Source of the DNA: Pelagomonas calceolata
Taxonomy: Eukaryota > Sar > Pelagophyceae > Pelagomonadales > Pelagomonadaceae
Direction: 5' to 3'
Length of the DNA stretch: 64,000 nt
NCBI GenBank assembly: GCA_918797485.1
Contig: CAKKNE010000003.1
Span: 744,001 to 808,000 of the forward strand
The notes under the pieces were generated by a model, which had not been told where the DNA came from, did no database searches, and saw only the letters and a list, made by a program, of their open reading frames with translations. Positions 1-64,000 of the stretch are shown in pieces. Each line of letters opens with the position of its first letter. The first letter of the stretch is position 1. The position numbers were made by a program, and so were the translations under genes.

Positions 1-9
1 GTCTACGCG

Positions 10-1974
10 ATGCAAAAGTTCTTCCGGGCCTGCTGGATGCTTAAAAAAATAAGAAGGCAGCGCCTGGCGGCTTCTGTCATGCAGACCTTCCCGCGCATGG
101 TCCTGGGCATGAACAAGATGAAGGACCGGAAGCGGGCCGTCGTGGCGTTCGAGCGGCAGCGTTGCGGCAAGGAGGAGGAGTTCGCTCAACAGGAAGCCGA
201 CAAGGCTCTCGCGGAGATCGACGCTAAATTGAATAAGAAAGCGAAGGACGTGAGGAAGTTGCTGAAGGAGGCTTCGAAGGAGTTGGTTGCTCGGGCGAAG
301 AGTACGCAGATCCAGGCGGGCCCGTCGCCCTGGGATGATGAGGCCGCCCAAGAAGTGCCCGTGTTCACGGAACCTTTACCTCCCATCCACGTGCCTCCGA
401 ACCAGAAGCCGGGGTGGTGTTCGCGCCGCGTCGCGCCCGAGGAGCCGTCGTCGCCCCAGCCGGCCAACGCGGCGAAGATGGCCGCGCCGCCACCTGTCGC
501 GCCGTCGACGCCGCGCTGGCGGCCGAACCTCACACCCGAGGAGAAGGAGCTGCGGGCTATCAGTGCTGATCGCAAGCTCGCGACGAAGGTCGCGCGACGC
601 GCCAAACGTCAAATTCTGAAGCGCATGAGCAAGGAGGAACGAGCCGCATACGACGCGCATCTGCTCAAGCTCGGCAAGGTCGGCGAGTGGGCCCCGGAGC
701 ACCACGAGGAGCAGAAGAAGCAGAGGAAAAAGGAAGATCGATTAATCAGTAAGAGAGAACGGGCGCGCGATAAACGCCTGATACGGGAGTCGAAGCGCGC
801 TCGCGCATATGAACTGAAGCGGAGGAAGCGGGCCATTAACCGGGTCAAGAATGACATTAAGAGGACATCTAGGAATCAGAAGAATTGGCCGAAAGTCCAC
901 GCGGACGCGGCCTTCGCCGTAGCACTCTTCACGAGGAACGGGGGCTTGACCGAAGAACGCTTGCGTTTGGCCTGTGCTGGTTTGCAGAAGGTGAGGGGAC
1001 CGACGTCGAAGGTCAAGCCCTACGCGCACAACGAGCCGCCTCGTCCGCGGACCGTCCGAAGAGAAAAGCTATTAGGTACGGAGGAGGCGACCCATTGGCT
1101 CGCAGATGTCGCAGCAGAAGCTAGGCCCTACCACCCCCGGTTCCGCTTTGAAAACCGCACGCGCTTCTCTGGAATAGTAAATGCTGCTGCCAGATATAAG
1201 GTAAGAATGGATGCGCGAGATGCCAAGTACAAGGAGGCTTTAGCGGAGTTCCGGGAAGTAAACCCGCCGCGCCACGCCTGCGCCAAGTGCGGCATGCCCT
1301 TCGCGCTGCTCGACGACCTCAAGCAACACAACGTCGACGGGTGCCCCCACGTGGACGCGTTCTGGCAGGCCGAGAAGCATCGTTTGCCGGATCCCAACGA
1401 AGAGGAATATGTCACGGAGAGCTCGTCAGACGACGACGAGGAGTTCGAGGAACCGGCGGTCATCGAGGGGGCGACCGTCGAGGAGTCGGCGGACCGGCCT
1501 GCAACGACCGCGTCGGACCGGCCGGGGACGACGGCGTCGACGGCGTCGCGCCCGCGGACCAAGGCCGAGCGCCGCGCGGCGCGGGAACAGAAGGAACGGG
1601 ACCACCTCAACCGGCAGACGAGGAAAGAAAGAGACCTGAAGACGCGCGAGGGGCGGTCTCGCAAGTTGTCATTTGGAGAGGCCTCGCGGGCCACCGACCC
1701 CTCGCGGCGTGCGCGCATGACCAAGGCCGAGCGCCGCAAGCGCGACGACGAGGCGCGCGAGCTGTTCTTATCCAAGTGGAGCCTGCCCGACGGCTCGAAG
1801 ACCGTCTACAAAGAAGAGGAACTGGCCGAGGCACTCTGCCCATGGGTCGGCGAGCGGCCTTCGCTACTGCCCGTGGGGCACCGGCTCGCGGACGCGCGGG
1901 TCACGGACGCGTCGAGGGAGCCGCGGCCGGTGACGCAGCCCGTGCGGTCGGGCAACAAGTGGATGTGGGGCTAA
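10..1974 (+). CDS. Highly charged protein with a single Cys/His zinc-finger-like site (5' end may be outside the window)
   Basis: 654 residues from the first ATG, but the frame is open to base 1, so the true start may lie upstream. The N-terminus (residues 1-40) is basic and IQ-like. Residues 40-100 and 180-290 are Lys/Arg/Glu-rich and predicted to be helical or coiled. Around residue 422 there is one Cys-x2-Cys site followed by a His/Cys cluster (CAKCGMPF, then KQHNVDGCPH), which looks like a lone C2H2-type finger. An acidic Ser/Asp/Glu block near residue 465 is followed by a Lys/Arg-rich tail. No family was recognised. The gene is intronless and runs convergently toward the kinase gene, leaving about 120 bases between the stop codons. 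Confidence 0.7.
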   Translation: MQKFFRACWMLKKIRRQRLAASVMQTFPRMVLGMNKMKDRKRAVVAFERQRCGKEEEFAQQEADKALAEIDAKLNKKAKDVRKLLKEASKELVARAKSTQIQAGPSPWDDEAAQEVPVFTEPLPPIHVPPNQKPGWCSRRVAPEEPSSPQPANAAKMAAPPPVAPSTPRWRPNLTPEEKELRAISADRKLATKVARRAKRQILKRMSKEERAAYDAHLLKLGKVGEWAPEHHEEQKKQRKKEDRLISKRERARDKRLIRESKRARAYELKRRKRAINRVKNDIKRTSRNQKNWPKVHADAAFAVALFTRNGGLTEERLRLACAGLQKVRGPTSKVKPYAHNEPPRPRTVRREKLLGTEEATHWLADVAAEARPYHPRFRFENRTRFSGIVNAAARYKVRMDARDAKYKEALAEFREVNPPRHACAKCGMPFALLDDLKQHNVDGCPHVDAFWQAEKHRLPDPNEEEYVTESSSDDDEEFEEPAVIEGATVEESADRPATTASDRPGTTASTASRPRTKAERRAAREQKERDHLNRQTRKERDLKTREGRSRKLSFGEASRATDPSRRARMTKAERRKRDDEARELFLSKWSLPDGSKTVYKEEELAEALCPWVGERPSLLPVGHRLADARVTDASREPRPVTQPVRSGNKWMWG

Positions 1975-2096
1975 GGTTTGTGTGGTGTGTATTACTAGTA
2001 CTACGGGGTAACATGCCAGGTAGCTACTAGTAGACCGTGACCGTGACGGCCTAGCTCTAAGCAAAGCAACATGTCGTTAAGCGGGGACGGGGACGA

Positions 2097-4202
2097 TCAG
2101 GACAGGACACACGCCGATGAGGCCTTCTCGGCGACGGCCTCGACCCTCGTGCGCGGCCCCCGCTTCTCTTCCTCCCACTGCAAGAGCCACACGACCTCGG
2201 CCTGGTAGGCGTCGGGGGACACGTAGTTCCACCGTTCCGTATCGAAGTCGCCGTCCGACAAGGGCACGTCGTCTCCGAGCGACGCGAAGTCGCCGATGCT
2301 CTCGGCGTCCTTCGCATTAATAGCCTTGCCCGGCGCGAAGGGCGGCTCCACGGCGTCGGCCAGGACCTCGTCCAGATCCAAGCCGCCGAAGAAGGCGTGG
2401 TCCAAAATGTCCTTCACACCGTTCGAACCTAATCGCTTCGACGGGTCCTTGTGCAACAGGGCCTTGCAGAAGGCCTTCGCCGCGGGACCGAGGCCCTCCT
2501 TCCAGACGTCCTGGGTCAAGTCCGGCGCCATCTCGAGCGCGGCCCGCGCCATGTTCGCCTGTGTGGAAATCGAATTGTGAGTCGGGTGCACGTGGAGGTT
2601 TGATTTCTACACCTATTCTCGCTCGTGCGTCCTCCTTCTTGGCCTGCTTGCGTAAGGCACGATCCTCCGTATCTTGCTTCTTCTTTTTCTTCTTCTTCTT
2701 GCGGCCGCCCCAGTGCGCCGCGTCGCGCGTCCGGAACGGACACACGCCCACGATGAACTCGACGACCATGCACCCCAGCGAGAAGTAGTCGACGCGGTGG
2801 TCGTAGACCTCCCGCCGCAGCATCTCGGGCGCCATGTAGCCCGGCGTGCCGCTCGCGCCCTTGAGCTCGGAGTGCACCTGCGTGGTTCGACGGCGTGGCG
2901 ATGCCGGTTCCTCACTGGTTGATTTCCGCACGAGACCGCACGCGGCACGCCAAGCCTAGATCCGACAATCTAACGCGCCCGTGCTCATCAACTAACATGT
3001 TCTCGGGCTTGACGTCGCGGTAGACAAAGTCCCGGTCGTGTAAGGCTTTCAAGCCTAGTAGGGTTCGTGCCGCGTAGTAGCGCGACGCCTCGAACCCAAA
3101 GCACTTGTGCTGCGACAGCCAGTACTTCAAATCGCCGCCCATCATGAGGTCGATGACCAATACTAATCGCGACGACTCCGCGTCGTGGAAGGCATATTTC
3201 AAACCCACGGCGAAGGGGCTGTCGACGACGGCGAGGGCCCGCCGCTCGTTCCAGCAGAGCTCGAACGCCCGCCGCTTCTTGATGCGCTTCATGCCTGTGC
3301 GTAAATCAACGAGTGAGTCGGGCGCACGACCGTGCTGACCGAATCGAGCCGGCGTCGCGTCCATGGCGTGGAGATCATGGTCGGGCCGTGGTGGCGACGG
3401 TCGCGACAATGTGATAGATGCACGGCTTCATGCAGATCTCCTTCATGGCGTACATCTTGCCCGTCGTCCGCGACTTGCAGCCGTAGACCATGCCGAAGCC
3501 GCCCTTGCCGAGCACGCGGAACTTGTCGAACTCTTCCGTCACGGGCGGGCGCTTCTGCCTTACATAAAAATCGAGCAGCTCGCGGCACTCGTCCGACCGC
3601 TTGAACGAGGGCAGGTACACACTCAGAGCCCGCACCGTCGCGCGGTCGACGGCGTCGAGCGCGTCCTGGTCGTCGCTCGACGGTTTCAACGCGTGGCATT
3701 TTGTGGAGGTGAAGGGCCACTGCGTGCCCTTTAACGAGGCCGAGGTGGTTTTCAGGCGTTTGGTCGACGTGGGCGAGTCCGGTTTCAATTCGTCCGGCAA
3801 GGGCGTCCTTTTCAGATGAGGGTGCGGGAAGGCGATGGAATCGATCGAAGGGCAAGAGCCGGTCAGGTAGACGTCCTCGATGCGCTTTCTTAATGAGACG
3901 CGCGTCGCCGTCGCGAGCGACGCGCGGTAGCGGGCGCACTCGAGCAACAGACTTCCAAGCGCGCGCGCCGAGTCGTCCCTGCCCCCGAGGAACCGCGTGA
4001 ACTCGTACAAGCCGAGCGGCCCGGCACAGATGGTCGCGACGCCGAAGGCGCCAGACGTTTCGAGGTGCGCGAGCTGCGCGCCGCGCTCCGCGTCGGTCAC
4101 CGCACTGAACTTGCGCTTCGGGTCCGGCGCCTCCGCGTCCTGGAGTCCGTTGTTGTACTTGACGTCGTCCAAAACGTTGGACAGCGCTCCTAGATTAGCC
4201 AT
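2097..4202 (-). CDS. GRK-like AGC protein kinase with RGS-homology region and C-terminal CaaX box
   Basis: Four exons: 4202-3434, 3294-2942, 2877-2623 and 2558-2097, giving 612 residues. The kinase core has GKGGFG near residue 229, the ATP-binding lysine in YAMK, and YRDVKPEN near residue 348. SDLGLA replaces DFG; this DLG form is typical of G-protein-coupled-receptor kinases. The N-terminus ([16 protein letters not shown]) and the preceding region with EFTRFLGG and SLYLPSF-like helices resemble the GRK2/3 N-terminus and RGS-homology domain. The protein ends in CVLS, a CaaX prenylation box like that of bovine rhodopsin kinase, so membrane anchoring is inferred. Eight consecutive lysines and more charged residues are inserted after the [10 protein letters not shown] segment. 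All three introns are introner elements. The kinase family is secure; the receptor substrate is unknown. Confidence 0.85.
2559..2622 (-). mobile_element. Introner element, intron 3 of the GRK-like kinase, GC-AG
   Basis: A 64-nt intron. In gene sense the element starts AGGTGTAGAAATCAA and ends TTCGATTTCCACACAG, which are imperfect terminal inverted repeats. The 8-bp target duplication is GCGAGAAT (5') and GCGAACAT (3'). Joining at the duplication keeps the reading frame (phase 0, DAR then ANMARAAL) with a GC donor. A GT donor 8 nt further in would also keep frame and would add three residues, so the donor is likely but not proven. Confidence 0.8.
2878..2941 (-). mobile_element. Introner element, intron 2 of the GRK-like kinase, GT-AG
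   Basis: A 64-nt intron, phase 0, interrupting the activation segment (LACR then VHSELKG). The target duplication is GTGCGGTC and GTGCACTC. The left end has GTGCGGAAATCAACCAG and the right end CCACGCAG. It contains the GTGAGGAACCGGCAT module also seen in the introns at 17898 and 41329. Confidence 0.88.
3295..3433 (-). mobile_element. Introner element, intron 1 of the GRK-like kinase, GC-AG with a perfect target duplication
   Basis: A 139-nt intron with an exact 8-bp duplication, GCATGAAG, on both sides. The only frame-restoring junction that reconstitutes the conserved kinase sequence (EICMK then RIKKRRA) uses the GC that begins the 5' copy as donor and the CACAG at the element's right end as acceptor (phase 1). 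The right end GTTGATTTACGCACAG matches the family terminal repeat. A GTGAGTCGGGCG-type module and CCACGCCATGGACGCG lie inside. Confidence 0.92.
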
Positions 4203-4469
4203 TTGCGCAAGAGGCTAATGGGGCTGCCCTTGGCGTCGCGCGCTGGCCGCCGCCGCCGCGTCTCCGGGCCGAGGCGGCTCGCGGCGCACCCCTGGCGCCG
4301 TCGGCTGCGTTGCTGTGGTGTCTAGGGCCCCAGACGGGCTGTACGCATCGAGCGGCGCCGCCAAGAAGGCACAGCCAAGGGCGTCGACACCTGGCAGGCC
4401 GACGAGGGGACGCCCTTCCCGCCGTCTAGACGCTCAGCACACTTCCCAGAGGCGCCTTGAGTTTAAACT
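4203..4469. other. Spacer upstream of the GRK-like kinase
   Basis: 267 bases of GC-rich spacer between the kinase start and the stop codon of the next minus-strand gene. It must hold the kinase promoter. No copy of the GCTAGTG palindrome and no open frame of note were seen. Confidence 0.5.
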
Positions 4470-6305
4470 TTACCAGATGTCCCGCCCGATGCGTTTCGCC
4501 GCGGGTGGCCGCCGCGCGCGAGGGCCGCCGCGCCTCCCGGCGCGAGCCGTCGCCGTCCCGGTCCGGTGCGCGGGGCCCTTCGGCGGCGGGGGAGAGTCCA
4601 GCGCGGCCGCGAGCTCCTCGTAGGCGCCCCAGGCGCCCTGGACGTTCGACAGCGCGTGGCGCTCGACCGACGCCGTTTCCAGGGGCGGCGGCGGCGGCGA
4701 CCGTGATGCCAGCGACGAGAGCGATTTGGGCGGCGGCGGCGGCGGCGGACTTCTGGGGGACGGGAGGACCATGGGGTTGAGCTCACCTCGATGGGGCGAC
4801 TCCTGCCGCATCTGCTCGACGAAGCCCTCGATCCTTTCCCTACCCTGGTCCAACTCGACCTCGAGCTTGTCGGCGAAGGCCTCCATCTGCTCGAGGCGCT
4901 CCCTCAAGGTCCCCCGCGGCGTGATCATCTTAAATGATTCCATTGGCGACGCGTCGTCGCCGCGTAGCTTCGGCGAGCGCGTCTCCGGGCCCTGTTGTGC
5001 TCGTCGGATCAAGTCGTGCTCCGCGGCCGACGCCGCGACGTCCGCCGCGGGTCGCACGCCCGTCACGTCCGACACGTGCAGGAACGCCATACCCACGTTC
5101 TCGTCGAAGATCAGCCCCTCGTCGCCCATGCCATCATCACTATCGTCGTCGACGTTCTCCAGGTCGGCGAGGGCCCGCAGCGCCTTGGCCGCGTGCTCCT
5201 GGCGCGCCAGCAGGTCGCGCGCGCGCCGCTTCGACGCGGGCAGCTTGTCGGCCGTCGGCACGATTACTTGACCGTAGGGCACGTTCTCCTCGTCCGCCTG
5301 GCAGCCGAAGCTCTGCGTCGAGACGCGCGCCTCCCGCGGCCGCGGGCTCGCCGCGCGCTTCGGGCTCGCCGGCCGCGGCGACCTTGTTGTGGGCGCCGGC
5401 GACCGCGTCGTCGGCGGGGCGCTCGGCTCGGCGGGCTCCGAATTCCCGGCCAGCGCGCCCGGCGGCAGGTCGAGGTTGAATTCCGCGCGCTTCATCTCGA
5501 ACTCCCACTCCTTGGCGCGGTAGCGCTCCTCGGCTTCTTCCACGTCCCGGATCAAATTCGAGGGCCCGTCGGTGGGCGTCCTTGCTTTCAACGCGTCCGC
5601 GTCGCCGAGCGCGATGGCCTCTTTTATGGATTTCTTCGTGTCCTCGACGAGCTTCTGCTGCTTCGTGACCGCCGGCGACTTGAGCGATGGAGGCGACGCG
5701 AAGCCGGGCGACTTCAGGGTTGATGTTTGGGGGCTCCGCCAGGGCGCTGGGGATGACGCGGTGTCCACCGATTTCATCGGCGCCGGGGATGTCGTCGAGT
5801 CCACGGAGCGCTTCACCTTCGTCGGGACGGGAGCGACGCTCTCCTCCTCGCTCGACGTCGCGGAAAAGCCCGTGGGCAGGCCGGACGACGGCGTCCGCGT
5901 CGGCAGCGCGACCGAGACGTGGAGGTTTTGCTGCGTCAAGGCGCCGACCTTGAGCACGTCCAGTTGCTGGGGCTTGTCTGATGAAGCGGCTCGCTTCGCC
6001 CGGCCGGCAAACGCCCTCAACGCGTCGTCCGCGGCGTCGGGCCGCGCGGTGCGGTAGCGCGGCCGCCGCTGCTGGTGCCGCCGGCGCGCGGCGGCCTCGG
6101 CGGCGCGCTTCGCGTAAGCACCCAAGCCGACGTAGGGAATCTCTTGAGACGCGCGCAGGAGCACCGGCTTCTCGGCCGGAGCTGCCTCCATGGGGCTGCC
6201 ATCGGTGGAGGGGCTGCCCATGTCGGAGTAGACGGACGGGCTGCCCGTCTCGAGGGAGCCTGCCGGGCTGAGGTCGTCGACCTCGACGAGCGTCGGGGCC
6301 TCCAT
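4470..6305 (-). CDS. Disordered Pro/Ala/Ser-rich protein with short coiled coils
   Basis: 611 residues from an ATG (MEAPTLVEVDDLSP). The first 320 residues are low-complexity, with many SPA, SPK and TRSP repeats. A helical, charged segment lies near residues 215-265 (KLVEDTKKSIKEAIALGDA and REVEEAEERYRAKEWEFEMK-like sequence). A second helical stretch is near residues 485-530 (RERLEQMEAFADKLEVELDQ). The C-terminal tail is poly-Pro. No catalytic motif or known family was recognised. A scaffold or cytoskeletal role would be a guess. Confidence 0.7.
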   Translation of the reverse strand: MEAPTLVEVDDLSPAGSLETGSPSVYSDMGSPSTDGSPMEAAPAEKPVLLRASQEIPYVGLGAYAKRAAEAAARRRHQQRRPRYRTARPDAADDALRAFAGRAKRAASSDKPQQLDVLKVGALTQQNLHVSVALPTRTPSSGLPTGFSATSSEEESVAPVPTKVKRSVDSTTSPAPMKSVDTASSPAPWRSPQTSTLKSPGFASPPSLKSPAVTKQQKLVEDTKKSIKEAIALGDADALKARTPTDGPSNLIRDVEEAEERYRAKEWEFEMKRAEFNLDLPPGALAGNSEPAEPSAPPTTRSPAPTTRSPRPASPKRAASPRPREARVSTQSFGCQADEENVPYGQVIVPTADKLPASKRRARDLLARQEHAAKALRALADLENVDDDSDDGMGDEGLIFDENVGMAFLHVSDVTGVRPAADVAASAAEHDLIRRAQQGPETRSPKLRGDDASPMESFKMITPRGTLRERLEQMEAFADKLEVELDQGRERIEGFVEQMRQESPHRGELNPMVLPSPRSPPPPPPPKSLSSLASRSPPPPPLETASVERHALSNVQGAWGAYEELAAALDSPPPPKGPAHRTGTATARAGRRGGPRARRPPAAKRIGRDIW

Positions 6306-6710
6306 GGCGGCGCCGCTTGCTTATTCCAGTCCAAATGCGAGCAAACCAACGAGCGCACCCGCACGGTCCTGGGGTTGCAGCACGAAGGCGTGTGAAATCC
6401 CACGAGGGCTCGCAGCCCTCACAGCGTCTCGCCGCGGAAGGCTGGCCAGCAACTTTTGCCAGCCCCTCACAAAAAAGCGCTGCAGGAGAGCATAGCAATG
6501 GGCTGCCGTGCTCGCGCCATCTGTGCCTGCTTACGCGGTGTGGAAGGTACGAACATCGGTGCTTGACGCTCGTGCTGGTGCGTTAGCTAACTAAGGCTGC
6601 CGCACGCATTCGTGAGGGCAGCAGCAGCGTGGGGCAGCAGCTCACGCCATCGCCGCGACGCGTGCATCGTCAAGGCAGCAGCAGCAGCGGGGCAGCAGCT
6701 GCGCGACGCG
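6306..6710. other. Divergent promoter spacer
   Basis: About 400 bases between two divergently transcribed genes. It holds GCAGCAG-rich stretches and a lone TTAGCTAACTAA but no full copy of the GCTAGTG palindrome. No RNA gene was seen. Confidence 0.5.
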
Positions 6711-7889
6711 ATGGACAGCGCCCAGATCGCGCTCTCCCCGTCGGTGGCCGAGGCGATATCGCGCGGCGCCGTCGTCGAGCAGCTCCGCGGCCGCGACGCG
6801 TTTCGCGACGAGGACGACGCGTCGTCGGTGTGCACACCGGCGCCGGACGACGGCCCGCGCCTTCGTGCGGAGGCGGCCGCGGCGGCCTGGCAGGCGGTCG
6901 CCGCGGCTGCTGATCGCGTCGCGGCGGCGGCGACGGCGGACGCGGCGGCGCAACGGCTCCGCGCCGACGCGCTCGAGCGGCAAGTGGAAGAGGCGGTCTC
7001 CGAGCCGCCCGCGCCAGCCCCGGCGCCGGCGCCGCCGCGCGCCGAGGCGCCCGCGCCTCCGAGGCCGCTCGCGAGCCCGGCGAAGCTACCCCTCGCGCGC
7101 GAGGCGCCGGCGCCGGCGCGGCCGCGTCCGCCGTCGCCGCCGCCGCAGGCAACGACCGCCACGCAGACGCCCGCCGACGACCGCGCGCGACTCAAGCGGG
7201 CAATCGCCAGCCTCGAGCGAGATCTGGACGCGCGCGAAGCCGAAGCGAAGCGCCGCGAGCAGCTCCTCGTGAAAGCCAAGGGCGAGATCCACGCGCTCAC
7301 GTACGAGCTGCTCGGGATGCGGGCGCGCGCGGCCGACGCCACGGAGGCCCTGGAGCAGGCAAGGACCGCGGCGGCCGCCGCCGAGGCCTACGCGCGGCGG
7401 CGGATGGAGGAACGGCTGCCGAAGCCGGAGCCCGCGCCGCAACCTCAACCGGTTCCGGTACGACGACGGCCATCCTCGGCGAGCACGGCGATCTACAACC
7501 GCGACACGACCTGGGCGTACCTCAAGAAGGGCCGCGGCACGAGCGTCGTCGACGGCCGGCGGCGGTCTATTAACAGGAGCCACCGGGCGTCGGCGGCGCG
7601 CGAGACGCCGTACGGGGCCTACCACGTCGACACGGACAGCGTGCCCCCGAAGCTCCACGGCCTCGGGTTCCGAAGAAAGCCGGCGACGCGCCAGGCGCCG
7701 ATGGAGTACGTCCGTGGGCCGCGGTCGCCTGCGAGGCCGCGGCCCCGGCCGGCGTCGGCGCCGTCGCGGCGGCGGCCGCTCCCCTACGAGGACCCGGACT
7801 CGGATGACTCCCTGCGCGTGGACCCCGAGCACACGTCGCCGTGGGTGAAGAGCCTTTCCGTGAAGGTGCGGCTAAGCAGTCCGGACTAG
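6711..7889 (+). CDS. Ala/Pro/Arg-rich protein with a central coiled coil
   Basis: 392 residues if translation begins at the ATG giving MDSAQIALSPSVAEAI; the frame is open for another 99 bases upstream but has no other ATG there. Residues 50-110 are Ala-rich and helical, and 110-150 are PAPAP-rich. Residues 155-240 form a coiled coil (LKRAIASLERDLDAREAEAK, then KGEIHALTYELLGMRARAAD). The tail is Arg/Pro/Ser-rich with a segment around IYNRDTTWAYLKKG that recalls small motifs of cytoskeleton-associated proteins. The family was not recognised. Confidence 0.65.
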   Translation: MDSAQIALSPSVAEAISRGAVVEQLRGRDAFRDEDDASSVCTPAPDDGPRLRAEAAAAAWQAVAAAADRVAAAATADAAAQRLRADALERQVEEAVSEPPAPAPAPAPPRAEAPAPPRPLASPAKLPLAREAPAPARPRPPSPPPQATTATQTPADDRARLKRAIASLERDLDAREAEAKRREQLLVKAKGEIHALTYELLGMRARAADATEALEQARTAAAAAEAYARRRMEERLPKPEPAPQPQPVPVRRRPSSASTAIYNRDTTWAYLKKGRGTSVVDGRRRSINRSHRASAARETPYGAYHVDTDSVPPKLHGLGFRRKPATRQAPMEYVRGPRSPARPRPRPASAPSRRRPLPYEDPDSDDSLRVDPEHTSPWVKSLSVKVRLSSPD

Positions 7890-7963
7890 TACATCTCTAC
7901 TGCGCCCCCGGAAACCTCTCTCCCCCTCGTGACGGCTCGCGCCGCGCCGCGCGAAACCGCAGC

Positions 7964-8019
7964 AAGGCCGCGCGATACAGCGACGGCACGAGACCGTGAC
8001 GACCGTGACAACTGACACG
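7964..8019 (+). repeat. Perfect 56-bp direct repeat, copy 1
   Basis: Starts AAGGCCGCGCGATACAGC and ends GACAACTGACACG. It is identical base for base to the copy at 8726-8781, 762 bp downstream. It includes two tandem GACCGTGAC units. The flanks of the two copies do not align convincingly. Confidence 0.95.
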
Positions 8020-8725
8020 ATGATAGGCGGCCTTGTAAAGAACGACCACGAATTCTACGCCCGGCGGCCTACGGCGTCGCCTCGGTCTACTGAGTCCACG
8101 ACGCGTGCTAATTTCAGGGGGACGCGGCCGTGGCCTCGGCGACCCGCCTGTTACTTGATTTCCAGTGGCCGCTACCATGGCTCGCTGGAAGCCGGCCGCT
8201 ACCGCGAGCGGGCGTTGTATCTGCGGCGTCGCCTGGACTGAGCTCGACGCGTCGCGGCCGGTGGGCGGTCGCAAATCGACTCGCGACGCCGCAGAGGTGA
8301 CGTGGGACCCGGCGGCCTACCGCCGCCCCCCTGAGATCAAAGCCCACCCTCGATGGGCGCGCTAGGCGTGTCGGCGGCATCAACGTGATCGTCCGCGGCC
8401 CTGGCGCGCGCCCAATCCAGGGGAGATCGGCGAGGGGCTCAACGGCGGCGGCTCACGCCGTGCGGGGTTTACCTGACGGGTTTCGTGCCCGGACGAGCTT
8501 CTCGGCATCCGGCGCCCTGCCGTCGAGACGTCGGCCCCGTAGTCCTCGACGGATTGGCGTTGACCTGAGGTTGCGTCGGGCGCCGCTCGACTCGACGCGT
8601 TCGTTCTCCTCTCCCAACCTAACGCCGGCCCTTGAGCCGACACGAGGCGATCGCAACCGGCGGTCGCAGACCGCGCGGCCCTCGTCCGCGGCGTCGCCTA
8701 GGGCAAGTGCGACGCGCGCGGGCGG

Positions 8726-8781
8726 AAGGCCGCGCGATACAGCGACGGCACGAGACCGTGACGACCGTGACAACTGACACG
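8726..8781 (+). repeat. Perfect 56-bp direct repeat, copy 2
   Basis: Second copy of the repeat at 7964-8019, in the same orientation and without mismatch. Confidence 0.95.
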
Positions 8782-9265
8782 GCGCGTCCCCTGAGGCGCG
8801 GTGCCGGGCGGCCTGTACCAAACACGGTCTCCTTCGGCGGGGGCCTTGCGGAGGGCAACGGGTCGGCCTTCAACTGGTTGAGTCGAGCACGGCGGGCCCC
8901 AAGCGACTTCCCATCCCCTGTCGCTCCCCCCCCGTCGTGCGAGCTCGTCGCCACCCGCGGAAGAGAAACTCGCGAAAGGAGTGCCGGAGCCGGGCTTGCC
9001 CTTGCAAGTCTGGAACTGGACTCGAGGAGTACCCCCCCCGGGCTAGGTTCCTGCGGTTGCGTAGGTCGTTAGGTAGGTAGCAAGCTCTCCCTGCCGCTTG
9101 TTGTGCGTCTCCTGCACCGGCACAAAACACCGTACACTTGAGCTAACTCGACAGCGGCAGCCTGATCCGGACCAATTGAGAGCACTGCTTCCATCGGCGC
9201 GCTGCCCCGGCCCAGCTCTAGCAACCCTCAGGGACAGACAACCTCCACACCGCCGCGACGCAACC

Positions 9266-10297
9266 ATGCTCTACGGCCTCGACGATTTAGTCACGGAAAT
9301 AGCCTACGCGTGCTCCCTGCGCAAGTCCGAGGCGAAGCGCTTCTACCACGCGCTCGTCCAGCAGCTCGAGCACCTCATGCGGCAAGGGAAAGGCGCCCGC
9401 TGCCCCGGTTTGGGGAGGTGGTCCTTCTTGGCGAACTCGCAGCGTCAGAAGGGTAGCGCCGTCGGCATGGACATCGACGAGGACTTACGGGCCGCGTGGT
9501 TCATCGGCTTCGCTTTCGAGGCGGACCCGACGTTTCTGCGCGCGCACAGCCTGGCCGCGGCGCCGGCGCCGCACGAGCTCGTGGCGCCGGCGGCCCGCGT
9601 GAACTACTCGGCCCTCGCCCGCAGCTGTGGCCTGGACCGGGACCAGGTCGCGCGAGTTACACACGTTTTCTGCGAACGGTTGGGCGTCGCGTGCTCGAAG
9701 CACCAGGTGCGCTTGGAGCTGGGGAACCTGGGGCGCTTCTGCGCGGACCACCGCATCTGTCGCTTCGACTTTGGGGCGCGCGCGCCTCGTCCCCTTGGCC
9801 TGTCGACGACGTACGACGCCGCGTTCACGCGGGCGGGCCGCGACCCGCCGCCGTCGAGCCGACCGATGACGTCGCCCATCCAGGTGGCGTCCTCGACGAC
9901 GACACCCCGGAACCACCGCTCCGCGCGGCGGTCGCGACCGACCTATGACGTCTCCGCGGGCCACACGCCGCGACCGGTCGGTGGCTTCGACCGCGAGTTC
10001 AGCTCGGGCCCGTCGACGGCACTTGATGATTTAGCCCAGGGCCGCCGCGCGGGCCTCGAAGTGACGCGCCGCGCCATGGAGCTCGTCCGGGAGCGGGGCG
10101 ACCGCATCAACGGTCTGGGCGACGCCCTCCAGAAGCACACTGTCAAAATGTGCGCGACGCAGTACCCCCCGCGCGGGCCGCACGCGTGGTGCGGCCCGCG
10201 CGCCGCGCCGATGGGCGGGCGGGCGTTCCCGCCCCTCGGCTACGCGCACTACACGCATATTACGGGGATTCGCCCGCTTGATACGTGGGCGGCGTGA
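9266..10297 (+). CDS. CCDC81-like protein with tandem HU/IHF-type domains
   Basis: 343 residues from the ATG giving MLYGLDDLVTEIAY. Residues 1-95 and about 110-175 each look like a eukaryotic HU-like fold of the CCDC81 type. The first has HALVQQLEHLMRQGKGARCP followed by LGRWSF; the second has VNYSALARSCGLDRDQV followed by VRLELGNLGRFC. The C-terminal half is disordered and Arg/Pro-rich, with a helical segment GRRAGLEVTRRAMELVRERG near residue 265. CCDC81-family proteins are linked to centrosome and cilia biology in animals; that role here is only inferred. It ends 22 bases from the convergent LRR gene. Confidence 0.6.
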   Translation: MLYGLDDLVTEIAYACSLRKSEAKRFYHALVQQLEHLMRQGKGARCPGLGRWSFLANSQRQKGSAVGMDIDEDLRAAWFIGFAFEADPTFLRAHSLAAAPAPHELVAPAARVNYSALARSCGLDRDQVARVTHVFCERLGVACSKHQVRLELGNLGRFCADHRICRFDFGARAPRPLGLSTTYDAAFTRAGRDPPPSSRPMTSPIQVASSTTTPRNHRSARRSRPTYDVSAGHTPRPVGGFDREFSSGPSTALDDLAQGRRAGLEVTRRAMELVRERGDRINGLGDALQKHTVKMCATQYPPRGPHAWCGPRAAPMGGRAFPPLGYAHYTHITGIRPLDTWAA

Positions 10298-10319
10298 GTG
10301 GTGGCTAGACTAATCCATA

Positions 10320-11666
10320 TTACTGCGTCGTCCCCGCCGTCTCCGCCCGCTTCTGCTCGACGAATTTCTTCTTCACCCGCTTTGGCTTCGCGTCGTGGAA
10401 ATCTGTAGGGAAGAGCGCCGACGCGTCCGCGGCCAATTTTTTCAGTTCCGCGAGTTCCTTCTTCGTCGCGAAGCGGTCGCGCTCGAAGAGCTTGCACGTG
10501 TCCCGGCCGAGCTTGAGCACGAGGGGCGGTTCCGTGTCCGCGTACAAGGTTTTCAACGCTCCGCAAACGGCCCGGACGCACTTTTCGCGCTCGTCCCGCA
10601 GCTCCTGCTGCAGTCGCCAGACCGCGGCCCGGACGCCGTGGCCCGTGATCTCCTTCGGCGTCTTCGGCAGCAGCCGCGGCGCGTTCTTGATCAAGAATTG
10701 GATGTCCTCGAGTTCCAGCGGCAACTCGTCCCCAGATGCGTCCTCGGGCCGCTCCTCGAGCTTGCGCGGGTCCTGGTAGATGGCCTTGATGTACTTCTCG
10801 ACGTGCGTCGGGTCGATGACGTCGTAGTACAGCGCGCGCATCTTGAGTTCGAGCTCGGCCTGTAACTTTTTCTTTTCGTTGTCTCGCCGCAGCGCGACGA
10901 ACTTGGCTCGGATGCGGGCCGCGTGGTTCTTCGGGAAATCCGAGGACGGGTCCTTCGGCATCAACCGGTCGCAGTGCCGCACGACGTTTTTCATCTCCGC
11001 CGGCAGGGGGAACGCGTCGGCAATCGCGTCGACTAACATGGAAATGCGGTCGCGGTGGGCCGGGTCGTCCGCGATCTCCAGGTACACGCCGGCGCAGGCC
11101 TTCTCGAACAAGGCCTCGCGAAGCGTTGCCCGCTTGTCCATCAGGTCCAGGTGCGCGACGAGCTTCGGCGTGTCCCACGGGTCCGCGTAGATGTCGGCCT
11201 TTTTGAGGTCCTCCATCAGCGGCGTGTCCGTCAGGTCGATCTCGTGCCACTCCTCCAGGCGGCCCAGCTCCCGCGGCAGCGCGACCATCTTCGTCTCCCG
11301 CACGTCCAGGACCCGCAGCTTCTTGCACAGGTGGAGCTCCGGCGGCAGGCTCGTGAGCGGGTTGTTGTTCAGCCACAGCTGCTCCAGATTCTGGAGCTGG
11401 CCCACCGCCGGGCTCAGCAGCGCGATCTCGTTCAGGCCAAAGTCGAGGCGCGTCAGGTGGTTCATGGTGAAGACGCAGTCCGGGATCTTCAGCACGTGGA
11501 GCAAATTCACGTGCAGGTACGTGCTCTTCTCCGAGAGCTTGTACCGCGGTTCCAGGTTGGGGAAGTTGTCCAGCATCGTGATGCCCACGGACTTGGGCGT
11601 CGGCGTCACGAACTTGCCCATCTTGTTCCGCAGGATGGACGGCCTCCCGTCGGACCCCACCTCCAT
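10320..11666 (-). CDS. Leucine-rich-repeat protein with long alpha-helical C-terminus
   Basis: 448 residues from MEVGSDGRPSILRNKMGK. Three to four LRRs lie at residues 65-160 (LTRLDFGLNEIALLSPAVGQ, then LEQLWLNNNPLTSLPPEL, then LRVLDVRETKMVALPRELG). The remaining 280 residues are helical and charged (RIRAKFVALRRDNEKKKLQA and similar) with no enzyme motif. The LRR series is too short and divergent to assign to a named family; a protein-interaction role is likely. The frame stays open far upstream through the next gene, but composition and the Met context favour this start. Confidence 0.75.
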   Translation of the reverse strand: MEVGSDGRPSILRNKMGKFVTPTPKSVGITMLDNFPNLEPRYKLSEKSTYLHVNLLHVLKIPDCVFTMNHLTRLDFGLNEIALLSPAVGQLQNLEQLWLNNNPLTSLPPELHLCKKLRVLDVRETKMVALPRELGRLEEWHEIDLTDTPLMEDLKKADIYADPWDTPKLVAHLDLMDKRATLREALFEKACAGVYLEIADDPAHRDRISMLVDAIADAFPLPAEMKNVVRHCDRLMPKDPSSDFPKNHAARIRAKFVALRRDNEKKKLQAELELKMRALYYDVIDPTHVEKYIKAIYQDPRKLEERPEDASGDELPLELEDIQFLIKNAPRLLPKTPKEITGHGVRAAVWRLQQELRDEREKCVRAVCGALKTLYADTEPPLVLKLGRDTCKLFERDRFATKKELAELKKLAADASALFPTDFHDAKPKRVKKKFVEQKRAETAGTTQ

Positions 11667-11992
11667 GGCTTTATCTCTGGTTGGTGTGGCGTCGACGCCG
11701 CGCCCGGTGTGTCCTGCCTTTACTCGACGCCGCGCTCGGTCCTCGTGCGTGCTGGCAGCCGCTGTGTCCTCTTGTGCTGCGAGTTGCTGTGTCGGCGAAG
11801 ATGCTGCCTCGTCGATCGTAGTGTGTCCGATCGCGTGGTGCGCGCCTTGGCAGCCCAAAGACGCGGCGCCGCTGTGCGCCTGCCAAGCCTGCCCAAAATG
11901 GACGAGCGGGCTAGCGCTCCCAGCACTCTTCGCAGCGCTCCAGTACTCATGCAGGATAAGGACAATCACATTACCAAACAGAGCGCGGGTTT
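11667..11992. other. Spacer between two minus-strand genes
   Basis: 326 bases that should hold the promoter of the LRR gene and the 3' end of the USB1 gene. No RNA gene, no GCTAGTG palindrome and no clear repeat were seen. Confidence 0.5.
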
Positions 11993-12619
11993 TCAGACGG
12001 GCTCGAGAGGAATCTCGAAGCGCCGGTGGCCCGCTTTTACAATCACAGAATCGACGTCCACGTCGACGACGTCGCCGCCGGCGTCCGAGTCCGAGTCCGA
12101 GGACGCGTCCGAGCCGTCGCGCGACCGCGAACGTTCGTCGTCGTCGTCGTCGTCGCCCTCCGCGACGGAAAGGTGGAAGCGCCGCTCGGCGAAATAGGGC
12201 TCGCGACCGAAAGCGCCGAGCGCCTCGTCCGCCGCGTCGACGACGGCCGCGAGCGCGCTCGACGGCCGGACCGCGAGCGCGTCGAAGGTCCGCGCGCCGT
12301 CCTCGCTCTGGAGCTTGAGCAATGTGCCGTCGATGGCGATGCAAAACGGCCGGCAGCAGCGCGCCGCCAGCGCGGATGTCAATTTCTTGACGAACGGGTC
12401 GATCTCGTGCGCGTAGAGGCCGAACGGGCGCGAGGCCGAGACGTGCGCGTTTCGGCACAGATCGCGCGGCGGCCTCGACGTCGCTTTTGCAGCGATGGCG
12501 ACGAGGCGCCGCGAGCGCGGCACGGCGACGTAGACCAGGCCGTGCCAGCGGCCGCGTCTGTGCTGCGGCACGTCGTCGACCGCTTGTTTTGGTCCAAGGG
12601 CCGGCGGCGGCAGCGACAT
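11993..12619 (-). CDS. USB1: U6 snRNA phosphodiesterase (3' exonuclease) of the USB1/Mpn1 family
   Basis: 208 residues from MSLPPPALGPKQAVDD. The 2H phosphodiesterase signature is present as two His-x-Ser sites: AHVSASRPF near residue 65 and FHLSVAEG near residue 149. WHGLVYVAVP precedes the first, as in USB1. The family trims and modifies the 3' end of U6 snRNA in the nucleus, which fits an organism that splices introner introns. Length is slightly short against human USB1 (about 265 residues), mainly at the N-terminus. A Ser/Asp run lies near residues 155-180. Family assignment is from motifs only. Confidence 0.8.
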   Translation of the reverse strand: MSLPPPALGPKQAVDDVPQHRRGRWHGLVYVAVPRSRRLVAIAAKATSRPPRDLCRNAHVSASRPFGLYAHEIDPFVKKLTSALAARCCRPFCIAIDGTLLKLQSEDGARTFDALAVRPSSALAAVVDAADEALGAFGREPYFAERRFHLSVAEGDDDDDDERSRSRDGSDASSDSDSDAGGDVVDVDVDSVIVKAGHRRFEIPLEPV

Positions 12620-13534
12620 TGTAGAAGCCCGCCAGCCCGTGAAACTTTCTACAGAGCACCGGCGCACTGCCTGGAAACTCTGACGCAAATGATGTGAAAT
12701 CTGGTTAGGTTTTAACGCATTTTGAGCCGGTTTTTCATGGCACGCTCTCCTTGTCTGAACCCGTTTTAATTTTGCAGATGAATTTGATCCGTACCATGCG
12801 CGGTTTTTGCACCCCCAGGCTTCTCTACCATCCCGTAAGAGTCCAAAAAAATACACAAAGCAGTGGGAGAAGGACTTTTCATTCTGGTGCATTTTTGGCT
12901 TGTGAAGCTTGCCATTCGTCTTCAGCCGTTGCTAGAGGGTTCATACGCTTCTAAGAAACACACCGAATACTCTACGTGGGTTTTGTTTGGGAACTAGTGA
13001 GCACGGGCGTCGTGCGAAGCGGATAGGCACTAAAGTTGCTAAAGTTTAGTGATTTTAGCAGCGCCTCCGTCGCCACGGCAAAATCACAGCCTGGGAGCCC
13101 CCTCGACCAGCCCTAGGCCCCGGTGGCAGCCTGGAGAATACCGATTTGACGAGCCTCCAACGATGCCCCGCGCAAGCGGGGCGAAGAGCGATGCGTTAGA
13201 GAGCAAAGTCGCTGAACATCCGGCGGGAGCTTCAGAGAAGGTCTCGAGGACCAAGAGCCCGTCCAATGCCTCTTCCAGCGCCGTGCCCTTGCAGAGTCTT
13301 ATAACAACCCGGCCGGGCTGCGAGAAACGGGGGGAAAGTGCCCTCGCGCCGCCGACCGCGTCGGCAATCCCGATTGCGCCCGCATGGGAAACTCCCACAG
13401 CCAACGCTGGAGTCGTCCCTCCGGCGGGCCCAGAAATCGACCCCTCCACCCCTGCCGACCCCCAAAATCCACCAACAAAAGCCAGACCACCTCGCCGGCG
13501 CCCGCCGCGCGACACCCGCGGAAGAAGCCAATAA
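12620..13534. other. Upstream region of the disordered-protein gene; possible undetected first exon
   Basis: This divergent spacer contains AT-richer sequence (12690-13060) likely to hold both promoters. The second half (13160-13530) has open frames in two registers, one beginning MPRASGAKSDALESK at 13162 and one beginning MGNSHSQRWS at 13384. Either could be the first exon of the next gene if an intron is present. Neither could be joined with confidence. Confidence 0.4.
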
Positions 13535-15145
13535 CCGCCACCGACGCAGGCCGCCGCCGGCCGCAAGTCGCCCCACGGCCGCAAGACGCCGACCTCCTCG
13601 CGCACGCCGAGCCCCTGCTTCGAGAAGGAGCGCCAGGCCGCCGCGCGGAAGAAGAGCGCGCAGACTAGCATCAAGTCCGCGCAGTCGGCCTTCCGCCCGC
13701 CCGACGCCCAGGCGAAGAAGAAGAAGGCGCCCTCGAAGAAGCCGTCGCCCTATAGCCAGCAGCCGCGGAAGGCGCCTTTGCCTAGAGCGCCTAGGGCGCC
13801 GTTGCCGGGCCGACGGGGACGAGCTTCGTCCCTCGAGGTCGTCGAGGAGGACCCGGCCAAGAATGAGGAGGGCGACTCGACCGACGATGATGGCGAGCTG
13901 CGATCCATCACCGCGGGCTTGGCTCCCGGCCGCCACCAGGTCGTGCCGACGCGGGCGAAGCCGCCGCCGCCGCCGAAGCAGGCCTCGTCGCCTTCTTCTA
14001 GACGAGGTGCGCGGTCGCCGGCCTCACCCGCGCCCGGTTCAAAGCCGAAGAAGCGCGCGCCGTCGCCTCGACAAAAGTCGCCTACCTCCGAGGCGCCTCT
14101 GAGGGCGTCCCTGAAACGTGTGTTAGCTGCCGAGGAGATGGCTCCGTTTACCACGAAGCAGTCGCTCGAGGAAATCGAACAACTCCAAAATTTACTAGAT
14201 CAGAAGAAGTCGCAACTCCTGCGGAGCGCCGACCCATCACCGACTCCCCATGAAGAGGACGAGAAAAAAGATGACGAGGAGGTGGCTCGAAGCGCATTAG
14301 GCCGACTGACGGAGATGTCGCGACGCTTAGCCGACGCGTCGAAGAACGTGGACCAAGCTGATGCGGATGCGGCCCATGACGCGGCGCTCGAGGCCGCGGA
14401 GGACGAGGAGGTCGCGTCCATCGTGAGCGGACCGAAGCACGTCTACGGCGGGAGCATCTCTTCGAGTGGCCAACCATCATCGGACACGCAAGTCGACGCG
14501 TTCACGGAGTCGATCCTCCAGTCAAAAAGGGACGAAATTGTACATACAAGTGCCCCTACCGGCGAGTCCGATAGCGACCGACCGGTCGCGCCCAACGACA
14601 AGATGTTCTCGTCGGCCTATGGAGCTTGGGTAGCTAAAAGTAGACCTACCAAGAAGGAGGCTTCCGGTCGGCAGCCGCCGGTCCACGAGACCTTTGGACT
14701 TGGGGTTAGTACGGAGGATGAATACGCTCCACTATCTTTTCGGGTACTAGATGATCTGGAAGAGCGAACGGGCATCCAGGAACGGCCGAGACCACCTCAT
14801 ATTGACGTGAACCCGCCGCGACGGTCGCTGGACGGCTGGCGGCGGCCGCCCTCCTTCCGATCGTTTGCTTCGACCTCCCCGGAAACCGTGATATCGTCGG
14901 TCAGTGACTACACGACGTGGAGCTGCGCCTCGCCGCGGTCGCCGAACCACGTCGAGTTTACGTATCGACCGCCGCCGGAGTTCGTGCCTAGAATTCGGCT
15001 CGAAGCTCTACGGTCACCGCGATCCTCGGGCGACTTGCAGGCCTTCAGCCCGGACCCGGCCAAGTCCGTGTCCTCTCTCTATAGTCCGCGGTCGGCGTTC
15101 ACGCCTCGGAGCGACGCGTCCGCGCGGGGGCGGCCCAAAGAGTGA
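13535..15145 (+). CDS. Disordered Ser/Pro/Lys-rich protein, 5' end unresolved
   Basis: The open frame from 13535 to the stop at 15145 encodes 536 residues but has no suitable ATG at its 5' end. A spliced first exon upstream is therefore likely (candidate starts at 13162 and 13384; candidate acceptor CGACGCAG ending at 13549). The N-terminal part is Lys/Ser/Pro-rich (KKKKAPSKKPSPYSQQPRKAP). A helical stretch near the middle reads LEEIEQLQNLLDQKKSQL. The C-terminal half is full of SPR, PPSF and SxRS motifs typical of phosphorylated scaffold proteins. No family was recognised. Confidence 0.6.
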   Translation, partial: PPPTQAAAGRKSPHGRKTPTSSRTPSPCFEKERQAAARKKSAQTSIKSAQSAFRPPDAQAKKKKAPSKKPSPYSQQPRKAPLPRAPRAPLPGRRGRASSLEVVEEDPAKNEEGDSTDDDGELRSITAGLAPGRHQVVPTRAKPPPPPKQASSPSSRRGARSPASPAPGSKPKKRAPSPRQKSPTSEAPLRASLKRVLAAEEMAPFTTKQSLEEIEQLQNLLDQKKSQLLRSADPSPTPHEEDEKKDDEEVARSALGRLTEMSRRLADASKNVDQADADAAHDAALEAAEDEEVASIVSGPKHVYGGSISSSGQPSSDTQVDAFTESILQSKRDEIVHTSAPTGESDSDRPVAPNDKMFSSAYGAWVAKSRPTKKEASGRQPPVHETFGLGVSTEDEYAPLSFRVLDDLEERTGIQERPRPPHIDVNPPRRSLDGWRRPPSFRSFASTSPETVISSVSDYTTWSCASPRSPNHVEFTYRPPPEFVPRIRLEALRSPRSSGDLQAFSPDPAKSVSSLYSPRSAFTPRSDASARGRPKE

Positions 15146-15212
15146 TCCCTGGTCTCGGGGGGACTCGCGTAACGGCCACTCATGTTCCTTGCGTAGTCAT
15201 ACTTAGGTGTTC

Positions 15213-17093
15213 CTACGTCTCGCCCTCCGGCGCCCAGGGCTCGGCCTCCATCATACGCGCTTCGAGGAGCCTCCGATGATGTTCCGCGAGGAGCGCGACG
15301 ACCTTTTTCTTATTACTGTTGTATACAGCCGAGTCGCCCTCTTCTTTTGCGGCGTCCAGCGGCGTCGTACCGAGCTTGTCCGCCTTATTAACGTCCGCGC
15401 CCTTATCTAACAATAACCGCACCACGTCGACGTAGCCCGCCCGGCAGGCCATGAATAGCGGCGTCTCATCGTCATTGTTCGCCCGATCGACCTCCGCGCC
15501 TTTTTCCAGCAGCAGCCGCGCCACGTCGACGCGGCCGCCCTCGCAGGCGATCCATAGCGGCGTCTGACCGCTCTCCTTTGCCCGGTCGACCTCCGCGCCT
15601 TTCTCCAGCAGCAGCCGCGCCGCGTAGGTTTTGCCCTGCTGACAGGCGATGAACAGCGGCGTCGCGCCATCCTCATTCGCCCGATTGATGTCCGCCCTTT
15701 CGTCCAGCAGCAGCCGCGCCAGGTAGACGTGGCCGTTCTGGCAGGCGATGTACAGCGCGCCGCCCCGATCGACCTCCGCGCCTTTGTCCAGCAGCAGCCG
15801 CGCCGCATCGACGTGGCCGTTGTAGCAGGCGGAGAACAGCGGCGTCGCACCGTACTTATTCGCCCGATTAACGTCCGCACCGTTGTCCAGCAGCAGCCGC
15901 GCCGCGTCGACGTGGCCCTGAAGGCAGGCGACGTACAGCGGCGTCCAGCCGTCCTTGTTCGCCCGATTAACGTCCGCACCGTTGTCCAGCAGCAGCCGCG
16001 CCGCGTCGACGTGGCCCTGAAGGCAGGCGACGTACAGCGGCGTCCAGCCGTCCTTGTTCGCCCGATTAACGTCCGCGCCTTTGTCCAGCAGCAGCCGCGC
16101 CGCGTCGACGTGACCCTTCTCACAGGCGGCGTACAGCGGCGTCGTGCCGTCATCATTCGCCCGATCGACCTCCGCTTCCAGGACGGCCTCGCCCTCCACC
16201 ACCACGCCTTCCGTACTCGTCGGTGGCGGCGGTGACACGCCGAGCTTCTCGTAGTCGGCGCTGTAGCACTCGTGCTCCTCCGCCGTTGGCTGCAGCAGGA
16301 AGCGCGCTGCGCTTGCCGACAGCATTGTGCGCACCGCGTCAGCGTCTTTCGCCGCGATGGCGGAGCGCACTCTGGTGGACGAGAAGCTGGCGACGTCGCC
16401 CGCCGCCGGCTGGGCAATGTAAGGTCCCCAGCCGGCGACGGCGCGCGCGGCGGACGGCATGTCGCCCGCGCGCGGCACGACGACGGTGCCGACGCCGGCG
16501 GCGTGCTTCAGCCCGCCGCCGTACAGGCCGCATTTTTGCGCGTGGTCGGTGCCGCAGACGTAGAAGACTCGCGCGTCGCGCAGTCGCGAGAGCGCGCCAT
16601 CCTCGAGGACGGCGAGCGCATGCAGCCGCTCGCGCAGCGCCTTGGCCACCAAGGGGTAGTCCGGCCAATCGCCCGGCTGCTGCGCCTCCCACGCACCCAC
16701 GGCCACGAGCCGGTCGTCCTCTGTGGCATGATCCGCGAGCTTGAGCCGGAACGCCGCGCTGAGCCCGACGGTGCGCAGGCTCCACGCCTTGGGCTGCACG
16801 TAGCCGTCGTGGCTCGGCGAGACCCACGCGCCCACCACTTCAAAGCCGTCCTCCTGCAGACGCGCCGCCGCTTGGTGCAGCATCTGGGCGTGGCCGGCGT
16901 GCGGCGGGTTCATGGCGCCAGTCGTGACCACCGCCGCTAGCGGCGCCTCCGCAGGCGCAGCGGCGAGCCGCTCTCTTAGCTTGGCGAGCGGCCAGTCCTC
17001 CATGTCCGTTTCCGGGACGACCTCGCTCTCCACCACCACGCGTTCCGTGACGGGTTCGCGCGCCGGCTCCGCAGAGGATGATGTACAACCCAT
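15213..17093 (-). CDS. NMNAT-like nucleotidyltransferase fused to ankyrin repeats, with acylation signal
   Basis: 626 residues, intronless. It begins MGCTSSS, a classic N-myristoylation (Gly2) plus palmitoylation (Cys3) signal. Residues 50-265 resemble nicotinamide-nucleotide adenylyltransferase: TTGAMNPPHAGH near 57, VSPSHDGY near 91, YVCGTDHAQK near 178, and SSTRVR at 238-243, matching the NMNAT signature motifs GxFNPxHxxH and SSTxxR. About nine ankyrin repeats fill residues 310-615, of the form ADVNRANKDGWTPLYVAC. Two adjacent repeats are identical at the DNA level. The expected role is NAD synthesis at a membrane, with ankyrins recruiting a partner. Substrate (NMN or another nucleotide) is inferred. 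Confidence 0.8.
   Translation of the reverse strand: MGCTSSSAEPAREPVTERVVVESEVVPETDMEDWPLAKLRERLAAAPAEAPLAAVVTTGAMNPPHAGHAQMLHQAAARLQEDGFEVVGAWVSPSHDGYVQPKAWSLRTVGLSAAFRLKLADHATEDDRLVAVGAWEAQQPGDWPDYPLVAKALRERLHALAVLEDGALSRLRDARVFYVCGTDHAQKCGLYGGGLKHAAGVGTVVVPRAGDMPSAARAVAGWGPYIAQPAAGDVASFSSTRVRSAIAAKDADAVRTMLSASAARFLLQPTAEEHECYSADYEKLGVSPPPPTSTEGVVVEGEAVLEAEVDRANDDGTTPLYAACEKGHVDAARLLLDKGADVNRANKDGWTPLYVACLQGHVDAARLLLDNGADVNRANKDGWTPLYVACLQGHVDAARLLLDNGADVNRANKYGATPLFSACYNGHVDAARLLLDKGAEVDRGGALYIACQNGHVYLARLLLDERADINRANEDGATPLFIACQQGKTYAARLLLEKGAEVDRAKESGQTPLWIACEGGRVDVARLLLEKGAEVDRANNDDETPLFMACRAGYVDVVRLLLDKGADVNKADKLGTTPLDAAKEEGDSAVYNSNKKKVVALLAEHHRRLLEARMMEAEPWAPEGET
15866..16063 (-). repeat. 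Two near-identical 99-bp ankyrin-coding units
   Basis: Within the NMNAT-ankyrin gene two consecutive 33-codon units (approximate limits given) are essentially identical DNA, sharing runs such as GACGTGGCCCTGAAGGCAGG and GTCCAGCCGTCCTTGTTCGC. Neighbouring units match only at the protein level. This points to a recent tandem duplication or gene conversion. Confidence 0.85.
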
Positions 17094-17317
17094 CGTTAGA
17101 GATCTAGCGGGGCAGCCGGGATGCTTTTGCGAGCGTCGGGCAGCTGGCTGTTGCCCTAATTATATCAAAGACCCAGCTCTAATGCAGTCTCCAGCATAGC
17201 GGCGCTGCAGGCGCAGGATCTTGGCAGACATCTGGCAGACCCGCACGACGGGGAATATCCGAGGCCCGGAGTCCGAGGCACCAGAGGAGTAGGCAGAAAC
17301 GTCTTAGTCGGGGGAAC

Positions 17318-18556
17318 CTAGTACACGGCCGTCCGCGGCCGCCTCGCCGCCGGGCGGTTCCCGTAGCGCACCTGGAGCTCCTTGTTCTTCGCCTCGGCGC
17401 GCTTGAGCTGGGCCTGGAGCTTCGCGAGCTCCTTCTTGCGCTCGACGTCGCGGGTCCGGTACTTGCGGAGCGCCGCGGCCTGGAGGTCGAGGGCCCGCGC
17501 CGGCCGCGGCGTTTGTTGTTTCGCGGGCGTGCCTTCGCCCTCCAACAGCTCCAGCGCGTCCTTCTGGGGCGACGGCGTCGCCACGCGCAGCGGCCGCGGT
17601 GGCGACAGCGCGGCCATCTTGACCGGCGACGGTAAATCGGTAGGCGTCACCGGCGCGGCGGTCTTGCGCGGTGTGGGCGTCTCGGACTTCCGCCGCAGGG
17701 CCTTGACCTCCCTTTCTAGACGATCCCGCTCCTTCAACAGCACACAGACGTGCTTCTCCTTCTGGGCCCGCGCGTGGTCGAGCACGTCCCTTCCCTTCCG
17801 CTCCGTCTCCCAGAGCTTCTCGAGGCGGCCGCACTTCGTCTCGAGGGCCGTCTTCGCCTTGAGCAAGTCGACGACCTCGTGTTCGGAGTGCGTCAGCCTG
17901 TGTGGAAATCAATCAGTGTGTCGAGACGACTCCGTCCAGCGGTGAGGAACCGACAGCGCCACGCCATCGAGCAGATATCATGAAGATGGCGTGGAGGTCG
18001 ACGCGACGATTCAGCACGAACGTCAAAATTTTCGCACAGGCGCCAACCGCGCCGCCGTCTCGGCGAGGCGCCGCGTGCACTGGTCGCTGCACGCGTTGGC
18101 GATGCGCGCCTCGTGTCTCGACACATTTTTCATAAAGTGCGCCGCGAGGGCGTCCTCGGTCGCCATTCTAGAATTCTCCTGGGCCGCGCGGAGCTGGCTC
18201 CGCATCCTCAGGCGCTCGTTCTGCGCCGACGGCGCCTCGGCCCGAGCTTCGGCGTGCGCGCACCGCACTTGTAGGTTAGCATTCGCCTGCTCGAGCTCCA
18301 ACAATCGAGCTTCTTTGGCCGCCCAGCTCCCGCCTAATGTCAGGCCGTTGCCCAGGTCGCGCGTGTAGGTCGTGTGGCGCGTGCGGTCCTCAACCACCAC
18401 ATCGTGCTTCCGGAGGCCCGGCGTCGGGCGCATCACGAGCGACGGCCGCGGCTCCGGTTCTTTATTTTGGGGCGTCGGCGGCGCCGCGGCGGCGGCGGCG
18501 ACGGCAGCGCGGCGGCGCCGCGGCGGCGGCGGCAGCGCGTGCGCCTTGAGCCGCAT
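17318..18556 (-). CDS. Coiled-coil protein, two exons
   Basis: Exons 18556-18048 and 17897-17318 give 362 residues. The N-terminus is Ala/Pro/Arg-rich (MRLKAHALPPPPRRRR). Residues 75-170 are helical (KEARLLELEQANANLQVRCA). After the intron a second coiled coil follows (LLKAKTALETKCGRLEKLWE), then KMAALSPPRPLRVATPSPQK-like disordered sequence, and a final helical segment (RKKELAKLQAQLKRAEAKNK). The single intron is an introner element and splicing restores the frame exactly (TAAR then LTHSEHE). No family was recognised. Confidence 0.75.
17898..18047 (-). mobile_element. Introner element in the coiled-coil gene, GT-AG
   Basis: A 150-nt intron, phase 2. The target duplication is GTTGGCGC and GCTGACGC. 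The left end is CTGTGCGAAAATTTTGACG and the right end TTGATTTCCACACAG. It carries two internal modules shared with other introners: CCACGCCATC and CGGTTCCTCACC. Confidence 0.92.
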
Positions 18557-19050
18557 GTTTGTTGCTTGCGGTTGACCGTCGTTTGCGCCACACCCACGGC
18601 TCCGGGCGCGGCGCAGCTCGCTCCCGGCGGTCTGGGGGCTGCGGGCGTACTCTCGGCGGCGCGCGACGGCGGATGAAGCCGTCCGTGGGCTGCCCGTCGC
18701 ACCAACGTTTACGAACTTGCCGGGGCAGCAAGCTGGTGCGGCGCGCGAGCGAGCCGGCCGTGGGCATTTCGTTGCTCGCTGCCGAACGGCTCGTCGGCCG
18801 CAGGCATGGCTGGCGGGAGCGCTTCGTTGATTGCTAGTGTCTTACTGGAGCTATGGGCTCGACAACACCGACGCCGCGCGCGCCTGCTTGCGGATCTGCG
18901 AAGCCTCGCTCTGTGCTGCTTTAGCGCATCACTCCCACACGAGTCGCCGTTTCAACTCCTGAAACGCTGCGACTGCATACGTTTTTCAGCCCTCATCCCT
19001 GCTGCTCATCATTTCAGCAGCACACACAGCGAAGGCGCCCTCGAGAGAAG
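18557..19050. other. Divergent promoter spacer with palindrome copy
   Basis: 494 bases between divergent genes. Apart from the GCTAGTG palindrome copy at 18831-18854 nothing specific was seen. Confidence 0.6.
18831..18854 (+). promoter_or_regulatory. GCTAGTG palindrome, copy 1
   Basis: TTGCTAGTGTCTTAC followed by TGGAGCTAT. The left arm and core are perfect and the right arm is shortened. It lies about 195 bp upstream of the plus-strand start at 19051 and 275 bp from the minus-strand start at 18556. Confidence 0.75.
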
Positions 19051-19986
19051 ATGTCGGAGCCCTTCGTCGGCAGAAGAGTAGAAATCACGGGCACGAGCCG
19101 CGCCGACCTGAATGGCAAGCGCGGCACCGCTATCAGTTTCGACACGGACAAAGGGAGGTACCGCGTCCGCGTCCGCGGCAGCGACATGTACCTCAAACCG
19201 AGCAACCTGCTCCCCGTGCCGGAGACGGGCGCGCCCTCGAGCTTTGCGGACGTCAGGGACCAGGCCGAGCAGTACGCCGACGAATTCATGAGTCGTTTAA
19301 AAGACGTGCTGCCTCCCGGCTTCGCCCCCCGCGACGCCCTCTTCGCCATCGTGGGCTTCGCGCTGCTCTGGCGAACGGCGGGCCTGGTGCGTGCTGCGGC
19401 TGTATTGCTCGTCACGGTCTTAGCTCTCTTCTCCGGCGCGCGGGAGGCCTACGCCAAAGCCGGCGGCGGCGTCAAGGGCGCCAGGGCCGGTTTTGACGCG
19501 GCCGGCACCTTCGCGGCGAAGGAGGTGTCGCGGCGGGCGGGCCGGCCCATCACCTCGAAGCAGGCATGGGTAGGCCTGGCCTTGTTAGTATTGCTGGCGT
19601 ACCAGTTCGGAGGCAAGGCGGCGCCGCGGCGGTCTACCTACAAGCCACCGCGGAGCGCCTACGAGCCGTCCGGGGGCTCATCGTGCGCCGACGCCTACCG
19701 GCGGGGCTTCGACGACGCCACGGCGGGCCGAAAATACGACGCGGACGCCGGCGGCGAGGCGTACGACGATGAGCCCGAGGCGGGCCACGAGCCGTCGGGT
19801 GGCATGGGTTCGGCGCTGCTGAGCAAGGGCCTGCCACTCTTCTTCTTCGGCAAGCAGGTCCACCAGCTCGGCGGGAGCCCGTGGAACCCGCAGGTCGCTC
19901 AGAGGAACTTCATGGCCCTCGACCCGATGCGCAAGGCCATGTTTGGCTTCCTGGTCCTGCGGCTCCTCGGCCTGTCGCCGCTCTAG
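19051..19986 (+). CDS. Membrane protein with N-terminal SH3/KOW-like domain
   Basis: 311 residues. Residues 1-50 (GRRVEITGTSRADLNGKRG, then GRYRVRVRG) resemble the small beta-barrel found in several stramenopile and plant proteins that bind through a VxVxGL...LNGKxGxV pattern. Hydrophobic helices are near residues 92-110, 114-130 and 172-188 (WVGLALLVLLAYQFG). A Gly/Asp-rich linker follows, then a final hydrophobic segment MFGFLVLRLLGLSPL at the C-terminus. The function was not recognised. The gene converges on the small gene at 20061 with 74 bases between. Confidence 0.7.
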   Translation: MSEPFVGRRVEITGTSRADLNGKRGTAISFDTDKGRYRVRVRGSDMYLKPSNLLPVPETGAPSSFADVRDQAEQYADEFMSRLKDVLPPGFAPRDALFAIVGFALLWRTAGLVRAAAVLLVTVLALFSGAREAYAKAGGGVKGARAGFDAAGTFAAKEVSRRAGRPITSKQAWVGLALLVLLAYQFGGKAAPRRSTYKPPRSAYEPSGGSSCADAYRRGFDDATAGRKYDADAGGEAYDDEPEAGHEPSGGMGSALLSKGLPLFFFGKQVHQLGGSPWNPQVAQRNFMALDPMRKAMFGFLVLRLLGLSPL

Positions 19987-20060
19987 TACTTGAGGCCGTT
20001 CGGGCTCCGCGCAGGACGGTACCGGTGTGACTGATAGTAAAATACAAAGTTTTAGCAGTC

Positions 20061-20622
20061 TCAAAGGGGCTGGCACGTGTACTCCTGCGTCTCGACGGCC
20101 GATATGCCCTCGATGGCCGAGAGCTTGGAGATGAACTCCTGCTCCGGCGCGTAGTCCGACGCTTTCCACGCGTCGTGGTCGGCGCAGGGTTGATTGACCA
20201 CGATCTTGAAATCGTGGCAGCCACCGCACATCACGCGCGTCACCTCCGCGTTCGGTAAGGCCTTGAGCGTGGGCAGATAAGACTGGAGCAGTTCTTCGGC
20301 CGCTTTGAGCGAGGCCGAGTTGGCGGGGCCGCCTTCGCCGTCGGCGGCGTATTTGCAGCGCCACTCGCGGGCGACCTTGTCGAAGGTGATGTTGCAACCT
20401 GTGGTTCGGTGGTCAATAGTTTTAGGTCCACAAGCCGGCGCGCGCGGCCCAGCCACCAGTAACGCGCGCGCGTCGCGGAGAAGGAGTGGACTAAAGGCCA
20501 CCACTTCCAAACTCGAATATACGTATCAATGAGACGCTGCAAATTGTACCAGGTATGGTCGGCATGGTGCGAGAAGAGATGCGATGGACAGTTGGTGCAC
20601 GACGTGTGAGGGAGGCGAGCAT
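20061..20622 (-). CDS. Small Cys-containing protein with possible organelle presequence, two exons
   Basis: The single long frame has no ATG, so I infer exons 20622-20550 and 20398-20061, giving 136 residues. Exon 1 encodes a basic Ser/Arg-rich presequence (MLASLTRRAPTVHRISSRTM) suggestive of mitochondrial targeting. The phase-1 GT-AG intron (20549-20399, 151 nt) joins TIPG to CNITFDK. The mature part has a CGGCHD motif (VMCGGCHDFKIVVNQPC), and the C-terminal FISKLSAIEGISAVETQEY has an alternating pattern like a small alpha/beta fold. Function unknown. The intron has no convincing introner ends or target duplication. Confidence 0.55.
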
Positions 20623-20649
20623 AGGGCAAAAAACTTGTGCTGCGCTGGA

Positions 20650-20674
20650 GCTAGCGCATGTAAGACACTAGCAA
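20650..20674 (-). promoter_or_regulatory. GCTAGTG palindrome, copy 2
   Basis: Minus-strand reading TTGCTAGTGTCTTAC then ATGCGCTAGC. It is 28 bp upstream of the inferred minus-strand start at 20622 and 117 bp upstream of the plus-strand start at 20792. Confidence 0.8.
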
Positions 20675-20791
20675 GCGACGCAGCTGAAAATCAGCTTGTG
20701 GGGCGGCATAACTAGGCTCGAGCGCTGACAACCATCGTAGGACTCCACCACACGTGCCGAAGACAGCCGTGCGATCTGTGCGATCTGTGCG

Positions 20792-23700
20792 ATGGCGGAA
20801 TACACAATAGTGGCAAAAGAGCCAGACGGCGACGCGGACAGCCTCTCTCTGCAAGGCGCATTCCTCACTAACACGTCAAATGAGAGCGAAGACGGCACCG
20901 GCGGCAGCGGCCGCCTGAACAACAACCAACTAGCGATCGTCGCCACGCACCGCGGCGCCGACGCGTCAATGATAGCGAGGGCCTGTATTGATGATCCAAA
21001 CGTGCTGCCCTGCCTCGCGAGAAAGGGCACCACAACAACACACCCGCAGCTCACGTCCTTAAGACGTATACTAAGGGCCAAGGCCGGGTGCCTGCGGTCG
21101 GCGGCTTTGGCGGTCCGATGCGGCGGCCCGCGCGCCGCTCTGGACCTGAGACTGCGCTTTTTGGTATATCAGGTCTTCAAGGCCGTCCAGAAACTGGGAC
21201 AGATAGGCGAGCTCTCGGCCAGAACGGTCTTCGTGACGGACGACGCCTGGTGCCGCGTCCTCCCGACCATAGCCATGCCGCGACCGCCCACGACGGCGTC
21301 GCCGACATCACGATGGGTCGACGGAAGCTTGTCGACCTTCGACTATTTACTCATACTAAACCGGGCCGCCGGCCGAAGTACCGCGTTAACCAATGACCAC
21401 TACGTCTTCCCCTGGGTCTCGGACTTTTCCGTGAAGCATGGTGGCTGGCGTGATTTATCAAAGACGAAGTTCAGAATAGCCAAGGGCGACGAGTTATTGG
21501 ATAGAACTTATCAAGTAAGCAAGCATCACGTGAGCGACCCGGGCCTCTCGGATTTAGCACTGTGCATCTACCTGGCTCGTAGAGCACCCTTGTCGGTCCT
21601 CAAAAGCGTTGTTCGTACCAATTTTGTCCCGGAGCACTACCCTGCGACCGTCGAACGACTGTACGCGTGGTCGCCCGACGAATGTATTCCCGAGTTCTAT
21701 TGCGACGCGAGCGTCTTCGCCTCTTCCAACGAATTGAAGGACCTCGAGGTGCCCTCGTGGTGTGCATCTCCAGAAGATTTCGTGAGGTACCATCGGGAGT
21801 TGCTAGAAAGTCAAGAAGTGTCGAAACACATACACCTCTGGATCGACCTCACGTTCGGCATCAATGCGACGGGCCCGGCGTCCATCCGCGAGCGGAACTG
21901 CCCCCTCGTCGTCAAGGGCGACGCCTACCGCGGTTCCAAAGTGTCTACGTCGTCGCCGGGCGCGGCTCGTTTATTTTCCGTGCCGCATCCTCGACGGGCC
22001 GTATCACAACCGGAGAAGCTCGAGGGCGTGTCCATCCTCGAAACGTACTTGGATGGAACGGCGACGTCCGGGAAAGCGCATACGTCATTGAGACAGTTTT
22101 CGGATAGAGACGCAATTGAAAGTGTAGACGCCTGCCTCACGGAGTGTTCTTCTCCAACAACTACTCCGGAGAAGTGCGCCGCCCTCCTACGAAGCGTCTA
22201 CGGCTTCGGCGACGAGCAGGCCGTGTTAGCGCCGGCGCCGTCTTCCGCATTACGAATCGCGGCCGCGCTCGCCACCAATAGCATGGACGTTGGTGAAGCG
22301 TTACAAGATACGGACTTCTTCCCCGCTTCGTTTAATGAGGCCCACGCCGTCGGTGCTGCCATCGAAGGCGCTTGCGACAAAGGCCGTGCGACATTATCTT
22401 CTCTGGACGCGTTCTCGAACCTAGAATTCGCCGGGGCGTTGCTCGTGCTGCCGCAGATGCTCCAAGGTCTCGAAACCAACATGAGCGCCTCAAATCTAGC
22501 CACGGTCGTCGACGTGATGGGAAGCAAGGTCGGCGCGTCGATCGCTTACGACGTGCTCGCGCCGCGCGTCGCGTCATTTATTGAAAGAAGGAAGGCCGAC
22601 GCGGCCTTCCTCAAGGACGCATCTCAAGTCGTGGCGTCTCTACACAAGCGCGCGGGGCCGCGGTCCATCGCACTCGTGCTGCCGTCGCTCCTCGACGCGT
22701 CGCGAAGGTCCATGGAAGCGACGACGCTCCTCACGCGTCTCATCGACGCCCTCGGGCCCTGTTTGACGGCTCGATTCGTGCTCCCGGCGCTCGTCGCCGA
22801 TATCGAAAGGCCCGAGCTCGACGCGAACGACGGCCGCGCGAAGGCCATCGTGTCGCTCTGCGAGACGCTCACTCCCGAGGCCGCGGCGCCTTTGATTCTA
22901 GATCCTTTGTTGAACCCGCGCGGCCGCCTCGCGCAGCTCGAAGGTGAAATAGGCGGCGCGTCGACGCAGTCGCGGCGCGCGCTGACAGAAGTTGTATCTG
23001 TGTTGAAAGCACTGGTGGGCCGCGTCGCGCAGGAGACCGTTACCAGATTTTATGTGGACCTGCCTCCGTCGCCTCTACCGTCATTGTTAAGCTGCCTGAC
23101 GCCGTCGCCGGACGCCATTGTTTCTTCTGACGACCCGTTCGCCGTCGCGGCGGAAGCACGGCGCTGCTTGGACGACGTCGCGGAGCTCATTGCGTTAATA
23201 GCGATGGCTCTTGGTGCGCAACTAACCTGTGAAAAGTTATTACCTGATGTGGATCGGTTTTTTGCCCAGCTCGTACCTCTACGAAGGGCCCCTTCTGCAG
23301 CCGCGGCAGCCCTGGCGTCGGACGTCGCCGCCGGTTTGTATGCGCCCTTATCCGCTTTATGTGGCGTCGAGGAAGCTCGATTGAGATGCCCGTCCTACCA
23401 GCGGCTGGCCAAGGACACTGTAATGCCCCCGACGCCGCCGCCGCCACCTAGAAGAAGGGAGTCGAATCTGGTAGCAGACGCCTTAAACGCGGGCGCCGAC
23501 TGGCTCCAGCGCCAGGGCGAACATTTGCGGACGCCGCAGCCCCCAACAAAGCAGGGCTCACCTGTGTTATCGCGGACGAAGGGCATGGAGCTCTCGGCGC
23601 TACGCGACGCGCGCGAGGAGTCGTCTGATGAAGATGTGCCGGCGAGTCCCATGACGTCGGGGTCGATCACCGACGACCGGTTGTGGTTGTTACCGAGGGG

Positions 23701-24903
23701 CCGACCTTTATTAGATGAGAGGCCGTGGGAGGGTGTGGACGAGCCTTACAAGTTTGGTTTTCGGTTAGCAGCAACGCCGTTGATGGATACGGCTGCGACG
23801 TCATCATCAGTACTGTGTGTGGATCCTCTGGAATCGACCGTACTATGCGGCGGCCGCGACGGCATCGTGAGGGTGTGGTCGCTGCGGCAGCACCCGCCCA
23901 AATTGGAGGGGGGGCACAAGTCCGGCGGCTCAATACGCTCCCTGTGTTGTCTGGACGGGGACGGTTCTTCTCTAAAAGCCGTGTCTTCCGATGGCCTCCA
24001 AGTGGATTACTGGGACGTCGGGCGCGCCGCGACGATTGAGAGAAGGGCCTTTGAGAAGCGGTCGATTGTCGACCTTTGTCCGGTCGCTCTCGGATATGGG
24101 CCGGGCGGCGCCTTTGAGGCCGGAAGATGCGCGAGGCAGCTAGTGGTGCTGGGCGAGGGCCAGAGCATGAATCGAATTTTCGCGGCTCACCCGACTCACT
24201 GATTGATTTGCGCACAGGCGAGCGCGTGCTCTCGGTCGTCGACGCGCGGGGTCCACCTACATTAACCGCGGCGGAGTGGCCTTTATCTTTCTCTGGAGAC
24301 CGCGAGGTCGTGGAATCGAGTTCGCCGCTCGGCGAGCGCGTCGTCTCGCCCGTGAACGCGCGCGCGACGAGCTGCTGTTGTTCTCCAGACGGCGCCTGGG
24401 TCGCCACTGCGAGCGACCAAGGGCACATTGTCGTGACTGATAGAAGGGCGGGTAGATACAGGACGTCGTTCCGAGCCCACGGCGCGGGCGTCGTGTGCGT
24501 CAAAGCGGCGTCTCGCCACGAGATCTTCACGGTGGCGTCCGACGGCTCCGCGGCCCTCTGGCGCCTCACTGGTTCAATACCTAAGCCGGTCTGCGTCCTG
24601 CGCGGGCTCCCAAACTACGGAAGCGGCTTGCGATCCTCAAACGTATCCATTAATGCATGCATGAAGCCCAAGCCAGCGCTGCAAGTTCTGGTCGCGCGCG
24701 GCCACAAGGCGGTGTCCCTGGCGCTGCCCCTGGGCAAGTCGACGCCTTTGAATCCGATCGACTGCTCGCGGCGCCTCTTCGTCGACGTCCACGGCCAGAG
24801 GATCCCTCGCGGGCACCTGAACGTGGAGGCGTGCGCGTCGCTGCCGGCGCGGCGCGTCGTGCTGCTCGGGTGCGAGGACGGGCGCGTGCGCGTGGCGGCT
24901 TGA
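20792..24903 (+). CDS. WDR81: WDR81-type BEACH-WD40 protein
   Basis: Exons 20792-24152 and 24218-24903 give 1348 residues. The BEACH domain (about residues 185-360) is close to the WDR81 class: FDYLLILNRAAGRS, HYVFPWVSDF, then KGDELLDRTY, WSPDECIPEFY and HIHLWIDLTFG. A long helical region follows. WD40 repeats begin near residue 1010 (STVLCGGRDGIVRVWSL) and continue across the intron to the end. In animals WDR81 works with WDR91 to limit endosomal PI3P during early-to-late endosome conversion; the same trafficking role is inferred. Human WDR81 is about 1940 residues, so this form is compact. It shares a divergent promoter containing a GCTAGTG palindrome with the gene at 20061. Confidence 0.85.
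24153..24217 (+). mobile_element. Introner element in the WDR81 gene, GC-AG
   Basis: A 65-nt intron, phase 1. The target duplication is GCGAGGGC and GCGAGCGC (one mismatch). The right end is TTGATTTGCGCACAG. Frame is restored only with the GC of the 5' duplication as donor (LG then ERVLSVVD), since the upstream frame hits a stop inside the element. ACCCGACTCACTG inside matches the short element at 2559. Confidence 0.92.
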
Positions 24904-25104
24904 TAGTTAAGTGTTGTTTTGGTTGTATCCTTGCCTTTCTTATCCGTGTCACGCTTCCGCTTGACCCGCACGGCACGCTATTCAAACAATCTGGAACAAC
25001 TCAAAATCGGCAGCTCTGGCACGCAAGTACTGCTGCTAATTGCAAGTCCGAGCCTACGCGCACGTATTTGTGCTGCCCGCGCCGCAAACAGCCTAGCTGC
25101 ACCC

Positions 25105-26655
25105 ATGTCTCGCTGGGTGCTGGTGACGCGGGACCAATGCCCACCTGAAAATACACCGCTCGTCTCGTCCGTCGGCGAGCTGGCACAAGATGCAGCGCGC
25201 ATCGACGAATGGAAAGCCAAGGCTTCGGCGTCGTTCCCCGGCCGCGACGCGAGCTTCGACGACAAGCTAAAGTGGTACCACTCGTTCAACGACTCCGCCT
25301 GGGATGATTTCATGGCGGGAGCACCCGAGCCACCAGAGTATGTGCCAGCTGTTCTCCTCGACGCGTGCGACGACAGCGTGGAGCTACAGCTCATCATTAA
25401 GCGGGGCGAAGCGTCCCTGTTGAACAAGATCGACGATGAGTCGAAGGCCAAATTCATGGCGTCGGCCGAGCGCGTGCGCGGCGAACCGCTGCGGCAGCGC
25501 ATCCTCAATAAAGCCAGATCTACGGAAAAAGGCCTTGCCGCATACGTCGAGTGGCTCGCGGATGAGAACGGTGCCCCTAGTTGCGAGATGCGCTCGAAGA
25601 CTGATCCGAAACCTGTCCCGCTGCTCCACTCCCACGTCGGCCGCGAGCCGTTCGACGACGTGGTCGTCGCGGCGACAACTGTCGCCAAAGGAGACTGCGC
25701 GGAAAGCGCCATCAGGGGGTTAATGCGGGACGCCGGCCTGTACGGAGGTGTCATGGCGCCGGCTATCACGTCGGACTGGTCGATCATCGTCCACAACGCG
25801 GGCGACGGCGTGGAAAAAGTCGGCGAGCACGTGTTCTACGTCGACAAGCGGGGCAAGTGCTGCGTCGCGTTGGAGCTGCAAATCTCGACGGGCGAGAGCG
25901 AATCGAAGAAGCCGCACGAGATGAAGTTTCACGACGACTGCAAGGCCCTCGGGCAGGCGCACGCGGACAAGACGGTCCTGACGATGGGCGCCGACCCCAA
26001 GGACAAGGGGAACAAGTCCGACACCGCGGAGCCTAAAGCGGAGTGGCCAGACTCGGATTCCTCCGACGAGTCCGAGGACGCCGCGGACGAGATGAGCAAG
26101 CCGCCGGTGCAGGCCCTATGGCTGCCCAAATTTTACGACGGCGAGCGCAAAAGAATGTTCGCTCACGTGCACCGCGGCGCGGGCGAGACGACCAGTATTA
26201 AGCAAAGATTGCAGAAGGGCAACACGGACACGGGCAACGTCAAATTTGGTATTGTCGAGGCGGAGTGGGACTGGCTGCAGAAACGCTTCAAGGGCGACGC
26301 CGACCGCGAGCAGAAGTACTTCTGCGGCTTACTGGCGCTCACGCACGCGATGTGCGCCTCGGACCACTGGATGTACGACAACGAGTGCTGGGAGGAAATC
26401 TCCGATTTCTGCAAAAAACTCGCGGCAAAGTGGCGCGAGCACCTCAAGAAGGATGAAGCGGCGCTGGGTCTAGGCCTCGACGGCGCCGGCGCGGCCCACA
26501 CGCCGGCCGCGTCCAAGAAAGCCCTTGTTCGGTTGCTCAATTGGTTCAAGACGCGCATCGAGGCCCATCCGGACACCGACTACAAGTTCTCGCTAGCGAC
26601 GCGGAAGCGCCGCGCGGACGCCGGAATGCCCAAGGCGAAGAAGGCGAAGAAGTGA
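25105..26655 (+). CDS. Unrecognised acidic/basic protein with C-terminal nuclear localisation-like tail
   Basis: 516 residues from MSRWVLVTRDQCPPEN; the frame is open for 186 bases further upstream, but that part reads like untranslated sequence. Features seen: an acidic Ser/Asp/Glu stretch (DSDSSDESEDAADEMSKPP) near residue 320, a Cys/Trp-containing helical region near 415-460 (THAMCASDHWMYDNECWEEI), and a Lys-rich tail KRRADAGMPKAKKAKK. The central part contains beta-strand-like segments (SDWSIIVHNAGDGVEKVGEH). No family was recognised. It lies downstream of WDR81 in the same direction, about 200 bases away. Confidence 0.65.
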   Translation: MSRWVLVTRDQCPPENTPLVSSVGELAQDAARIDEWKAKASASFPGRDASFDDKLKWYHSFNDSAWDDFMAGAPEPPEYVPAVLLDACDDSVELQLIIKRGEASLLNKIDDESKAKFMASAERVRGEPLRQRILNKARSTEKGLAAYVEWLADENGAPSCEMRSKTDPKPVPLLHSHVGREPFDDVVVAATTVAKGDCAESAIRGLMRDAGLYGGVMAPAITSDWSIIVHNAGDGVEKVGEHVFYVDKRGKCCVALELQISTGESESKKPHEMKFHDDCKALGQAHADKTVLTMGADPKDKGNKSDTAEPKAEWPDSDSSDESEDAADEMSKPPVQALWLPKFYDGERKRMFAHVHRGAGETTSIKQRLQKGNTDTGNVKFGIVEAEWDWLQKRFKGDADREQKYFCGLLALTHAMCASDHWMYDNECWEEISDFCKKLAAKWREHLKKDEAALGLGLDGAGAAHTPAASKKALVRLLNWFKTRIEAHPDTDYKFSLATRKRRADAGMPKAKKAKK

Positions 26656-26704
26656 GCGATCCCGACCGGTAGACCTGGGGAGGGATAAAATTCATGAATG
26701 ATCA

Positions 26705-28153
26705 CTAAACTTTAGGCGGCCGGATCCCGTCCTCGGCCCAGGACGGCTCCGGCTCCGTGGGGGGCGTCGACGCCCAGGAGGGCAGCCCGCTGGTCGACGC
26801 GGCGCCGCCCCAGGCGTTCCGCCGCGCGCGCGGCGAGTGGTCGCCGGTAGGCGAGTGCGCCCACGCCGGCGCGTCGTCGTTGTTGGAGATGCCCTGCGGC
26901 CGTGTCGGCGTCGGTGCCGGCGCCGGCACGGGGTCCGGCGCCTCGGCGGCCTCCAGCGGCGCGTCCGAGTCGGACTCGGGGACGGTGGCAGGCGACTCGG
27001 GCGACGCAGGTGCTTCGCCGTTTTTGCGCCACGTGTCGATCAGCTTGCGCGAGCCCGGCGGCGGCGGCGGCCACATGTCGCTGGCGGCCGGCGATGCCGG
27101 TGCCGCCTTGGCCGCGCCGGAGGCATGCGCCTGCTCTAACAGGTCCGCCCCGTCCCGCGCGGCGCGGGCCTGGTCCGCGACGAGCGCCGCGACGAGCGTC
27201 GACCACTTGTCCGGAAACGAGGCCACGAACGCAGACGCGTCGTGCGCGAAGCGCCGCGACGCGTTGTCCACGACACTTTCGATGGCGTTGCGTCTAGCTG
27301 TATCACTATCGACGTCGCGCTGCGACTTCGAGAAGGCCCGCGCGGCCGTCGACTTCTCTTTCGAGGATGCAAAAGATTCTCTGGAAGCTTCCAGGATGCC
27401 CTCGGCGGCGGCCAGGCGATCCCGCAACGTCTGGACCGTGGCCGCCGCGTCTCTTAGTGAACCCACTTGATGTTTTAGGTCGCGAAAGGCCCACGACGCG
27501 GACACGACGCCGGCCGCGGCGTCGTCGTCTCTAGGGTTCAGCAAGACACCACCGGTAGCTAGCAAGTGCGCCGTCTCCTTCGTCGCTTTCCGAATGGCTC
27601 TTTCGGCCTTCGTCGCTCTAGCTATTGCGTCATCTAACATCTTTTCCTTGCTGAGGCACCAGCGCCGCGCGTCCTCAACGTCTTTTTTGACGTCGCTCCC
27701 GTAGAAGGTCGCCGTCGTCGTGGCTCGTACCGCGACGTCGCTCCCAATATGCGACGCGTTTCTTACTGACCGTGTGATCTCTCGCTGTAGTAAAAATTCC
27801 ACGAGTAGTTGAGAGGGCCCCAGTTCTTCATGTTGCAAACACCGTTCGATGAACGTCTTTGCTGCCTGGGCTCCTCGGCCCGCATCCGACGCGTCGCCTA
27901 CTGGTGGTACGACAGCTCCTGGATAATGTACGGACAGAGCATGCGCTAATGCTTGTAAATCGGCCGGCGTCCTCTCCACGGCAGGCGGCGAGACGTCGCG
28001 TTTCCCGTCTCGTATGACGGTAGACGACACGTAGAAGGGGCAGGGACCATAAACCAAGGGTCTGTGTTCACTAAACGCAACAACCACTTCGGCGACGGTA
28101 GCACCGGTACAGTCATACGGCGGCTCAGCTTCACCTAACCCGAAGTACTCCAT
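26705..28153 (-). CDS. PX-domain sorting nexin with BAR-like helical region
   Basis: 482 residues from MEYFGLGEAEPPYDC (an in-frame ATG 60 bases upstream is possible). Residues 10-135 match the PX layout: a short strand region ending AFSEHRPLVYGP, the proline loop HYPGAVVPPVGD near residue 93, and the closing helices FIERCLQHEELGPSQLLVEF. The classic R-R-Y phosphoinositide site is not obvious. Residues 140-370 are helical in a BAR-like manner. The tail is Pro/Ser-rich with repeated short W-containing motifs (PAWAHSP, PSWASTP, PSWAEDG). A role in endosomal sorting is inferred and would fit with WDR81, though no operon-like link exists. Confidence 0.7.
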   Translation of the reverse strand: MEYFGLGEAEPPYDCTGATVAEVVVAFSEHRPLVYGPCPFYVSSTVIRDGKRDVSPPAVERTPADLQALAHALSVHYPGAVVPPVGDASDAGRGAQAAKTFIERCLQHEELGPSQLLVEFLLQREITRSVRNASHIGSDVAVRATTTATFYGSDVKKDVEDARRWCLSKEKMLDDAIARATKAERAIRKATKETAHLLATGGVLLNPRDDDAAAGVVSASWAFRDLKHQVGSLRDAAATVQTLRDRLAAAEGILEASRESFASSKEKSTAARAFSKSQRDVDSDTARRNAIESVVDNASRRFAHDASAFVASFPDKWSTLVAALVADQARAARDGADLLEQAHASGAAKAAPASPAASDMWPPPPPGSRKLIDTWRKNGEAPASPESPATVPESDSDAPLEAAEAPDPVPAPAPTPTRPQGISNNDDAPAWAHSPTGDHSPRARRNAWGGAASTSGLPSWASTPPTEPEPSWAEDGIRPPKV

Positions 28154-28803
28154 GGTGTCGTCGCGCGTCGGCTCGTGCGCGGCGACGACGCCGAGGGCGA
28201 CGCACGCGATCATGCAGCGCGGGCTGCGTTCGTTTGGCCCCGGGCGGTGGAGCGGCGCGGAGGCGCTACCGCACGGAGCCCTTGAGAGCTACCTGGGGTC
28301 CAGGCTGGGGAAGGCAAACAAACGGAACTGCGCAGGTGCCGAGACAGCAGCGGGCTCAGCAGCGGGAGAAGGGTCGCGGCGGCAGCGTGTTATGCGGCTG
28401 CCCCCCCCGGGATTTGGATCTGTGCGGCGTGCAGAGAGACAGCACCAGTCCCAGTCGAGGAGAACGAGGGTTTTTCCTCAGCACGGCTCGGCGCGCGGCG
28501 CCGCGGGGAGTCGTGGGCGTACGGGGTGCGGGGGTTTGGCCGACGCTTCACGAAATATCGAGCCTAGAGCTCTTAGCTAGCGCGCAGCTGAGACTGCCAC
28601 TTGGCAAGCATTTAACACCTAGCACTGCTGCAATGTGGCCGCTTGGAACTAGCGCTGCCGAAGAGGTCTCGGCCAATGCCGCTCTCATTTCTATCGATGT
28701 CCCTGCTGACTACAAGTGGGTGTTGCTGGCCCTAGTTGGCATGCAGCCAGCGTAGCACTCGCGCGTCGCGCGCATCGATCGCTGGCGCTCGCGCGTCGCT
28801 CGC
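28154..28803. other. Divergent promoter spacer
   Basis: 650 bases between the sorting nexin and MGST3 starts. A degenerate GCTAGTG-like site, GCTAGCGCGCAGCTGAGACTG, is at about 28577. No RNA gene or convincing ORF was seen. Confidence 0.5.
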
Positions 28804-29205
28804 ATGGCTCACCACGCACGCACAGGCGTCTTCTTCGCCAACCAGTACCTCGTCGTCGGCGTCATGCAGGCGCGCAAGAAGTACGGCATCAAGTACCCGA
28901 ACCTCTACGCGCCGCCGGGCCACAAGAACGAAGAGGCGTTCAACTGCGCCCAGCGGGCGCACCAGAACACGGTGGAGAGCATGCCTCTATTTTTAGTGAA
29001 GCTCGTCCTCGTGGGATTGTTCTACCCGCTCTTCGCCGCGAGCTGCGGCGGCCTCTGGAGCGTGGGCCGCATTTTATATGGATACGGCTACAAAACAAAG
29101 GGCCCGGACGGCCGGTTGATCGGAAGCCTGATCTCGCACCTCGGCGACCTCCCTTTGCAAATCGCCGTCTTCAAGCTCTGCTACGTCGCGTTCACGACGT
29201 GGTAA
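28804..29205 (+). CDS. MGST3: Microsomal glutathione S-transferase 3 (MAPEG family)
   Basis: 133 residues, normal length for MGST3. Diagnostic segments: ARKKYGIKYPNLYAPP after the first membrane helix, then FNCAQRAHQNTVE, then FYPLFAASCGGLWSVGRILY and GYGYKTKGPDGR. Three to four membrane helices are expected in the ER or outer mitochondrial membrane. The family conjugates or reduces lipid hydroperoxides with glutathione. The C-terminal helix ends CYVAFTTW. The start (MAHHARTGVFFANQY) is supported by the family N-terminus. Confidence 0.92.
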   Translation: MAHHARTGVFFANQYLVVGVMQARKKYGIKYPNLYAPPGHKNEEAFNCAQRAHQNTVESMPLFLVKLVLVGLFYPLFAASCGGLWSVGRILYGYGYKTKGPDGRLIGSLISHLGDLPLQIAVFKLCYVAFTTW

Positions 29206-29317
29206 GGGGGCGCTTGACAGCCATCGACGTGGGCGGAGGGCACCACGGGAGGCATGTGACACAAGTAAGTATTCTGTACTAAGCCCCGACCGCAGACGCA
29301 ACACAAAACGATAAATG

Positions 29318-32257
29318 CTAGCTACTCTTACCCGGCCGCCGCTTGTAGAACAAGACGTAGGCCTTCGGGTCCGACGGCACGACGCCGTCCGCGCGCGACA
29401 CGACGGAGTCGTTGTAGTGGTACCACACACCAGTGTTGTCGTCTTTGGCCGTGGCCGTATAGTGTCCTCCGCCCAACCCGCCTGAATGCTCGGAAACAGC
29501 ATACAAGTCGTACTGTGCTGACCGTCGCGATTCGGGATCCAACACACACGGCGACAGGTCCAGATTCTCGACTGGAAACGCTACTCTATCATCCAACTTC
29601 TGGCGATGCACGAAGTACGTGTTCTGCGCGTACTGGAACCGCTTCAAATGCAATATGAGTATCTCCGGCGCCGACCACAAATCCAGCTTCTTATACGCTC
29701 TCTGGTGCTCTTTACACTTGCCGCAGTACCACATCTCCGTCTCGCCCAGTTGTTCCTTTTCCGCGAATTTCCGGAAACAGTCCACCAAGTTGATATCTCT
29801 ATGACCGTTTTCCGCACACGACGCATGCTCCTCGACCTTATCGCTCTCATCTTCGTCGTAACCCTCGTCGCTCTTGAACTCGAGCGTTAACGTCGCGACT
29901 TCTTTTGGCAGGAGCTCGTCATCCTTCCCTAAGTCGGACTCGAAGCGCGTCCCGGCGGCGGTTGAGATTTTCAGGGAATAAGACGCCTCGTCGCAAAAAC
30001 GCTTCGTGCACTGTCGCACTACGTTTCTTACCTCTCCACAAGTTGTGGTGGATGTCACAGCTATGCGGAGAGGCCTCCCGAACAACTCGTAAGGAGACTG
30101 CCTATCCGCCGAGGCATACCGCGACACCCGACCACAAAGCACATCAATAGCCCTATCTCTCTCCCCAAGCTCAAACGCAACTAATTCGTCATTCGCCTTG
30201 ATGTGCTCCACGGAAAAATTATCGGAAAAGGTCCGGTACACTCGATGGCCCCACACGTCACATAAGTCGAGGGCGGAGCCATCCAGTGAAGCGACCTTGG
30301 CCAATGCTTGTTTGAGAGCACCAACCGTGTCTTTCGACTGCACGGCCACAATGACCTTCAGCGGTCGTTGCGAGGAGTGCTTCTTGAACAGCGTACACGT
30401 GACGCGTCGCGCGCCCGCGGCCGGTAACGGCAGAGAAATATGATTGTACGGGTCAAATAAAATGGACTCGTGGCCGCACTTGTCGCACGTGATGTGGGAC
30501 TTCAATTGGCCCATGCAGTGGTCCATGACCACCGACTTGTTCCTTAATCCAAAACGCCGCCACGATTCCTTCGCGAGCTCATGATCCGGTTCGCCCTTGC
30601 TCTCGAGTTGCTCGACGTACGGCTTCTGGATGATCTCGTTCAGGTCCTCGTGCAAGCCATCCAACAAGGCCATCATGAGCTCCTGGGAATCCTGCTGCTG
30701 GTAGCCGCTGAATTGGGACTTCCATCCTGACACAGCTCTTTTTAATGCTGAGGGTGTTACCGTAGAGTAGCTACCACTCCAAGCGTCTCGGATGAACGAA
30801 GCGTAGGCCCTCGCGAGGTCGCCGCCAGACCCGAGCGGGTTCTTCTCGTTGATTTGTCGGACGTAGAACGGCTCGCCCTCCTCATCCCGTAAAAAGTAAT
30901 CGGTGAGCGGCCTCGTATGCGACAGACACTGCAACATCGAATTCATGAAGCACGTATTACCTAGATTCTGGAGACCGACGGCGCCTCGCGCCGGCGGCTG
31001 GCCGCGGACATGTGAGCGACCAGGCCTCGCGCTCGACGAATAAGATCGTGCAAAGGGCTTCGGGTCGCGCTCCGCTTTTATATGGGTGCCTAGTTTACAG
31101 ATGTGCTCCGACGACGTCTCGAGCCACTGCCTGTCGACGTTCGGCGTGTGCGAGGACACCAGGACTCGAGACCCGTCGACCTCCTTCACGAAGCCCTTGT
31201 ACCACAGGGCCTTCTCCCCCGGTCCCCGCATTTCCAGGGCGTCGCCGACCTTCAACCGGCGCCAGTCGTCCGTGTGCGTCAAATGCGGCTGGATCGACTC
31301 GTCCTTGCGGTCGACCCACGAGTCCCATCTTGAAGACCAGCCGTTGTAGTGGACCTTGACCCGGTCGCGGTCCACCTCCACGATCCTCGAATCGAACCAC
31401 CTGCCTTCGCTATCTTTGGCGTCGATGACGTCGCCCACGCGGATGTGCGCGCGCCACTTCTCCCGCTGCAGATCTCGGGGCCACTCACCCGAGGTTCGAG
31501 ATTCGACCAGGGCGCCCCAGCGCGGACATTCGCGATCTTCGTGGATCGAGGGAATCCCACCGACCATCGCGTCCCGATCACCTTCCAACAATCTCCAGTC
31601 GCTGTCGCCCCAGAAGTCAGCTTTCAAGGATCGCGGCGCTCCTGTTTTTTCACCTTCAAAAGATTCATCAGAAGCGGGCTTGACCCACACTCGTCGTTCT
31701 CCTCTTCCTGTTACAGCGTCCTCGAGTGCGCGTCTGGCGCTGCTTACCTTGTCCGACCTCGATAACTGTACACTGTTCGAAGGGCCAGACGCGGCACCGT
31801 CCTCGGACACGATTCTAACATCAAATCGCAACGGGAAGACCTCCAGGGTCAAATCCGACGATGAGGCGCCTTGGACCACTAGGGCCTTGAATTCATAATC
31901 GCGGCCGTACCACCTCGTCAGAAGGTCCCAGGCCCGTTCCGGCAATAAGGCGTAGTCGTCCCGCTCTACCAGTCCTTCTCGCAGGATGAATTCGCTGCCC
32001 GCGGAGACGCCGAGCGGTTCGTTGGTTATCGGTCCAGGGCCCTCCTCCACACTACTGGTTCGTGTCAACGACAACCCCGCAAGATCCAAGGATGAAGAAG
32101 AATCACTTTTCTCGTAGGCGACGTGCTGGCGCCACGCGGCCCACCACTTTTGTGAAAGCACATAGTAGACGTCGCCTAACCTTTGACGCTCGGGTCCATC
32201 TAATACATCTTTGACGGCGCGGCGCTGCTCGGTCGTGGGCGGGGGTGATCCGGGCAT
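29318..32257 (-). CDS. Ubiquitin-specific protease with DUSP-like N-terminus and double Tudor/MBT-like insert
   Basis: 979 residues, intronless. The peptidase C19 Cys box has LQNLGNTCFMNSMLQ with the nucleophile at Cys436; the His box GGLGGGHYTATA has the catalytic His at 932; the end AYVLFYKRR is canonical. Two CxxC zinc-ribbon pairs are visible (CDKCG near 570, CGKCKEH near 850). Residues 15-130 look like a DUSP domain (WWAAWRQHV, then RDDYALLPERAWDLLTRWYG). Between them lie two Tudor-knot-like modules around residues 275-385 (IDAKDSEGRWFDSRIVEVD, then HYNGWSSRWDSWVD). The layout recalls USP4/11/15 with an extra chromatin or methyl-reader-like insert. It removes ubiquitin from unknown targets. 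Confidence 0.9.
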   Translation of the reverse strand: MPGSPPPTTEQRRAVKDVLDGPERQRLGDVYYVLSQKWWAAWRQHVAYEKSDSSSSLDLAGLSLTRTSSVEEGPGPITNEPLGVSAGSEFILREGLVERDDYALLPERAWDLLTRWYGRDYEFKALVVQGASSSDLTLEVFPLRFDVRIVSEDGAASGPSNSVQLSRSDKVSSARRALEDAVTGRGERRVWVKPASDESFEGEKTGAPRSLKADFWGDSDWRLLEGDRDAMVGGIPSIHEDRECPRWGALVESRTSGEWPRDLQREKWRAHIRVGDVIDAKDSEGRWFDSRIVEVDRDRVKVHYNGWSSRWDSWVDRKDESIQPHLTHTDDWRRLKVGDALEMRGPGEKALWYKGFVKEVDGSRVLVSSHTPNVDRQWLETSSEHICKLGTHIKAERDPKPFARSYSSSARPGRSHVRGQPPARGAVGLQNLGNTCFMNSMLQCLSHTRPLTDYFLRDEEGEPFYVRQINEKNPLGSGGDLARAYASFIRDAWSGSYSTVTPSALKRAVSGWKSQFSGYQQQDSQELMMALLDGLHEDLNEIIQKPYVEQLESKGEPDHELAKESWRRFGLRNKSVVMDHCMGQLKSHITCDKCGHESILFDPYNHISLPLPAAGARRVTCTLFKKHSSQRPLKVIVAVQSKDTVGALKQALAKVASLDGSALDLCDVWGHRVYRTFSDNFSVEHIKANDELVAFELGERDRAIDVLCGRVSRYASADRQSPYELFGRPLRIAVTSTTTCGEVRNVVRQCTKRFCDEASYSLKISTAAGTRFESDLGKDDELLPKEVATLTLEFKSDEGYDEDESDKVEEHASCAENGHRDINLVDCFRKFAEKEQLGETEMWYCGKCKEHQRAYKKLDLWSAPEILILHLKRFQYAQNTYFVHRQKLDDRVAFPVENLDLSPCVLDPESRRSAQYDLYAVSEHSGGLGGGHYTATAKDDNTGVWYHYNDSVVSRADGVVPSDPKAYVLFYKRRPGKSS

Positions 32258-32660
32258 CGCTTGGCCACCGCTGCGCCGGCGTCGGCGGCGTCGCTCGTGC
32301 TGGCCTCACTAATGAGATGCACACGTAGCGCTGCAGCACTCTTGCAGTTCTGGCAGTTTAGCCAGTGTGTCGCCGCTCTTTCAGGCGTCACTGGCTGCAA
32401 GCCGCAGCGCTGGGTCGAGCGTCGCCGCGTGCAATTACCAGCAAAAGTTGGGCCTCGATTTTCAGTATACCCGCACGTTATAATAGACTGTTCATCCGTC
32501 CTACAACGACCGGTATAATGACGAAGAGGACCCGCACCAGACAGTTCGCGGCAAAAGCCCCAATTCCTTCCCAAGTTCTCGAGCCGCCTCGCCTCTCCAG
32601 AAACAGGGCAGCCTAAACACAGCACCCGGACGCCGCCGACGCAGCCGAGGCAGCGCAGCC
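32258..32660. other. Divergent promoter spacer
   Basis: 403 bases between the USP and PPPDE genes. No GCTAGTG palindrome and no RNA gene were recognised. Confidence 0.5.
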
Positions 32661-33386
32661 ATGGCTACAACCAAAGCGCGCAGGACCTCCTGGGCCGCGC
32701 CGAAGCAGACGCTGTCGCTGGGCCCGGCCTTCGACAAGGGCTGGGGCGAGACGATTCTAGAGTACATGACTTGTTCAGGGGGCGCGTCCCCGGAAGACAT
32801 CCGCGACCTCATGAAGGACGCCAAAACGCCGGTGACGCTCCACGTCTACGCCGTGGGCCACGCCAAGGCCATCCAGGAGATCAATTACGTCGTCGAGAAC
32901 TTCTTGCACGAGGGCGGCGTGTTCCACGGCGCGATCGAGGTCTTCGGCCAGGAGTTCTCGTTTGGAGGTTGTAGAAGGAACAAGTGCGGCATCTTCGCCT
33001 GCAAGCCGACGAAGTGCCCCATGCATACCTATCGGGAAAGTATCTATTTAGGAGACTGCGGGAAAGATCTTGCTGAGGTCCAACGCATTCTCGACGGCAT
33101 GAAAGGCGACTGGATGGGCCCCACCTATGATTTACTCAGGAAGAACTGCTGCTCCTTCTCCGACGCCTTCGCCCAGGCTCTAGGCGTCGGGCCGATCCCG
33201 AAGTGGGTCCATCACTTGGCCGATGTGGGCGCTACATTAGATGATGACGTCAAGGCCGTGGTCCACGGCCTCCACTTCGTCGAGGACAAGGTCAAGGGGA
33301 CGGGGATGGCTCTGTACCACAAGGTACATCCTCCGCACCACGTAGATGATCACGCGGACTACAAAGTGGCTACACCCCGTCGCTAG
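32661..33386 (+). CDS. PPPDE (DeSI-type) thiol peptidase
   Basis: 241 residues. The permuted papain-fold dyad is visible: His in GGVFHGAIEVFGQEFSFGG near residue 92 and Cys in RKNCCSFSDAFAQALG near residue 160. GQEFSFGG and the NCCSFSDAF stretch are the family hallmarks. Relatives are deSUMOylating or deubiquitinating isopeptidases. A Cys-rich insert (CRRNKCGIFACKPTKCP) near residues 107-125 is unusual and may bind metal. The stop codon lies only three bases from the stop of the convergent HSF-cNBD gene. Confidence 0.85.
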   Translation: MATTKARRTSWAAPKQTLSLGPAFDKGWGETILEYMTCSGGASPEDIRDLMKDAKTPVTLHVYAVGHAKAIQEINYVVENFLHEGGVFHGAIEVFGQEFSFGGCRRNKCGIFACKPTKCPMHTYRESIYLGDCGKDLAEVQRILDGMKGDWMGPTYDLLRKNCCSFSDAFAQALGVGPIPKWVHHLADVGATLDDDVKAVVHGLHFVEDKVKGTGMALYHKVHPPHHVDDHADYKVATPRR

Positions 33387-33389
33387 TTA

Positions 33390-35948
33390 TTAACAATTAC
33401 TACTAGTGACTGAAATGGCGTCCTCGTATAACTTTTGCCGTCGAGCGAGCACCGCCTGAGCCTTCTTCTCGTGCTCGGTGTGGCCCGCCAGCAGCTGCGC
33501 GACCTCCTTCCGGGCCGGTCTTATCAACGGTAACTCCTCTGCAACAACTTTCGGCGGCCTCTTAAACGGGTTCTCCGGAACAACTGCCGGTTTCTTCTTC
33601 GCCTTTGGTCTTTTGGCATAGATCGGCGTCTCTTCTCTCCCAAAAGTCGGCTGTTTCCCCTTCTGGCCCGGGATGAAGAACGTCCGCTTCTTCTTGCGTG
33701 GAATGCCCGTCCGCTTCAGGCCGTTCGGCGGCAGGCCGTAGGGGCCCATCCGCAGCTCGAGGTCCTCGTCTAGTTTGCTTTGATAGTCGCTCGCGGTAGG
33801 GTGTTCATGTAATGATCTACTATGTACTAAACATTCACCCAATTCTCTCCTTCTCCGAACAGTCGTCGTCGTCTCCACCTCCTCCTCTTCACTGCTTGAC
33901 TCTTCACCATCAGACTCATCATCCGTCAGCATCGACGGCTCTACTTTAATTGTAGATGTATCAGAATTCATGAGCGCCTCATTCAAAGCGGCGAAGGCCT
34001 CGACGCCCTTCCTCCCAATACCCTTTCTCAACTTGCGAGTGATATTCGAGTCCAGCGTCGGGCAGGGCGTTGCTGTGGAAGTACACGTCACGACGGTGTG
34101 CTCGTCGACGTCAGTCAGGAACGTTCCTGTTTTTTCCCGATTCGCGGCCATGATCTGTCGAGCCCGGACCTCCTCGATCTTGTTCAAGCGTTCTTCCGAT
34201 GTAAGTAGAGAGTCCTGGAGCTCCTGCCTGAACGTCGCGCGCTGCACATCTGTTACTCTCTTCCTCCTCGATAACACTTCGACCTTCTTGAGCGTCTCCT
34301 TGCACAAGTCGTGGGCATTCCTACATGATGCTTCTGCTCTGTCTAAATCAGTTTCCATAAGCTCCTCGGACTCCTCGATTAACGACTGCGTACTTAACAC
34401 GATAGATTGTAAATCGCTTTGGACCTCGTACATGGCGTTGCGACGCTTCTCCTTGTTGCTGTTCTGCACTAAGGTAACACCGTGCTCGTTCACTTGGTAC
34501 TCGGCGTAGGCCATCATGCCAGGCGTTATGGATACCTTTTCCTGCCGGTAGGCCTCCTCGCACACCCCTTCCCACCGGACACGCGCCGCGACGATCTTAT
34601 CCAACTCCCGCTTCGTCTTGGCGTTCGCCAGCGACAAATCCCGACAGATATACACGGGAGCCGCAAACAATTCAGTGGTCTGCGCCGCGACGGCCCGTCG
34701 AGCAGTACCACTTTGACCGAGCATCTCCACGAGCCCAAAGGCGTCGTCCGGTCCCAACAGCGCAACTTCTATTTCGCCCGCACCACTTTCTCTAGTACGG
34801 AATATTTTTAATGCACCCTTTTGCACAAACACGACCTCCTCCGACGTCGCGCGCTTCGCGACGTCGCCGCGCTGCACGATGCGCCGTTTCATGACCGAAG
34901 CTAATTTGTATAGATCTTCGACGCGCCAGTGGCGGTACAAAGGCGACCGTCTCAGCAGAGCGATCTTCGTGTCAAATAACTTGTTCCGTTCCGCATAGAC
35001 AGAAGCAAAAGCTCTAGGTGATGCCACGAAACAGATCGTTTGGGATAAGCCTGGTGCGGACGTCTCCGCGACGGTGGCCAGGTCTTCGTCACCGACCGCG
35101 ACCACAGAAGCGTTTCTATTGGGACAGGACTCAGAAAAGGCCACTTCGCCGAAGCCCGCACCGTCCCTTAGTTCCACTAACTTCCGGCCGAACTTGCTCC
35201 TATCATCATCCCCCGCGAACTTGTGTACTGATACTACACCGAACAGACATATATAATAGCCGTCCGGGGGATCGCCTTCTCTGAACACACATCGATTCTT
35301 ATCATAGATCCGCAATTCGCCATCCGATAGGACATCGGCTATCTCCTCGTTCGACAGTGACGCTACGGATTTAGGAGCCGTCTGCAACAGCACCTGGCGA
35401 CACGCCTGGATGAACCCTGCCTCGGGCGACTGCTTCTCGACCAAGGCCTTCAACCGATGGACCTGGCAGTACCTTATGTATTTCTTCAGTACTCCATCGC
35501 CCTGGTCCAAGTTGACCACTGGGTTCAGGAACAATAGCCACTTACTATCGCCATTCGGCAAAAACCGCCGCTGCTGGTTCTTGTCCAGCTGCCTAAAATT
35601 ATAGACCCGCAGATGGGCCATGAACTGCGTGTCGTCGATGTCATGGGCCGTCAAGTGGCCATCACTCACAAGTACCCGCCACTTCTTCACGATCAACAAC
35701 CGCCCCTCAGGACACCAGCTGATGTAATCTTTTCTAGTTTCATCCCCCAAAATAGCGAACAGCTTGTACAGGAAGTCCCGGTCGTCTTTTTTGAAGCCTG
35801 TATAGCTCACGTCGACCTGGAGGTCGTCGAGCTGCCGGTATTGTTTACTGAAAGCGGCCTCGGGTCTTCTGAGTACTGGATGGAAGGGCCGCACGAACTC
35901 CAGTTCCTCTTTTCGCGCATCCGCTAGAATGGCCGCGGCGGAGGCCAT
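33390..35948 (-). CDS. HSF-type DNA-binding domain fused to two cyclic-nucleotide-binding domains
   Basis: 852 residues from MASAAAILADARKEELE; the frame is open further up but Met context and composition favour this start. Residues 58-140 align with the heat-shock-factor DNA-binding fold (FLYKLFAILGD, YISWCPEGRLLIV, then FMAHLRVYNFRQL). Residues 195-300 form a cyclic-nucleotide-binding domain with FGEVAFSE and PNRNASVVA (Glu268 and Arg278 in the phosphate-binding cassette). Residues 330-440 look like a second, degenerate one lacking the FGE motif. A coiled coil (470-620) and a Lys-rich nuclear-type tail follow. A cAMP- or cGMP-responsive transcription factor is the obvious hypothesis. Confidence 0.8.
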   Translation of the reverse strand: MASAAAILADARKEELEFVRPFHPVLRRPEAAFSKQYRQLDDLQVDVSYTGFKKDDRDFLYKLFAILGDETRKDYISWCPEGRLLIVKKWRVLVSDGHLTAHDIDDTQFMAHLRVYNFRQLDKNQQRRFLPNGDSKWLLFLNPVVNLDQGDGVLKKYIRYCQVHRLKALVEKQSPEAGFIQACRQVLLQTAPKSVASLSNEEIADVLSDGELRIYDKNRCVFREGDPPDGYYICLFGVVSVHKFAGDDDRSKFGRKLVELRDGAGFGEVAFSESCPNRNASVVAVGDEDLATVAETSAPGLSQTICFVASPRAFASVYAERNKLFDTKIALLRRSPLYRHWRVEDLYKLASVMKRRIVQRGDVAKRATSEEVVFVQKGALKIFRTRESGAGEIEVALLGPDDAFGLVEMLGQSGTARRAVAAQTTELFAAPVYICRDLSLANAKTKRELDKIVAARVRWEGVCEEAYRQEKVSITPGMMAYAEYQVNEHGVTLVQNSNKEKRRNAMYEVQSDLQSIVLSTQSLIEESEELMETDLDRAEASCRNAHDLCKETLKKVEVLSRRKRVTDVQRATFRQELQDSLLTSEERLNKIEEVRARQIMAANREKTGTFLTDVDEHTVVTCTSTATPCPTLDSNITRKLRKGIGRKGVEAFAALNEALMNSDTSTIKVEPSMLTDDESDGEESSSEEEEVETTTTVRRRRELGECLVHSRSLHEHPTASDYQSKLDEDLELRMGPYGLPPNGLKRTGIPRKKKRTFFIPGQKGKQPTFGREETPIYAKRPKAKKKPAVVPENPFKRPPKVVAEELPLIRPARKEVAQLLAGHTEHEKKAQAVLARRQKLYEDAISVTSSNC

Positions 35949-36456
35949 ACTGCCTTGGTGCTGTCTGCTTGCCGCGCCTTGACCGGTGCGGGCAGCCTCT
36001 CCCTTTTGCGGCACTCCTGCTGCTCTCTCGTGAGCTGCTGCGGCACGCCTGCGGGCGGCGCTCGCGCGCTTCGCTCTCCTGCAAAATGCGGCGCTGCAGG
36101 GAGATGGCCAGGGCTGGGTGGAGACGACAGACGCGGTGAGAAGGGTCCGTACGCCTACGTGGCTCCTATGCATCCCTGGTTTCGCGTTCACGAGAGCTCC
36201 GGCTTGCTTGCTAGTGTCTTACAGGACGCTAGCACCGAGATTTTGGCCGGTGCTTTTTACGGACTGCTCGTCCCTGCGCGACAGATGAGGACTAAGAGCT
36301 GACTTACAGACGAGAAAATACCGGTGGCTCGCAGTATCGCTTGGTTCCGACGCGGAAACGAAGACCACTAAGCCGGTCTCAAGTGGGTGGCCAAAAAAGC
36401 AGCTTACCAGCACACCGGTCGCAGCGACGCCGTCGACGCGTCCGCATCCCTAAAAG
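35949..36456. other. Divergent promoter spacer with palindrome copy
   Basis: 508 bases holding a perfect GCTAGTG palindrome (36208-36233). A GCACCG/CGGTGC inverted repeat followed by TTTTT starts at 36231. Nothing else specific was seen. Confidence 0.6.
36208..36233 (+). promoter_or_regulatory. GCTAGTG palindrome, copy 3 (best match to consensus)
   Basis: TTGCTAGTGTCTTACAG then GACGCTAGC. Both arms are complete. It is about 225 bp upstream of the SNARE start and 260 bp from the HSF-cNBD start. Confidence 0.85.
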
Positions 36457-37359
36457 ATGAGCATCTTCTCGCGCAAGTTAGGGAGGAACCCCTTCAAGTC
36501 GTCGGGCAGCGCGGACGCCGCCGACGAGCCCAAGCAATCCATGAGCGCCAAGGCCAAGGCCGCGGCGACAGCAACTGCAGACAAGGCGCGACGCCTGTCG
36601 GCGACCGCTAGCCAAAAAGCGCGCGACGCGCGCCACTCGATAACCGGTGCAAAATTAGACCCGAGCGCGCCGGCTAGGGTCGGCTTCGTGGGCGTCAGCA
36701 GGGACCGCAAGCTCGTCGCTCACGCCCAAGACGACGAAGACCCAAGAATAGGCGAGCGCACGGCGTCCCTAGCGAGGAAGATCACACAACGAGCGGACCC
36801 GCCGGGCTGGGACGACGTCGCCGATACTACTAGAAAGGGAGAAGGCCTACGAGCTATCAAGCTGCCGGTCTGCGATTTGGATGGCACGACGTCCTACGTC
36901 GTCGCCTTCGGCATGGGCTATCCCGTGGAGAAGGCCCAGGCGCTCTGCGAGAGACTGGCGCTCATGCTCGGGCCCATGGTCGATTTGGATTTGGAGGAAG
37001 CCAAGTCCCAAGGCCGGACTAGGTGCACGCCGGACGGCGCCACTCGTTTACGGGAAGTCCTCGAACGAGAACTTAGAGATGCGAATTCCTCCTCGCAGTT
37101 GCAACAAGTCGCGAACCAGGTCGAGGCGGTCCGCGAGATCATGGAGCGGAATGTTGAAATGCTGCTGGATAGGGGTGAAAAGCTCGATGCTCTCAACGAC
37201 AAGGCTGACGAATTACATGGTGCTACGAAAGCATTCAGACAGCAAGCGCGCAAGCTCAAGCGGTGGCACTTGATGAATCAGGTCAAGTGGGGCGTCGCGG
37301 TCGGCACGCTCGTGACGGCGTCGGTGGCGATCCCGATCGCCGTGCTGGCGGCGGCGTAG
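36457..37359 (+). CDS. R-SNARE (VAMP7-like)
   Basis: 300 residues. Residues 205-270 form the v-SNARE coil: VANQVEAVREIMERNVEMLL followed by DRGEKLDALNDKADEL, with the zero-layer Arg in LLDRGEKL. A tail anchor follows (WGVAVGTLVTASVAIPIAVL). The region 75-185 has an alternating alpha/beta pattern compatible with a longin domain. About 70 extra N-terminal residues are Ala/Lys/Ser-rich. It probably drives vesicle fusion at endosomal or plasma membranes. It converges on the GLEBS-MYND gene with 48 bases between. Confidence 0.85.
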   Translation: MSIFSRKLGRNPFKSSGSADAADEPKQSMSAKAKAAATATADKARRLSATASQKARDARHSITGAKLDPSAPARVGFVGVSRDRKLVAHAQDDEDPRIGERTASLARKITQRADPPGWDDVADTTRKGEGLRAIKLPVCDLDGTTSYVVAFGMGYPVEKAQALCERLALMLGPMVDLDLEEAKSQGRTRCTPDGATRLREVLERELRDANSSSQLQQVANQVEAVREIMERNVEMLLDRGEKLDALNDKADELHGATKAFRQQARKLKRWHLMNQVKWGVAVGTLVTASVAIPIAVLAAA

Positions 37360-37407
37360 AGCTCCGCCTCGTGTAATTCCCCTTTTTGTGAATCGTACAT
37401 TCAAAAC

Positions 37408-39096
37408 TTACAACTCGTTGGGGCACCACGGGCACACGCTCGAGTGCCCGCCCGCGACCCAGTCATCCCGCTGGCAGACGCCGGAACAATAGCGCCGCGC
37501 GCCGCACCCGCCGCATGAGGGGAAGGCCTCCCGGTCCAACGGGCCCCGCCCGCCGCAGACGTCGCAGAGACGCCGCGCCTGGCGGGCCTGCGTGCGCAGT
37601 ATCTTCGCGGCTGTCCGGATCCCCGCCTTGATGTCGTCCTTGAAACTCCTTCTCATCTTCAGTATCATCACCTCGATTTCCGTGGCGCAGGTGTCAGATC
37701 GCGCGATGAGCGCCTTCCGCACCATCTTGCGCGTCAGCGTCCCGGCGATGGCCGCCTCCCGGAGTAATGGGTCGTCCATGATCGCTCGCGCGGCCTGACT
37801 CTTGAGAAGCATATTCCCGCGCGCAGACGGAGCTTCGCAGAGACTATTCCGCAGCGCCGCGCCGCGCAGCGCCGCATCGACGACGGAGACACCCTCGAGG
37901 AACTCCCGCGCCGCCGCCGCCGTGCCGAGGACGGGCGCGGCGGGCCAGCCGAGGCGACCGCCCCAGACGACGGCCGGCACCGCCTCGCGCTTAACGGTGG
38001 CGAGGGCCTCGCCCTCGAGGACGACGACGACGTACTTGCGCGGCCCCCAGTCGTCGGTGGGCTCCCAGCCCTCCACGGAGCGGAGGTGCGGTGGCTTCTG
38101 GCGCAGGCCGATGGCAAAAAAATCGCGGATCGCAACCGGCGCCATTTCGTCGTCGTCCGCGCCAGGCACCGGGCCGTAGTGCATGTCGAACGAGGTCATG
38201 TGGGACGGCGCGATTCTTGCCTCAATGTATGATCCCGAAGCGTCGTTGCCTCGCCACTCCAGCGTGAGGCAGGACGGCGTGAAGACGACCGTGACGTCGC
38301 GCTGCAGTTTCGTGCCGAAGTAGACGCGGCGGCACCGGAGCATGACCCGCTCACTCGCCCATCGCCGCGTCGCCCTGGCAGTGACCTTCCTACGCACCGG
38401 CCGCATCGGCGGACACGGCACCGACAGCACGGCATCGACGCGCTTGGCCATGGCGCTCTCGACGCGGTCCGCGAACGTCTCGGGGAACGCCGCCTGCCGT
38501 ACCGACTTCGCGACCCAGGCGGGGCCGTACGCCTCTGCCCCGTTAACGGTGACCGGGACGCCGGCCGCGCGCGCGCGTGATAACGCGGCCTCGATGCGGC
38601 GCGCCGCCGCGTCGCGCGCGAGCGCCGCGGCGTCCACCGGTGGCGGCGGCGCGGCGGCCGGCGGTCCCGGAGGTAAGGTCGCGTCGACGGCGCCCCAGCC
38701 ACGCTGGGGCGCCAGATTCGCGTCGCTGCCGCCCTTGGACGGACTGCGGCGGACCGTCTTGGCGAAGAGTGCGGCAGCACGTGGAATCAAGCTCTTCTTC
38801 TTGGGCTTGCTAGGCGTGCCGACCGGCGCGGGGCCTACACCCTTTGCGTAGTCCTCGAGCCGCAGCTCCTCGAAGGACTTGCCCTCGTAGGCGGGCATCG
38901 CCGTGATGGAGGCCAAGAAATTCTCAGACGGACCATGCTCAATATATGCGCCCGGAATTTGAATCATGGCCCTTTCCACTCCTCCAAATGTCAGCTCGTA
39001 CGGCGGCGCACCCGTGCCCTCCCCGCCGAAGCCCGCTTCCTTCGTCTGAGATTTCAGATTTTTTAGCCGCTCGCCGAGCTTGATGATCGCATCCAT
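37408..39096 (-). CDS. GLEBS-motif protein with C-terminal MYND-type zinc finger
   Basis: 562 residues from MDAIIKLGERLKNLK. Residues 60-85 (FLASITAMPAYEGKS, then FEELRLEDYAKG) match the GLEBS motif by which NUP98 and related proteins bind RAE1/Gle2 or BUB3. The middle (about 270-390) has a beta-rich, PH-like pattern (RRVYFGTKLQRDVTVVFTPS). The C-terminus (residues 515-562) has the MYND cysteine series: CDVCGG, then CGGCGARRYCSGVCQRDDW and a final HSSVC. No FG repeats are present, so this is not NUP98 itself. A link to mRNA export or mitotic checkpoint through RAE1 is inferred. Confidence 0.7.
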   Translation of the reverse strand: MDAIIKLGERLKNLKSQTKEAGFGGEGTGAPPYELTFGGVERAMIQIPGAYIEHGPSENFLASITAMPAYEGKSFEELRLEDYAKGVGPAPVGTPSKPKKKSLIPRAAALFAKTVRRSPSKGGSDANLAPQRGWGAVDATLPPGPPAAAPPPPVDAAALARDAAARRIEAALSRARAAGVPVTVNGAEAYGPAWVAKSVRQAAFPETFADRVESAMAKRVDAVLSVPCPPMRPVRRKVTARATRRWASERVMLRCRRVYFGTKLQRDVTVVFTPSCLTLEWRGNDASGSYIEARIAPSHMTSFDMHYGPVPGADDDEMAPVAIRDFFAIGLRQKPPHLRSVEGWEPTDDWGPRKYVVVVLEGEALATVKREAVPAVVWGGRLGWPAAPVLGTAAAAREFLEGVSVVDAALRGAALRNSLCEAPSARGNMLLKSQAARAIMDDPLLREAAIAGTLTRKMVRKALIARSDTCATEIEVMILKMRRSFKDDIKAGIRTAAKILRTQARQARRLCDVCGGRGPLDREAFPSCGGCGARRYCSGVCQRDDWVAGGHSSVCPWCPNEL

Positions 39097-39410
39097 TGTG
39101 CGGGCTGGCCGCATCGCACGGGTGCTGCGCAAGGAGGCCCCTCTCACTGCTATAGAGAGCTAAACAGCACCGGCGCCGATCACGCTGCAGCCACGCACAG
39201 CGACAGCGACCACAACTGTGAAGCAATGCCAAAATCACGCTGGCGGCGCACGAGACGCCGCTGCTTGCTCCTTACGCGGCCTGGCAAGCCTCTGCGCGCA
39301 CCTACGCGACGGGTTTTACGCGGTTCGCGATGCATCTGTTCGAAGCCATCGGGGCGAGAGACGCGTCGGGGCGAAGCCGGTTCCCCTGCTTGCGTACTTT
39401 AAAACATAGT
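39097..39410. other. Spacer between two minus-strand genes
   Basis: 314 bases, presumably the promoter of the GLEBS-MYND gene and the 3' region of the next. No repeat or RNA gene was recognised. Confidence 0.5.
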
Positions 39411-39782
39411 TTAGAGGCTCCCGTGCGTGAAGTCCCCGCACCACGGCGGCTTGCCCTCCTTTGGCCGGTGGACGTAGGGCCGCACCTTGAGGTAGATCTT
39501 GCTATCTGCTTCGAGGCCGACGACGCCGAGCAGGGCACTGTCATCATCAATACCGACATTTCTCAATTCACCTGAATCCTCGTCGACTTGCTTCACGGAC
39601 AGCATCTGCCGTGATGGAGCGAGCATGGACTGGCCCGACACCGTGCGGCAGAGGGCCTGGATCTCCTGCTTCAAACGCAGGACCTGCCAATCACTGTCCA
39701 CATCAAGCACGGCGCGCGCGGGTCTGAGTGTTGGCGCGAGGCAGAGCGGTTTATGGTAGGTCTCGAGCTGGACCTCGAACAT
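39411..39782 (-). CDS. Small protein with ubiquitin-like fold
   Basis: 123 residues. Residues 20-103 have the beta-beta-alpha-beta layout of ubiquitin-like domains: VLDVDSDWQVLRLKQEIQAL, then RQMLSVKQVDEDSGELRNVG and a closing strand SKIYLKVRPYV. There is no diglycine end, so it is unlikely to be conjugated. The tail KPPWCGDFTHGSL is unusual. The exact family was not recognised. Confidence 0.6.
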   Translation of the reverse strand: MFEVQLETYHKPLCLAPTLRPARAVLDVDSDWQVLRLKQEIQALCRTVSGQSMLAPSRQMLSVKQVDEDSGELRNVGIDDDSALLGVVGLEADSKIYLKVRPYVHRPKEGKPPWCGDFTHGSL

Positions 39783-40330
39783 GGTCCTTTTGCACGACGA
39801 ATGGCGTCGTACGGATGCGCGCAGTGGGAGTGGCTGCCCAGTAGGCTGCCGAGATGCTGCCCCAGATGCTGCCGCGCGGCCGTTGCAGCTGGTGGAGTAC
39901 GCTACGACACGTCAATTCCGATGCCGATAGAAGGGCTGCGACAGCACGGATGCTGCCTCGCGGTCGCAGGCACGATGGAGGCTGCTGGGCGCGAGAGAGG
40001 GCGCTGCGGCCGGCTTGGCCGGAGAGGGTTTTTCTGAAACAGCAATCTCCTACGCAACGCAAGGGTGGCGAAGCCTCGCGAAGCATAGAGGGAGCTGTCG
40101 CGGAGTTGTTTTTTAGGCCCGAATGTTGCTCCTCGCGAAGGTGCTGCCATTTGTGCCGCGGCGCGCTCTCGGGGAGACACGCATCGCCGCGAACAGGCCG
40201 GTTGTCACGTGTGCGTTGTGTGCGTTGCGGAACTGCAAGGGCTGCCCTTGTTACTATTTCTGACTGCTGCAAAGGGCTGCCACTTGTAAACTATTCCTCA
40301 GTAAACGCCGTCGCCGCGCGCGCATAACTC
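39783..40330. other. Divergent promoter spacer
   Basis: 548 bases. Short GGGCTGCC/GGCAGC words recur here, as upstream of several other genes, but no GCTAGTG palindrome was found. Confidence 0.5.
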
Positions 40331-41038
40331 ATGGCGCGAAAATCGGACAGAAGCCGCCGCGACGCCGCGCCGGCGCGCGGCCGGACCATGAATGTGGACC
40401 GGCCGACGGAGCGCGACGCGCCGCCCGTAGCCAAACGGGGCACGAGCCGCGAGGGCCTCTACCTCGACCAGGTCTTCCCGGGCGTGCCGCAGCGCATCGA
40501 GATCATAGAAGAAAAGCTCGGCAACTCGCCCGGCAGCCGGCACTCGCCCGTCGTGCCCGCGGATAAAAAACAAATCGCGACGCCGGAGAAGGCGCCGCCA
40601 CCCATACCGGCGCTGACGCCGGACAAGCCGGACAAGCCGGCGTCGGTCCAGAAGCCCTCGCCGATGGAGAAGCGGTACGCGGAACTCGCGGAGCCCGAGC
40701 GCTACGACGCGCCGCCGTCGCCCGCGCGAGTACGCCTCGAGGAGCGGTGCTGGCCGTCTTCCCAGAGACGGCGGCGCGCCCCATCGCCGCCGCCGGCGCC
40801 CGGCTCGCCGGCGTCGCCGTTGGAACGCGCATCGTTGCTGAACGCCGCGCCGGCCGTCGACAGCCCCCGAGAGGATGCGCCGGAGCCGCTCTTCTGCGGC
40901 TTCTTCCTGGGGGGCGGCGCCGCGACGTCGTCGAACGACTGCACCTACTTCTGGGGCGCCCCGGCCGCGCCGAGCCACTCGGGCTGCTTCAACCCGTTCA
41001 GCAACGGCCTGTCGGACGACGAGGAGAGCGTAAGTTAG
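40331..41038 (+). CDS. Disordered Pro-rich protein with Cys/Phe-rich tail
   Basis: 235 residues, low-complexity (PDKPDKPAS, SPPPAPGSPASP), ending in a Gly/Cys/Phe-rich segment (LFCGFFLGGGAA, then CFNPFSNGLSDDEES). No family was recognised. Its TAG stop overlaps by four bases the stop of the convergent 6-phosphogluconolactonase gene, so the two mRNAs must have overlapping 3' ends. Confidence 0.6.
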   Translation: MARKSDRSRRDAAPARGRTMNVDRPTERDAPPVAKRGTSREGLYLDQVFPGVPQRIEIIEEKLGNSPGSRHSPVVPADKKQIATPEKAPPPIPALTPDKPDKPASVQKPSPMEKRYAELAEPERYDAPPSPARVRLEERCWPSSQRRRRAPSPPPAPGSPASPLERASLLNAAPAVDSPREDAPEPLFCGFFLGGGAATSSNDCTYFWGAPAAPSHSGCFNPFSNGLSDDEESVS

Positions 41039-42070
41039 AGCGTTAGCTTAGACGCGGCGGCGGTGTCGAACACATACTGTGCGACATCGCGAAAACCCGC
41101 CGCCGGGAAGTCACGGACCGCTTCCGGCGTTTCGATTGCGCGCTTCATGGCGTCGGATTTCCCCTGCGGGTACTTTTCCGAGACGCCGCACGCCGCGACG
41201 AGGACCTCTCTAGCTGCCCTCATCACCGGGAGCGACAGGGAGATGGAGCCGGGGTCCTTCATCTCGACGGGCAGGCACCAGCTGTAGTCGTCCGTGCACT
41301 CGTCGCGGTTCGGGTAGAGCGACCCGACCTGTGTGGAAATCAAGCAGTGTGTCGGGTGCACCCGATAACTTTTCACTAAGTCATTTCTCGGCGATGACGC
41401 GGCCGCGCTGGCTCTGTGGAGAGGTGAGGAACCGGCATAGCACGTGCCGTAAAAGTTTGATTTCCACACAGGTGCCGACGTGGCCGTCGTCGCCGACGCC
41501 GATGACCATCATATCGAATACTGGGATGCTTTCTCCACTCGCCGTCGCCGCGACCGGCAATAAGTTTTGCTGCGTCGCAAGTTCCAACAATTCGGCGTAG
41601 CGGCACGCCTCCGCCACCGCGTCCGAGGACCCGCCCAGATTGAGCACGTCCACGCCATCCCACCCGGCGTCCAGGAAGCCCGCCCGCGCCTTGGCGTGCG
41701 TGCTGAGCGTAGCGTCGGCGTCGTCGTCCACGGCCTTGTGATTGACGTAGGCCAGCAGGCAGTCCTCCGCCCAACTCGGCGAGCTACCAGCGAGCATCTT
41801 GAGCACGCTGCCACCCGGGATGGCCAGCGTGAAGGTGCCGCGCTCCTCAACGGCGCGCTTCCCCGCCTCGTCGATGCGTTTCCACACTTCCGCGCCGACC
41901 GCATCGGCGTCCGAAAGCACGGTTATCCGTGATTTGTCTGCAGGAGGCAGCGATGACTGCTCGGCTAGCTCTGCGAGGCTTTGGGCTGCGAGATGCGTCG
42001 CTGACCGCCGCTTGCATGGTGCTTGCAATGCTGCAGCACTGCTGAGCAGGAGGAGTGCCTTTGCTGCCAT
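41035..42070 (-). CDS. PGLS: 6-phosphogluconolactonase, probably plastid-targeted
   Basis: Exons 42070-41480 and 41328-41035 give 294 residues. The signature VIGVGDDGH (exon 1) continues as VGSLYPN only after the intron is removed, matching the family motif GxGxDGHxxSLFP. Upstream, FTLAIPGGSVLKML is the substrate-binding glycine segment. The N-terminus (MAAKALLLLSSAAALQAP) is a signal peptide followed by a basic, Ser/Ala-rich stretch, as in stramenopile plastid presequences. The enzyme hydrolyses 6-phosphogluconolactone in the oxidative pentose phosphate pathway, giving NADPH supply. A GCTAGTG palindrome lies 133 bp upstream. Confidence 0.9.
41329..41479 (-). mobile_element. Introner element in the 6-phosphogluconolactonase gene, GT-AG
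   Basis: A 151-nt intron, phase 0, placed exactly within the catalytic DGH-VGSL motif. The terminal inverted repeats are the best preserved in the window: CTGTGTGGAAATCAA on the left and TTGATTTCCACACAG on the right, a perfect 15-bp pair. The target duplication is GTCGGCAC and GTCGGGTC. It carries the CCGGTTCCTCACC module. Confidence 0.95.
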
Positions 42071-42202
42071 TATTGATGCGAATTGATGAGGTTTGCGACT
42101 TCGGCCGGTGCAGTGATGTGCTGAGGAACTGCGATTGCAAATTTGCAGGCAGAACTGCAGATGACGCGGCAGCTGGCGATGATGACACGCGTGACACCAC
42201 GC

Positions 42203-42229
42203 AGCTAGCGACCTGTAACACACTAGAAA
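42203..42229 (-). promoter_or_regulatory. GCTAGTG palindrome, copy 4
   Basis: Minus-strand reading TTTCTAGTGTGTTACAG then GTCGCTAGCT. It is 133 bp upstream of the 6-phosphogluconolactonase start. The core has TGTGTTAC instead of TGTCTTAC. Confidence 0.75.
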
Positions 42230-42276
42230 GCCATTCGTAACAAAGAGTCTTACACATGATGTCACATGCACTCGAA

Positions 42277-43404
42277 TCAGTAATCTTCCAACTCGTAGCC
42301 GTCCGAATCTTGTTCTCGTTCGGGTCTGTCCGGAACCGTATAGAAGCCGTTCCGCTCGGCGAGGACGACGAGGGACTTGACCGGCGAGGCGAGTAGGTCG
42401 GTGAATTGCGCAACTTCCCCCACGAGATCGCTCGGGAGGCCGCTCAGCGCGGCCGCGCTCCGGGCCGCGCTCACGTCGTGCTCGAGACAGACCAAGATGC
42501 TGCCCTCGCCGACCTGGTCGCCGTTGAACTGCTGCCCGGGGAAGAACTGCGTCGTCAGGCCGTGGGATCCGGGTTCAGTCCTCGAAGGGTTGTCTACGTT
42601 GTACGCGGCCATTCCGGGCGGCGTCACGTAGATCGACCACGTCTTCAGCTTCTCGGCGAGGGCCTTCACGAGGTTGCCGTCGGCCGCAAACGCGTCGTCG
42701 CAGAAAACGGCGCGCAGCGTCTCGCGCGTGACGCCGTAGTGAGGGCTTTGAACAAGCTCGGCGGCGTCCACGCTGCGGTAAAACGAGTCGCTGTTCTTGA
42801 GGTCGTGGACGATCCACGCCAACGAAGCCTTGGTGGAGACGTATCCCTCCTCGGCGCCGAACCCGTGGTGCGAGCCGGTCGAGTCCTTGCCGATATGCCA
42901 GCGCCCGCGCCCGCCGAGCATGACTTCGGCATCCGGGCGCTTGACGAGCTCCTCGAGAAACCGCATCGCGCCCTGCGCCTCGGTGCCCGTGTCGCTGTAA
43001 CATCCAGGCACTCCATATCTCTGTCGCTTGTTCGCCTCGCGGAGCTGCGCGACGTGCTCGGCGATCGAGCGCTGCCCCGCATTATCCATGACGATACCAG
43101 CGGTGGTCACCGCGATGTGGCTTTCGCAGTCCCTGCTATGGCCGCCGTCCCACGAAGATGCGCCCTCGTCATAGACGAGCGCCGCGGCGTCGATGCGGCG
43201 CGGCGCGACGACGAGGCGCGACACGTCGCCTGGATAAACTGGGCAGCGGTCCGCGCGCGAAGCGAAGTCGTTGATTTCCTCCGCATCCGCCTTTGGCGCC
43301 GCAATCTCATCCGTCCGCGGAGCAGTCTCAGCCTCCTGCGGCTCCTTGGCTTGGGCCTTCGACACGGTGGACTTTTTCGCGGGCTCCTTGGCTGTGCGAA
43401 CCAT
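42277..43404 (-). CDS. Unrecognised protein with Lys/Ala-rich N-terminus
   Basis: 375 residues from MVRTAKEPAKKSTVSKAQAK. The first 40 residues are basic and low-complexity. The rest looks globular: VVAPRRIDAAALVYDEG, FLEELVKRPDAEVMLGGRG, HHGFGAEEGYVSTKASLAWI, then FFPGQQFNGDQVGEGSILVC. Conserved-looking His/Gly segments (GSHHGFG, GSHGLTTQFF) might be catalytic or binding, but no family was recognised. The minus-strand gene shares a divergent promoter, with one GCTAGTG palindrome, with the Nup133-like gene. Confidence 0.6.
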   Translation of the reverse strand: MVRTAKEPAKKSTVSKAQAKEPQEAETAPRTDEIAAPKADAEEINDFASRADRCPVYPGDVSRLVVAPRRIDAAALVYDEGASSWDGGHSRDCESHIAVTTAGIVMDNAGQRSIAEHVAQLREANKRQRYGVPGCYSDTGTEAQGAMRFLEELVKRPDAEVMLGGRGRWHIGKDSTGSHHGFGAEEGYVSTKASLAWIVHDLKNSDSFYRSVDAAELVQSPHYGVTRETLRAVFCDDAFAADGNLVKALAEKLKTWSIYVTPPGMAAYNVDNPSRTEPGSHGLTTQFFPGQQFNGDQVGEGSILVCLEHDVSAARSAAALSGLPSDLVGEVAQFTDLLASPVKSLVVLAERNGFYTVPDRPEREQDSDGYELEDY

Positions 43405-43497
43405 GGCCCAGTAGTAGGCGACTCTCCGAGCAATATGAAAGGCTGTGCTGGTCGGTTGGAGCCGCGCGCGGGCAAAAAAACACAAGACCCCAGCCGA

Positions 43498-43520
43498 GCT
43501 AGCGGTAGTAAGACACTAGC
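43498..43520 (-). promoter_or_regulatory. GCTAGTG palindrome, copy 5
   Basis: Minus-strand reading GCTAGTGTCTTACTAC then CGCTAGC. It is 92 bp from the minus-strand start at 43404 and 140 bp from the plus-strand start at 43660. Confidence 0.8.
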
Positions 43521-43659
43521 AGAGCACAAGCTCCAAGGCCGCGCGGCCACAAAGAGCTCCACAAAGGCCGTGCAAGGGTGCGGCAGACTTGTGAAATATC
43601 TTTCACAGGCCGCCACACGCAGCCTGAGCACTTTCGCCGCGGCGCGAGCGCCAAAAACC

Positions 43660-46600
43660 ATGACACCGCAAAAACGTAGAGTAGACGGGTCGTTAGTAGC
43701 GGACGAGCTGTGCCCGAGCCCCCCTCTACTGAAGGAGCAGCTGGCCCTCGGCCCCGCCGCGACGTACGGCCTCGCGGACGCGCGCGGCCTCGCTTTATTG
43801 GGTGTCGGCGACGAATGCGTCGCCTGGCGCCCGCGCGGCGACGGCGGCGGCGCGCACCGCATTTTGCAGCTCGGACTGAACCTCGCGGCCGACGAGCGGC
43901 CCCTCGTTTGTGCGCTGGGAACACCAAATCGAGTGGAGAGCGTCGCCTTCCTGCAGGGCAATGCCTGTTCCATACATAAACTTAGTGAGGCGCCCGGCGC
44001 GCCTCCTGTAGTACACGACTTTGACGGAAGGGCGTCTGCATGCACCTCGATGGGCCGCGTACTGATCGTGGGCGACGCTTCCGGCAAACTGCATCGCCTC
44101 GACGCGAACGGCTTCGCTGTATTAGGTGGTGCAGAGATGAGACAAAGGGCCGCCCAGGTCAGCGCGCAAGCGTCACAAGGGGCCCAAAAAGGTTTAGTGC
44201 GCAAGTCCCTCGGCGCTTTAGGTGGCTTCGCCTCGTCGGTCGTGGGTTTACTAGGCGACGAGGAGGACCCGGCGGGCTATGACATTGACGACGGGGCCGT
44301 GACGGCCCTCTCCTGTACCGAAGAGGGTGATGTGTTTGCCTTCCTCGCGACGGGCGCCTGTCAAAGATGGAGGTTAGGAGCCACCGCTTCGTTTGTGTGT
44401 GCCCACGAGGCCTGCTTCGCCGACGAGTCCAATAGTTTCGCGGGCTTCTTCTCGCCCCCTCCCCAAGGTGCAGTGAAGAAGCCCTGGGTCACTCATGGAG
44501 CGGCCTGCGTTGCTGGTAGCATCGTGGCTTCTCAACACGCGGGCGAACTGTCGCGCATCGTCATTTTGAGTTATCATGATGACGGCGAGCTGAGACGGCC
44601 GTGCTTTACGACGAAGGTAGTCCTCGATAGTTTAGACGCCATCGACTCGCCCTCGATCATCTCAAATGACGAAGCGGCCTGGGCCTGCTGGCGGCCTAGG
44701 GGAGCGGACGAGTGGCGCGTGGCCAACATTGAGGGAGGGTCGTTGGCGGCTCTACCACTATCTTGCGTCGCCTTCGGCGCGCCCTTCGAAGCTGAAAGAG
44801 ACGATTCTTCGTTGAGAGCGAGGCGCGCTCTCTTGGGCAGCACGGGCCTCGCGGCTCTCCTAAACGACGGCGGCGTCCTGGGCGTCGCCGCGGACGCCCC
44901 GCAACAGCCCTCTGCGCACAAGAAGCGTTCCACCAATATCGACTGGTCGTCGTTAGTCCAAGCGCTCGACGTCGAAAATGAAAATGTGGACGCGCTCGAA
45001 GCTTTAGGGAGTGCTGCCCGAGCCTACGACGCGCCCTCGCAAGAGTTGGGCCGCGCCGCGGTTGATGCGTCGACGCAATTACTGGAAAAAACACCTTTAC
45101 ATGGCTTCGGGGCCGATGATGTGGATGCGAGCGCTACTTTGGCTTTGCGGTTCGTGGAACAAAGGGAACGGCGCCACTCTTTACTAATTGAAGCCCTGTC
45201 CGGCGCCGCGCGCTGCTTGGATGGAGATAGCGCGTCAAAGCTCGCGGACGCGCACGGCAGATCAGCGTGCGCCGCGGCGGCGGCGCGCGTCCACGCCAAA
45301 TTAATGTTAAGAAAGCACCGCGCGGGCCAGTTACTCTCGCGCGCCTGCGGCGACGAAGTTAGCGAGGACGCCGCGTTCGATGCGAGAAGGCGCGCCGCGG
45401 GCCTGGGGGCCGTCGACGCGTTGTATGGTGAAGCACCTAATGATTCACTACGGGCCGCGCGGCGGTCGTTACGAAGTTGCGAGGACGCCGCGTCCGTGAA
45501 AGACGTCTGCGCGTTAATTAGGGCGGCGGCGGCAGCGGGCCGCGACGCGCGTAATGATGCTGCTAAACGGCTGCGGCTCCAGGTTGATGGGCCTTTTCGC
45601 GACGCGCGCGAGTCCTTGAGAAGTGCATTGGAGGCGCTGGAGAATGATGGATTTCCGCGGTGCGACGCGCGGGCGCCGCCGGCGGAATTAAGGCGTCTAG
45701 CCTTGGACCTCGCGGACCTGCTGGTGGGTGCTCAGGCGCCTGTAGATAGAGACGGCCGCGACGACGCGACGCTGGCCGCGACGTGTCTCGTGGCGGCGGC
45801 GGACGCGGCGCTCCGCGGCAAGAAGGGCGGCACCGCCGCGCAGCGCGCGTCGCAGTGGGCCTCGGACGCCGCGCCTGCTTTAGCGATCGCCGAGGCGAGC
45901 CGGGCGCACGCCGTTTTCTTGGACGCGTGCCTGCGGGCCGACGACATCGCGTGCGGCGCCGAGGACCGGACGCCCGACGGCGTCGCTTCTTCTCGACACG
46001 CGGCGGCGGGCCGAGCGAGAATCGCGCGGCGGTGTGCTTCCTCATCGGAGTTCGCGGACGAGGCCTTGTGTATTTTGGGCCGGCGCGGCCTCTTCGGCGA
46101 CGTCGCGGACCTGAGCCACGTCTGCTCGACCGAACGGGTCATGAGCGACGGCGTCCACGGCCTGCGCTGGCTCTGCGCCGCCGATTACGCGTCAAACGCG
46201 GACGACCTCGTCACGCTGGCGTCGAAGTCGCCGTCGGCGGCCTGTGGTACGACCTTGACCTCGATAGCATCTATAGCCTCGATCGCCGCCGGCGACCGGA
46301 CGCGCCAACTGAGATGCGAAGCGGCGCTGAAGGCGAGGAAGCTGGCTGCTGTTGTCTCGTCAGATGATGCGCCGTGCCCTGATATTGTGCGAGCTGCTTT
46401 GGAAAAAGTACCGACATCATCTGGAGACGACCGCCTGGCGCTCCTCGAGACGGCCCTCGACGCGTTGGCCCTCGAGACGCGGGACACGGCGAAGGTCTGG
46501 GCGGCGGCCTTCGCGGCCGACGAGCAGACGTGGCGCCAAGCGCTGGGCAACGATCTAGTGGTGCCGCCGGACTGCAAGCGCACTTGCTTTTACGATTTGG

Positions 46601-46797
46601 CGGCGAAGCGCGCGGCGGCCTCGGATCAGTCCTGGAGCGACACGCCCTCGCTCACGGCTGCGTTGGCGCCGCGCGGCGACGCGCGTGCTATAGCTCGTTT
46701 GCTGGCGTCGGCGCAGGAGGACGCGCGCGAAGGGGCGCGGGCGGATCGGGAGGCGGCTGCTGCCGCCCGCGCTGCTTCTTCTGATGATGCGGAGTAA
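43660..46797 (+). CDS. Nucleoporin-like beta-propeller/alpha-solenoid protein, probably Nup133
   Basis: 1045 residues from MTPQKRRVDGSLVADELC. Residues 30-440 read as a beta-propeller (ALLGVGDECVAWRPRG, SMGRVLIVGDASGKLHRLDA, LSCTEEGDVFAFLATGACQR). A helical insert RKSLGALGGFASSVVGLLG near residue 175 recalls the membrane-sensing loop of Nup133/Nup155. Residues 450-1045 are Ala-rich helices, as in nucleoporin solenoids. The N-terminal 40 residues carry a basic patch. Nup133 belongs to the Y-complex scaffold of the nuclear pore; assignment rests on layout and short motifs, so Nup155 or another propeller-solenoid protein cannot be excluded. Intronless. Confidence 0.55.
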   Translation: MTPQKRRVDGSLVADELCPSPPLLKEQLALGPAATYGLADARGLALLGVGDECVAWRPRGDGGGAHRILQLGLNLAADERPLVCALGTPNRVESVAFLQGNACSIHKLSEAPGAPPVVHDFDGRASACTSMGRVLIVGDASGKLHRLDANGFAVLGGAEMRQRAAQVSAQASQGAQKGLVRKSLGALGGFASSVVGLLGDEEDPAGYDIDDGAVTALSCTEEGDVFAFLATGACQRWRLGATASFVCAHEACFADESNSFAGFFSPPPQGAVKKPWVTHGAACVAGSIVASQHAGELSRIVILSYHDDGELRRPCFTTKVVLDSLDAIDSPSIISNDEAAWACWRPRGADEWRVANIEGGSLAALPLSCVAFGAPFEAERDDSSLRARRALLGSTGLAALLNDGGVLGVAADAPQQPSAHKKRSTNIDWSSLVQALDVENENVDALEALGSAARAYDAPSQELGRAAVDASTQLLEKTPLHGFGADDVDASATLALRFVEQRERRHSLLIEALSGAARCLDGDSASKLADAHGRSACAAAAARVHAKLMLRKHRAGQLLSRACGDEVSEDAAFDARRRAAGLGAVDALYGEAPNDSLRAARRSLRSCEDAASVKDVCALIRAAAAAGRDARNDAAKRLRLQVDGPFRDARESLRSALEALENDGFPRCDARAPPAELRRLALDLADLLVGAQAPVDRDGRDDATLAATCLVAAADAALRGKKGGTAAQRASQWASDAAPALAIAEASRAHAVFLDACLRADDIACGAEDRTPDGVASSRHAAAGRARIARRCASSSEFADEALCILGRRGLFGDVADLSHVCSTERVMSDGVHGLRWLCAADYASNADDLVTLASKSPSAACGTTLTSIASIASIAAGDRTRQLRCEAALKARKLAAVVSSDDAPCPDIVRAALEKVPTSSGDDRLALLETALDALALETRDTAKVWAAAFAADEQTWRQALGNDLVVPPDCKRTCFYDLAAKRAAASDQSWSDTPSLTAALAPRGDARAIARLLASAQEDAREGARADREAAAAARAASSDDAE

Positions 46798-47163
46798 GAG
46801 TCCGTCCCTATTTTACTGTCGATGTGTCGTTGCTGAAGGCACCGCGTTCGCCGACCGCGTTCGCCGATCGCTCCTAGCGGACTGTAAGACACTAGCAAGA
46901 TCAACAAAGTGGCGGGCCACGTGATTGCTGTGCGTCGGCTGTCTTAGCCTTGCAGGTGGTGCTAGGCGTGCATCAGAGAGTGCTCTGCTCGCGTCTTGCG
47001 GCGGGCGACTTGTCCGTGAGGCGTTGTGCGTGTCGGAGAGCGCACTCCACCGGAGCTCACACTCACAGCTGGTGTCGCTGCGCGTCAATACTCCAAACGG
47101 CTACACCCAATTCGAACAGCTGCACAGACGCTCGCACGCCGAACAACTGCTCAAAAAAACAGG
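46798..47163. other. Promoter spacer of the selenoprotein gene
   Basis: 366 bases between the Nup133-like stop and the selenoprotein ATG, holding one GCTAGTG palindrome at 46873-46898. Nothing else was seen. Confidence 0.6.
46873..46898 (-). promoter_or_regulatory. GCTAGTG palindrome, copy 6
   Basis: Minus-strand reading TTGCTAGTGTCTTACAG then TCCGCTAGG. It is about 265 bp upstream of the selenoprotein start. This is one of two copies between genes transcribed in the same direction. Confidence 0.8.
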
Positions 47164-48003
47164 ATGCAGCTCCGCCGTGTCGTCGTCGCGCTGGCCCTCG
47201 CGGCCGGCGCCGCCTTCACGCTGCCGACGCGCCGCCACGCGATGCAGCCTCTCCGCGCGGCAGATGAAATTTGTGGAGAGTGCGACCCGATGAGCCCGTT
47301 CTCGGACGGCTGCCGGCCCTGCGCCGACGGGCGGTCCGTGTTTGTGGGCGACACGAAGGTCACGTCGAAGACGCTGCGAGACATTGACGTCGTGTCGGCC
47401 AACGGAAATCGCGTGCGGTTAGACGACCTGATGGGGAGGAAAGCGTCCGTCGTGGTCTTCCTCCGCCACCTGGGATGACCCTACTGCTGGGACTACGCGA
47501 ACGCGTGGAGCAGCCCAGCTTATTTGCGGAGTTTAGATAGGGCGGGCGTCGCGGGCCCGGTGTTCATCTCCGTCGCGCCGCGCGAGACCGCGGCCGAGAA
47601 GATGAACAAATTTCTGGACATTAATCCGATGGTGCCGCGGGAACGGTTGTTCGTGGACGACTCGCCGACCTTCGCGGCCTACGCTTCCGCGGGTTTCAAG
47701 AACATTGGAGAGGACCAGAAGACGTCCTTGGCGGATGCCACGAAGCTCACGGCCCCTCGCTTGTCTGCAGGAGCCTGGTGGCGCTACCTCACGAACGTGG
47801 CCTCGCTCTCCCCGGTGCCCGACGGTTTGAAATTCGGCGAGGTGCCCGAGGGCGTGCTACGGCTGGGCGGGACTTTTGTGGTTGATGATGATACGGTCCG
47901 CTTCGCGCATGCGGATAAGTTCCCCGGCGACCACCCGGCCATCGCGGACGTGCTGCGGGCGGCGGGCATCTCGCTCGTCGACGCGGAGGGCGTCGCGGTC
48001 TAG
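47164..48003 (+). CDS. Selenoprotein U / PRXL2-type peroxiredoxin-like protein (UxxC), plastid-targeted
   Basis: 279 residues reading through one in-frame TGA at 47476-47478 as selenocysteine 105. The frame is identical and open on both sides. The site reads VVFLRHLG-U-PYC (Sec105, Cys108), the thioredoxin-fold UxxC position of the AhpC/TSA-2 (PRXL2, SelU) family, whose usual form is FLRxxGCPxC. The C-terminal half has GTFVVDDDTVRFAHADKFPG, diagnostic of that family. A SECIS element lies 13 bases after the TAG stop. The N-terminus (MQLRRVVVALALAAGAAF, then TLPTRR) is a signal peptide with Phe at the predicted cleavage site, the stramenopile plastid-targeting form. A thiol/selenol redox role in the plastid is inferred. 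Conventional gene calling would truncate it at TGA. Confidence 0.92.
47476..47478 (+). other. Selenocysteine codon (TGA)
   Basis: CTG GGA TGA CCC TAC TGC: TGA sits where the family has the peroxidatic/redox Cys and is followed by the partner Cys three residues on. Both flanks are in one frame and encode conserved family sequence. Confidence 0.92.
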
Positions 48004-48380
48004 GAAGCCTCGAGACCGTGCGCGCGTTATATGACGCGGCCAGCATCCGGACGTGGTGCTGGTCGCCGACGCTCGCGCGCGCGGTGTTCGCGCAGCCCGT
48101 GGCCTAAGATTGTGTCGTAGTCGCTCCCCCGAGACGGTGCCGCGCCGGCGACGATCCCCGACTGGCTCCGTCGCGAGCCTCTCGTCACTCTCTCCAGACG
48201 CTGCGCCGGCGATCCGGTCGGCTCGCTCCGCCGCTCGCGAGGGGGTCAAGATCCCTTACAAGTCCGTAGCGCAAGCATTCTCCCACCCCCTCGGCGGCGC
48301 CGACGTGGGCCTAAAAGCACTTTCAGGTTAGGGGTGGGGCGTTGACCCGCGCCGGCCGCGGGACAGGGGCGGCCGGGCAC
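48004..48380. other. 3' spacer of the selenoprotein gene and convergent ACT-domain gene
   Basis: 377 bases holding the SECIS element at 48016-48084. The rest is GC-rich spacer with no ORF of note. Confidence 0.7.
48016..48084 (+). promoter_or_regulatory. SECIS element in the 3' UTR
   Basis: Folds by eye into a canonical SECIS. Helix I is CCGTGCGCGCG (48016-48026) with CGCGCGCGCGG (48074-48084), 11 pairs including one G-U. An internal loop of TTAT opposite CGCT follows. The quartet is ATGA (48031-48034) opposite GA (48068-48069). Helix II is GCGGCCAGCA (48036-48045) with TGCTGGTCGC (48057-48066), 10 pairs including one G-U. The 11-nt apical loop starts TCC, so CC occupies the usual AA position, 12 nt from the quartet. 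CC-type SECIS elements are known. Confidence 0.9.
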
Positions 48381-49181
48381 CTAGGCGGCCATCTTCACGG
48401 CCTCGGCATCGTCGTAGACGCACATGTCGATGTTCACGCCCATCTCGAGCTCGAGGTCCTTGAAGCCGCGCGCGAGCTTGGCCTCGTTGACGCCTGCGAA
48501 AGCGACCGGTGAGTCGTGCCGAGCGGCGAGAGACCCCACGACGCCATCGACGCGAGGGGCGGTGAGTAAATCCGCGCCGCCACGCCATCGACGCGACGGG
48601 CGGCGAGAGACCCGCGCCGCCACGCCATCGACGCGACGAGCGGCGAGCGACCCACGACGCCATCGCCGTGACGTCGGATTCAGACACCGATCACTACGGT
48701 CCTTGGAGAGCATGACGCCCGACAGACTGAACAACTGCGTGCCGCCGTGGGGCGCGCCCTCGGTCTTCGTCTCGAGCTTGGACAGCGACAGCCCCTCGTT
48801 GGCCACAAATTCCGTGACGCGCGCGATCAACCCAACGCCGTCGGCGCAGGAGACATCGAGAGCAGCGGCGAAGGCGGGAGCTTCCACGCACTCCTCGGCC
48901 TCGTGCGCGCTGACCGAGTGGCCGGGCACCGCGCTCTGCACGGCATTGGTCAATGCGGCGTGCTGGTCCGCGCCGGCCTCCACCAACATCGCCATGGAGA
49001 AGACGGGCCCGATGGAGAAGGATGAGCTCTCGACGACGTTGCCATCGTGTTGGGCGATGGCCCGCGTCACGGACGAGACGAGGCCGCCGCGGTCCGGGCC
49101 GACGACGCTCACGACGAGCTGGCTCAGAGGCCGGCGGGCTGTTAAGGAGGCGAGGGGGCGGAGGGCGCGCGTCGCGAGCAT
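48381..49181 (-). CDS. Tandem ACT-domain protein (GcvR-like), probably mitochondrial
   Basis: Exons 49181-48698 and 48493-48381 give 198 residues. It starts MLATRALRPLASLTARRP, a typical mitochondrial presequence. Two ACT domains follow: VVSVVGPDRGGLVSSVTRAI near residue 22 and LDVSCADGVGLIARVTEFVA near residue 108, the GPDRxGLV form seen in glycine-cleavage regulators and amino-acid sensors. The intron replaces nothing conserved and restores MLSKDR to VNEAKLARGFK. Ligand and target are unknown. Confidence 0.8.
   Translation of the reverse strand: MLATRALRPLASLTARRPLSQLVVSVVGPDRGGLVSSVTRAIAQHDGNVVESSSFSIGPVFSMAMLVEAGADQHAALTNAVQSAVPGHSVSAHEAEECVEAPAFAAALDVSCADGVGLIARVTEFVANEGLSLSKLETKTEGAPHGGTQLFSLSGVMLSKDRSDRCLNPTSRRWRRGSLAARRVDGVAARVSRRPSRRWRGGADLLTAPRVDGVVGSLAARHDSPVAFAGVNEAKLARGFKDLELEMGVNIDMCVYDDAEAVKMAA
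48494..48697 (-). mobile_element. Atypical introner-like intron made of ~40-bp tandem repeats
   Basis: A 204-nt GT-AG intron, phase 1, holding about four tandem units of roughly 40 bp. In gene sense each unit carries GTCGATGGCGT and TCTCGCCGC. The CCATCGACGCG core is the same module found in the introners at 3295, 17898, 50454, 60312 and 63777. The canonical GTGTGGAAATC ends and an 8-bp duplication are not visible, so this may be an introner expanded by slippage. Confidence 0.7.
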
Positions 49182-49486
49182 TTTGTTACCTGCGCGCAAT
49201 GTCTGTCGCTTGCAGCGCTGTCTCGATAGCAGGGATCTGGCTGATATCTCTGGCCACGGCGGCGCAGAGGAGCTGGTCTTTCGCGCAGCCACAGCGCTGG
49301 TTGCCTGTATTGGACGCTGGTGCGGACGAGTTGTGGTGATAGGCGCAAGGTGCCCAAAAGCTGTGGAAAAGCAGCGCTCTGGCAGAGCGCGCAGGCCGCA
49401 AGTCGGGGCGCCGCTAGTGGCGGTGCCGGGACAGGCTCTCCCTCGGTCCCTCCCGCCTCGTAAATATATACCACAAGAATACCTAC
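49182..49486. other. Spacer between two minus-strand genes
   Basis: 305 bases with the ACT-gene promoter and PRP40 3' end. No palindrome copy or RNA gene was seen. Confidence 0.5.
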
Positions 49487-51458
49487 TTAACCCTCTCGCG
49501 CCTTCTTCGGCGGCGGCGCCTCCGGCCCCTCTTCGACGGCGACGCCCGGCGACCAGCGGTCGTTGTCCGAGACGGCGCTCGTCCAGCGGTCCGGTTGAGA
49601 CGCCGTCGCCCGCTCCTTCAACGCCCCCAGCACCTCTTCAAACAACTCGCGCCGGCGCCCGCGCGGCACGCCGTCGTAGGCCGAGTGTCGCGCCAGCGAC
49701 GGCTCCAAGTCCTCGTACGTCGCGTTTTTATCATCCGGCCACCTCAAATAATCCTCGAGCAATTCCCGAAACCTTCGCTCCCTTCTTTCCCGCCTCCTTT
49801 GTTGATCCCGTGCCTCTTGCGCCGCCTCATCTCTGAGATCGACAAACACGCGCGCGAGCTGCGGCCGTCGTAACTCACAGGCCTCACTCAAGGTCCATCC
49901 CTCGAGACGGCGCTCGTGCCGCACGTCCGCATCGCGCGGCGGCGACCGTCGGTCCACTTTTTTCAGCGCCGTCAACCAAGCACCAAAGGAACTCAGAGAA
50001 ACATCACACCGCCTCGTGAGGTCGCGGCACTGACGTCTATCAATCTTGAAGGATCTATAAGCTAAATCCTTGGCCCGCCCAAAAGCCCGGACGCAACAGT
50101 CGCCGCCTAGTCTTGAGGAACAAGCTGCTAAATCAGCCATGGCCTCCTTGACCCTCGCAATAACGACTTCAGTGTCATTGTCCTCCTCCTCCTCGTTATC
50201 AGAAGGGAGCTGGCCCTCTTCCGCGGCAAATGCTGCAGACATCTGGGCGACCGCCTTCGCGCCGCCCCTTTGTCTTGCGGCTAACACCGTGTCGAGCTCG
50301 GCGAAGGGCAGTTCCCTCGGGAGTAAGCCTCTTAGTATAGCAGCTAAAGCCGCATCCACAAAAGCCCTTCTCTTCGTATCGTCGCGCCTCCGCACCGTCT
50401 CGTGGCAGTCATCCACAAACCGCTGGTACTCCCTCCTCCGGTCGTCCGGCGACCTGTGCGGAGAGACACGTCGATGGCGTCGCGTCGATGGCGTTATGCT
50501 TCGGCAGACGCGTGGTGCTGAATCGGCGCGTCGACCTCCACGCCATCGACGCGACACCGGTTGATTTCCACACGGGCAACGACAGCAATAGGTTCGGGTT
50601 CTTCTTCTGCATGGCACTTTCCACATCGGAAAACCGAGTTCGTCCGAAGACGCCGATAAGTAGCGCCGCGTCGTCGTCCTCGTGCGAGGCGGCCGGGTGC
50701 TCCCTCGCTAATTGTACCAATGCTTTGCGGAAGGCCTCGCGCGCCTTTTCCGTCGACTGCCTTTTCTCGGAGGCGTCCTTCTCGCGGAGCGCATCCAAAA
50801 ACTCGTCGAACAATCCCTTTCTTTCTGTCGAGGTGGCGACGGCCTGATACCTTTCATCGCACGTCGCGGCCAGCAACTCGTCGGCCCGGGACCAGGGCGT
50901 GTCCACGGAAATCTCCTCGGCCTCGGCCAATAACCGGAGGAAGCCGGCTCTCGCCTCCCTGCTTCGTTTTCTTTCGATCTCCTTCTCGACCTTCGCGCGC
51001 TTCGTTTTATATTCGGCCAGAGCTTGTTTGCGTTCGCCCTTCGGCAAAGACATAAAGGTCGGGTGCTGTCCTAACTTGGCCGAGACTTCGGGGAACGTCG
51101 CCGTGGACTTGATGTCGCTATCACTCAGCAACTGCTTGAAGGCCTCGACCTTCTGCTTTGGATCTAACACAGGTTCCAGGGGCTTGATGTTCGGCTCCGG
51201 CTCCGGTTCCTTTGCAACGACTGGTGGTGCCTCTTTAGCCCTCTTGTTCGCCTCGATGAGCGCCGCGGCCTTCTCCCGCGCCTCTTTATACGCGGCGGGC
51301 TCCTCCCAGACACTGGTGGCGCCGTCGCTCCAGTAGGGCTTGCCTTCCGGCGTCTTATATTCTTTCCAGGTTCTCTGCGTCGGCGGCGGCGGCGGCGGCG
51401 GCGCGGCGGGCGCGCCGTAGTAGGCCGCGTAGGCGCCGGCGGCGTAGGGCCAGGACAT
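49487..51458 (-). CDS. PRPF40: PRP40-like splicing factor (WW and FF domains)
   Basis: Exons 51458-50584 and 50453-49487 give 613 residues. A Tyr/Ala/Pro-rich start (MSWPYAAGAYAAYYGAPAA) is followed by one WW domain, TWKEYKTPEGKPYWSD and TSVWEEP, near residues 29-52. FF-type domains follow: KVEAFKQLLSDSDIKSTATF near 105, then ARAGFLRLLAEAEEISVDTP, REAFRKALVQLAREHPAASH and others. The C-terminal half is Arg/Glu-rich (RRRERRERRFRELLEDYLRW). PRP40 is a U1 snRNP component that bridges 5' and 3' splice sites early in splicing. It is notable that the splicing factor itself carries an introner intron. Family length is normal. Confidence 0.85.
50454..50583 (-). mobile_element. Introner element in the PRP40 gene, GT-AG
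   Basis: A 130-nt intron, phase 2, between NLLL and SPDDRRREY. The left end CCGTGTGGAAATCAACC is clear; the right end CTCTCCGCACAG is decayed. The target duplication is GTCGTTGC and GTCGCCGG (three mismatches). It contains two GTCGATGGCGT modules and the GTCGACGCG word. Confidence 0.85.
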
Positions 51459-51867
51459 TTTGTTAGAAGGGTGCTGTCGAGTACCAATTGACGCGCGGCA
51501 GCGATGGCGTCAGGAGCGACGCGCAGCAGCGATGCACGTCAGCAGCAGCAGCGATCGCTTGTGGGCCTGCTGCGCCGCCCTGCCAGCGAAACTCGAGGCG
51601 CGCCAGCTAGCGGCATAAAGACACACTAGCTTCGACGGTCCACGGTACTTGATTACGGCTGGGAGGCCACAAACAGCGTCGGGGACCGCGGTACCGGTTA
51701 CTTAGCACCGTTTCGCTGCTACCAAGGCCGCGCCGCGAGCCCTTGCCGCGCGCCGCGCCTGCCGCGAGCTTGCCCTCTCTCACACCAGCCTTTCAGCCGC
51801 CGCGCCCGAGCCGCGCGCGCGCGCAGCCGTCTGCAAAGAAGCCGCGCGACACAGCCGCGCAAAGAAT
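51459..51867. other. Divergent promoter spacer with palindrome copy
   Basis: 409 bases, GCAGCAG-rich near the PRP40 start, with the palindrome at 51605-51632. Confidence 0.6.
51605..51632 (-). promoter_or_regulatory. GCTAGTG palindrome, copy 7
   Basis: Minus-strand reading AAGCTAGTGTGTCTTTATG then CCGCTAGCT. The core carries a two-base insertion. It is about 145 bp from the PRP40 start and 235 bp from the start at 51868. Confidence 0.75.
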
Positions 51868-52044
51868 ATGTCGTTCGCATCGCGCTCGAAAGGCGCGGGC
51901 GACGCGTGGCGCCGCTTCCCCATGCTCTCGGGCTGCTGGAAGGGGTTTGGCCCGTGGCCCGGTTTGGTATACGCAACCGGTATATTCACGGCCTACATGG
52001 TCGCGTCGAAGCTGCTGAAGAAGGACCACGGCGACCACCATTAG
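51868..52044 (+). CDS. Tiny single-pass membrane protein, candidate complex I subunit NDUFB3 (B12)
   Basis: 58 residues: MSFASRSKGAGDAWRRFPML, then SGCWKGFGPWPGLVYATGIF and a tail TAYMVASKLLKKDHGDHH. The order W-R-R/K-x-P, W-K, P-G-L/G-x-x-x-A-x-x-x-F, then a Lys/His tail resembles NDUFB3/B12 of mitochondrial complex I, which is a similarly tiny subunit with one membrane helix. Start and stop are clean and a promoter palindrome lies upstream. A different small membrane protein is possible. Confidence 0.6.
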   Translation: MSFASRSKGAGDAWRRFPMLSGCWKGFGPWPGLVYATGIFTAYMVASKLLKKDHGDHH

Positions 52045-52363
52045 TCGCGCCGTCTTGCCGGCCGCCGCCGCGCCGGCCGCGTCGAGCGGGGCGGTGGTCG
52101 TACGTACGTATAACTGTATAGTTCTAAACAAGCGAGCCCGTCCCCACCCTTGTCACCACCGCAAGATGCGTTCGTCCGGGGACCGAGACATGTGATTGGA
52201 TGGTCATGGCGATGTAAATGCAGGCATACGCGCCCCACTGCTCGTAGCTGCTTGGTCGTCACACCAGTTGTAGTGACGCATCGCGACGCACTGCTACGGT
52301 ACACGAACGCTTTGCGACGCATTAGAGCTGTACACCCAACAATTGCATTCCCACACCACATCA
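52045..52363. other. Spacer between two plus-strand genes
   Basis: 319 bases. No RNA gene, palindrome or repeat was recognised. Confidence 0.5.
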
Positions 52364-53116
52364 ATGGACGGCTACGCCGCCCAACAGCGCGAATTCGACT
52401 GGTTGTGCGAGCCGTCCGTGATGACCCGGGCGCTGCGGGAGCTGCGCATCGGCTGCGACGCAGGACTCGCTGTCGATGTCGGGTGTGGCACCTCGTCGGG
52501 CATGGCGGCGGCGCTGCGCGAGGACCTCGGAGCACGAGCTGTCCTCTGCCTCGACAAAGAAGCCGCGGCGATTGAATTCCTGCGGCGCGAAGGCGTGAAT
52601 GCGAGGGTATGCGACGTCGCTAATGATCCCGACGCTGTCGTCGCGCCAGGCTCGGTAGATTTAGTGGTCGACAAGTCCGCGCTCGATTGCATTCTGTGCT
52701 CGGACGGCGTGGGATGTTATTTGAGGGGTGTCTACACGATGCTGAGGCCGGGCGGTTCCTACGCGATCGCGTCCTTCCGGACGGAAGACGAGCTGCGGCG
52801 GATCTTTGGCGGCGCCTGGCGAATTATCGAGGTCGTCGCGCTGACCCCACGCTGCCGACTCATCGTCCTCGCCAAGGACTCGGGCGACGACATGTTAGCG
52901 CCACGGGTCGTCACACCGGACGCCACGCCTCGGGATCGCTTCCCGCTGGCCGTCGAAGAGGCGTACGAAGTGATGTTTAGCGCCGAGGAACGCAAGTGGT
53001 ACTCACTCATCGATTTCCGCGGCGACCTGATTGGTGTGTTTGAAATGCGCGCGGCCGACCCGAGATTTGAACTCTCCGCGCACGACGCCGAACTATTTAT
53101 GCGGCGGATGGGGTGA
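52364..53116 (+). CDS. Class I SAM-dependent methyltransferase (METTL13-like)
   Basis: 250 residues from MDGYAAQQREFDWLCEP. Motif I is AVDVGCGTSSGMAAAL near residue 37; the acidic motif II is AVLCLDKEAAAIEFL near 65. Then VDLVVDKSALDCILCSDG near 100 matches the DKxxLDxL signature of eEF1A-lysine and related protein methyltransferases. GGSYAIASF is the post-motif strand. The C-terminal 70 residues are variable. The substrate is probably a protein but not determined. Confidence 0.8.
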   Translation: MDGYAAQQREFDWLCEPSVMTRALRELRIGCDAGLAVDVGCGTSSGMAAALREDLGARAVLCLDKEAAAIEFLRREGVNARVCDVANDPDAVVAPGSVDLVVDKSALDCILCSDGVGCYLRGVYTMLRPGGSYAIASFRTEDELRRIFGGAWRIIEVVALTPRCRLIVLAKDSGDDMLAPRVVTPDATPRDRFPLAVEEAYEVMFSAEERKWYSLIDFRGDLIGVFEMRAADPRFELSAHDAELFMRRMG

Positions 53117-53213
53117 TCTTAACGTAACAAGTTGTGACTAACACGTCGCGTCGACGGCGTCGGGGGCGGGACTCGTCGCCGTTAGCGATGGCGCGGGGGG
53201 GACTAGAAAGTCA

Positions 53214-54035
53214 TCATCCGATCATGTTAAGCGTCACGAGCATGCGCTCCACAAGTAAGTCGTCGCGTTTTGACGTTTGCTCCTCGGGCTGTTCTGGTAA
53301 AGCCCGCAGCGCGAAGACCAGGTCCTCCATGTCCGACCAGTCCACCGGTTTGTTGGACCGCGCGCGCACGGTCCTATAAGGCCGCACGTAGCCTGCACGG
53401 TTATGAGAGCGTAGCCACTCTTCCACCGCATCGTCGACCTCATCCCTAGAAACCCTAAAAATATCATCACCGACACAGTGCGTCGACTCCTTCCTACCTA
53501 TTCCACGGTAGGCTCGTTCCGAGTCGACGGGATCCGGCACGTATGCTTTGGGCAGCTTTCGTTTGTCAATTTTGGGCGCTCCCTTGGAACCAGGAACAGG
53601 AACCACCTTGGACATGAAGCGATTCGACCGCGGGTCGACGTCCCACCACTCATCCTTCTCGAGGATCGCTTCACTTACCATCGTCCTTGGTGATAGAGCT
53701 AGTTCTTCTGGCCTTTTTCGTCGCAAGTCTGAAACGTAGCTTGGCCCTACTTCACCAAAATATTTCGAACGTTCAAACCCCGACGCCTGCCACGTGTTGA
53801 TCTTGGAATGCCTAGGCTCAAGTCCAAAGTTTGTGATTTGCCTCGCACGTGTATCTCCCGGTAAACCCTTCCAGAGTTGCGCCGTCGTGTTATACTGCGA
53901 ATGGACGACGCCGCAGTCCTTGCCCCGAAAGACGTCTCTACGTTGTGTAGAGGTGGGCAGCTTGGACCAGCCTTTCCCCCGGTCCTGGACCGCTACCCTA
54001 TTCGTGGCGGGGCCGTAGCCGACGCACTCCCACAT
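53214..54035 (-). CDS. Unrecognised basic protein
   Basis: 273 residues from MWECVGYGPATNRVAVQDRG. It contains many short Arg/Lys/Trp/Pro segments (KGWSKLPTSTQRRDVFRG, then SQYNTTAQLWKGLPGDTRAR) that look extended rather than globular, and a helical end (WSDMEDLVFALRALPEQPEE). Such proteins are common among ciliary microtubule-inner and axonemal proteins, but no family was recognised. The gene shares a divergent promoter with a palindrome with the 5'-nucleotidase gene. Confidence 0.65.
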   Translation of the reverse strand: MWECVGYGPATNRVAVQDRGKGWSKLPTSTQRRDVFRGKDCGVVHSQYNTTAQLWKGLPGDTRARQITNFGLEPRHSKINTWQASGFERSKYFGEVGPSYVSDLRRKRPEELALSPRTMVSEAILEKDEWWDVDPRSNRFMSKVVPVPGSKGAPKIDKRKLPKAYVPDPVDSERAYRGIGRKESTHCVGDDIFRVSRDEVDDAVEEWLRSHNRAGYVRPYRTVRARSNKPVDWSDMEDLVFALRALPEQPEEQTSKRDDLLVERMLVTLNMIG

Positions 54036-54359
54036 GCTTGTGAGTGGGCGGTCTCAGCGCGCCAAAGGCACGGGTACAGCGCGGGCTGGGCGGCGTAGGG
54101 CGACGCTGCGAAACCGTACGAAGCCGTCTGGAGTACGGGGGCAGCGTGAGGGCTGCGTGAGCGGCTGCCGCAGCGCCCAGGGCTTGCTAGTGTGTTACAG
54201 GACTCTAGCATCTTGCTAAGACGGCTGCACCAGTTTTTGCGTCGCATTGATGCTCAGCAGATTCTCCAGCCACTTACCCAGCCTCGCTAAAGCGCTACTG
54301 TGCATCTCTGGCCCTACAGGCTGCGTCTCACAGCTGGCAGGCGTGATAGCCCAGCAGTG
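54036..54359. other. Divergent promoter spacer with palindrome copy
   Basis: 324 bases with the palindrome at 54184-54209, almost midway between the two start codons. Confidence 0.6.
54184..54209 (+). promoter_or_regulatory. GCTAGTG palindrome, copy 8
   Basis: TTGCTAGTGTGTTACAG then GACTCTAGCA. It is about 150 bp from each of the two divergent start codons. Confidence 0.8.
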
Positions 54360-55958
54360 ATGCTCTCCACCTTCCTGCGGCGCCGCGGCGCACGAGTGGT
54401 CAGGCGATACGCCGCCACCGCGCCATCAAACACGCTCACCCTGGTAGCCGTGAACGACGTCTACGACCTCGAGCACCTGCCGAAGCTGCGCACGCTCGTC
54501 GATACCGTCAAGGCGGAGCGTGCGGGCGGCACGGTGATCACGACTTTGGCTGGTGACTTCCTGTCGCCGTCGGTGCTCTCGTCATTAGACCGAGGCCGTG
54601 GCATGGTCCAGGTGCTCAACGCCGTCGGCGTGGACTACGCCTGTTTCGGGAATCACGAGGCCGATGTGGGGCTCAAAGCGCTCAGGAAGCGCATCGGCGA
54701 GTTCTCTGCGACGCTGATCAACAGCAACGTCCCGGGCGCCGTCGACGGCGCGCCCGCGACCGCCGTCGTATCGTTACCGGGCGGCAAGCGCGTCGGCCTG
54801 CTGGGCCTGCTGACGTCGGAGCCGGGGGTCTTCCGGAAGGACGTCTTCCGCGGCCTCGTAATTGAGGACGCGCTCGCCACGGCGCAGACATTGTCGGCCG
54901 AGCTCCGCGCCGACGGCGCGTCCGCGGTCGTCGCCCTGACGCACCAATCGATCGACGCGGACCTCGAGCTATCACGCGCCGGCTGCGTTGATTTGGTAGT
55001 GGGCGGCCACGAGCACGAACCATATCTCGAGGGCGAAGCCTGTAGGGTCGTCAAGACGGGCCAGGATGCCGTGAGGGCCGCTGTGATCGACCTCGACGTC
55101 TCCGGCGCCATCGTCGTGACCTCAGTCAAATTCGAGGACGTGACGCGGTTGGCACCGCACGCCGGCGCCGCCGCGGCCGCCGCCGAGCAGAAGGCGTTCC
55201 TGACGAGCCTCGACAACGAGAAGATCCTCTCCTGCGCATCCTCCGAGGTGCTCTCGTCGGAAAAAACACGCTTCCGCCAAACCACGGTGGGTCGACTGCT
55301 GTGTAGTGCCGTGCGCGACTGGTTCGGCTGCGACGCCGCGATGATCAACGGCGGCACGATAAAAGGAGGCACGACGTACGCGACGCCGGCGCTGTCGCTG
55401 CTCGACCTGCGGCGGGAGCTGCCCTTCCCGACGAAAATGGTCGTGCTGGACATGCCTGGATCCGTGTTGAGGGCGGCCGTCGCGCATTCCCGGAAGGGCG
55501 AGCCCGACGACGAGCGGCGGGCCTTCCTGCAGGTCTGCGATGCCGTGGACGTGGACGAGCGCGACCGCGTCATTTCTGTACGTGGTGAGCCGCTCGATCC
55601 CGAGAAACTGTATCATGTGGCGTTACCGCGGAACCTCTGCAAGGGCCTCTTCAACATCAAGCCGCTCGTGACCTGGGCGGAAGCCACCGATCTGCCGGCC
55701 GAGGACGACTTCGTCCCGGCCATGAACTGCGTGCTCTTGCGCCACAGCTACGCGCTGTGGCGGCGCCTCGGCGAGTTCGACGACATCGACACGAATCACG
55801 ACGGCGTGATTACACGTGACGAGGTCGTCGAGGCGTTAAAACGGCGACGGGGCGTGGCACCGCCGAAGATCCTGCTCGACAACGTGATGGAGGCGCTCGA
55901 CGCGGACCACTCGGGGACTATCAATCGTGACGAGTTCGCGCATCGTGTGGACCACTAG
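54360..55958 (+). CDS. 5'-nucleotidase/UshA-type metallophosphatase with two C-terminal EF-hands
   Basis: 532 residues from MLSTFLRRRGARVVRRYAAT, an Arg-rich start suggesting organelle import (mitochondrion likely). Metal motifs: VNDVYDLEHLP near residue 33, AGDFLSP near 65, GNHEADVG near 98, ALTHQSIDADLEL near 197 and VVGGHEHEPYLEG near 218. The C-terminal 5'-nucleotidase domain has AAMINGGTIKGG near 344, close to the family INGGxIR. Two EF-hands follow: DTNHDGVITRDE near 478 and DADHSGTINRDE near 515, with complete Ca-binding residues. The Ca-regulated nucleotidase layout is unusual compared with bacterial UshA. Confidence 0.9.
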   Translation: MLSTFLRRRGARVVRRYAATAPSNTLTLVAVNDVYDLEHLPKLRTLVDTVKAERAGGTVITTLAGDFLSPSVLSSLDRGRGMVQVLNAVGVDYACFGNHEADVGLKALRKRIGEFSATLINSNVPGAVDGAPATAVVSLPGGKRVGLLGLLTSEPGVFRKDVFRGLVIEDALATAQTLSAELRADGASAVVALTHQSIDADLELSRAGCVDLVVGGHEHEPYLEGEACRVVKTGQDAVRAAVIDLDVSGAIVVTSVKFEDVTRLAPHAGAAAAAAEQKAFLTSLDNEKILSCASSEVLSSEKTRFRQTTVGRLLCSAVRDWFGCDAAMINGGTIKGGTTYATPALSLLDLRRELPFPTKMVVLDMPGSVLRAAVAHSRKGEPDDERRAFLQVCDAVDVDERDRVISVRGEPLDPEKLYHVALPRNLCKGLFNIKPLVTWAEATDLPAEDDFVPAMNCVLLRHSYALWRRLGEFDDIDTNHDGVITRDEVVEALKRRRGVAPPKILLDNVMEALDADHSGTINRDEFAHRVDH

Positions 55959-56457
55959 TTGGTGTGTATAAGTGTACATTGTGTAGTCAATGGTTCGGTT
56001 CGTAGTGGTCTGATGCCTAGAAACTTGCTCTAGTGTCTTACAGACGCTAGCTTCCTGGCACCAGGGCAAAAGCGCACCGCAGCTGTGCCCCGCAACGCAT
56101 TTTGCCTGATCTGTCTCGTGCGCAAAAATTTAGCGCATCAGACCTGCACACAGCCGCAAGCACAACACGTGCAAACGCAGCGTCCCAGACTATACATCAG
56201 AAGCACAAACAGTGTCGCGCCCGCGGACGAACACGAGCAACCCCTCGTTTCGCGGCGCGGCGCCCGCCGGCGGCCCCGAGAAGCCGTCGGCGCGGCCACG
56301 GCCGTGCGAGAGCACCCCTGTCGATCGACCCGGCAGGGCGCGACCTAGCCCCCCGCGCGCCCCGAGCTCCAGGCCGCGGGGAACGGATCGCGGGCCACCC
56401 TCGCAGATCCGCGGAAAGCGCTAATGGGTGGATCGCCAAGCAAGTAGCTCGTTCATA
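55959..56457. other. Promoter spacer of the ankyrin gene
   Basis: 499 bases with the palindrome at 56025-56051. The second half is GC-rich with open frames of biased composition but no domain. Confidence 0.5.
56025..56051 (+). promoter_or_regulatory. GCTAGTG palindrome, copy 9
   Basis: TTGCTCTAGTGTCTTACAG then ACGCTAGC, with a CT insertion in the left arm. It is about 405 bp upstream of the ankyrin gene start at 56458. Confidence 0.75.
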
Positions 56458-57417
56458 ATGTGGGGATTGCACGAACACGACCCACGGAGGAAGATATACG
56501 ACGCGTGTGCAAGCGGTGACGTCGACGAGGTGCGAAGGCAGATCCACGGCAGCAACGTCAACGACGACACTTTAATCTTCATAGCGTCTGAGAACGGCCA
56601 TACAGAAGTCGTCCGGCTGCTTCTCGCGCACAGTGCCGATCCCGGTTATATGGCGCACTTCAGTACGCTTCTCGGGGAAGCTATCCGGAAGGGCCATGCG
56701 GATGTTGTCCGCCTACTCATCGACGACTACGGAGTCGCGGTCGATGACGAGCGTTCCCGGACCGGACCGCTCGGAGCCGAGCTACTGCCGCTGATGGCAG
56801 CGATTGTCTCTAATGCCTTCTCTGGGCAGTTGGAGGTCGTCCGCGTCCTTCTGGCTCGTGGCGCAAGTCCCAACACCACAAAAGATAGAGGCTTTGAAGC
56901 TGGGGCGTCTGCGCTGTGGTTAGCTGTCAACGGCGATCGCATCGAGATCGCGCGCGCGCTCATCGAAGCTGGCGCTCGAGTCGACTTTAAGGGGCCGCGG
57001 GGCGTCACACCCCTGTGGAAAGCGGTTTATAATGGTCGCCTTGCCATGGCACGACTACTTCTGGACTGCTCGAGCTCGAGTATCGACTGGGCCTGCGATA
57101 GACATGTGAATTCGCCGAGCGTACAGGTACCATCGACTGTCGACGGAGGCACAGTCTCCCTCGGCGGTTCCACCCCCCTATTCCTCGCGTGCCTCACGGG
57201 CAAAGTGGGCCTCGTGCGGCTGCTCCTGCAACGCGGCGCGCGGCCGGCGACGGCTGTCCTGGCCGACCGTACGCGCGGACGGCAAGTACGTAGAGCCATC
57301 CTGGACATGCTTCGTCAGTACTACGCGGTGCACGTCACTTTAGATGTGTTGGGGCGTCGCGAGCGCCGTCGCGACATCGTGCCCCGGATCACCTCTTTTC
57401 TGGTCCCGCCGAGATAG
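56458..57417 (+). CDS. Ankyrin-repeat protein
   Basis: 319 residues from MWGLHEHDPRRKIYDACASG; an in-frame ATG 30 bases upstream is possible. At least six ankyrin repeats run from residue 10 to 290 (ASENGHTEVVRLLLAHSADP, AIRKGHADVVRLLIDDYGVA, AVNGDRIEIARALIEAGARV, KAVYNGRLAMARLLLDCSSS, ACLTGKVGLVRLLLQRGARP). The C-terminal 30 residues are Arg-rich (LGRRERRRDIVPRITSF). No other domain. Codon use is somewhat less GC3-extreme than in its neighbours. Partner unknown. Confidence 0.8.
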   Translation: MWGLHEHDPRRKIYDACASGDVDEVRRQIHGSNVNDDTLIFIASENGHTEVVRLLLAHSADPGYMAHFSTLLGEAIRKGHADVVRLLIDDYGVAVDDERSRTGPLGAELLPLMAAIVSNAFSGQLEVVRVLLARGASPNTTKDRGFEAGASALWLAVNGDRIEIARALIEAGARVDFKGPRGVTPLWKAVYNGRLAMARLLLDCSSSSIDWACDRHVNSPSVQVPSTVDGGTVSLGGSTPLFLACLTGKVGLVRLLLQRGARPATAVLADRTRGRQVRRAILDMLRQYYAVHVTLDVLGRRERRRDIVPRITSFLVPPR

Positions 57418-57474
57418 GCTCCGGAGGCCTAGTATGAGACTAAGATTTTGTTTTTTGATGAATAAGCGCATAAT

Positions 57475-58221
57475 TTACACGCCCGCCAGCTCCTTGGCGA
57501 AGGCCTCCAACTCATCTTCCGTCAAGTCGAGGAAGTCGAGATCGTCGTCAAGGTCCCGTAGCTTCGGCTCCGGCGCGTCGAGCACGGCGCTGCCGAACTG
57601 GCGTCCTACTAAATCCTCGCGGACGCTCTGAGGAACGGTCCCAACGACGCCCTTCGTCGCCGCGACCGCGGCGGCGGCCTCGTAGTCGATCTCCACGACA
57701 GCCTGTTCCGCCATCGCGTCCGCGAGCTCGGCGTCGTTCGTGGACTCGTCGGCGCCGCTCGGCGCGCCGAGGAAGCCCGGGCCCTCGGCGCTCTTCAGCG
57801 CGTCGAGCGCGGCGCCCCGCGACGTCCAGCCCTCCAAGTCGCCCGTCGCGGCGCCGTAGCTGACGCTCTTGGGCCCCGCGCCGTCGCCGGACTCCGCCGC
57901 GAAGGACTCCGTGTCCGTCGTCGCCTTGACGAGCCACCTTTCAAACGCTTCCAGTTTTGATCGCGGGCCCTCGGCGACGATCTCGACGCCGTCGGCCGTG
58001 ACCTGGTACGCGCCCGGGAGGCGCCGGATGAACCAGCACTGCTTCTGGCACTCGAAGTTGAACGACCGGCCCACCGTGCTCGAGGCGAGCGTCGCCGTGA
58101 GGCGCGCGGCGTCGGCGTCCGTCGCTGCCGCGTGCAGGACGTGCCGCGGTCGAGGCTGCGCGGGCGTGCAGACGAGGGCCGTCGCCGCTGTGATGCTTAG
58201 CAGCAGCCTGAGCAGCAGCAT
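57475..58221 (-). CDS. Secreted or plastid-targeted protein with acylphosphatase-like domain
   Basis: 248 residues. It begins with a strong signal peptide (MLLLRLLLSITAATALVCTP) followed by a basic stretch, compatible with plastid import. Residues 48-98 (FNFECQKQCWFIRRLPGAYQ, then VEIVAEGPRSKLEAFERWLV) have the strand-helix spacing of acylphosphatase, but the catalytic Arg/Asn pair is not clear, so the fold may serve another purpose. The C-terminal half is acidic and helical (ELADAMAEQAVVEIDYEAAA and LDFLDLTEDELEAFAKEL). Confidence 0.5.
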   Translation of the reverse strand: MLLLRLLLSITAATALVCTPAQPRPRHVLHAAATDADAARLTATLASSTVGRSFNFECQKQCWFIRRLPGAYQVTADGVEIVAEGPRSKLEAFERWLVKATTDTESFAAESGDGAGPKSVSYGAATGDLEGWTSRGAALDALKSAEGPGFLGAPSGADESTNDAELADAMAEQAVVEIDYEAAAAVAATKGVVGTVPQSVREDLVGRQFGSAVLDAPEPKLRDLDDDLDFLDLTEDELEAFAKELAGV

Positions 58222-58360
58222 CTTTGTGATCCCGGTGTATTTTACTCGCTCTCGATGCAGCAGAGCTTGGCTACTGGTGCAGGATGTTGGTTGGCGTTAC
58301 TGCCAGATGTTCCTGCGACTACTACACAGCTATATCGCGTTGATATCCAGTTTGGCTCAC

Positions 58361-58396
58361 TGCTAGGCCACGACGCTAGTAGGCCACGACGCTAGG
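58361..58396 (+). repeat. Tandem CTAGGCCACGACG repeat
   Basis: Two copies of TAGGCCACGACGCTAG overlap by their CTAG ends in the spacer upstream of the gene at 58221. GCTAG words resemble the arms of the promoter palindrome, but the GTGTCTTAC core is absent. Confidence 0.6.
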
Positions 58397-58430
58397 GCAC
58401 GGTTTTCCGCGGAGCTATCCAACACGCATC

Positions 58431-59039
58431 TTACCCCCCACCGCCTTTCAGCAGGTCCTTCGTCGCCAGCTTCGTCAGCACGGCGCGCTCGACGTCGCCG
58501 CGCTCGTCGGCCGAGAGCCCGAACCGAGACACGAGCGCCTCATGTGCCGAATCGGACCGCGCATCCAGCGCATCGAGGGGCACGCGCCGCCCGTCGACGC
58601 GCCCTACCAACTCCCGGAACTCTTCAACTGAGGAAGAGACCGCGCACACCAGCAATCGCGTCGTCGCGTCCGACGCGCCGACGTCGCGGAAGGCGCCGCC
58701 CATCGACGTGGAGGGCGCGAGCGCGTACACCAGGTCCGCGCCCGTCGTCCGCCCCCGCGGCAGGTCGTGGGATTTGACCGCGTAGTCGCGCCCCGCGGCC
58801 TTGTTTTCCGCGCGCCGCGCGCAGTTCGTCGCCGCCTGCCGCAGCACTCTTACGCTAACGACGCGGTCCGCGTCGATTAATGCGAGGTCTCCGGTCATGT
58901 CGCCCTGCACGCACTGCGCTACAAGTTCGGTGGCGTTCGTGACGCCTTCAAATAACGCGCATCGTACGTTAAAGTCCGGGTAGAGTTCGTTTTTTAGTAG
59001 ACCATCGTCGTCCGAAGCGTTGTCGCTGGCGTCGGCCAT
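58431..59039 (-). CDS. KEOPS complex subunit Cgi121/TPRKB
   Basis: 202 residues from MADASDNASDDDGLLKNELY. The Cgi121 pattern is visible: VRCALFEGVTNATELVAQCV near 26, DLALIDADRVVSVRVLRQAA near 51, ARRAENKAAGRDYAVKSHDL, then LVYALAPSTSMGGAFRDVGA and RLLVCAV. Cgi121 binds the Bud32 kinase in KEOPS and carries tRNA for t6A modification. An acidic start and a Gly-rich end are extra. Assignment rests on the spaced motifs and length. Confidence 0.75.
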   Translation of the reverse strand: MADASDNASDDDGLLKNELYPDFNVRCALFEGVTNATELVAQCVQGDMTGDLALIDADRVVSVRVLRQAATNCARRAENKAAGRDYAVKSHDLPRGRTTGADLVYALAPSTSMGGAFRDVGASDATTRLLVCAVSSSVEEFRELVGRVDGRRVPLDALDARSDSAHEALVSRFGLSADERGDVERAVLTKLATKDLLKGGGG

Positions 59040-59570
59040 CGATGCGATTTGTGTGCGCAGCGAGCGTGCTGCTGCGGCCTGCAGTAGCGGCGCTAGCTCG
59101 CGTTACGCCTCGAAAATCACAGGGCAGTGCACGAGTGGATGAGAAACACCACGCACAGTGCAAATGCCACCGCTGGCTCGCACTCACGGGCAAAAAAGCT
59201 GGGCCTCAAAAGGGTGCAAACCCGTGCGCAAGCACGCAAAATTTGCGGCAAAACGAAGCGCGAGGCGTCTCCTCCTTGCCGATTGGGACCGCTTCGGATA
59301 GCTTGGACTGCATCAGACAATCGAACCTGTTTTTTTCAGTCGGCACGACGTCGCGCACATCGGCCCGACATCGGCATCCACGCAAGGGCGATAGCTGGTG
59401 ATCGCACCGTTGTAGAGCCCTTACTGCACCACATCGGTCGACGGTTGCAACAGCGGTGCAATACCGCTACGCGCAGCGTCAAAACTGCACAGCAGTGGGG
59501 TGGCCTTGCAAAAAAACTGCGCGCGCCCGAGCCGTAGATAGCGCCGCCGCAGCGCAGCAGCACAACAACG
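59040..59570. other. Divergent promoter spacer
   Basis: 531 bases between the Cgi121 and ATP/ADP translocase starts. It contains GCGCTAGCTCGCGTTACG near 59087, which shares only the arm word with the palindrome. No RNA gene was seen. Confidence 0.5.
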
Positions 59571-61567
59571 ATGGCCTCTGCCGCGCCCGCGCCCGCGAAG
59601 CCCCCTCCGGTAAAAATCGACGAGCCCGAGGAGTTGAAAGGAAAGGGCTGGAGCGGCATGGAGCTCGAGAGCGGCACCTCCACCAAAGACGTCGCCGCCG
59701 ACTCGGCGTTCGAGCGGGTCTTTGAGCGGTTGTACGGCAAGATGACCTTCGAGGAGAAATTACGGTTGATCTGGCTGGCCGGGACGCTGTTTTTTATTAT
59801 TGGAGGCTACTGGTTATTGCGAAGCTTGAAGGATCCGGTCATCGCGACGATCTGTGGGGTCGAGTACATCCCGAAGGCCAAGATGCTTTCGGTGTTGGTG
59901 GTCTTGGTACTGGTCTTCGTCTACAATAAATTGATAGATATGTTCCCGAAGCACCAATTATTTTATATTGTCGGCGGCTTCTATGCCGGGTTGTTCACCT
60001 TGATAGCTTGCTTGTTGGCGGCGCCGGCCACGGCCCAAACGTCTATATATAATACGAACGCGTCTCCATACAGACTCATAGGCTGGATCTCCTACTGTAG
60101 CATCGAATCGTTCGGTTCTATTGGTGTTTCATTATTCTGGGCCTTCACGAACTCTACCTATAACTTGGAGGGCGCAAAAAAGGCGTACGGCCTCATGGTC
60201 GCGTGCGCGCAACTCGGTTCGATCGCCGGTCCTACATTAGTGAGCGTGGGCACGGAGGCCTACGGCGTGCCGACGATCTACTTTTGTGGCGCGTTGTGCA
60301 TGGTCGCGATGGTTTTGAGGCGGCGTCCCTTGTCTTTTCTTTCACGGCGCATCTGCTCGATGGCGTGGTGGCGCTGCGGCTCGCCGCTCGATTTCTTTCC
60401 ATCGGTCGCGTCGATGGCGTGCCGGTGACTTCTACACTGCCTCCCCGCCCGTCGCGGCGAGGGCGTGCTGGGGAGTCGACGTACCGCGACCCGACGCCGT
60501 CGCGACGCGACTGGGTCCGGCCATCGGCCGCGGAGGTCACAGCGCGTCGCGCGCGCCGCACGACGGCGTTCCCATGTCTGCGCGGTCGCGTGGATGCGCG
60601 TCGATGGCGTGAACGCCTCCCAAACTCTACGGAGGCGCTCTCACAGACGGCACCACACCCCGCGCCGCCGCCGCGACGCGCGCGTCGATGGCGTTATGCC
60701 ACGCAGGTCGTCTCCATCTACGGCTACAACCTGCGCTTCCCCCAGCAGCCCGACAGCCCCCGGGCGTCGACGAAGAAGAAGTCTAGCGCCGGCATGACCG
60801 AAGGCTTGGTGCTCTTCTGGAAGTACCACTACGTGAAGGGCATCTTCGCGCTGTCCTGTTTATTCATGGTCGAAGTTACTATTCTAGATTACTCGATGAA
60901 AGTTTTAGCGAAGGCGAAGTTCGACAGCGAGCACCCCGGCGACCCCCACGCCGCGACGCGCGCCTTCGCGTCCTTCATGGGCGTCTTCGGCCAGGCCGCC
61001 AATGGGTTGTCGTTTTGCTTTTCGCTGCTGGGGACCTCCATGGTCATCCGGCGCCTCGGGCTGAACCGGACTTTATTATTATTCCCTACTTTATGCTTGG
61101 GTGCGATATGCTTCGTGTATACTACTCCAACTTTGGAGGCGGTGTTCCTGGCCATGCTGCTGCTGAAGGGGTTTTCCTACTGCTTGAACAACCCCTGCAA
61201 GGAGATCTTGTATCAACCAACATCATCAAATGTCAAGTTCAAGGCCAAGAGCTGGATCGACGTGTTTGGGGCCCGCGGGTCCAAGGCGCTTGGATCCGTC
61301 GTGACCAATGCTTTTTCCGATAGCGCCGCCGATTTGTTATCTTACGGCGCGTTCGTGGGCATGAGCGTCGCGTCGTTCCTCATCTACGTCGCCTGGTGGC
61401 AGGGCCGCGAGTTCGATAACCTAATAGACGGCGGCGTGAAGCTCGGCGAGGAGCCCGAGCCCGTGCCCGCGTCTGCTGTGGACGAAGACGGCGAGGGCAC
61501 GTCGTGCGGGCTCGAGGAGGAGGAGGACGACGGGGGCGTCGAGGAGAAGAAGAGTATCAATGTGTAA
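59571..61567 (+). CDS. NTT: ATP/ADP translocase (NTT family, plastid/rickettsial type)
   Basis: Exons 59571-60311 and 60707-61567 give 533 residues, with about eleven or twelve membrane helices ([40 protein letters not shown] and so on). Family marks: [55 protein letters not shown] and [16 protein letters not shown] proteins exchange ATP for ADP (or other nucleotides). No plastid presequence is visible in the first 70 residues, which are Pro/Lys-rich and soluble, so the membrane is uncertain. Neither exon has a frameshift. The tail is acidic. Confidence 0.92.
60312..60706 (+). mobile_element. Long introner-like intron in the translocase gene, GT-AG
   Basis: A 395-nt intron, phase 0 (VAM then VVSIYGYNL). 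It contains at least three copies of the GTCGATGGCGT module and ends GTTATGCCACGCAG, like other introners. The left end lacks GTGTGGAAATC, and the flanks GTTTTGAG and GTCGTCTC match poorly, so target duplication is doubtful. It may be a composite of nested insertions. Confidence 0.65.
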
Positions 61568-61860
61568 CTTGAGGGTAATATATATGCCAAGGTGCGTGCG
61601 CTGCCGGAGTAGAGCTAGGCAAGGCATATCGAGTGGCGTCGATCTGGAGGCGTGTGCGCGCGCGGAGTAGAGTGCGGATGTGTGTTGCGGGGTCGGGTCC
61701 GTTGAGGGGGGTATGCTTATGATGAGACAAATCAAGTTTTAGGTCATCTTGCCGTCAAAATTCGTAAACAGGAGGGTTTGGCGTCAGGACGCGGCGGGGC
61801 TCAAGCTATCTCACTGTAAAAAAAGCTCTCAAACGATCTCCGCGAAAATTAAAAGTCGCC

Positions 61861-62454
61861 ATGGCGCAAAGGGAGACGTCCAAAATTCCAGCGAAAAAGG
61901 CGCCGCCCGCGAGCAGCGACGCCCCCCAAGCGACGCCGCCAGCGGGAAAGAAGTCCGTCGTCGAAGTTACTCTCAGCTACAAGATCGTCGCGTCAATCGG
62001 GCATCTGTTCGTGACGGCGTGCGTGCTCGCGTCTTTCGCCGGCTGGTTCTACCTGCTCAATCCCAGAGCGAAGCTCGTGATTTTCTGCGTCTTCGTCTAC
62101 GGCCACTATCGCTACGCGTGCATCAGCGCAAAAATCAAATCTCGCGGCGCTTCTTGAGCCTCGAGCGACTCACTGGTTGCTTCTGTCGCAGGTCCGCATG
62201 CAGCACGCGAACTGGATGGATAAATTCGCCGACCGCCGCGCGCGCTACGATCCGAAGTGCCCGTCCCACCAGCGCCAACTACCGCGGCGCCGCTCTTCCG
62301 TAGGCGACGGCGACGGCATTGCGGACGCCGTCACGACTGGAAGCGTCAGGGTATGTTCCCGGGCCGCTACTCTGAAATATTTGGGCGCGGCGAACGACCA
62401 GGATGTATTCTGAATTTGGGTCATTCTTTGGACGCTATCGAGGCGTATCTTTAA
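61861..62454 (+). CDS. Small two-helix membrane protein, C-terminus uncertain
   Basis: Exon 1 is 61861-62115 (MAQRETSKIPAKKAPPASSD start; membrane helices SIGHLFVTACVLASFAGWFY and LVIFCVFVYGHY). A 76-nt introner (62116-62191) leads to exon 2 with VRMQHANWMDKFADRRARYD. Exon 2 either runs to a stop at 62413, or a second GT-AG intron (62300-62349, phase 0) joins a third exon encoding GMFPGRYSEIFGRGERPGC, ending at 62454. The second model gives 155 residues and a more protein-like C-terminus. Function was not recognised; an ER or mitochondrial membrane location is likely. Confidence 0.6.
62116..62191 (+). mobile_element. Introner element in the small membrane-protein gene, likely GC-AG
   Basis: A 76-nt intron, phase 0. 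The left end CAGCGCAAAAATCAAATC and right end GGTTGCTTCTGTCGCAG are decayed terminal repeats. The target duplication is GCGTGCAT and GTCCGCAT (three mismatches). The only in-frame donor near the left end is GC. Confidence 0.7.
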
Positions 62455-62606
62455 ATTTACTAGTAAGTCGCTACGCTAGCTTGCTCTCATTGTTTTGCGC
62501 GCCTGGCTTTGCTCTTTCTATAGTTTCGGCGCGTCGGCAACTGAGGAAATTGGCCAGCGGCTCCCCAGAACTTCCGGGAGGACGTGTCCTCGAGACAAAA
62601 TACCCG

Positions 62607-63299
62607 TTACAACACACTAGCGCAGACCGCGTCGAAGCACTCCGCCGTCTCGCTCAGCCAGCCGCCGAGCGGCTCGGGCAGCGGCGGCGGCGCCACCGTA
62701 GACAAGACGCCGTCGCCGAGCCCCGTCACGGCGCGCACCGCCTCCGCGTTCCCGAGCGCCGCGTCGTCGCCGACAAAAATTATAGAGCGCACGTCGAAGC
62801 CCCGCCGCACGAGCGCCTCCCAGGCGCATAACGAACAAGAAATGCCGCCGAGCCGCGCGTCGCCTACTAATAAAGCCGGCACGTCCAGCCCCGCGTAGGC
62901 GTCGGCCTGGGGCCGCCCCGTCGCCGTCGGCGACAGGCAGCCGCCGGCGGTCTCGACGACGCCGAAGGGCTCGTCGCCCGCGCGCATCCACCCTGAAACG
63001 GCTCGGGCGAGCTCCGCGTCGCTCGGTATTTGTCCACCTTCCTGCCGCGCGGCGACGTGCGGGCTCGCGTACGCCCGCCACGCGTGCAGCGTGTCGCAGC
63101 GGCCGAGGCCGGCGGCGGCGTAGCGTTTGACCAAAGCTGCGTCGCCGGCGTGGTCGTCGTCGACGCCCGTCTGCAGGGGCTTCAGGTACGCCGCGCGGCC
63201 GAACCTCCGGAGGCCCGCTTTTATGAGTGCAGCGGAGCACAACGTCTTGCCGACCTCGGTGTTGGCGCCGAAGACGATGGCCGTTCGTCGTGCGGCCAT
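62607..63299 (-). CDS. BioD: Dethiobiotin synthetase
   Basis: 230 residues, bacterial BioD length. P-loop GANTEVGKT near residue 11; KPLQTGVDDDHAGD near 40; ETAGGCLSPTATG near 114, matching the VEGAGG motif with Thr in place of Gly; then PALLVGDARLGGIS for the second substrate loop. BioD closes the ureido ring of dethiobiotin from DAPA with CO2 and ATP. It stands alone here rather than fused to BioA as in plants and many fungi. The Glu-Gly to Glu-Thr change in motif 3 is mild. No obvious targeting peptide. Confidence 0.88.
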   Translation of the reverse strand: MAARRTAIVFGANTEVGKTLCSAALIKAGLRRFGRAAYLKPLQTGVDDDHAGDAALVKRYAAAGLGRCDTLHAWRAYASPHVAARQEGGQIPSDAELARAVSGWMRAGDEPFGVVETAGGCLSPTATGRPQADAYAGLDVPALLVGDARLGGISCSLCAWEALVRRGFDVRSIIFVGDDAALGNAEAVRAVTGLGDGVLSTVAPPPLPEPLGGWLSETAECFDAVCASVL

Positions 63300-63656
63300 T
63301 TTTTTGGCGTTCTTGCACCACTACCGTCTGTGGTGCCGAGGCCACTGCAGGGTGGGGGTCTGTGCAGGCGTTTACTGGCCGCAGATCTGCAAATTTTGAC
63401 AGCTACCGCGACTTATGCAGCGATGCTTTACGAACACGTTGTTTTGAGCCGCCTCGCGCCGCTCCACTGGTTTTTTTTCGACAGCTCGGCACACTTGCTA
63501 GCGGGCAGTAAGACACTAGCACGACCAAATCGTCGCCCACTAGTCCTTCCACCTACCTCTGCATTCCTCCCATCTCGACGACTGCATCAGCGGAAGGCTG
63601 GCTCGGCGGTCGCTGTCATTTCTTCCGAGGCTGGCCATCCAGAAAAAATTGCTCTC
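63300..63656. other. Divergent promoter spacer with palindrome copy
   Basis: 357 bases with the palindrome at 63496-63522. Nothing else was recognised. Confidence 0.6.
63496..63522 (-). promoter_or_regulatory. GCTAGTG palindrome, copy 10
   Basis: Minus-strand reading GTGCTAGTGTCTTACTG then CCCGCTAGCAA. It is about 195 bp from the BioD start and 135 bp from the start at 63657. Confidence 0.8.
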
Positions 63657-64000
63657 ATGCCTCGTGTGCTGGTTGCGCTTGCCTCCGTTGGCCTGCGCGC
63701 ATCGTCCTTTACACTCGCTACTCAGCGCCGGCAGCCCAACGCATTCAGGCGCAACATGGGGGCCCTCCAGAGCACTGCAGCCCCCAGTGTCCGGCACATG
63801 CGCTCCCGTACGGCTCGTCAACCTCCACGCCATCGACGCGCCATGCTCCCGTAGCTCCAGTGGCTGCGCCTCGCTCGATGGCGTGGGGGTGTGTACGTCC
63901 GGGCAGTCCGAACGCCATCGACGCGCCGGCGCCGCGACCGCGTCCCCTCACAGGCCGCCGACGAGCAGGAACTTAAAGGGATGATCAAATCCATGGCGGA
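63657..64000 (+). CDS. Plastid-targeted protein, 3' end outside the window
   Basis: Exon 1 starts MPRVLVALASVGLRASSFTL, a signal peptide with Phe at the expected cleavage site, then a Gln/Arg/Asn-rich transit-like stretch. The intron is introner-like. Exon 2 (from 63954) encodes AADEQELKGMIKSMA and continues beyond the window. Exon 1 ends at 63776 (GC donor) or 63788 (GT donor). Too little mature sequence is present to identify the family. Confidence 0.6.
63777..63953 (+). mobile_element. Introner-like intron, donor uncertain
   Basis: About 177 nt if the GC donor at 63777 is used (flanks GCAGCCCC and GCCGCCGA), or 165 nt with the GT donor at 63789. It ends CGTCCCCTCACAG and contains CCACGCCATCGACGCG twice, once inverted, in the same arrangement as other introners. 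Both donors keep the frame. Confidence 0.65.

What the first reader, a model, noticed from the sequence alone, without database searches (positions are those of the whole stretch)
18831..63522. A ~25-bp imperfect palindrome marks promoter spacers, ten copies in 45 kb
Consensus TTGCTAGTGTCTTACAG, 2-3 variable bases, CGCTAGC. Copies at 18831, 20650, 36208, 42203, 43498, 46873, 51605, 54184, 56025 and 63496. All lie in spacers that contain at least one start codon, seven of them between divergent genes. None was found in coding sequence or in the roughly dozen convergent spacers. Both arms and the asymmetric TCTTAC core are conserved, with no target duplications, so a binding site is more likely than a small transposon. 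Distances to start codons are mostly 90-270 bp. The genes involved have unrelated functions, suggesting a general promoter or bidirectional-promoter element. I do not know of a description of this motif.
Basis: seen in the sequence. Interest (0 to 1): 0.85.

Follow-up and report, generated by a model that had tools for sequence, protein, structure and literature searches.

The report
Palindromic element centring bidirectional algal promoters
A 24-base two-part DNA sign, repeated thousands of times in the genome of what is probably a tiny ocean alga, sits mostly between pairs of genes that point away from each other and is probably a protein docking site at the middle of a shared two-way promoter.

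Summary
All ten copies are there, in a 32,445,274-bp, 8-contig genome that I infer to be Pelagomonas calceolata. Refined form: [G/C]CTAGTGT[C/G]TTAC, 2-5 nt, CGCTAGC. The 13-base left half with up to one mismatch occurs 1661+1590 times genome-wide, against 6+6 for the reversed pattern; the exact two-part form 649+669 against 0+0.

In 344 kb (window plus 280 kb fetched elsewhere) a home-made gene finder puts 0 of 60 copies in coding sequence. They occupy 41 of 73 divergent, 16 of 104 tandem and 1 of 73 convergent spacers; held-out 80 kb alone gives 10/18, 2/21, 0/17. Copies sit mid-spacer, about 200 bp from each start, flanked by short A/T runs; strand composition flips near them. No sign of target duplications.

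Best explanation: the binding site of an unidentified factor that opens chromatin and centres bidirectional promoters, working like yeast general regulatory factor sites or the vertebrate CGCG element. Binding and activity are inferred, not shown. About 44% of divergent spacers lack it; a second element, GGCTGCCC, also marks divergent spacers. Nine paper searches found no description of it.

The parts
18833..18855 (+). copy 1, divergent spacer; left half perfect, right half with 3 mismatches
20650..20672 (-). copy 2, divergent spacer; no mismatch
36210..36233 (+). copy 3, divergent spacer; no mismatch
42204..42227 (-). copy 4, tandem spacer; 2 mismatches
43498..43520 (-). copy 5, divergent spacer; no mismatch; a long TTG-start ORF runs across it but is not called coding here
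46873..46896 (-). copy 6, tandem spacer; 1 mismatch
51606..51630 (-). copy 7, divergent spacer; variant with two extra bases in the left half
54186..54209 (+). copy 8, divergent spacer; 2 mismatches
56029..56051 (+). copy 9, tandem spacer; 1 mismatch
63497..63520 (-). copy 10, minus-strand gene to the left, window end to the right; no mismatch

Best explanation
The element is the recognition site of an unidentified sequence-specific DNA-binding protein, or two-part complex, that marks the centre of promoters, mainly bidirectional ones. The two conserved halves (left [G/C]CTAGTGT[C/G]TTAC, right CGCTAGC) are read together across a short elastic gap. Binding, helped by short poly(dA:dT) runs on either side, would keep nucleosomes off the middle of the spacer so that RNA polymerase II starts in both directions, each start codon lying about 200 bp away. 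Shown here: sequence, copy number, spacing, position, spacer class, A/T-run enrichment, and a composition flip near the element. Inferred: that a protein binds it, that nucleosomes are excluded, and that transcription starts on both sides.
For: Copy number far above the reversed control. Divergent 41/73, tandem 16/104, convergent 1/73, coding 0 of 60 copies; held-out 80 kb 10/18, 2/21, 0/17, 0 of 12 coding. Limited to spacers of 200-600 bp: 37/61, 11/52, 1/13. Mid-spacer position: sd of fractional position 0.12 (n = 42) against 0.27 for uniform, minimum 0.18 in 5000 simulations. Fixed short gap between halves. A/T runs of 4 or more within 35 bp of 43 of 59 copies against 21.7 (sd 3.5, maximum 30 in 200 trials) at random points of the same spacers; runs of 5 or more 26 of 59 against 9.7. 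Composition contrast split at the masked element 1577 against 1317 (sd 74), 0 of 300 permutations as high. Strand counts even genome-wide; 9 same and 7 opposite to the gene in tandem spacers. Neighbouring genes of varied function.
Against: No binding, transcript or chromatin data. 32 of 73 divergent spacers lack a copy by the rule used, so it is not required for two-way promoters. Motif-less divergent spacers also flip composition at mid-spacer and have A/T runs at 15 of 32 midpoints, so these features are not unique to copies; the flip locates only to within about 50 bp. In sample divergent spacers orientation is 28 plus to 12 minus, uneven and unexplained. No difference in codon bias, GC3 or CDS length between genes with and without it. 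Composition upstream of tandem copies does not distinguish two-way from one-way action.
Confidence: 0.6

Rival explanations
1. An insulator or boundary element: the bound protein separates two abutting promoters that are driven by other elements and stops cross-talk or read-through.
For: Mid-spacer position between two starts; about one per spacer (42 copies in 41 divergent spacers); an element this long with a flexible gap resembles sites of many-fingered proteins (recalled).
Against: Also in 16 of 104 tandem spacers, where it lies upstream of a start; nearly absent from convergent spacers (1 of 73), where a boundary between genes would also be useful.
Confidence: 0.17
2. A replication-origin or recombination-linked binding site that happens to favour promoters.
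For: Such sites often fall in promoter gaps (recalled).
Against: Density of about one per 6 kb in the sample (60 in 344 kb) is high for origins; no direct evidence either way was obtained.
Confidence: 0.05
3. Remnants of a small transposable element that inserts into open promoter DNA.
For: Thousands of near-identical copies; inverted outer arms.
Against: No excess of flanking direct repeats; conservation stops within a few bases of the two halves; placement is central.
Confidence: 0.05
4. An RNA-level signal: the transcribed element folds as a hairpin in 5' leaders.
For: Three copies folded as RNA give -9.7 to -16.4 kcal/mol (no shuffled control).
Against: Copies lie on either strand; the gap bases that would pair with the core vary (not tested formally); no Rfam match in the window at gathering thresholds.
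Confidence: 0.04

Closest known systems
Vertebrate CGCG element (TCTCGCGAGA), called the Banp motif in PMC9363121
   Same: Palindromic promoter element reported to activate transcription through divergent start sites (PMC6192621, abstract and outline seen).
   Different: 10 bp and fully palindromic; this one is about 24 bp, two-part with an elastic gap and an asymmetric core; unrelated sequence. PMC9363121 seen in a search listing only.
Yeast general regulatory factor sites (Abf1, Reb1, Cbf1) with poly(dA:dT)
   Same: Promoter-centred sites that, with poly(dA:dT) runs, are associated with nucleosome depletion (PMC2897762, passages seen).
   Different: Sequence unrelated (site sequences of Abf1 and Reb1 recalled); this site is longer; binding and nucleosome depletion not tested here.
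Oomycete core promoter elements INR, FPR, DPEP
   Same: Promoter elements of another stramenopile lineage (PMC3599244, passages seen).
   Different: Those are 7-16 nt, lie at or near the start site, mostly within 50-100 nt of the start codon, and are orientation-biased; this is about 24 nt, about 200 bp from the start codon and of a different sequence.
Introner elements
   Same: Repeated short elements in the same genome; introns peak near 210 bp (PMC9481584, passages seen).
   Different: This element is 24 bp, in promoter spacers, not at exon gaps.

Membership tests
General-regulatory-factor-type promoter element | concentrated in promoter spacers, depleted from coding and convergent DNA | tested here: met
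   41/73, 16/104, 1/73; coding 0 of 60 copies
General-regulatory-factor-type promoter element | associated poly(dA:dT) runs | tested here: met
   43 of 59 copies against 21.7 expected; motif-less midpoints 15 of 32
General-regulatory-factor-type promoter element | bound by a protein and nucleosome-depleted | not testable with these tools
   no chromatin or binding data
Vertebrate CGCG / Banp element | consensus TCTCGCGAGA | tested here: not met
   column counts give [G/C]CTAGTGT[C/G]TTAC-gap-CGCTAGC
Oomycete INR/FPR/DPEP core elements | YCAYTYY / MWTTTNC / SAASMMS at or near the start site, forward-biased | tested here: not met
   definitions; the element's sequence differs and shows 9 same, 7 opposite to the gene in tandem spacers; start sites themselves were not available
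Small transposable element (MITE) | target-site duplications | tested here: not met
   direct repeats of 4+ bp at 12% of 59 copies against 8% in controls; 6+ bp 1 of 59
Introner element | forms an intron of about 210 bp between exons | tested here: not met
   copies are 24-bp conserved stretches, mostly in divergent spacers; some tandem spacers could in principle be introns
Rfam RNA family | match to a described family | tested here: not met
   0 matches at gathering thresholds in the window

The most novel reading that the evidence does not exclude
One lineage-specific DNA-binding protein with an unusually long two-part site, possibly many-fingered, organises about half of all divergent promoters of a globally abundant alga, both opening the shared promoter and separating the two genes: an independently evolved counterpart of the yeast and vertebrate factors and, as far as my searches show, the first such element described in pelagophytes.
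Probability: 0.3. Interest if true: 0.78.

Novelty: new member of a known kind. Interest (0 to 1): 0.64.

Why it matters
I found no promoter motif described for the nuclear genes of pelagophytes in the papers searched. A 24-base element that recurs several thousand times and marks where two-way promoters are centred would give a direct handle: it can help gene annotation, supply a compact two-way promoter for genetic tools, and lead by pull-down to the protein. It also bears on whether general regulatory factors arise anew in separate lineages of eukaryotes.

Tried and rejected
One search used a wrong gap and found nothing; one search corrected it. A gap in the place list (no listed plus-strand hits between 1.82 and 3.01 Mb of C1) looked like a motif-free region but reflects a capped list: one search lists hits there. 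Codon bias, GC3 and CDS length as proxies for expression: no difference. Composition upstream of copies in tandem spacers has the sign expected of two-way action, but motif-less 3' flanks show it too, so it tells nothing. Weak copies in motif-less divergent spacers (gap-tolerant matrix): 2 of 32 score above 25 bits, 3 more 13-16, 7 more 9-12; the 99th percentile of shuffles is 8.4, so decayed copies may exist, but some convergent spacers also reach 12-16. The matrix was built from the copies themselves, so their own scores (23-44 bits for the 41 divergent spacers that hold copies) are inflated. GGAGAGC/GCTCTCC cluster about 140-150 bp from copies: not tested further. Viral contigs: 0 hits for the exact two-part form; 20 contigs with one hit each for a looser form, which I take as chance by a rough estimate not made in a call; loci not read. 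Other pelagophyte genomes are not held, so conservation was not tested. The genome-wide control with gap 7-36 was asked ten times and never answered; the local control is. I did not search for a binding protein.

Full report
WHERE IT IS. The window is C3:744001-808000 of a 32,445,274-bp assembly in 8 contigs. Size, contig number and GC (63.6% in the window) match the published Pelagomonas calceolata genome: 32.4 Mb, six nuclear contigs with contigs 7 and 8 for the organelles, GC 63.6%, 16,667 genes, 0.45 intron per gene (PMC9481584, passages seen).

THE OBSERVATION. With the motif written as GCTAGTGTCTTAC, 2-5 nt, CGCTAGC and up to 4 mismatches, the window gives 10 matches against 0 (reversed) and 1 (complemented) for control motifs; C1:1.0-1.2 Mb gives 39 matches against 2 and 0, 38 after merging overlaps. 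Genome-wide, the left half with up to one mismatch is found 1661 + 1590 times against 6 + 6, the exact two-part form 649 + 669 times against 0 + 0. The 344-kb sample holds 60 sites and 40 left halves with up to one mismatch; scaling 3251 by 60/40 suggests roughly 4900 sites in all, a rough estimate of mine.

ANATOMY. Column counts over the 59 copies in counted spacers show a left half [G/C]CTAGTGT[C/G]TTAC, often preceded by TT and followed by A, and a right half CGCTAGC, often followed by T. The gap between TTAC and CGCTAGC is 4 in 37, 3 in 14, 2 in 5 and 5 in 3 copies. Of 40 left halves, 28 have GCTAGC at gap 3-6; three others have it elsewhere within 60 bases downstream, and two GCTAGC lie within 66 bases upstream. 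The outer arms (GCTAG and CTAGC) are inverted; the core is not symmetric. These counts describe copies chosen by a 4-mismatch rule. A gap-tolerant matrix separates most copies (23-44 bits in the 41 divergent spacers) from most other spacers, with a tail of weak matches (12 of 32 motif-less divergent spacers score 9 bits or more; shuffle 99th percentile 8.4).

WHERE COPIES LIE. I trained a simple seven-state gene finder on the window and C1:1.0-1.2 Mb. Segments under 200 bp were dropped before spacers were counted, and introns count as tandem spacers. Training region: 31 of 55 divergent, 14 of 83 tandem, 1 of 56 convergent spacers hold a copy; 0 of 48 copies coding. Held-out C2:2.00-2.07 Mb and 10 kb of C4 with everything frozen: 10 of 18, 2 of 21, 0 of 17; 0 of 12 coding. 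Pooled: 41/73, 16/104, 1/73; divergent against convergent p = 9e-15, against tandem p = 1.4e-8, tandem against convergent p = 0.0014; in spacers of 200-600 bp 37/61, 11/52, 1/13. The one convergent case has a perfect left half and 3 mismatches in the right. One of the 60 copies (63497) lies beyond the last gene segment and is not in the spacer counts. Mechanical TTG- or GTG-start ORFs run across three window copies, which the gene finder does not call coding.

POSITION AND ORIENTATION. In divergent spacers fractional position has mean 0.50 and sd 0.12 (n = 42), against 0.27 for uniform placement. Median distance to the coding segments is 214 bp left and 191 bp right in the training region. Strand counts are even genome-wide. 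Tandem spacers: 9 same, 7 opposite to the gene; divergent spacers with one copy: 28 plus, 12 minus, uneven and not explained. Distances on the left-half and right-half sides do not differ (p = 0.22).

SURROUNDINGS. Runs of at least four A or T lie within 35 bp of 43 of 59 copies, against 21.7 (sd 3.5, maximum 30 of 200 trials) around random points of the same spacers; motif-less divergent midpoints give 15 of 32. Reading away from the element, the sense strand has C over G on 65 of 80 sides and A over T on 51 of 80. With the element masked, splitting each of 40 divergent spacers at the element gives a contrast of 1577; swapping fractional positions among spacers gives 1317 (sd 74), 0 of 300 as high. 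The optimum is a plateau about 50 bp either side, and motif-less divergent spacers flip at their midpoints too, so the flip belongs to divergent spacers in general; the copy marks its place better than swapped positions do.

GENES. In the window 9 of 16 gene segments beside copies have a Pfam hit, of varied kinds: BEACH, cyclic-nucleotide-binding/HSF-like, synaptobrevin, glucosamine-6-phosphate isomerase/6-phosphogluconolactonase, FF, methyltransferase, 5'-nucleotidase, ankyrin, AAA_26 (4 of the 20 segments scanned are not beside copies). On C1, 12 of 20 genes beside copies and 9 of 20 beside motif-less divergent spacers have a hit at 1e-5 (20 of 37 and 20 of 25 listed genes were scanned). Codon bias, GC3 and length do not differ.

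WHAT IT MOST LIKELY IS. A binding site that opens and centres bidirectional promoters. It would work like yeast general regulatory factor sites with poly(dA:dT) (PMC2897762, passages seen) or the vertebrate CGCG element, reported to act through divergent start sites (PMC6192621, abstract and outline seen). By sequence it is neither, and it differs from the oomycete core elements (PMC3599244, passages seen). A mobile origin is disfavoured by the lack of target duplications, the short limit of conservation and central placement. Insulator action is the main rival.

LIMITS. No transcript, chromatin or binding data; home-made gene models; a 344-kb sample for spacer classes; no second pelagophyte genome; 32 of 73 divergent spacers lack the element. 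A second element, GGCTGCCC or AGGCTGCC, occurs in 19 of 32 divergent spacers without and 15 of 41 with the main motif, in 14 of 104 tandem and 0 of 73 convergent spacers.

IN PRINT. Nine paper searches gave no description of this motif; only open-licence papers are held. The one paper holding the 13-mer (listing only) concerns diphthamide and appears unrelated. The words motif and promoter have no occurrences in the held main texts of the genome paper and of a 2026 Pelagomonas paper; supplements were not seen. A promoter motif of the Aureococcus virus AaV is described (PMC5917014, passages seen) and is of unrelated, A-rich sequence.

Noticed in passing
344-kb sample (window, L001-L028): A second promoter element, 8-mers GGCTGCCC or AGGCTGCC on either strand: 34 of 73 divergent, 14 of 104 tandem, 0 of 73 convergent spacers, 0.11 per kb in coding sequence.
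   Followed up: partly
window 2558-2591, 3294-3327, 17897-17930, 24188-24221, 41328-41361: Repeats of the CCTGTGTGGAAATC...GAGTCGGGTGCAC type at gaps between same-strand coding segments; they look like introner elements.
   Followed up: no
window 48531-48651, 50521-50555, 63808-63842 and elsewhere in the sample: Recurrent CGCCATCGACGC: 48 exact matches in the 344-kb sample, 31 in tandem, 7 in convergent, 6 in divergent spacers, 1 coding, 3 unassigned.
   Followed up: partly
window 15417-16175: Tandem array with a 99-bp period inside a minus-strand coding segment; probably a repeat protein, not scanned.
   Followed up: no
motif-bearing spacers of the sample: GGAGAGC and GCTCTCC cluster about 140-150 bp from the element towards the genes (7 and 8 sides of 96); possibly a start-site or nucleosome-scale signal.
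   Followed up: no
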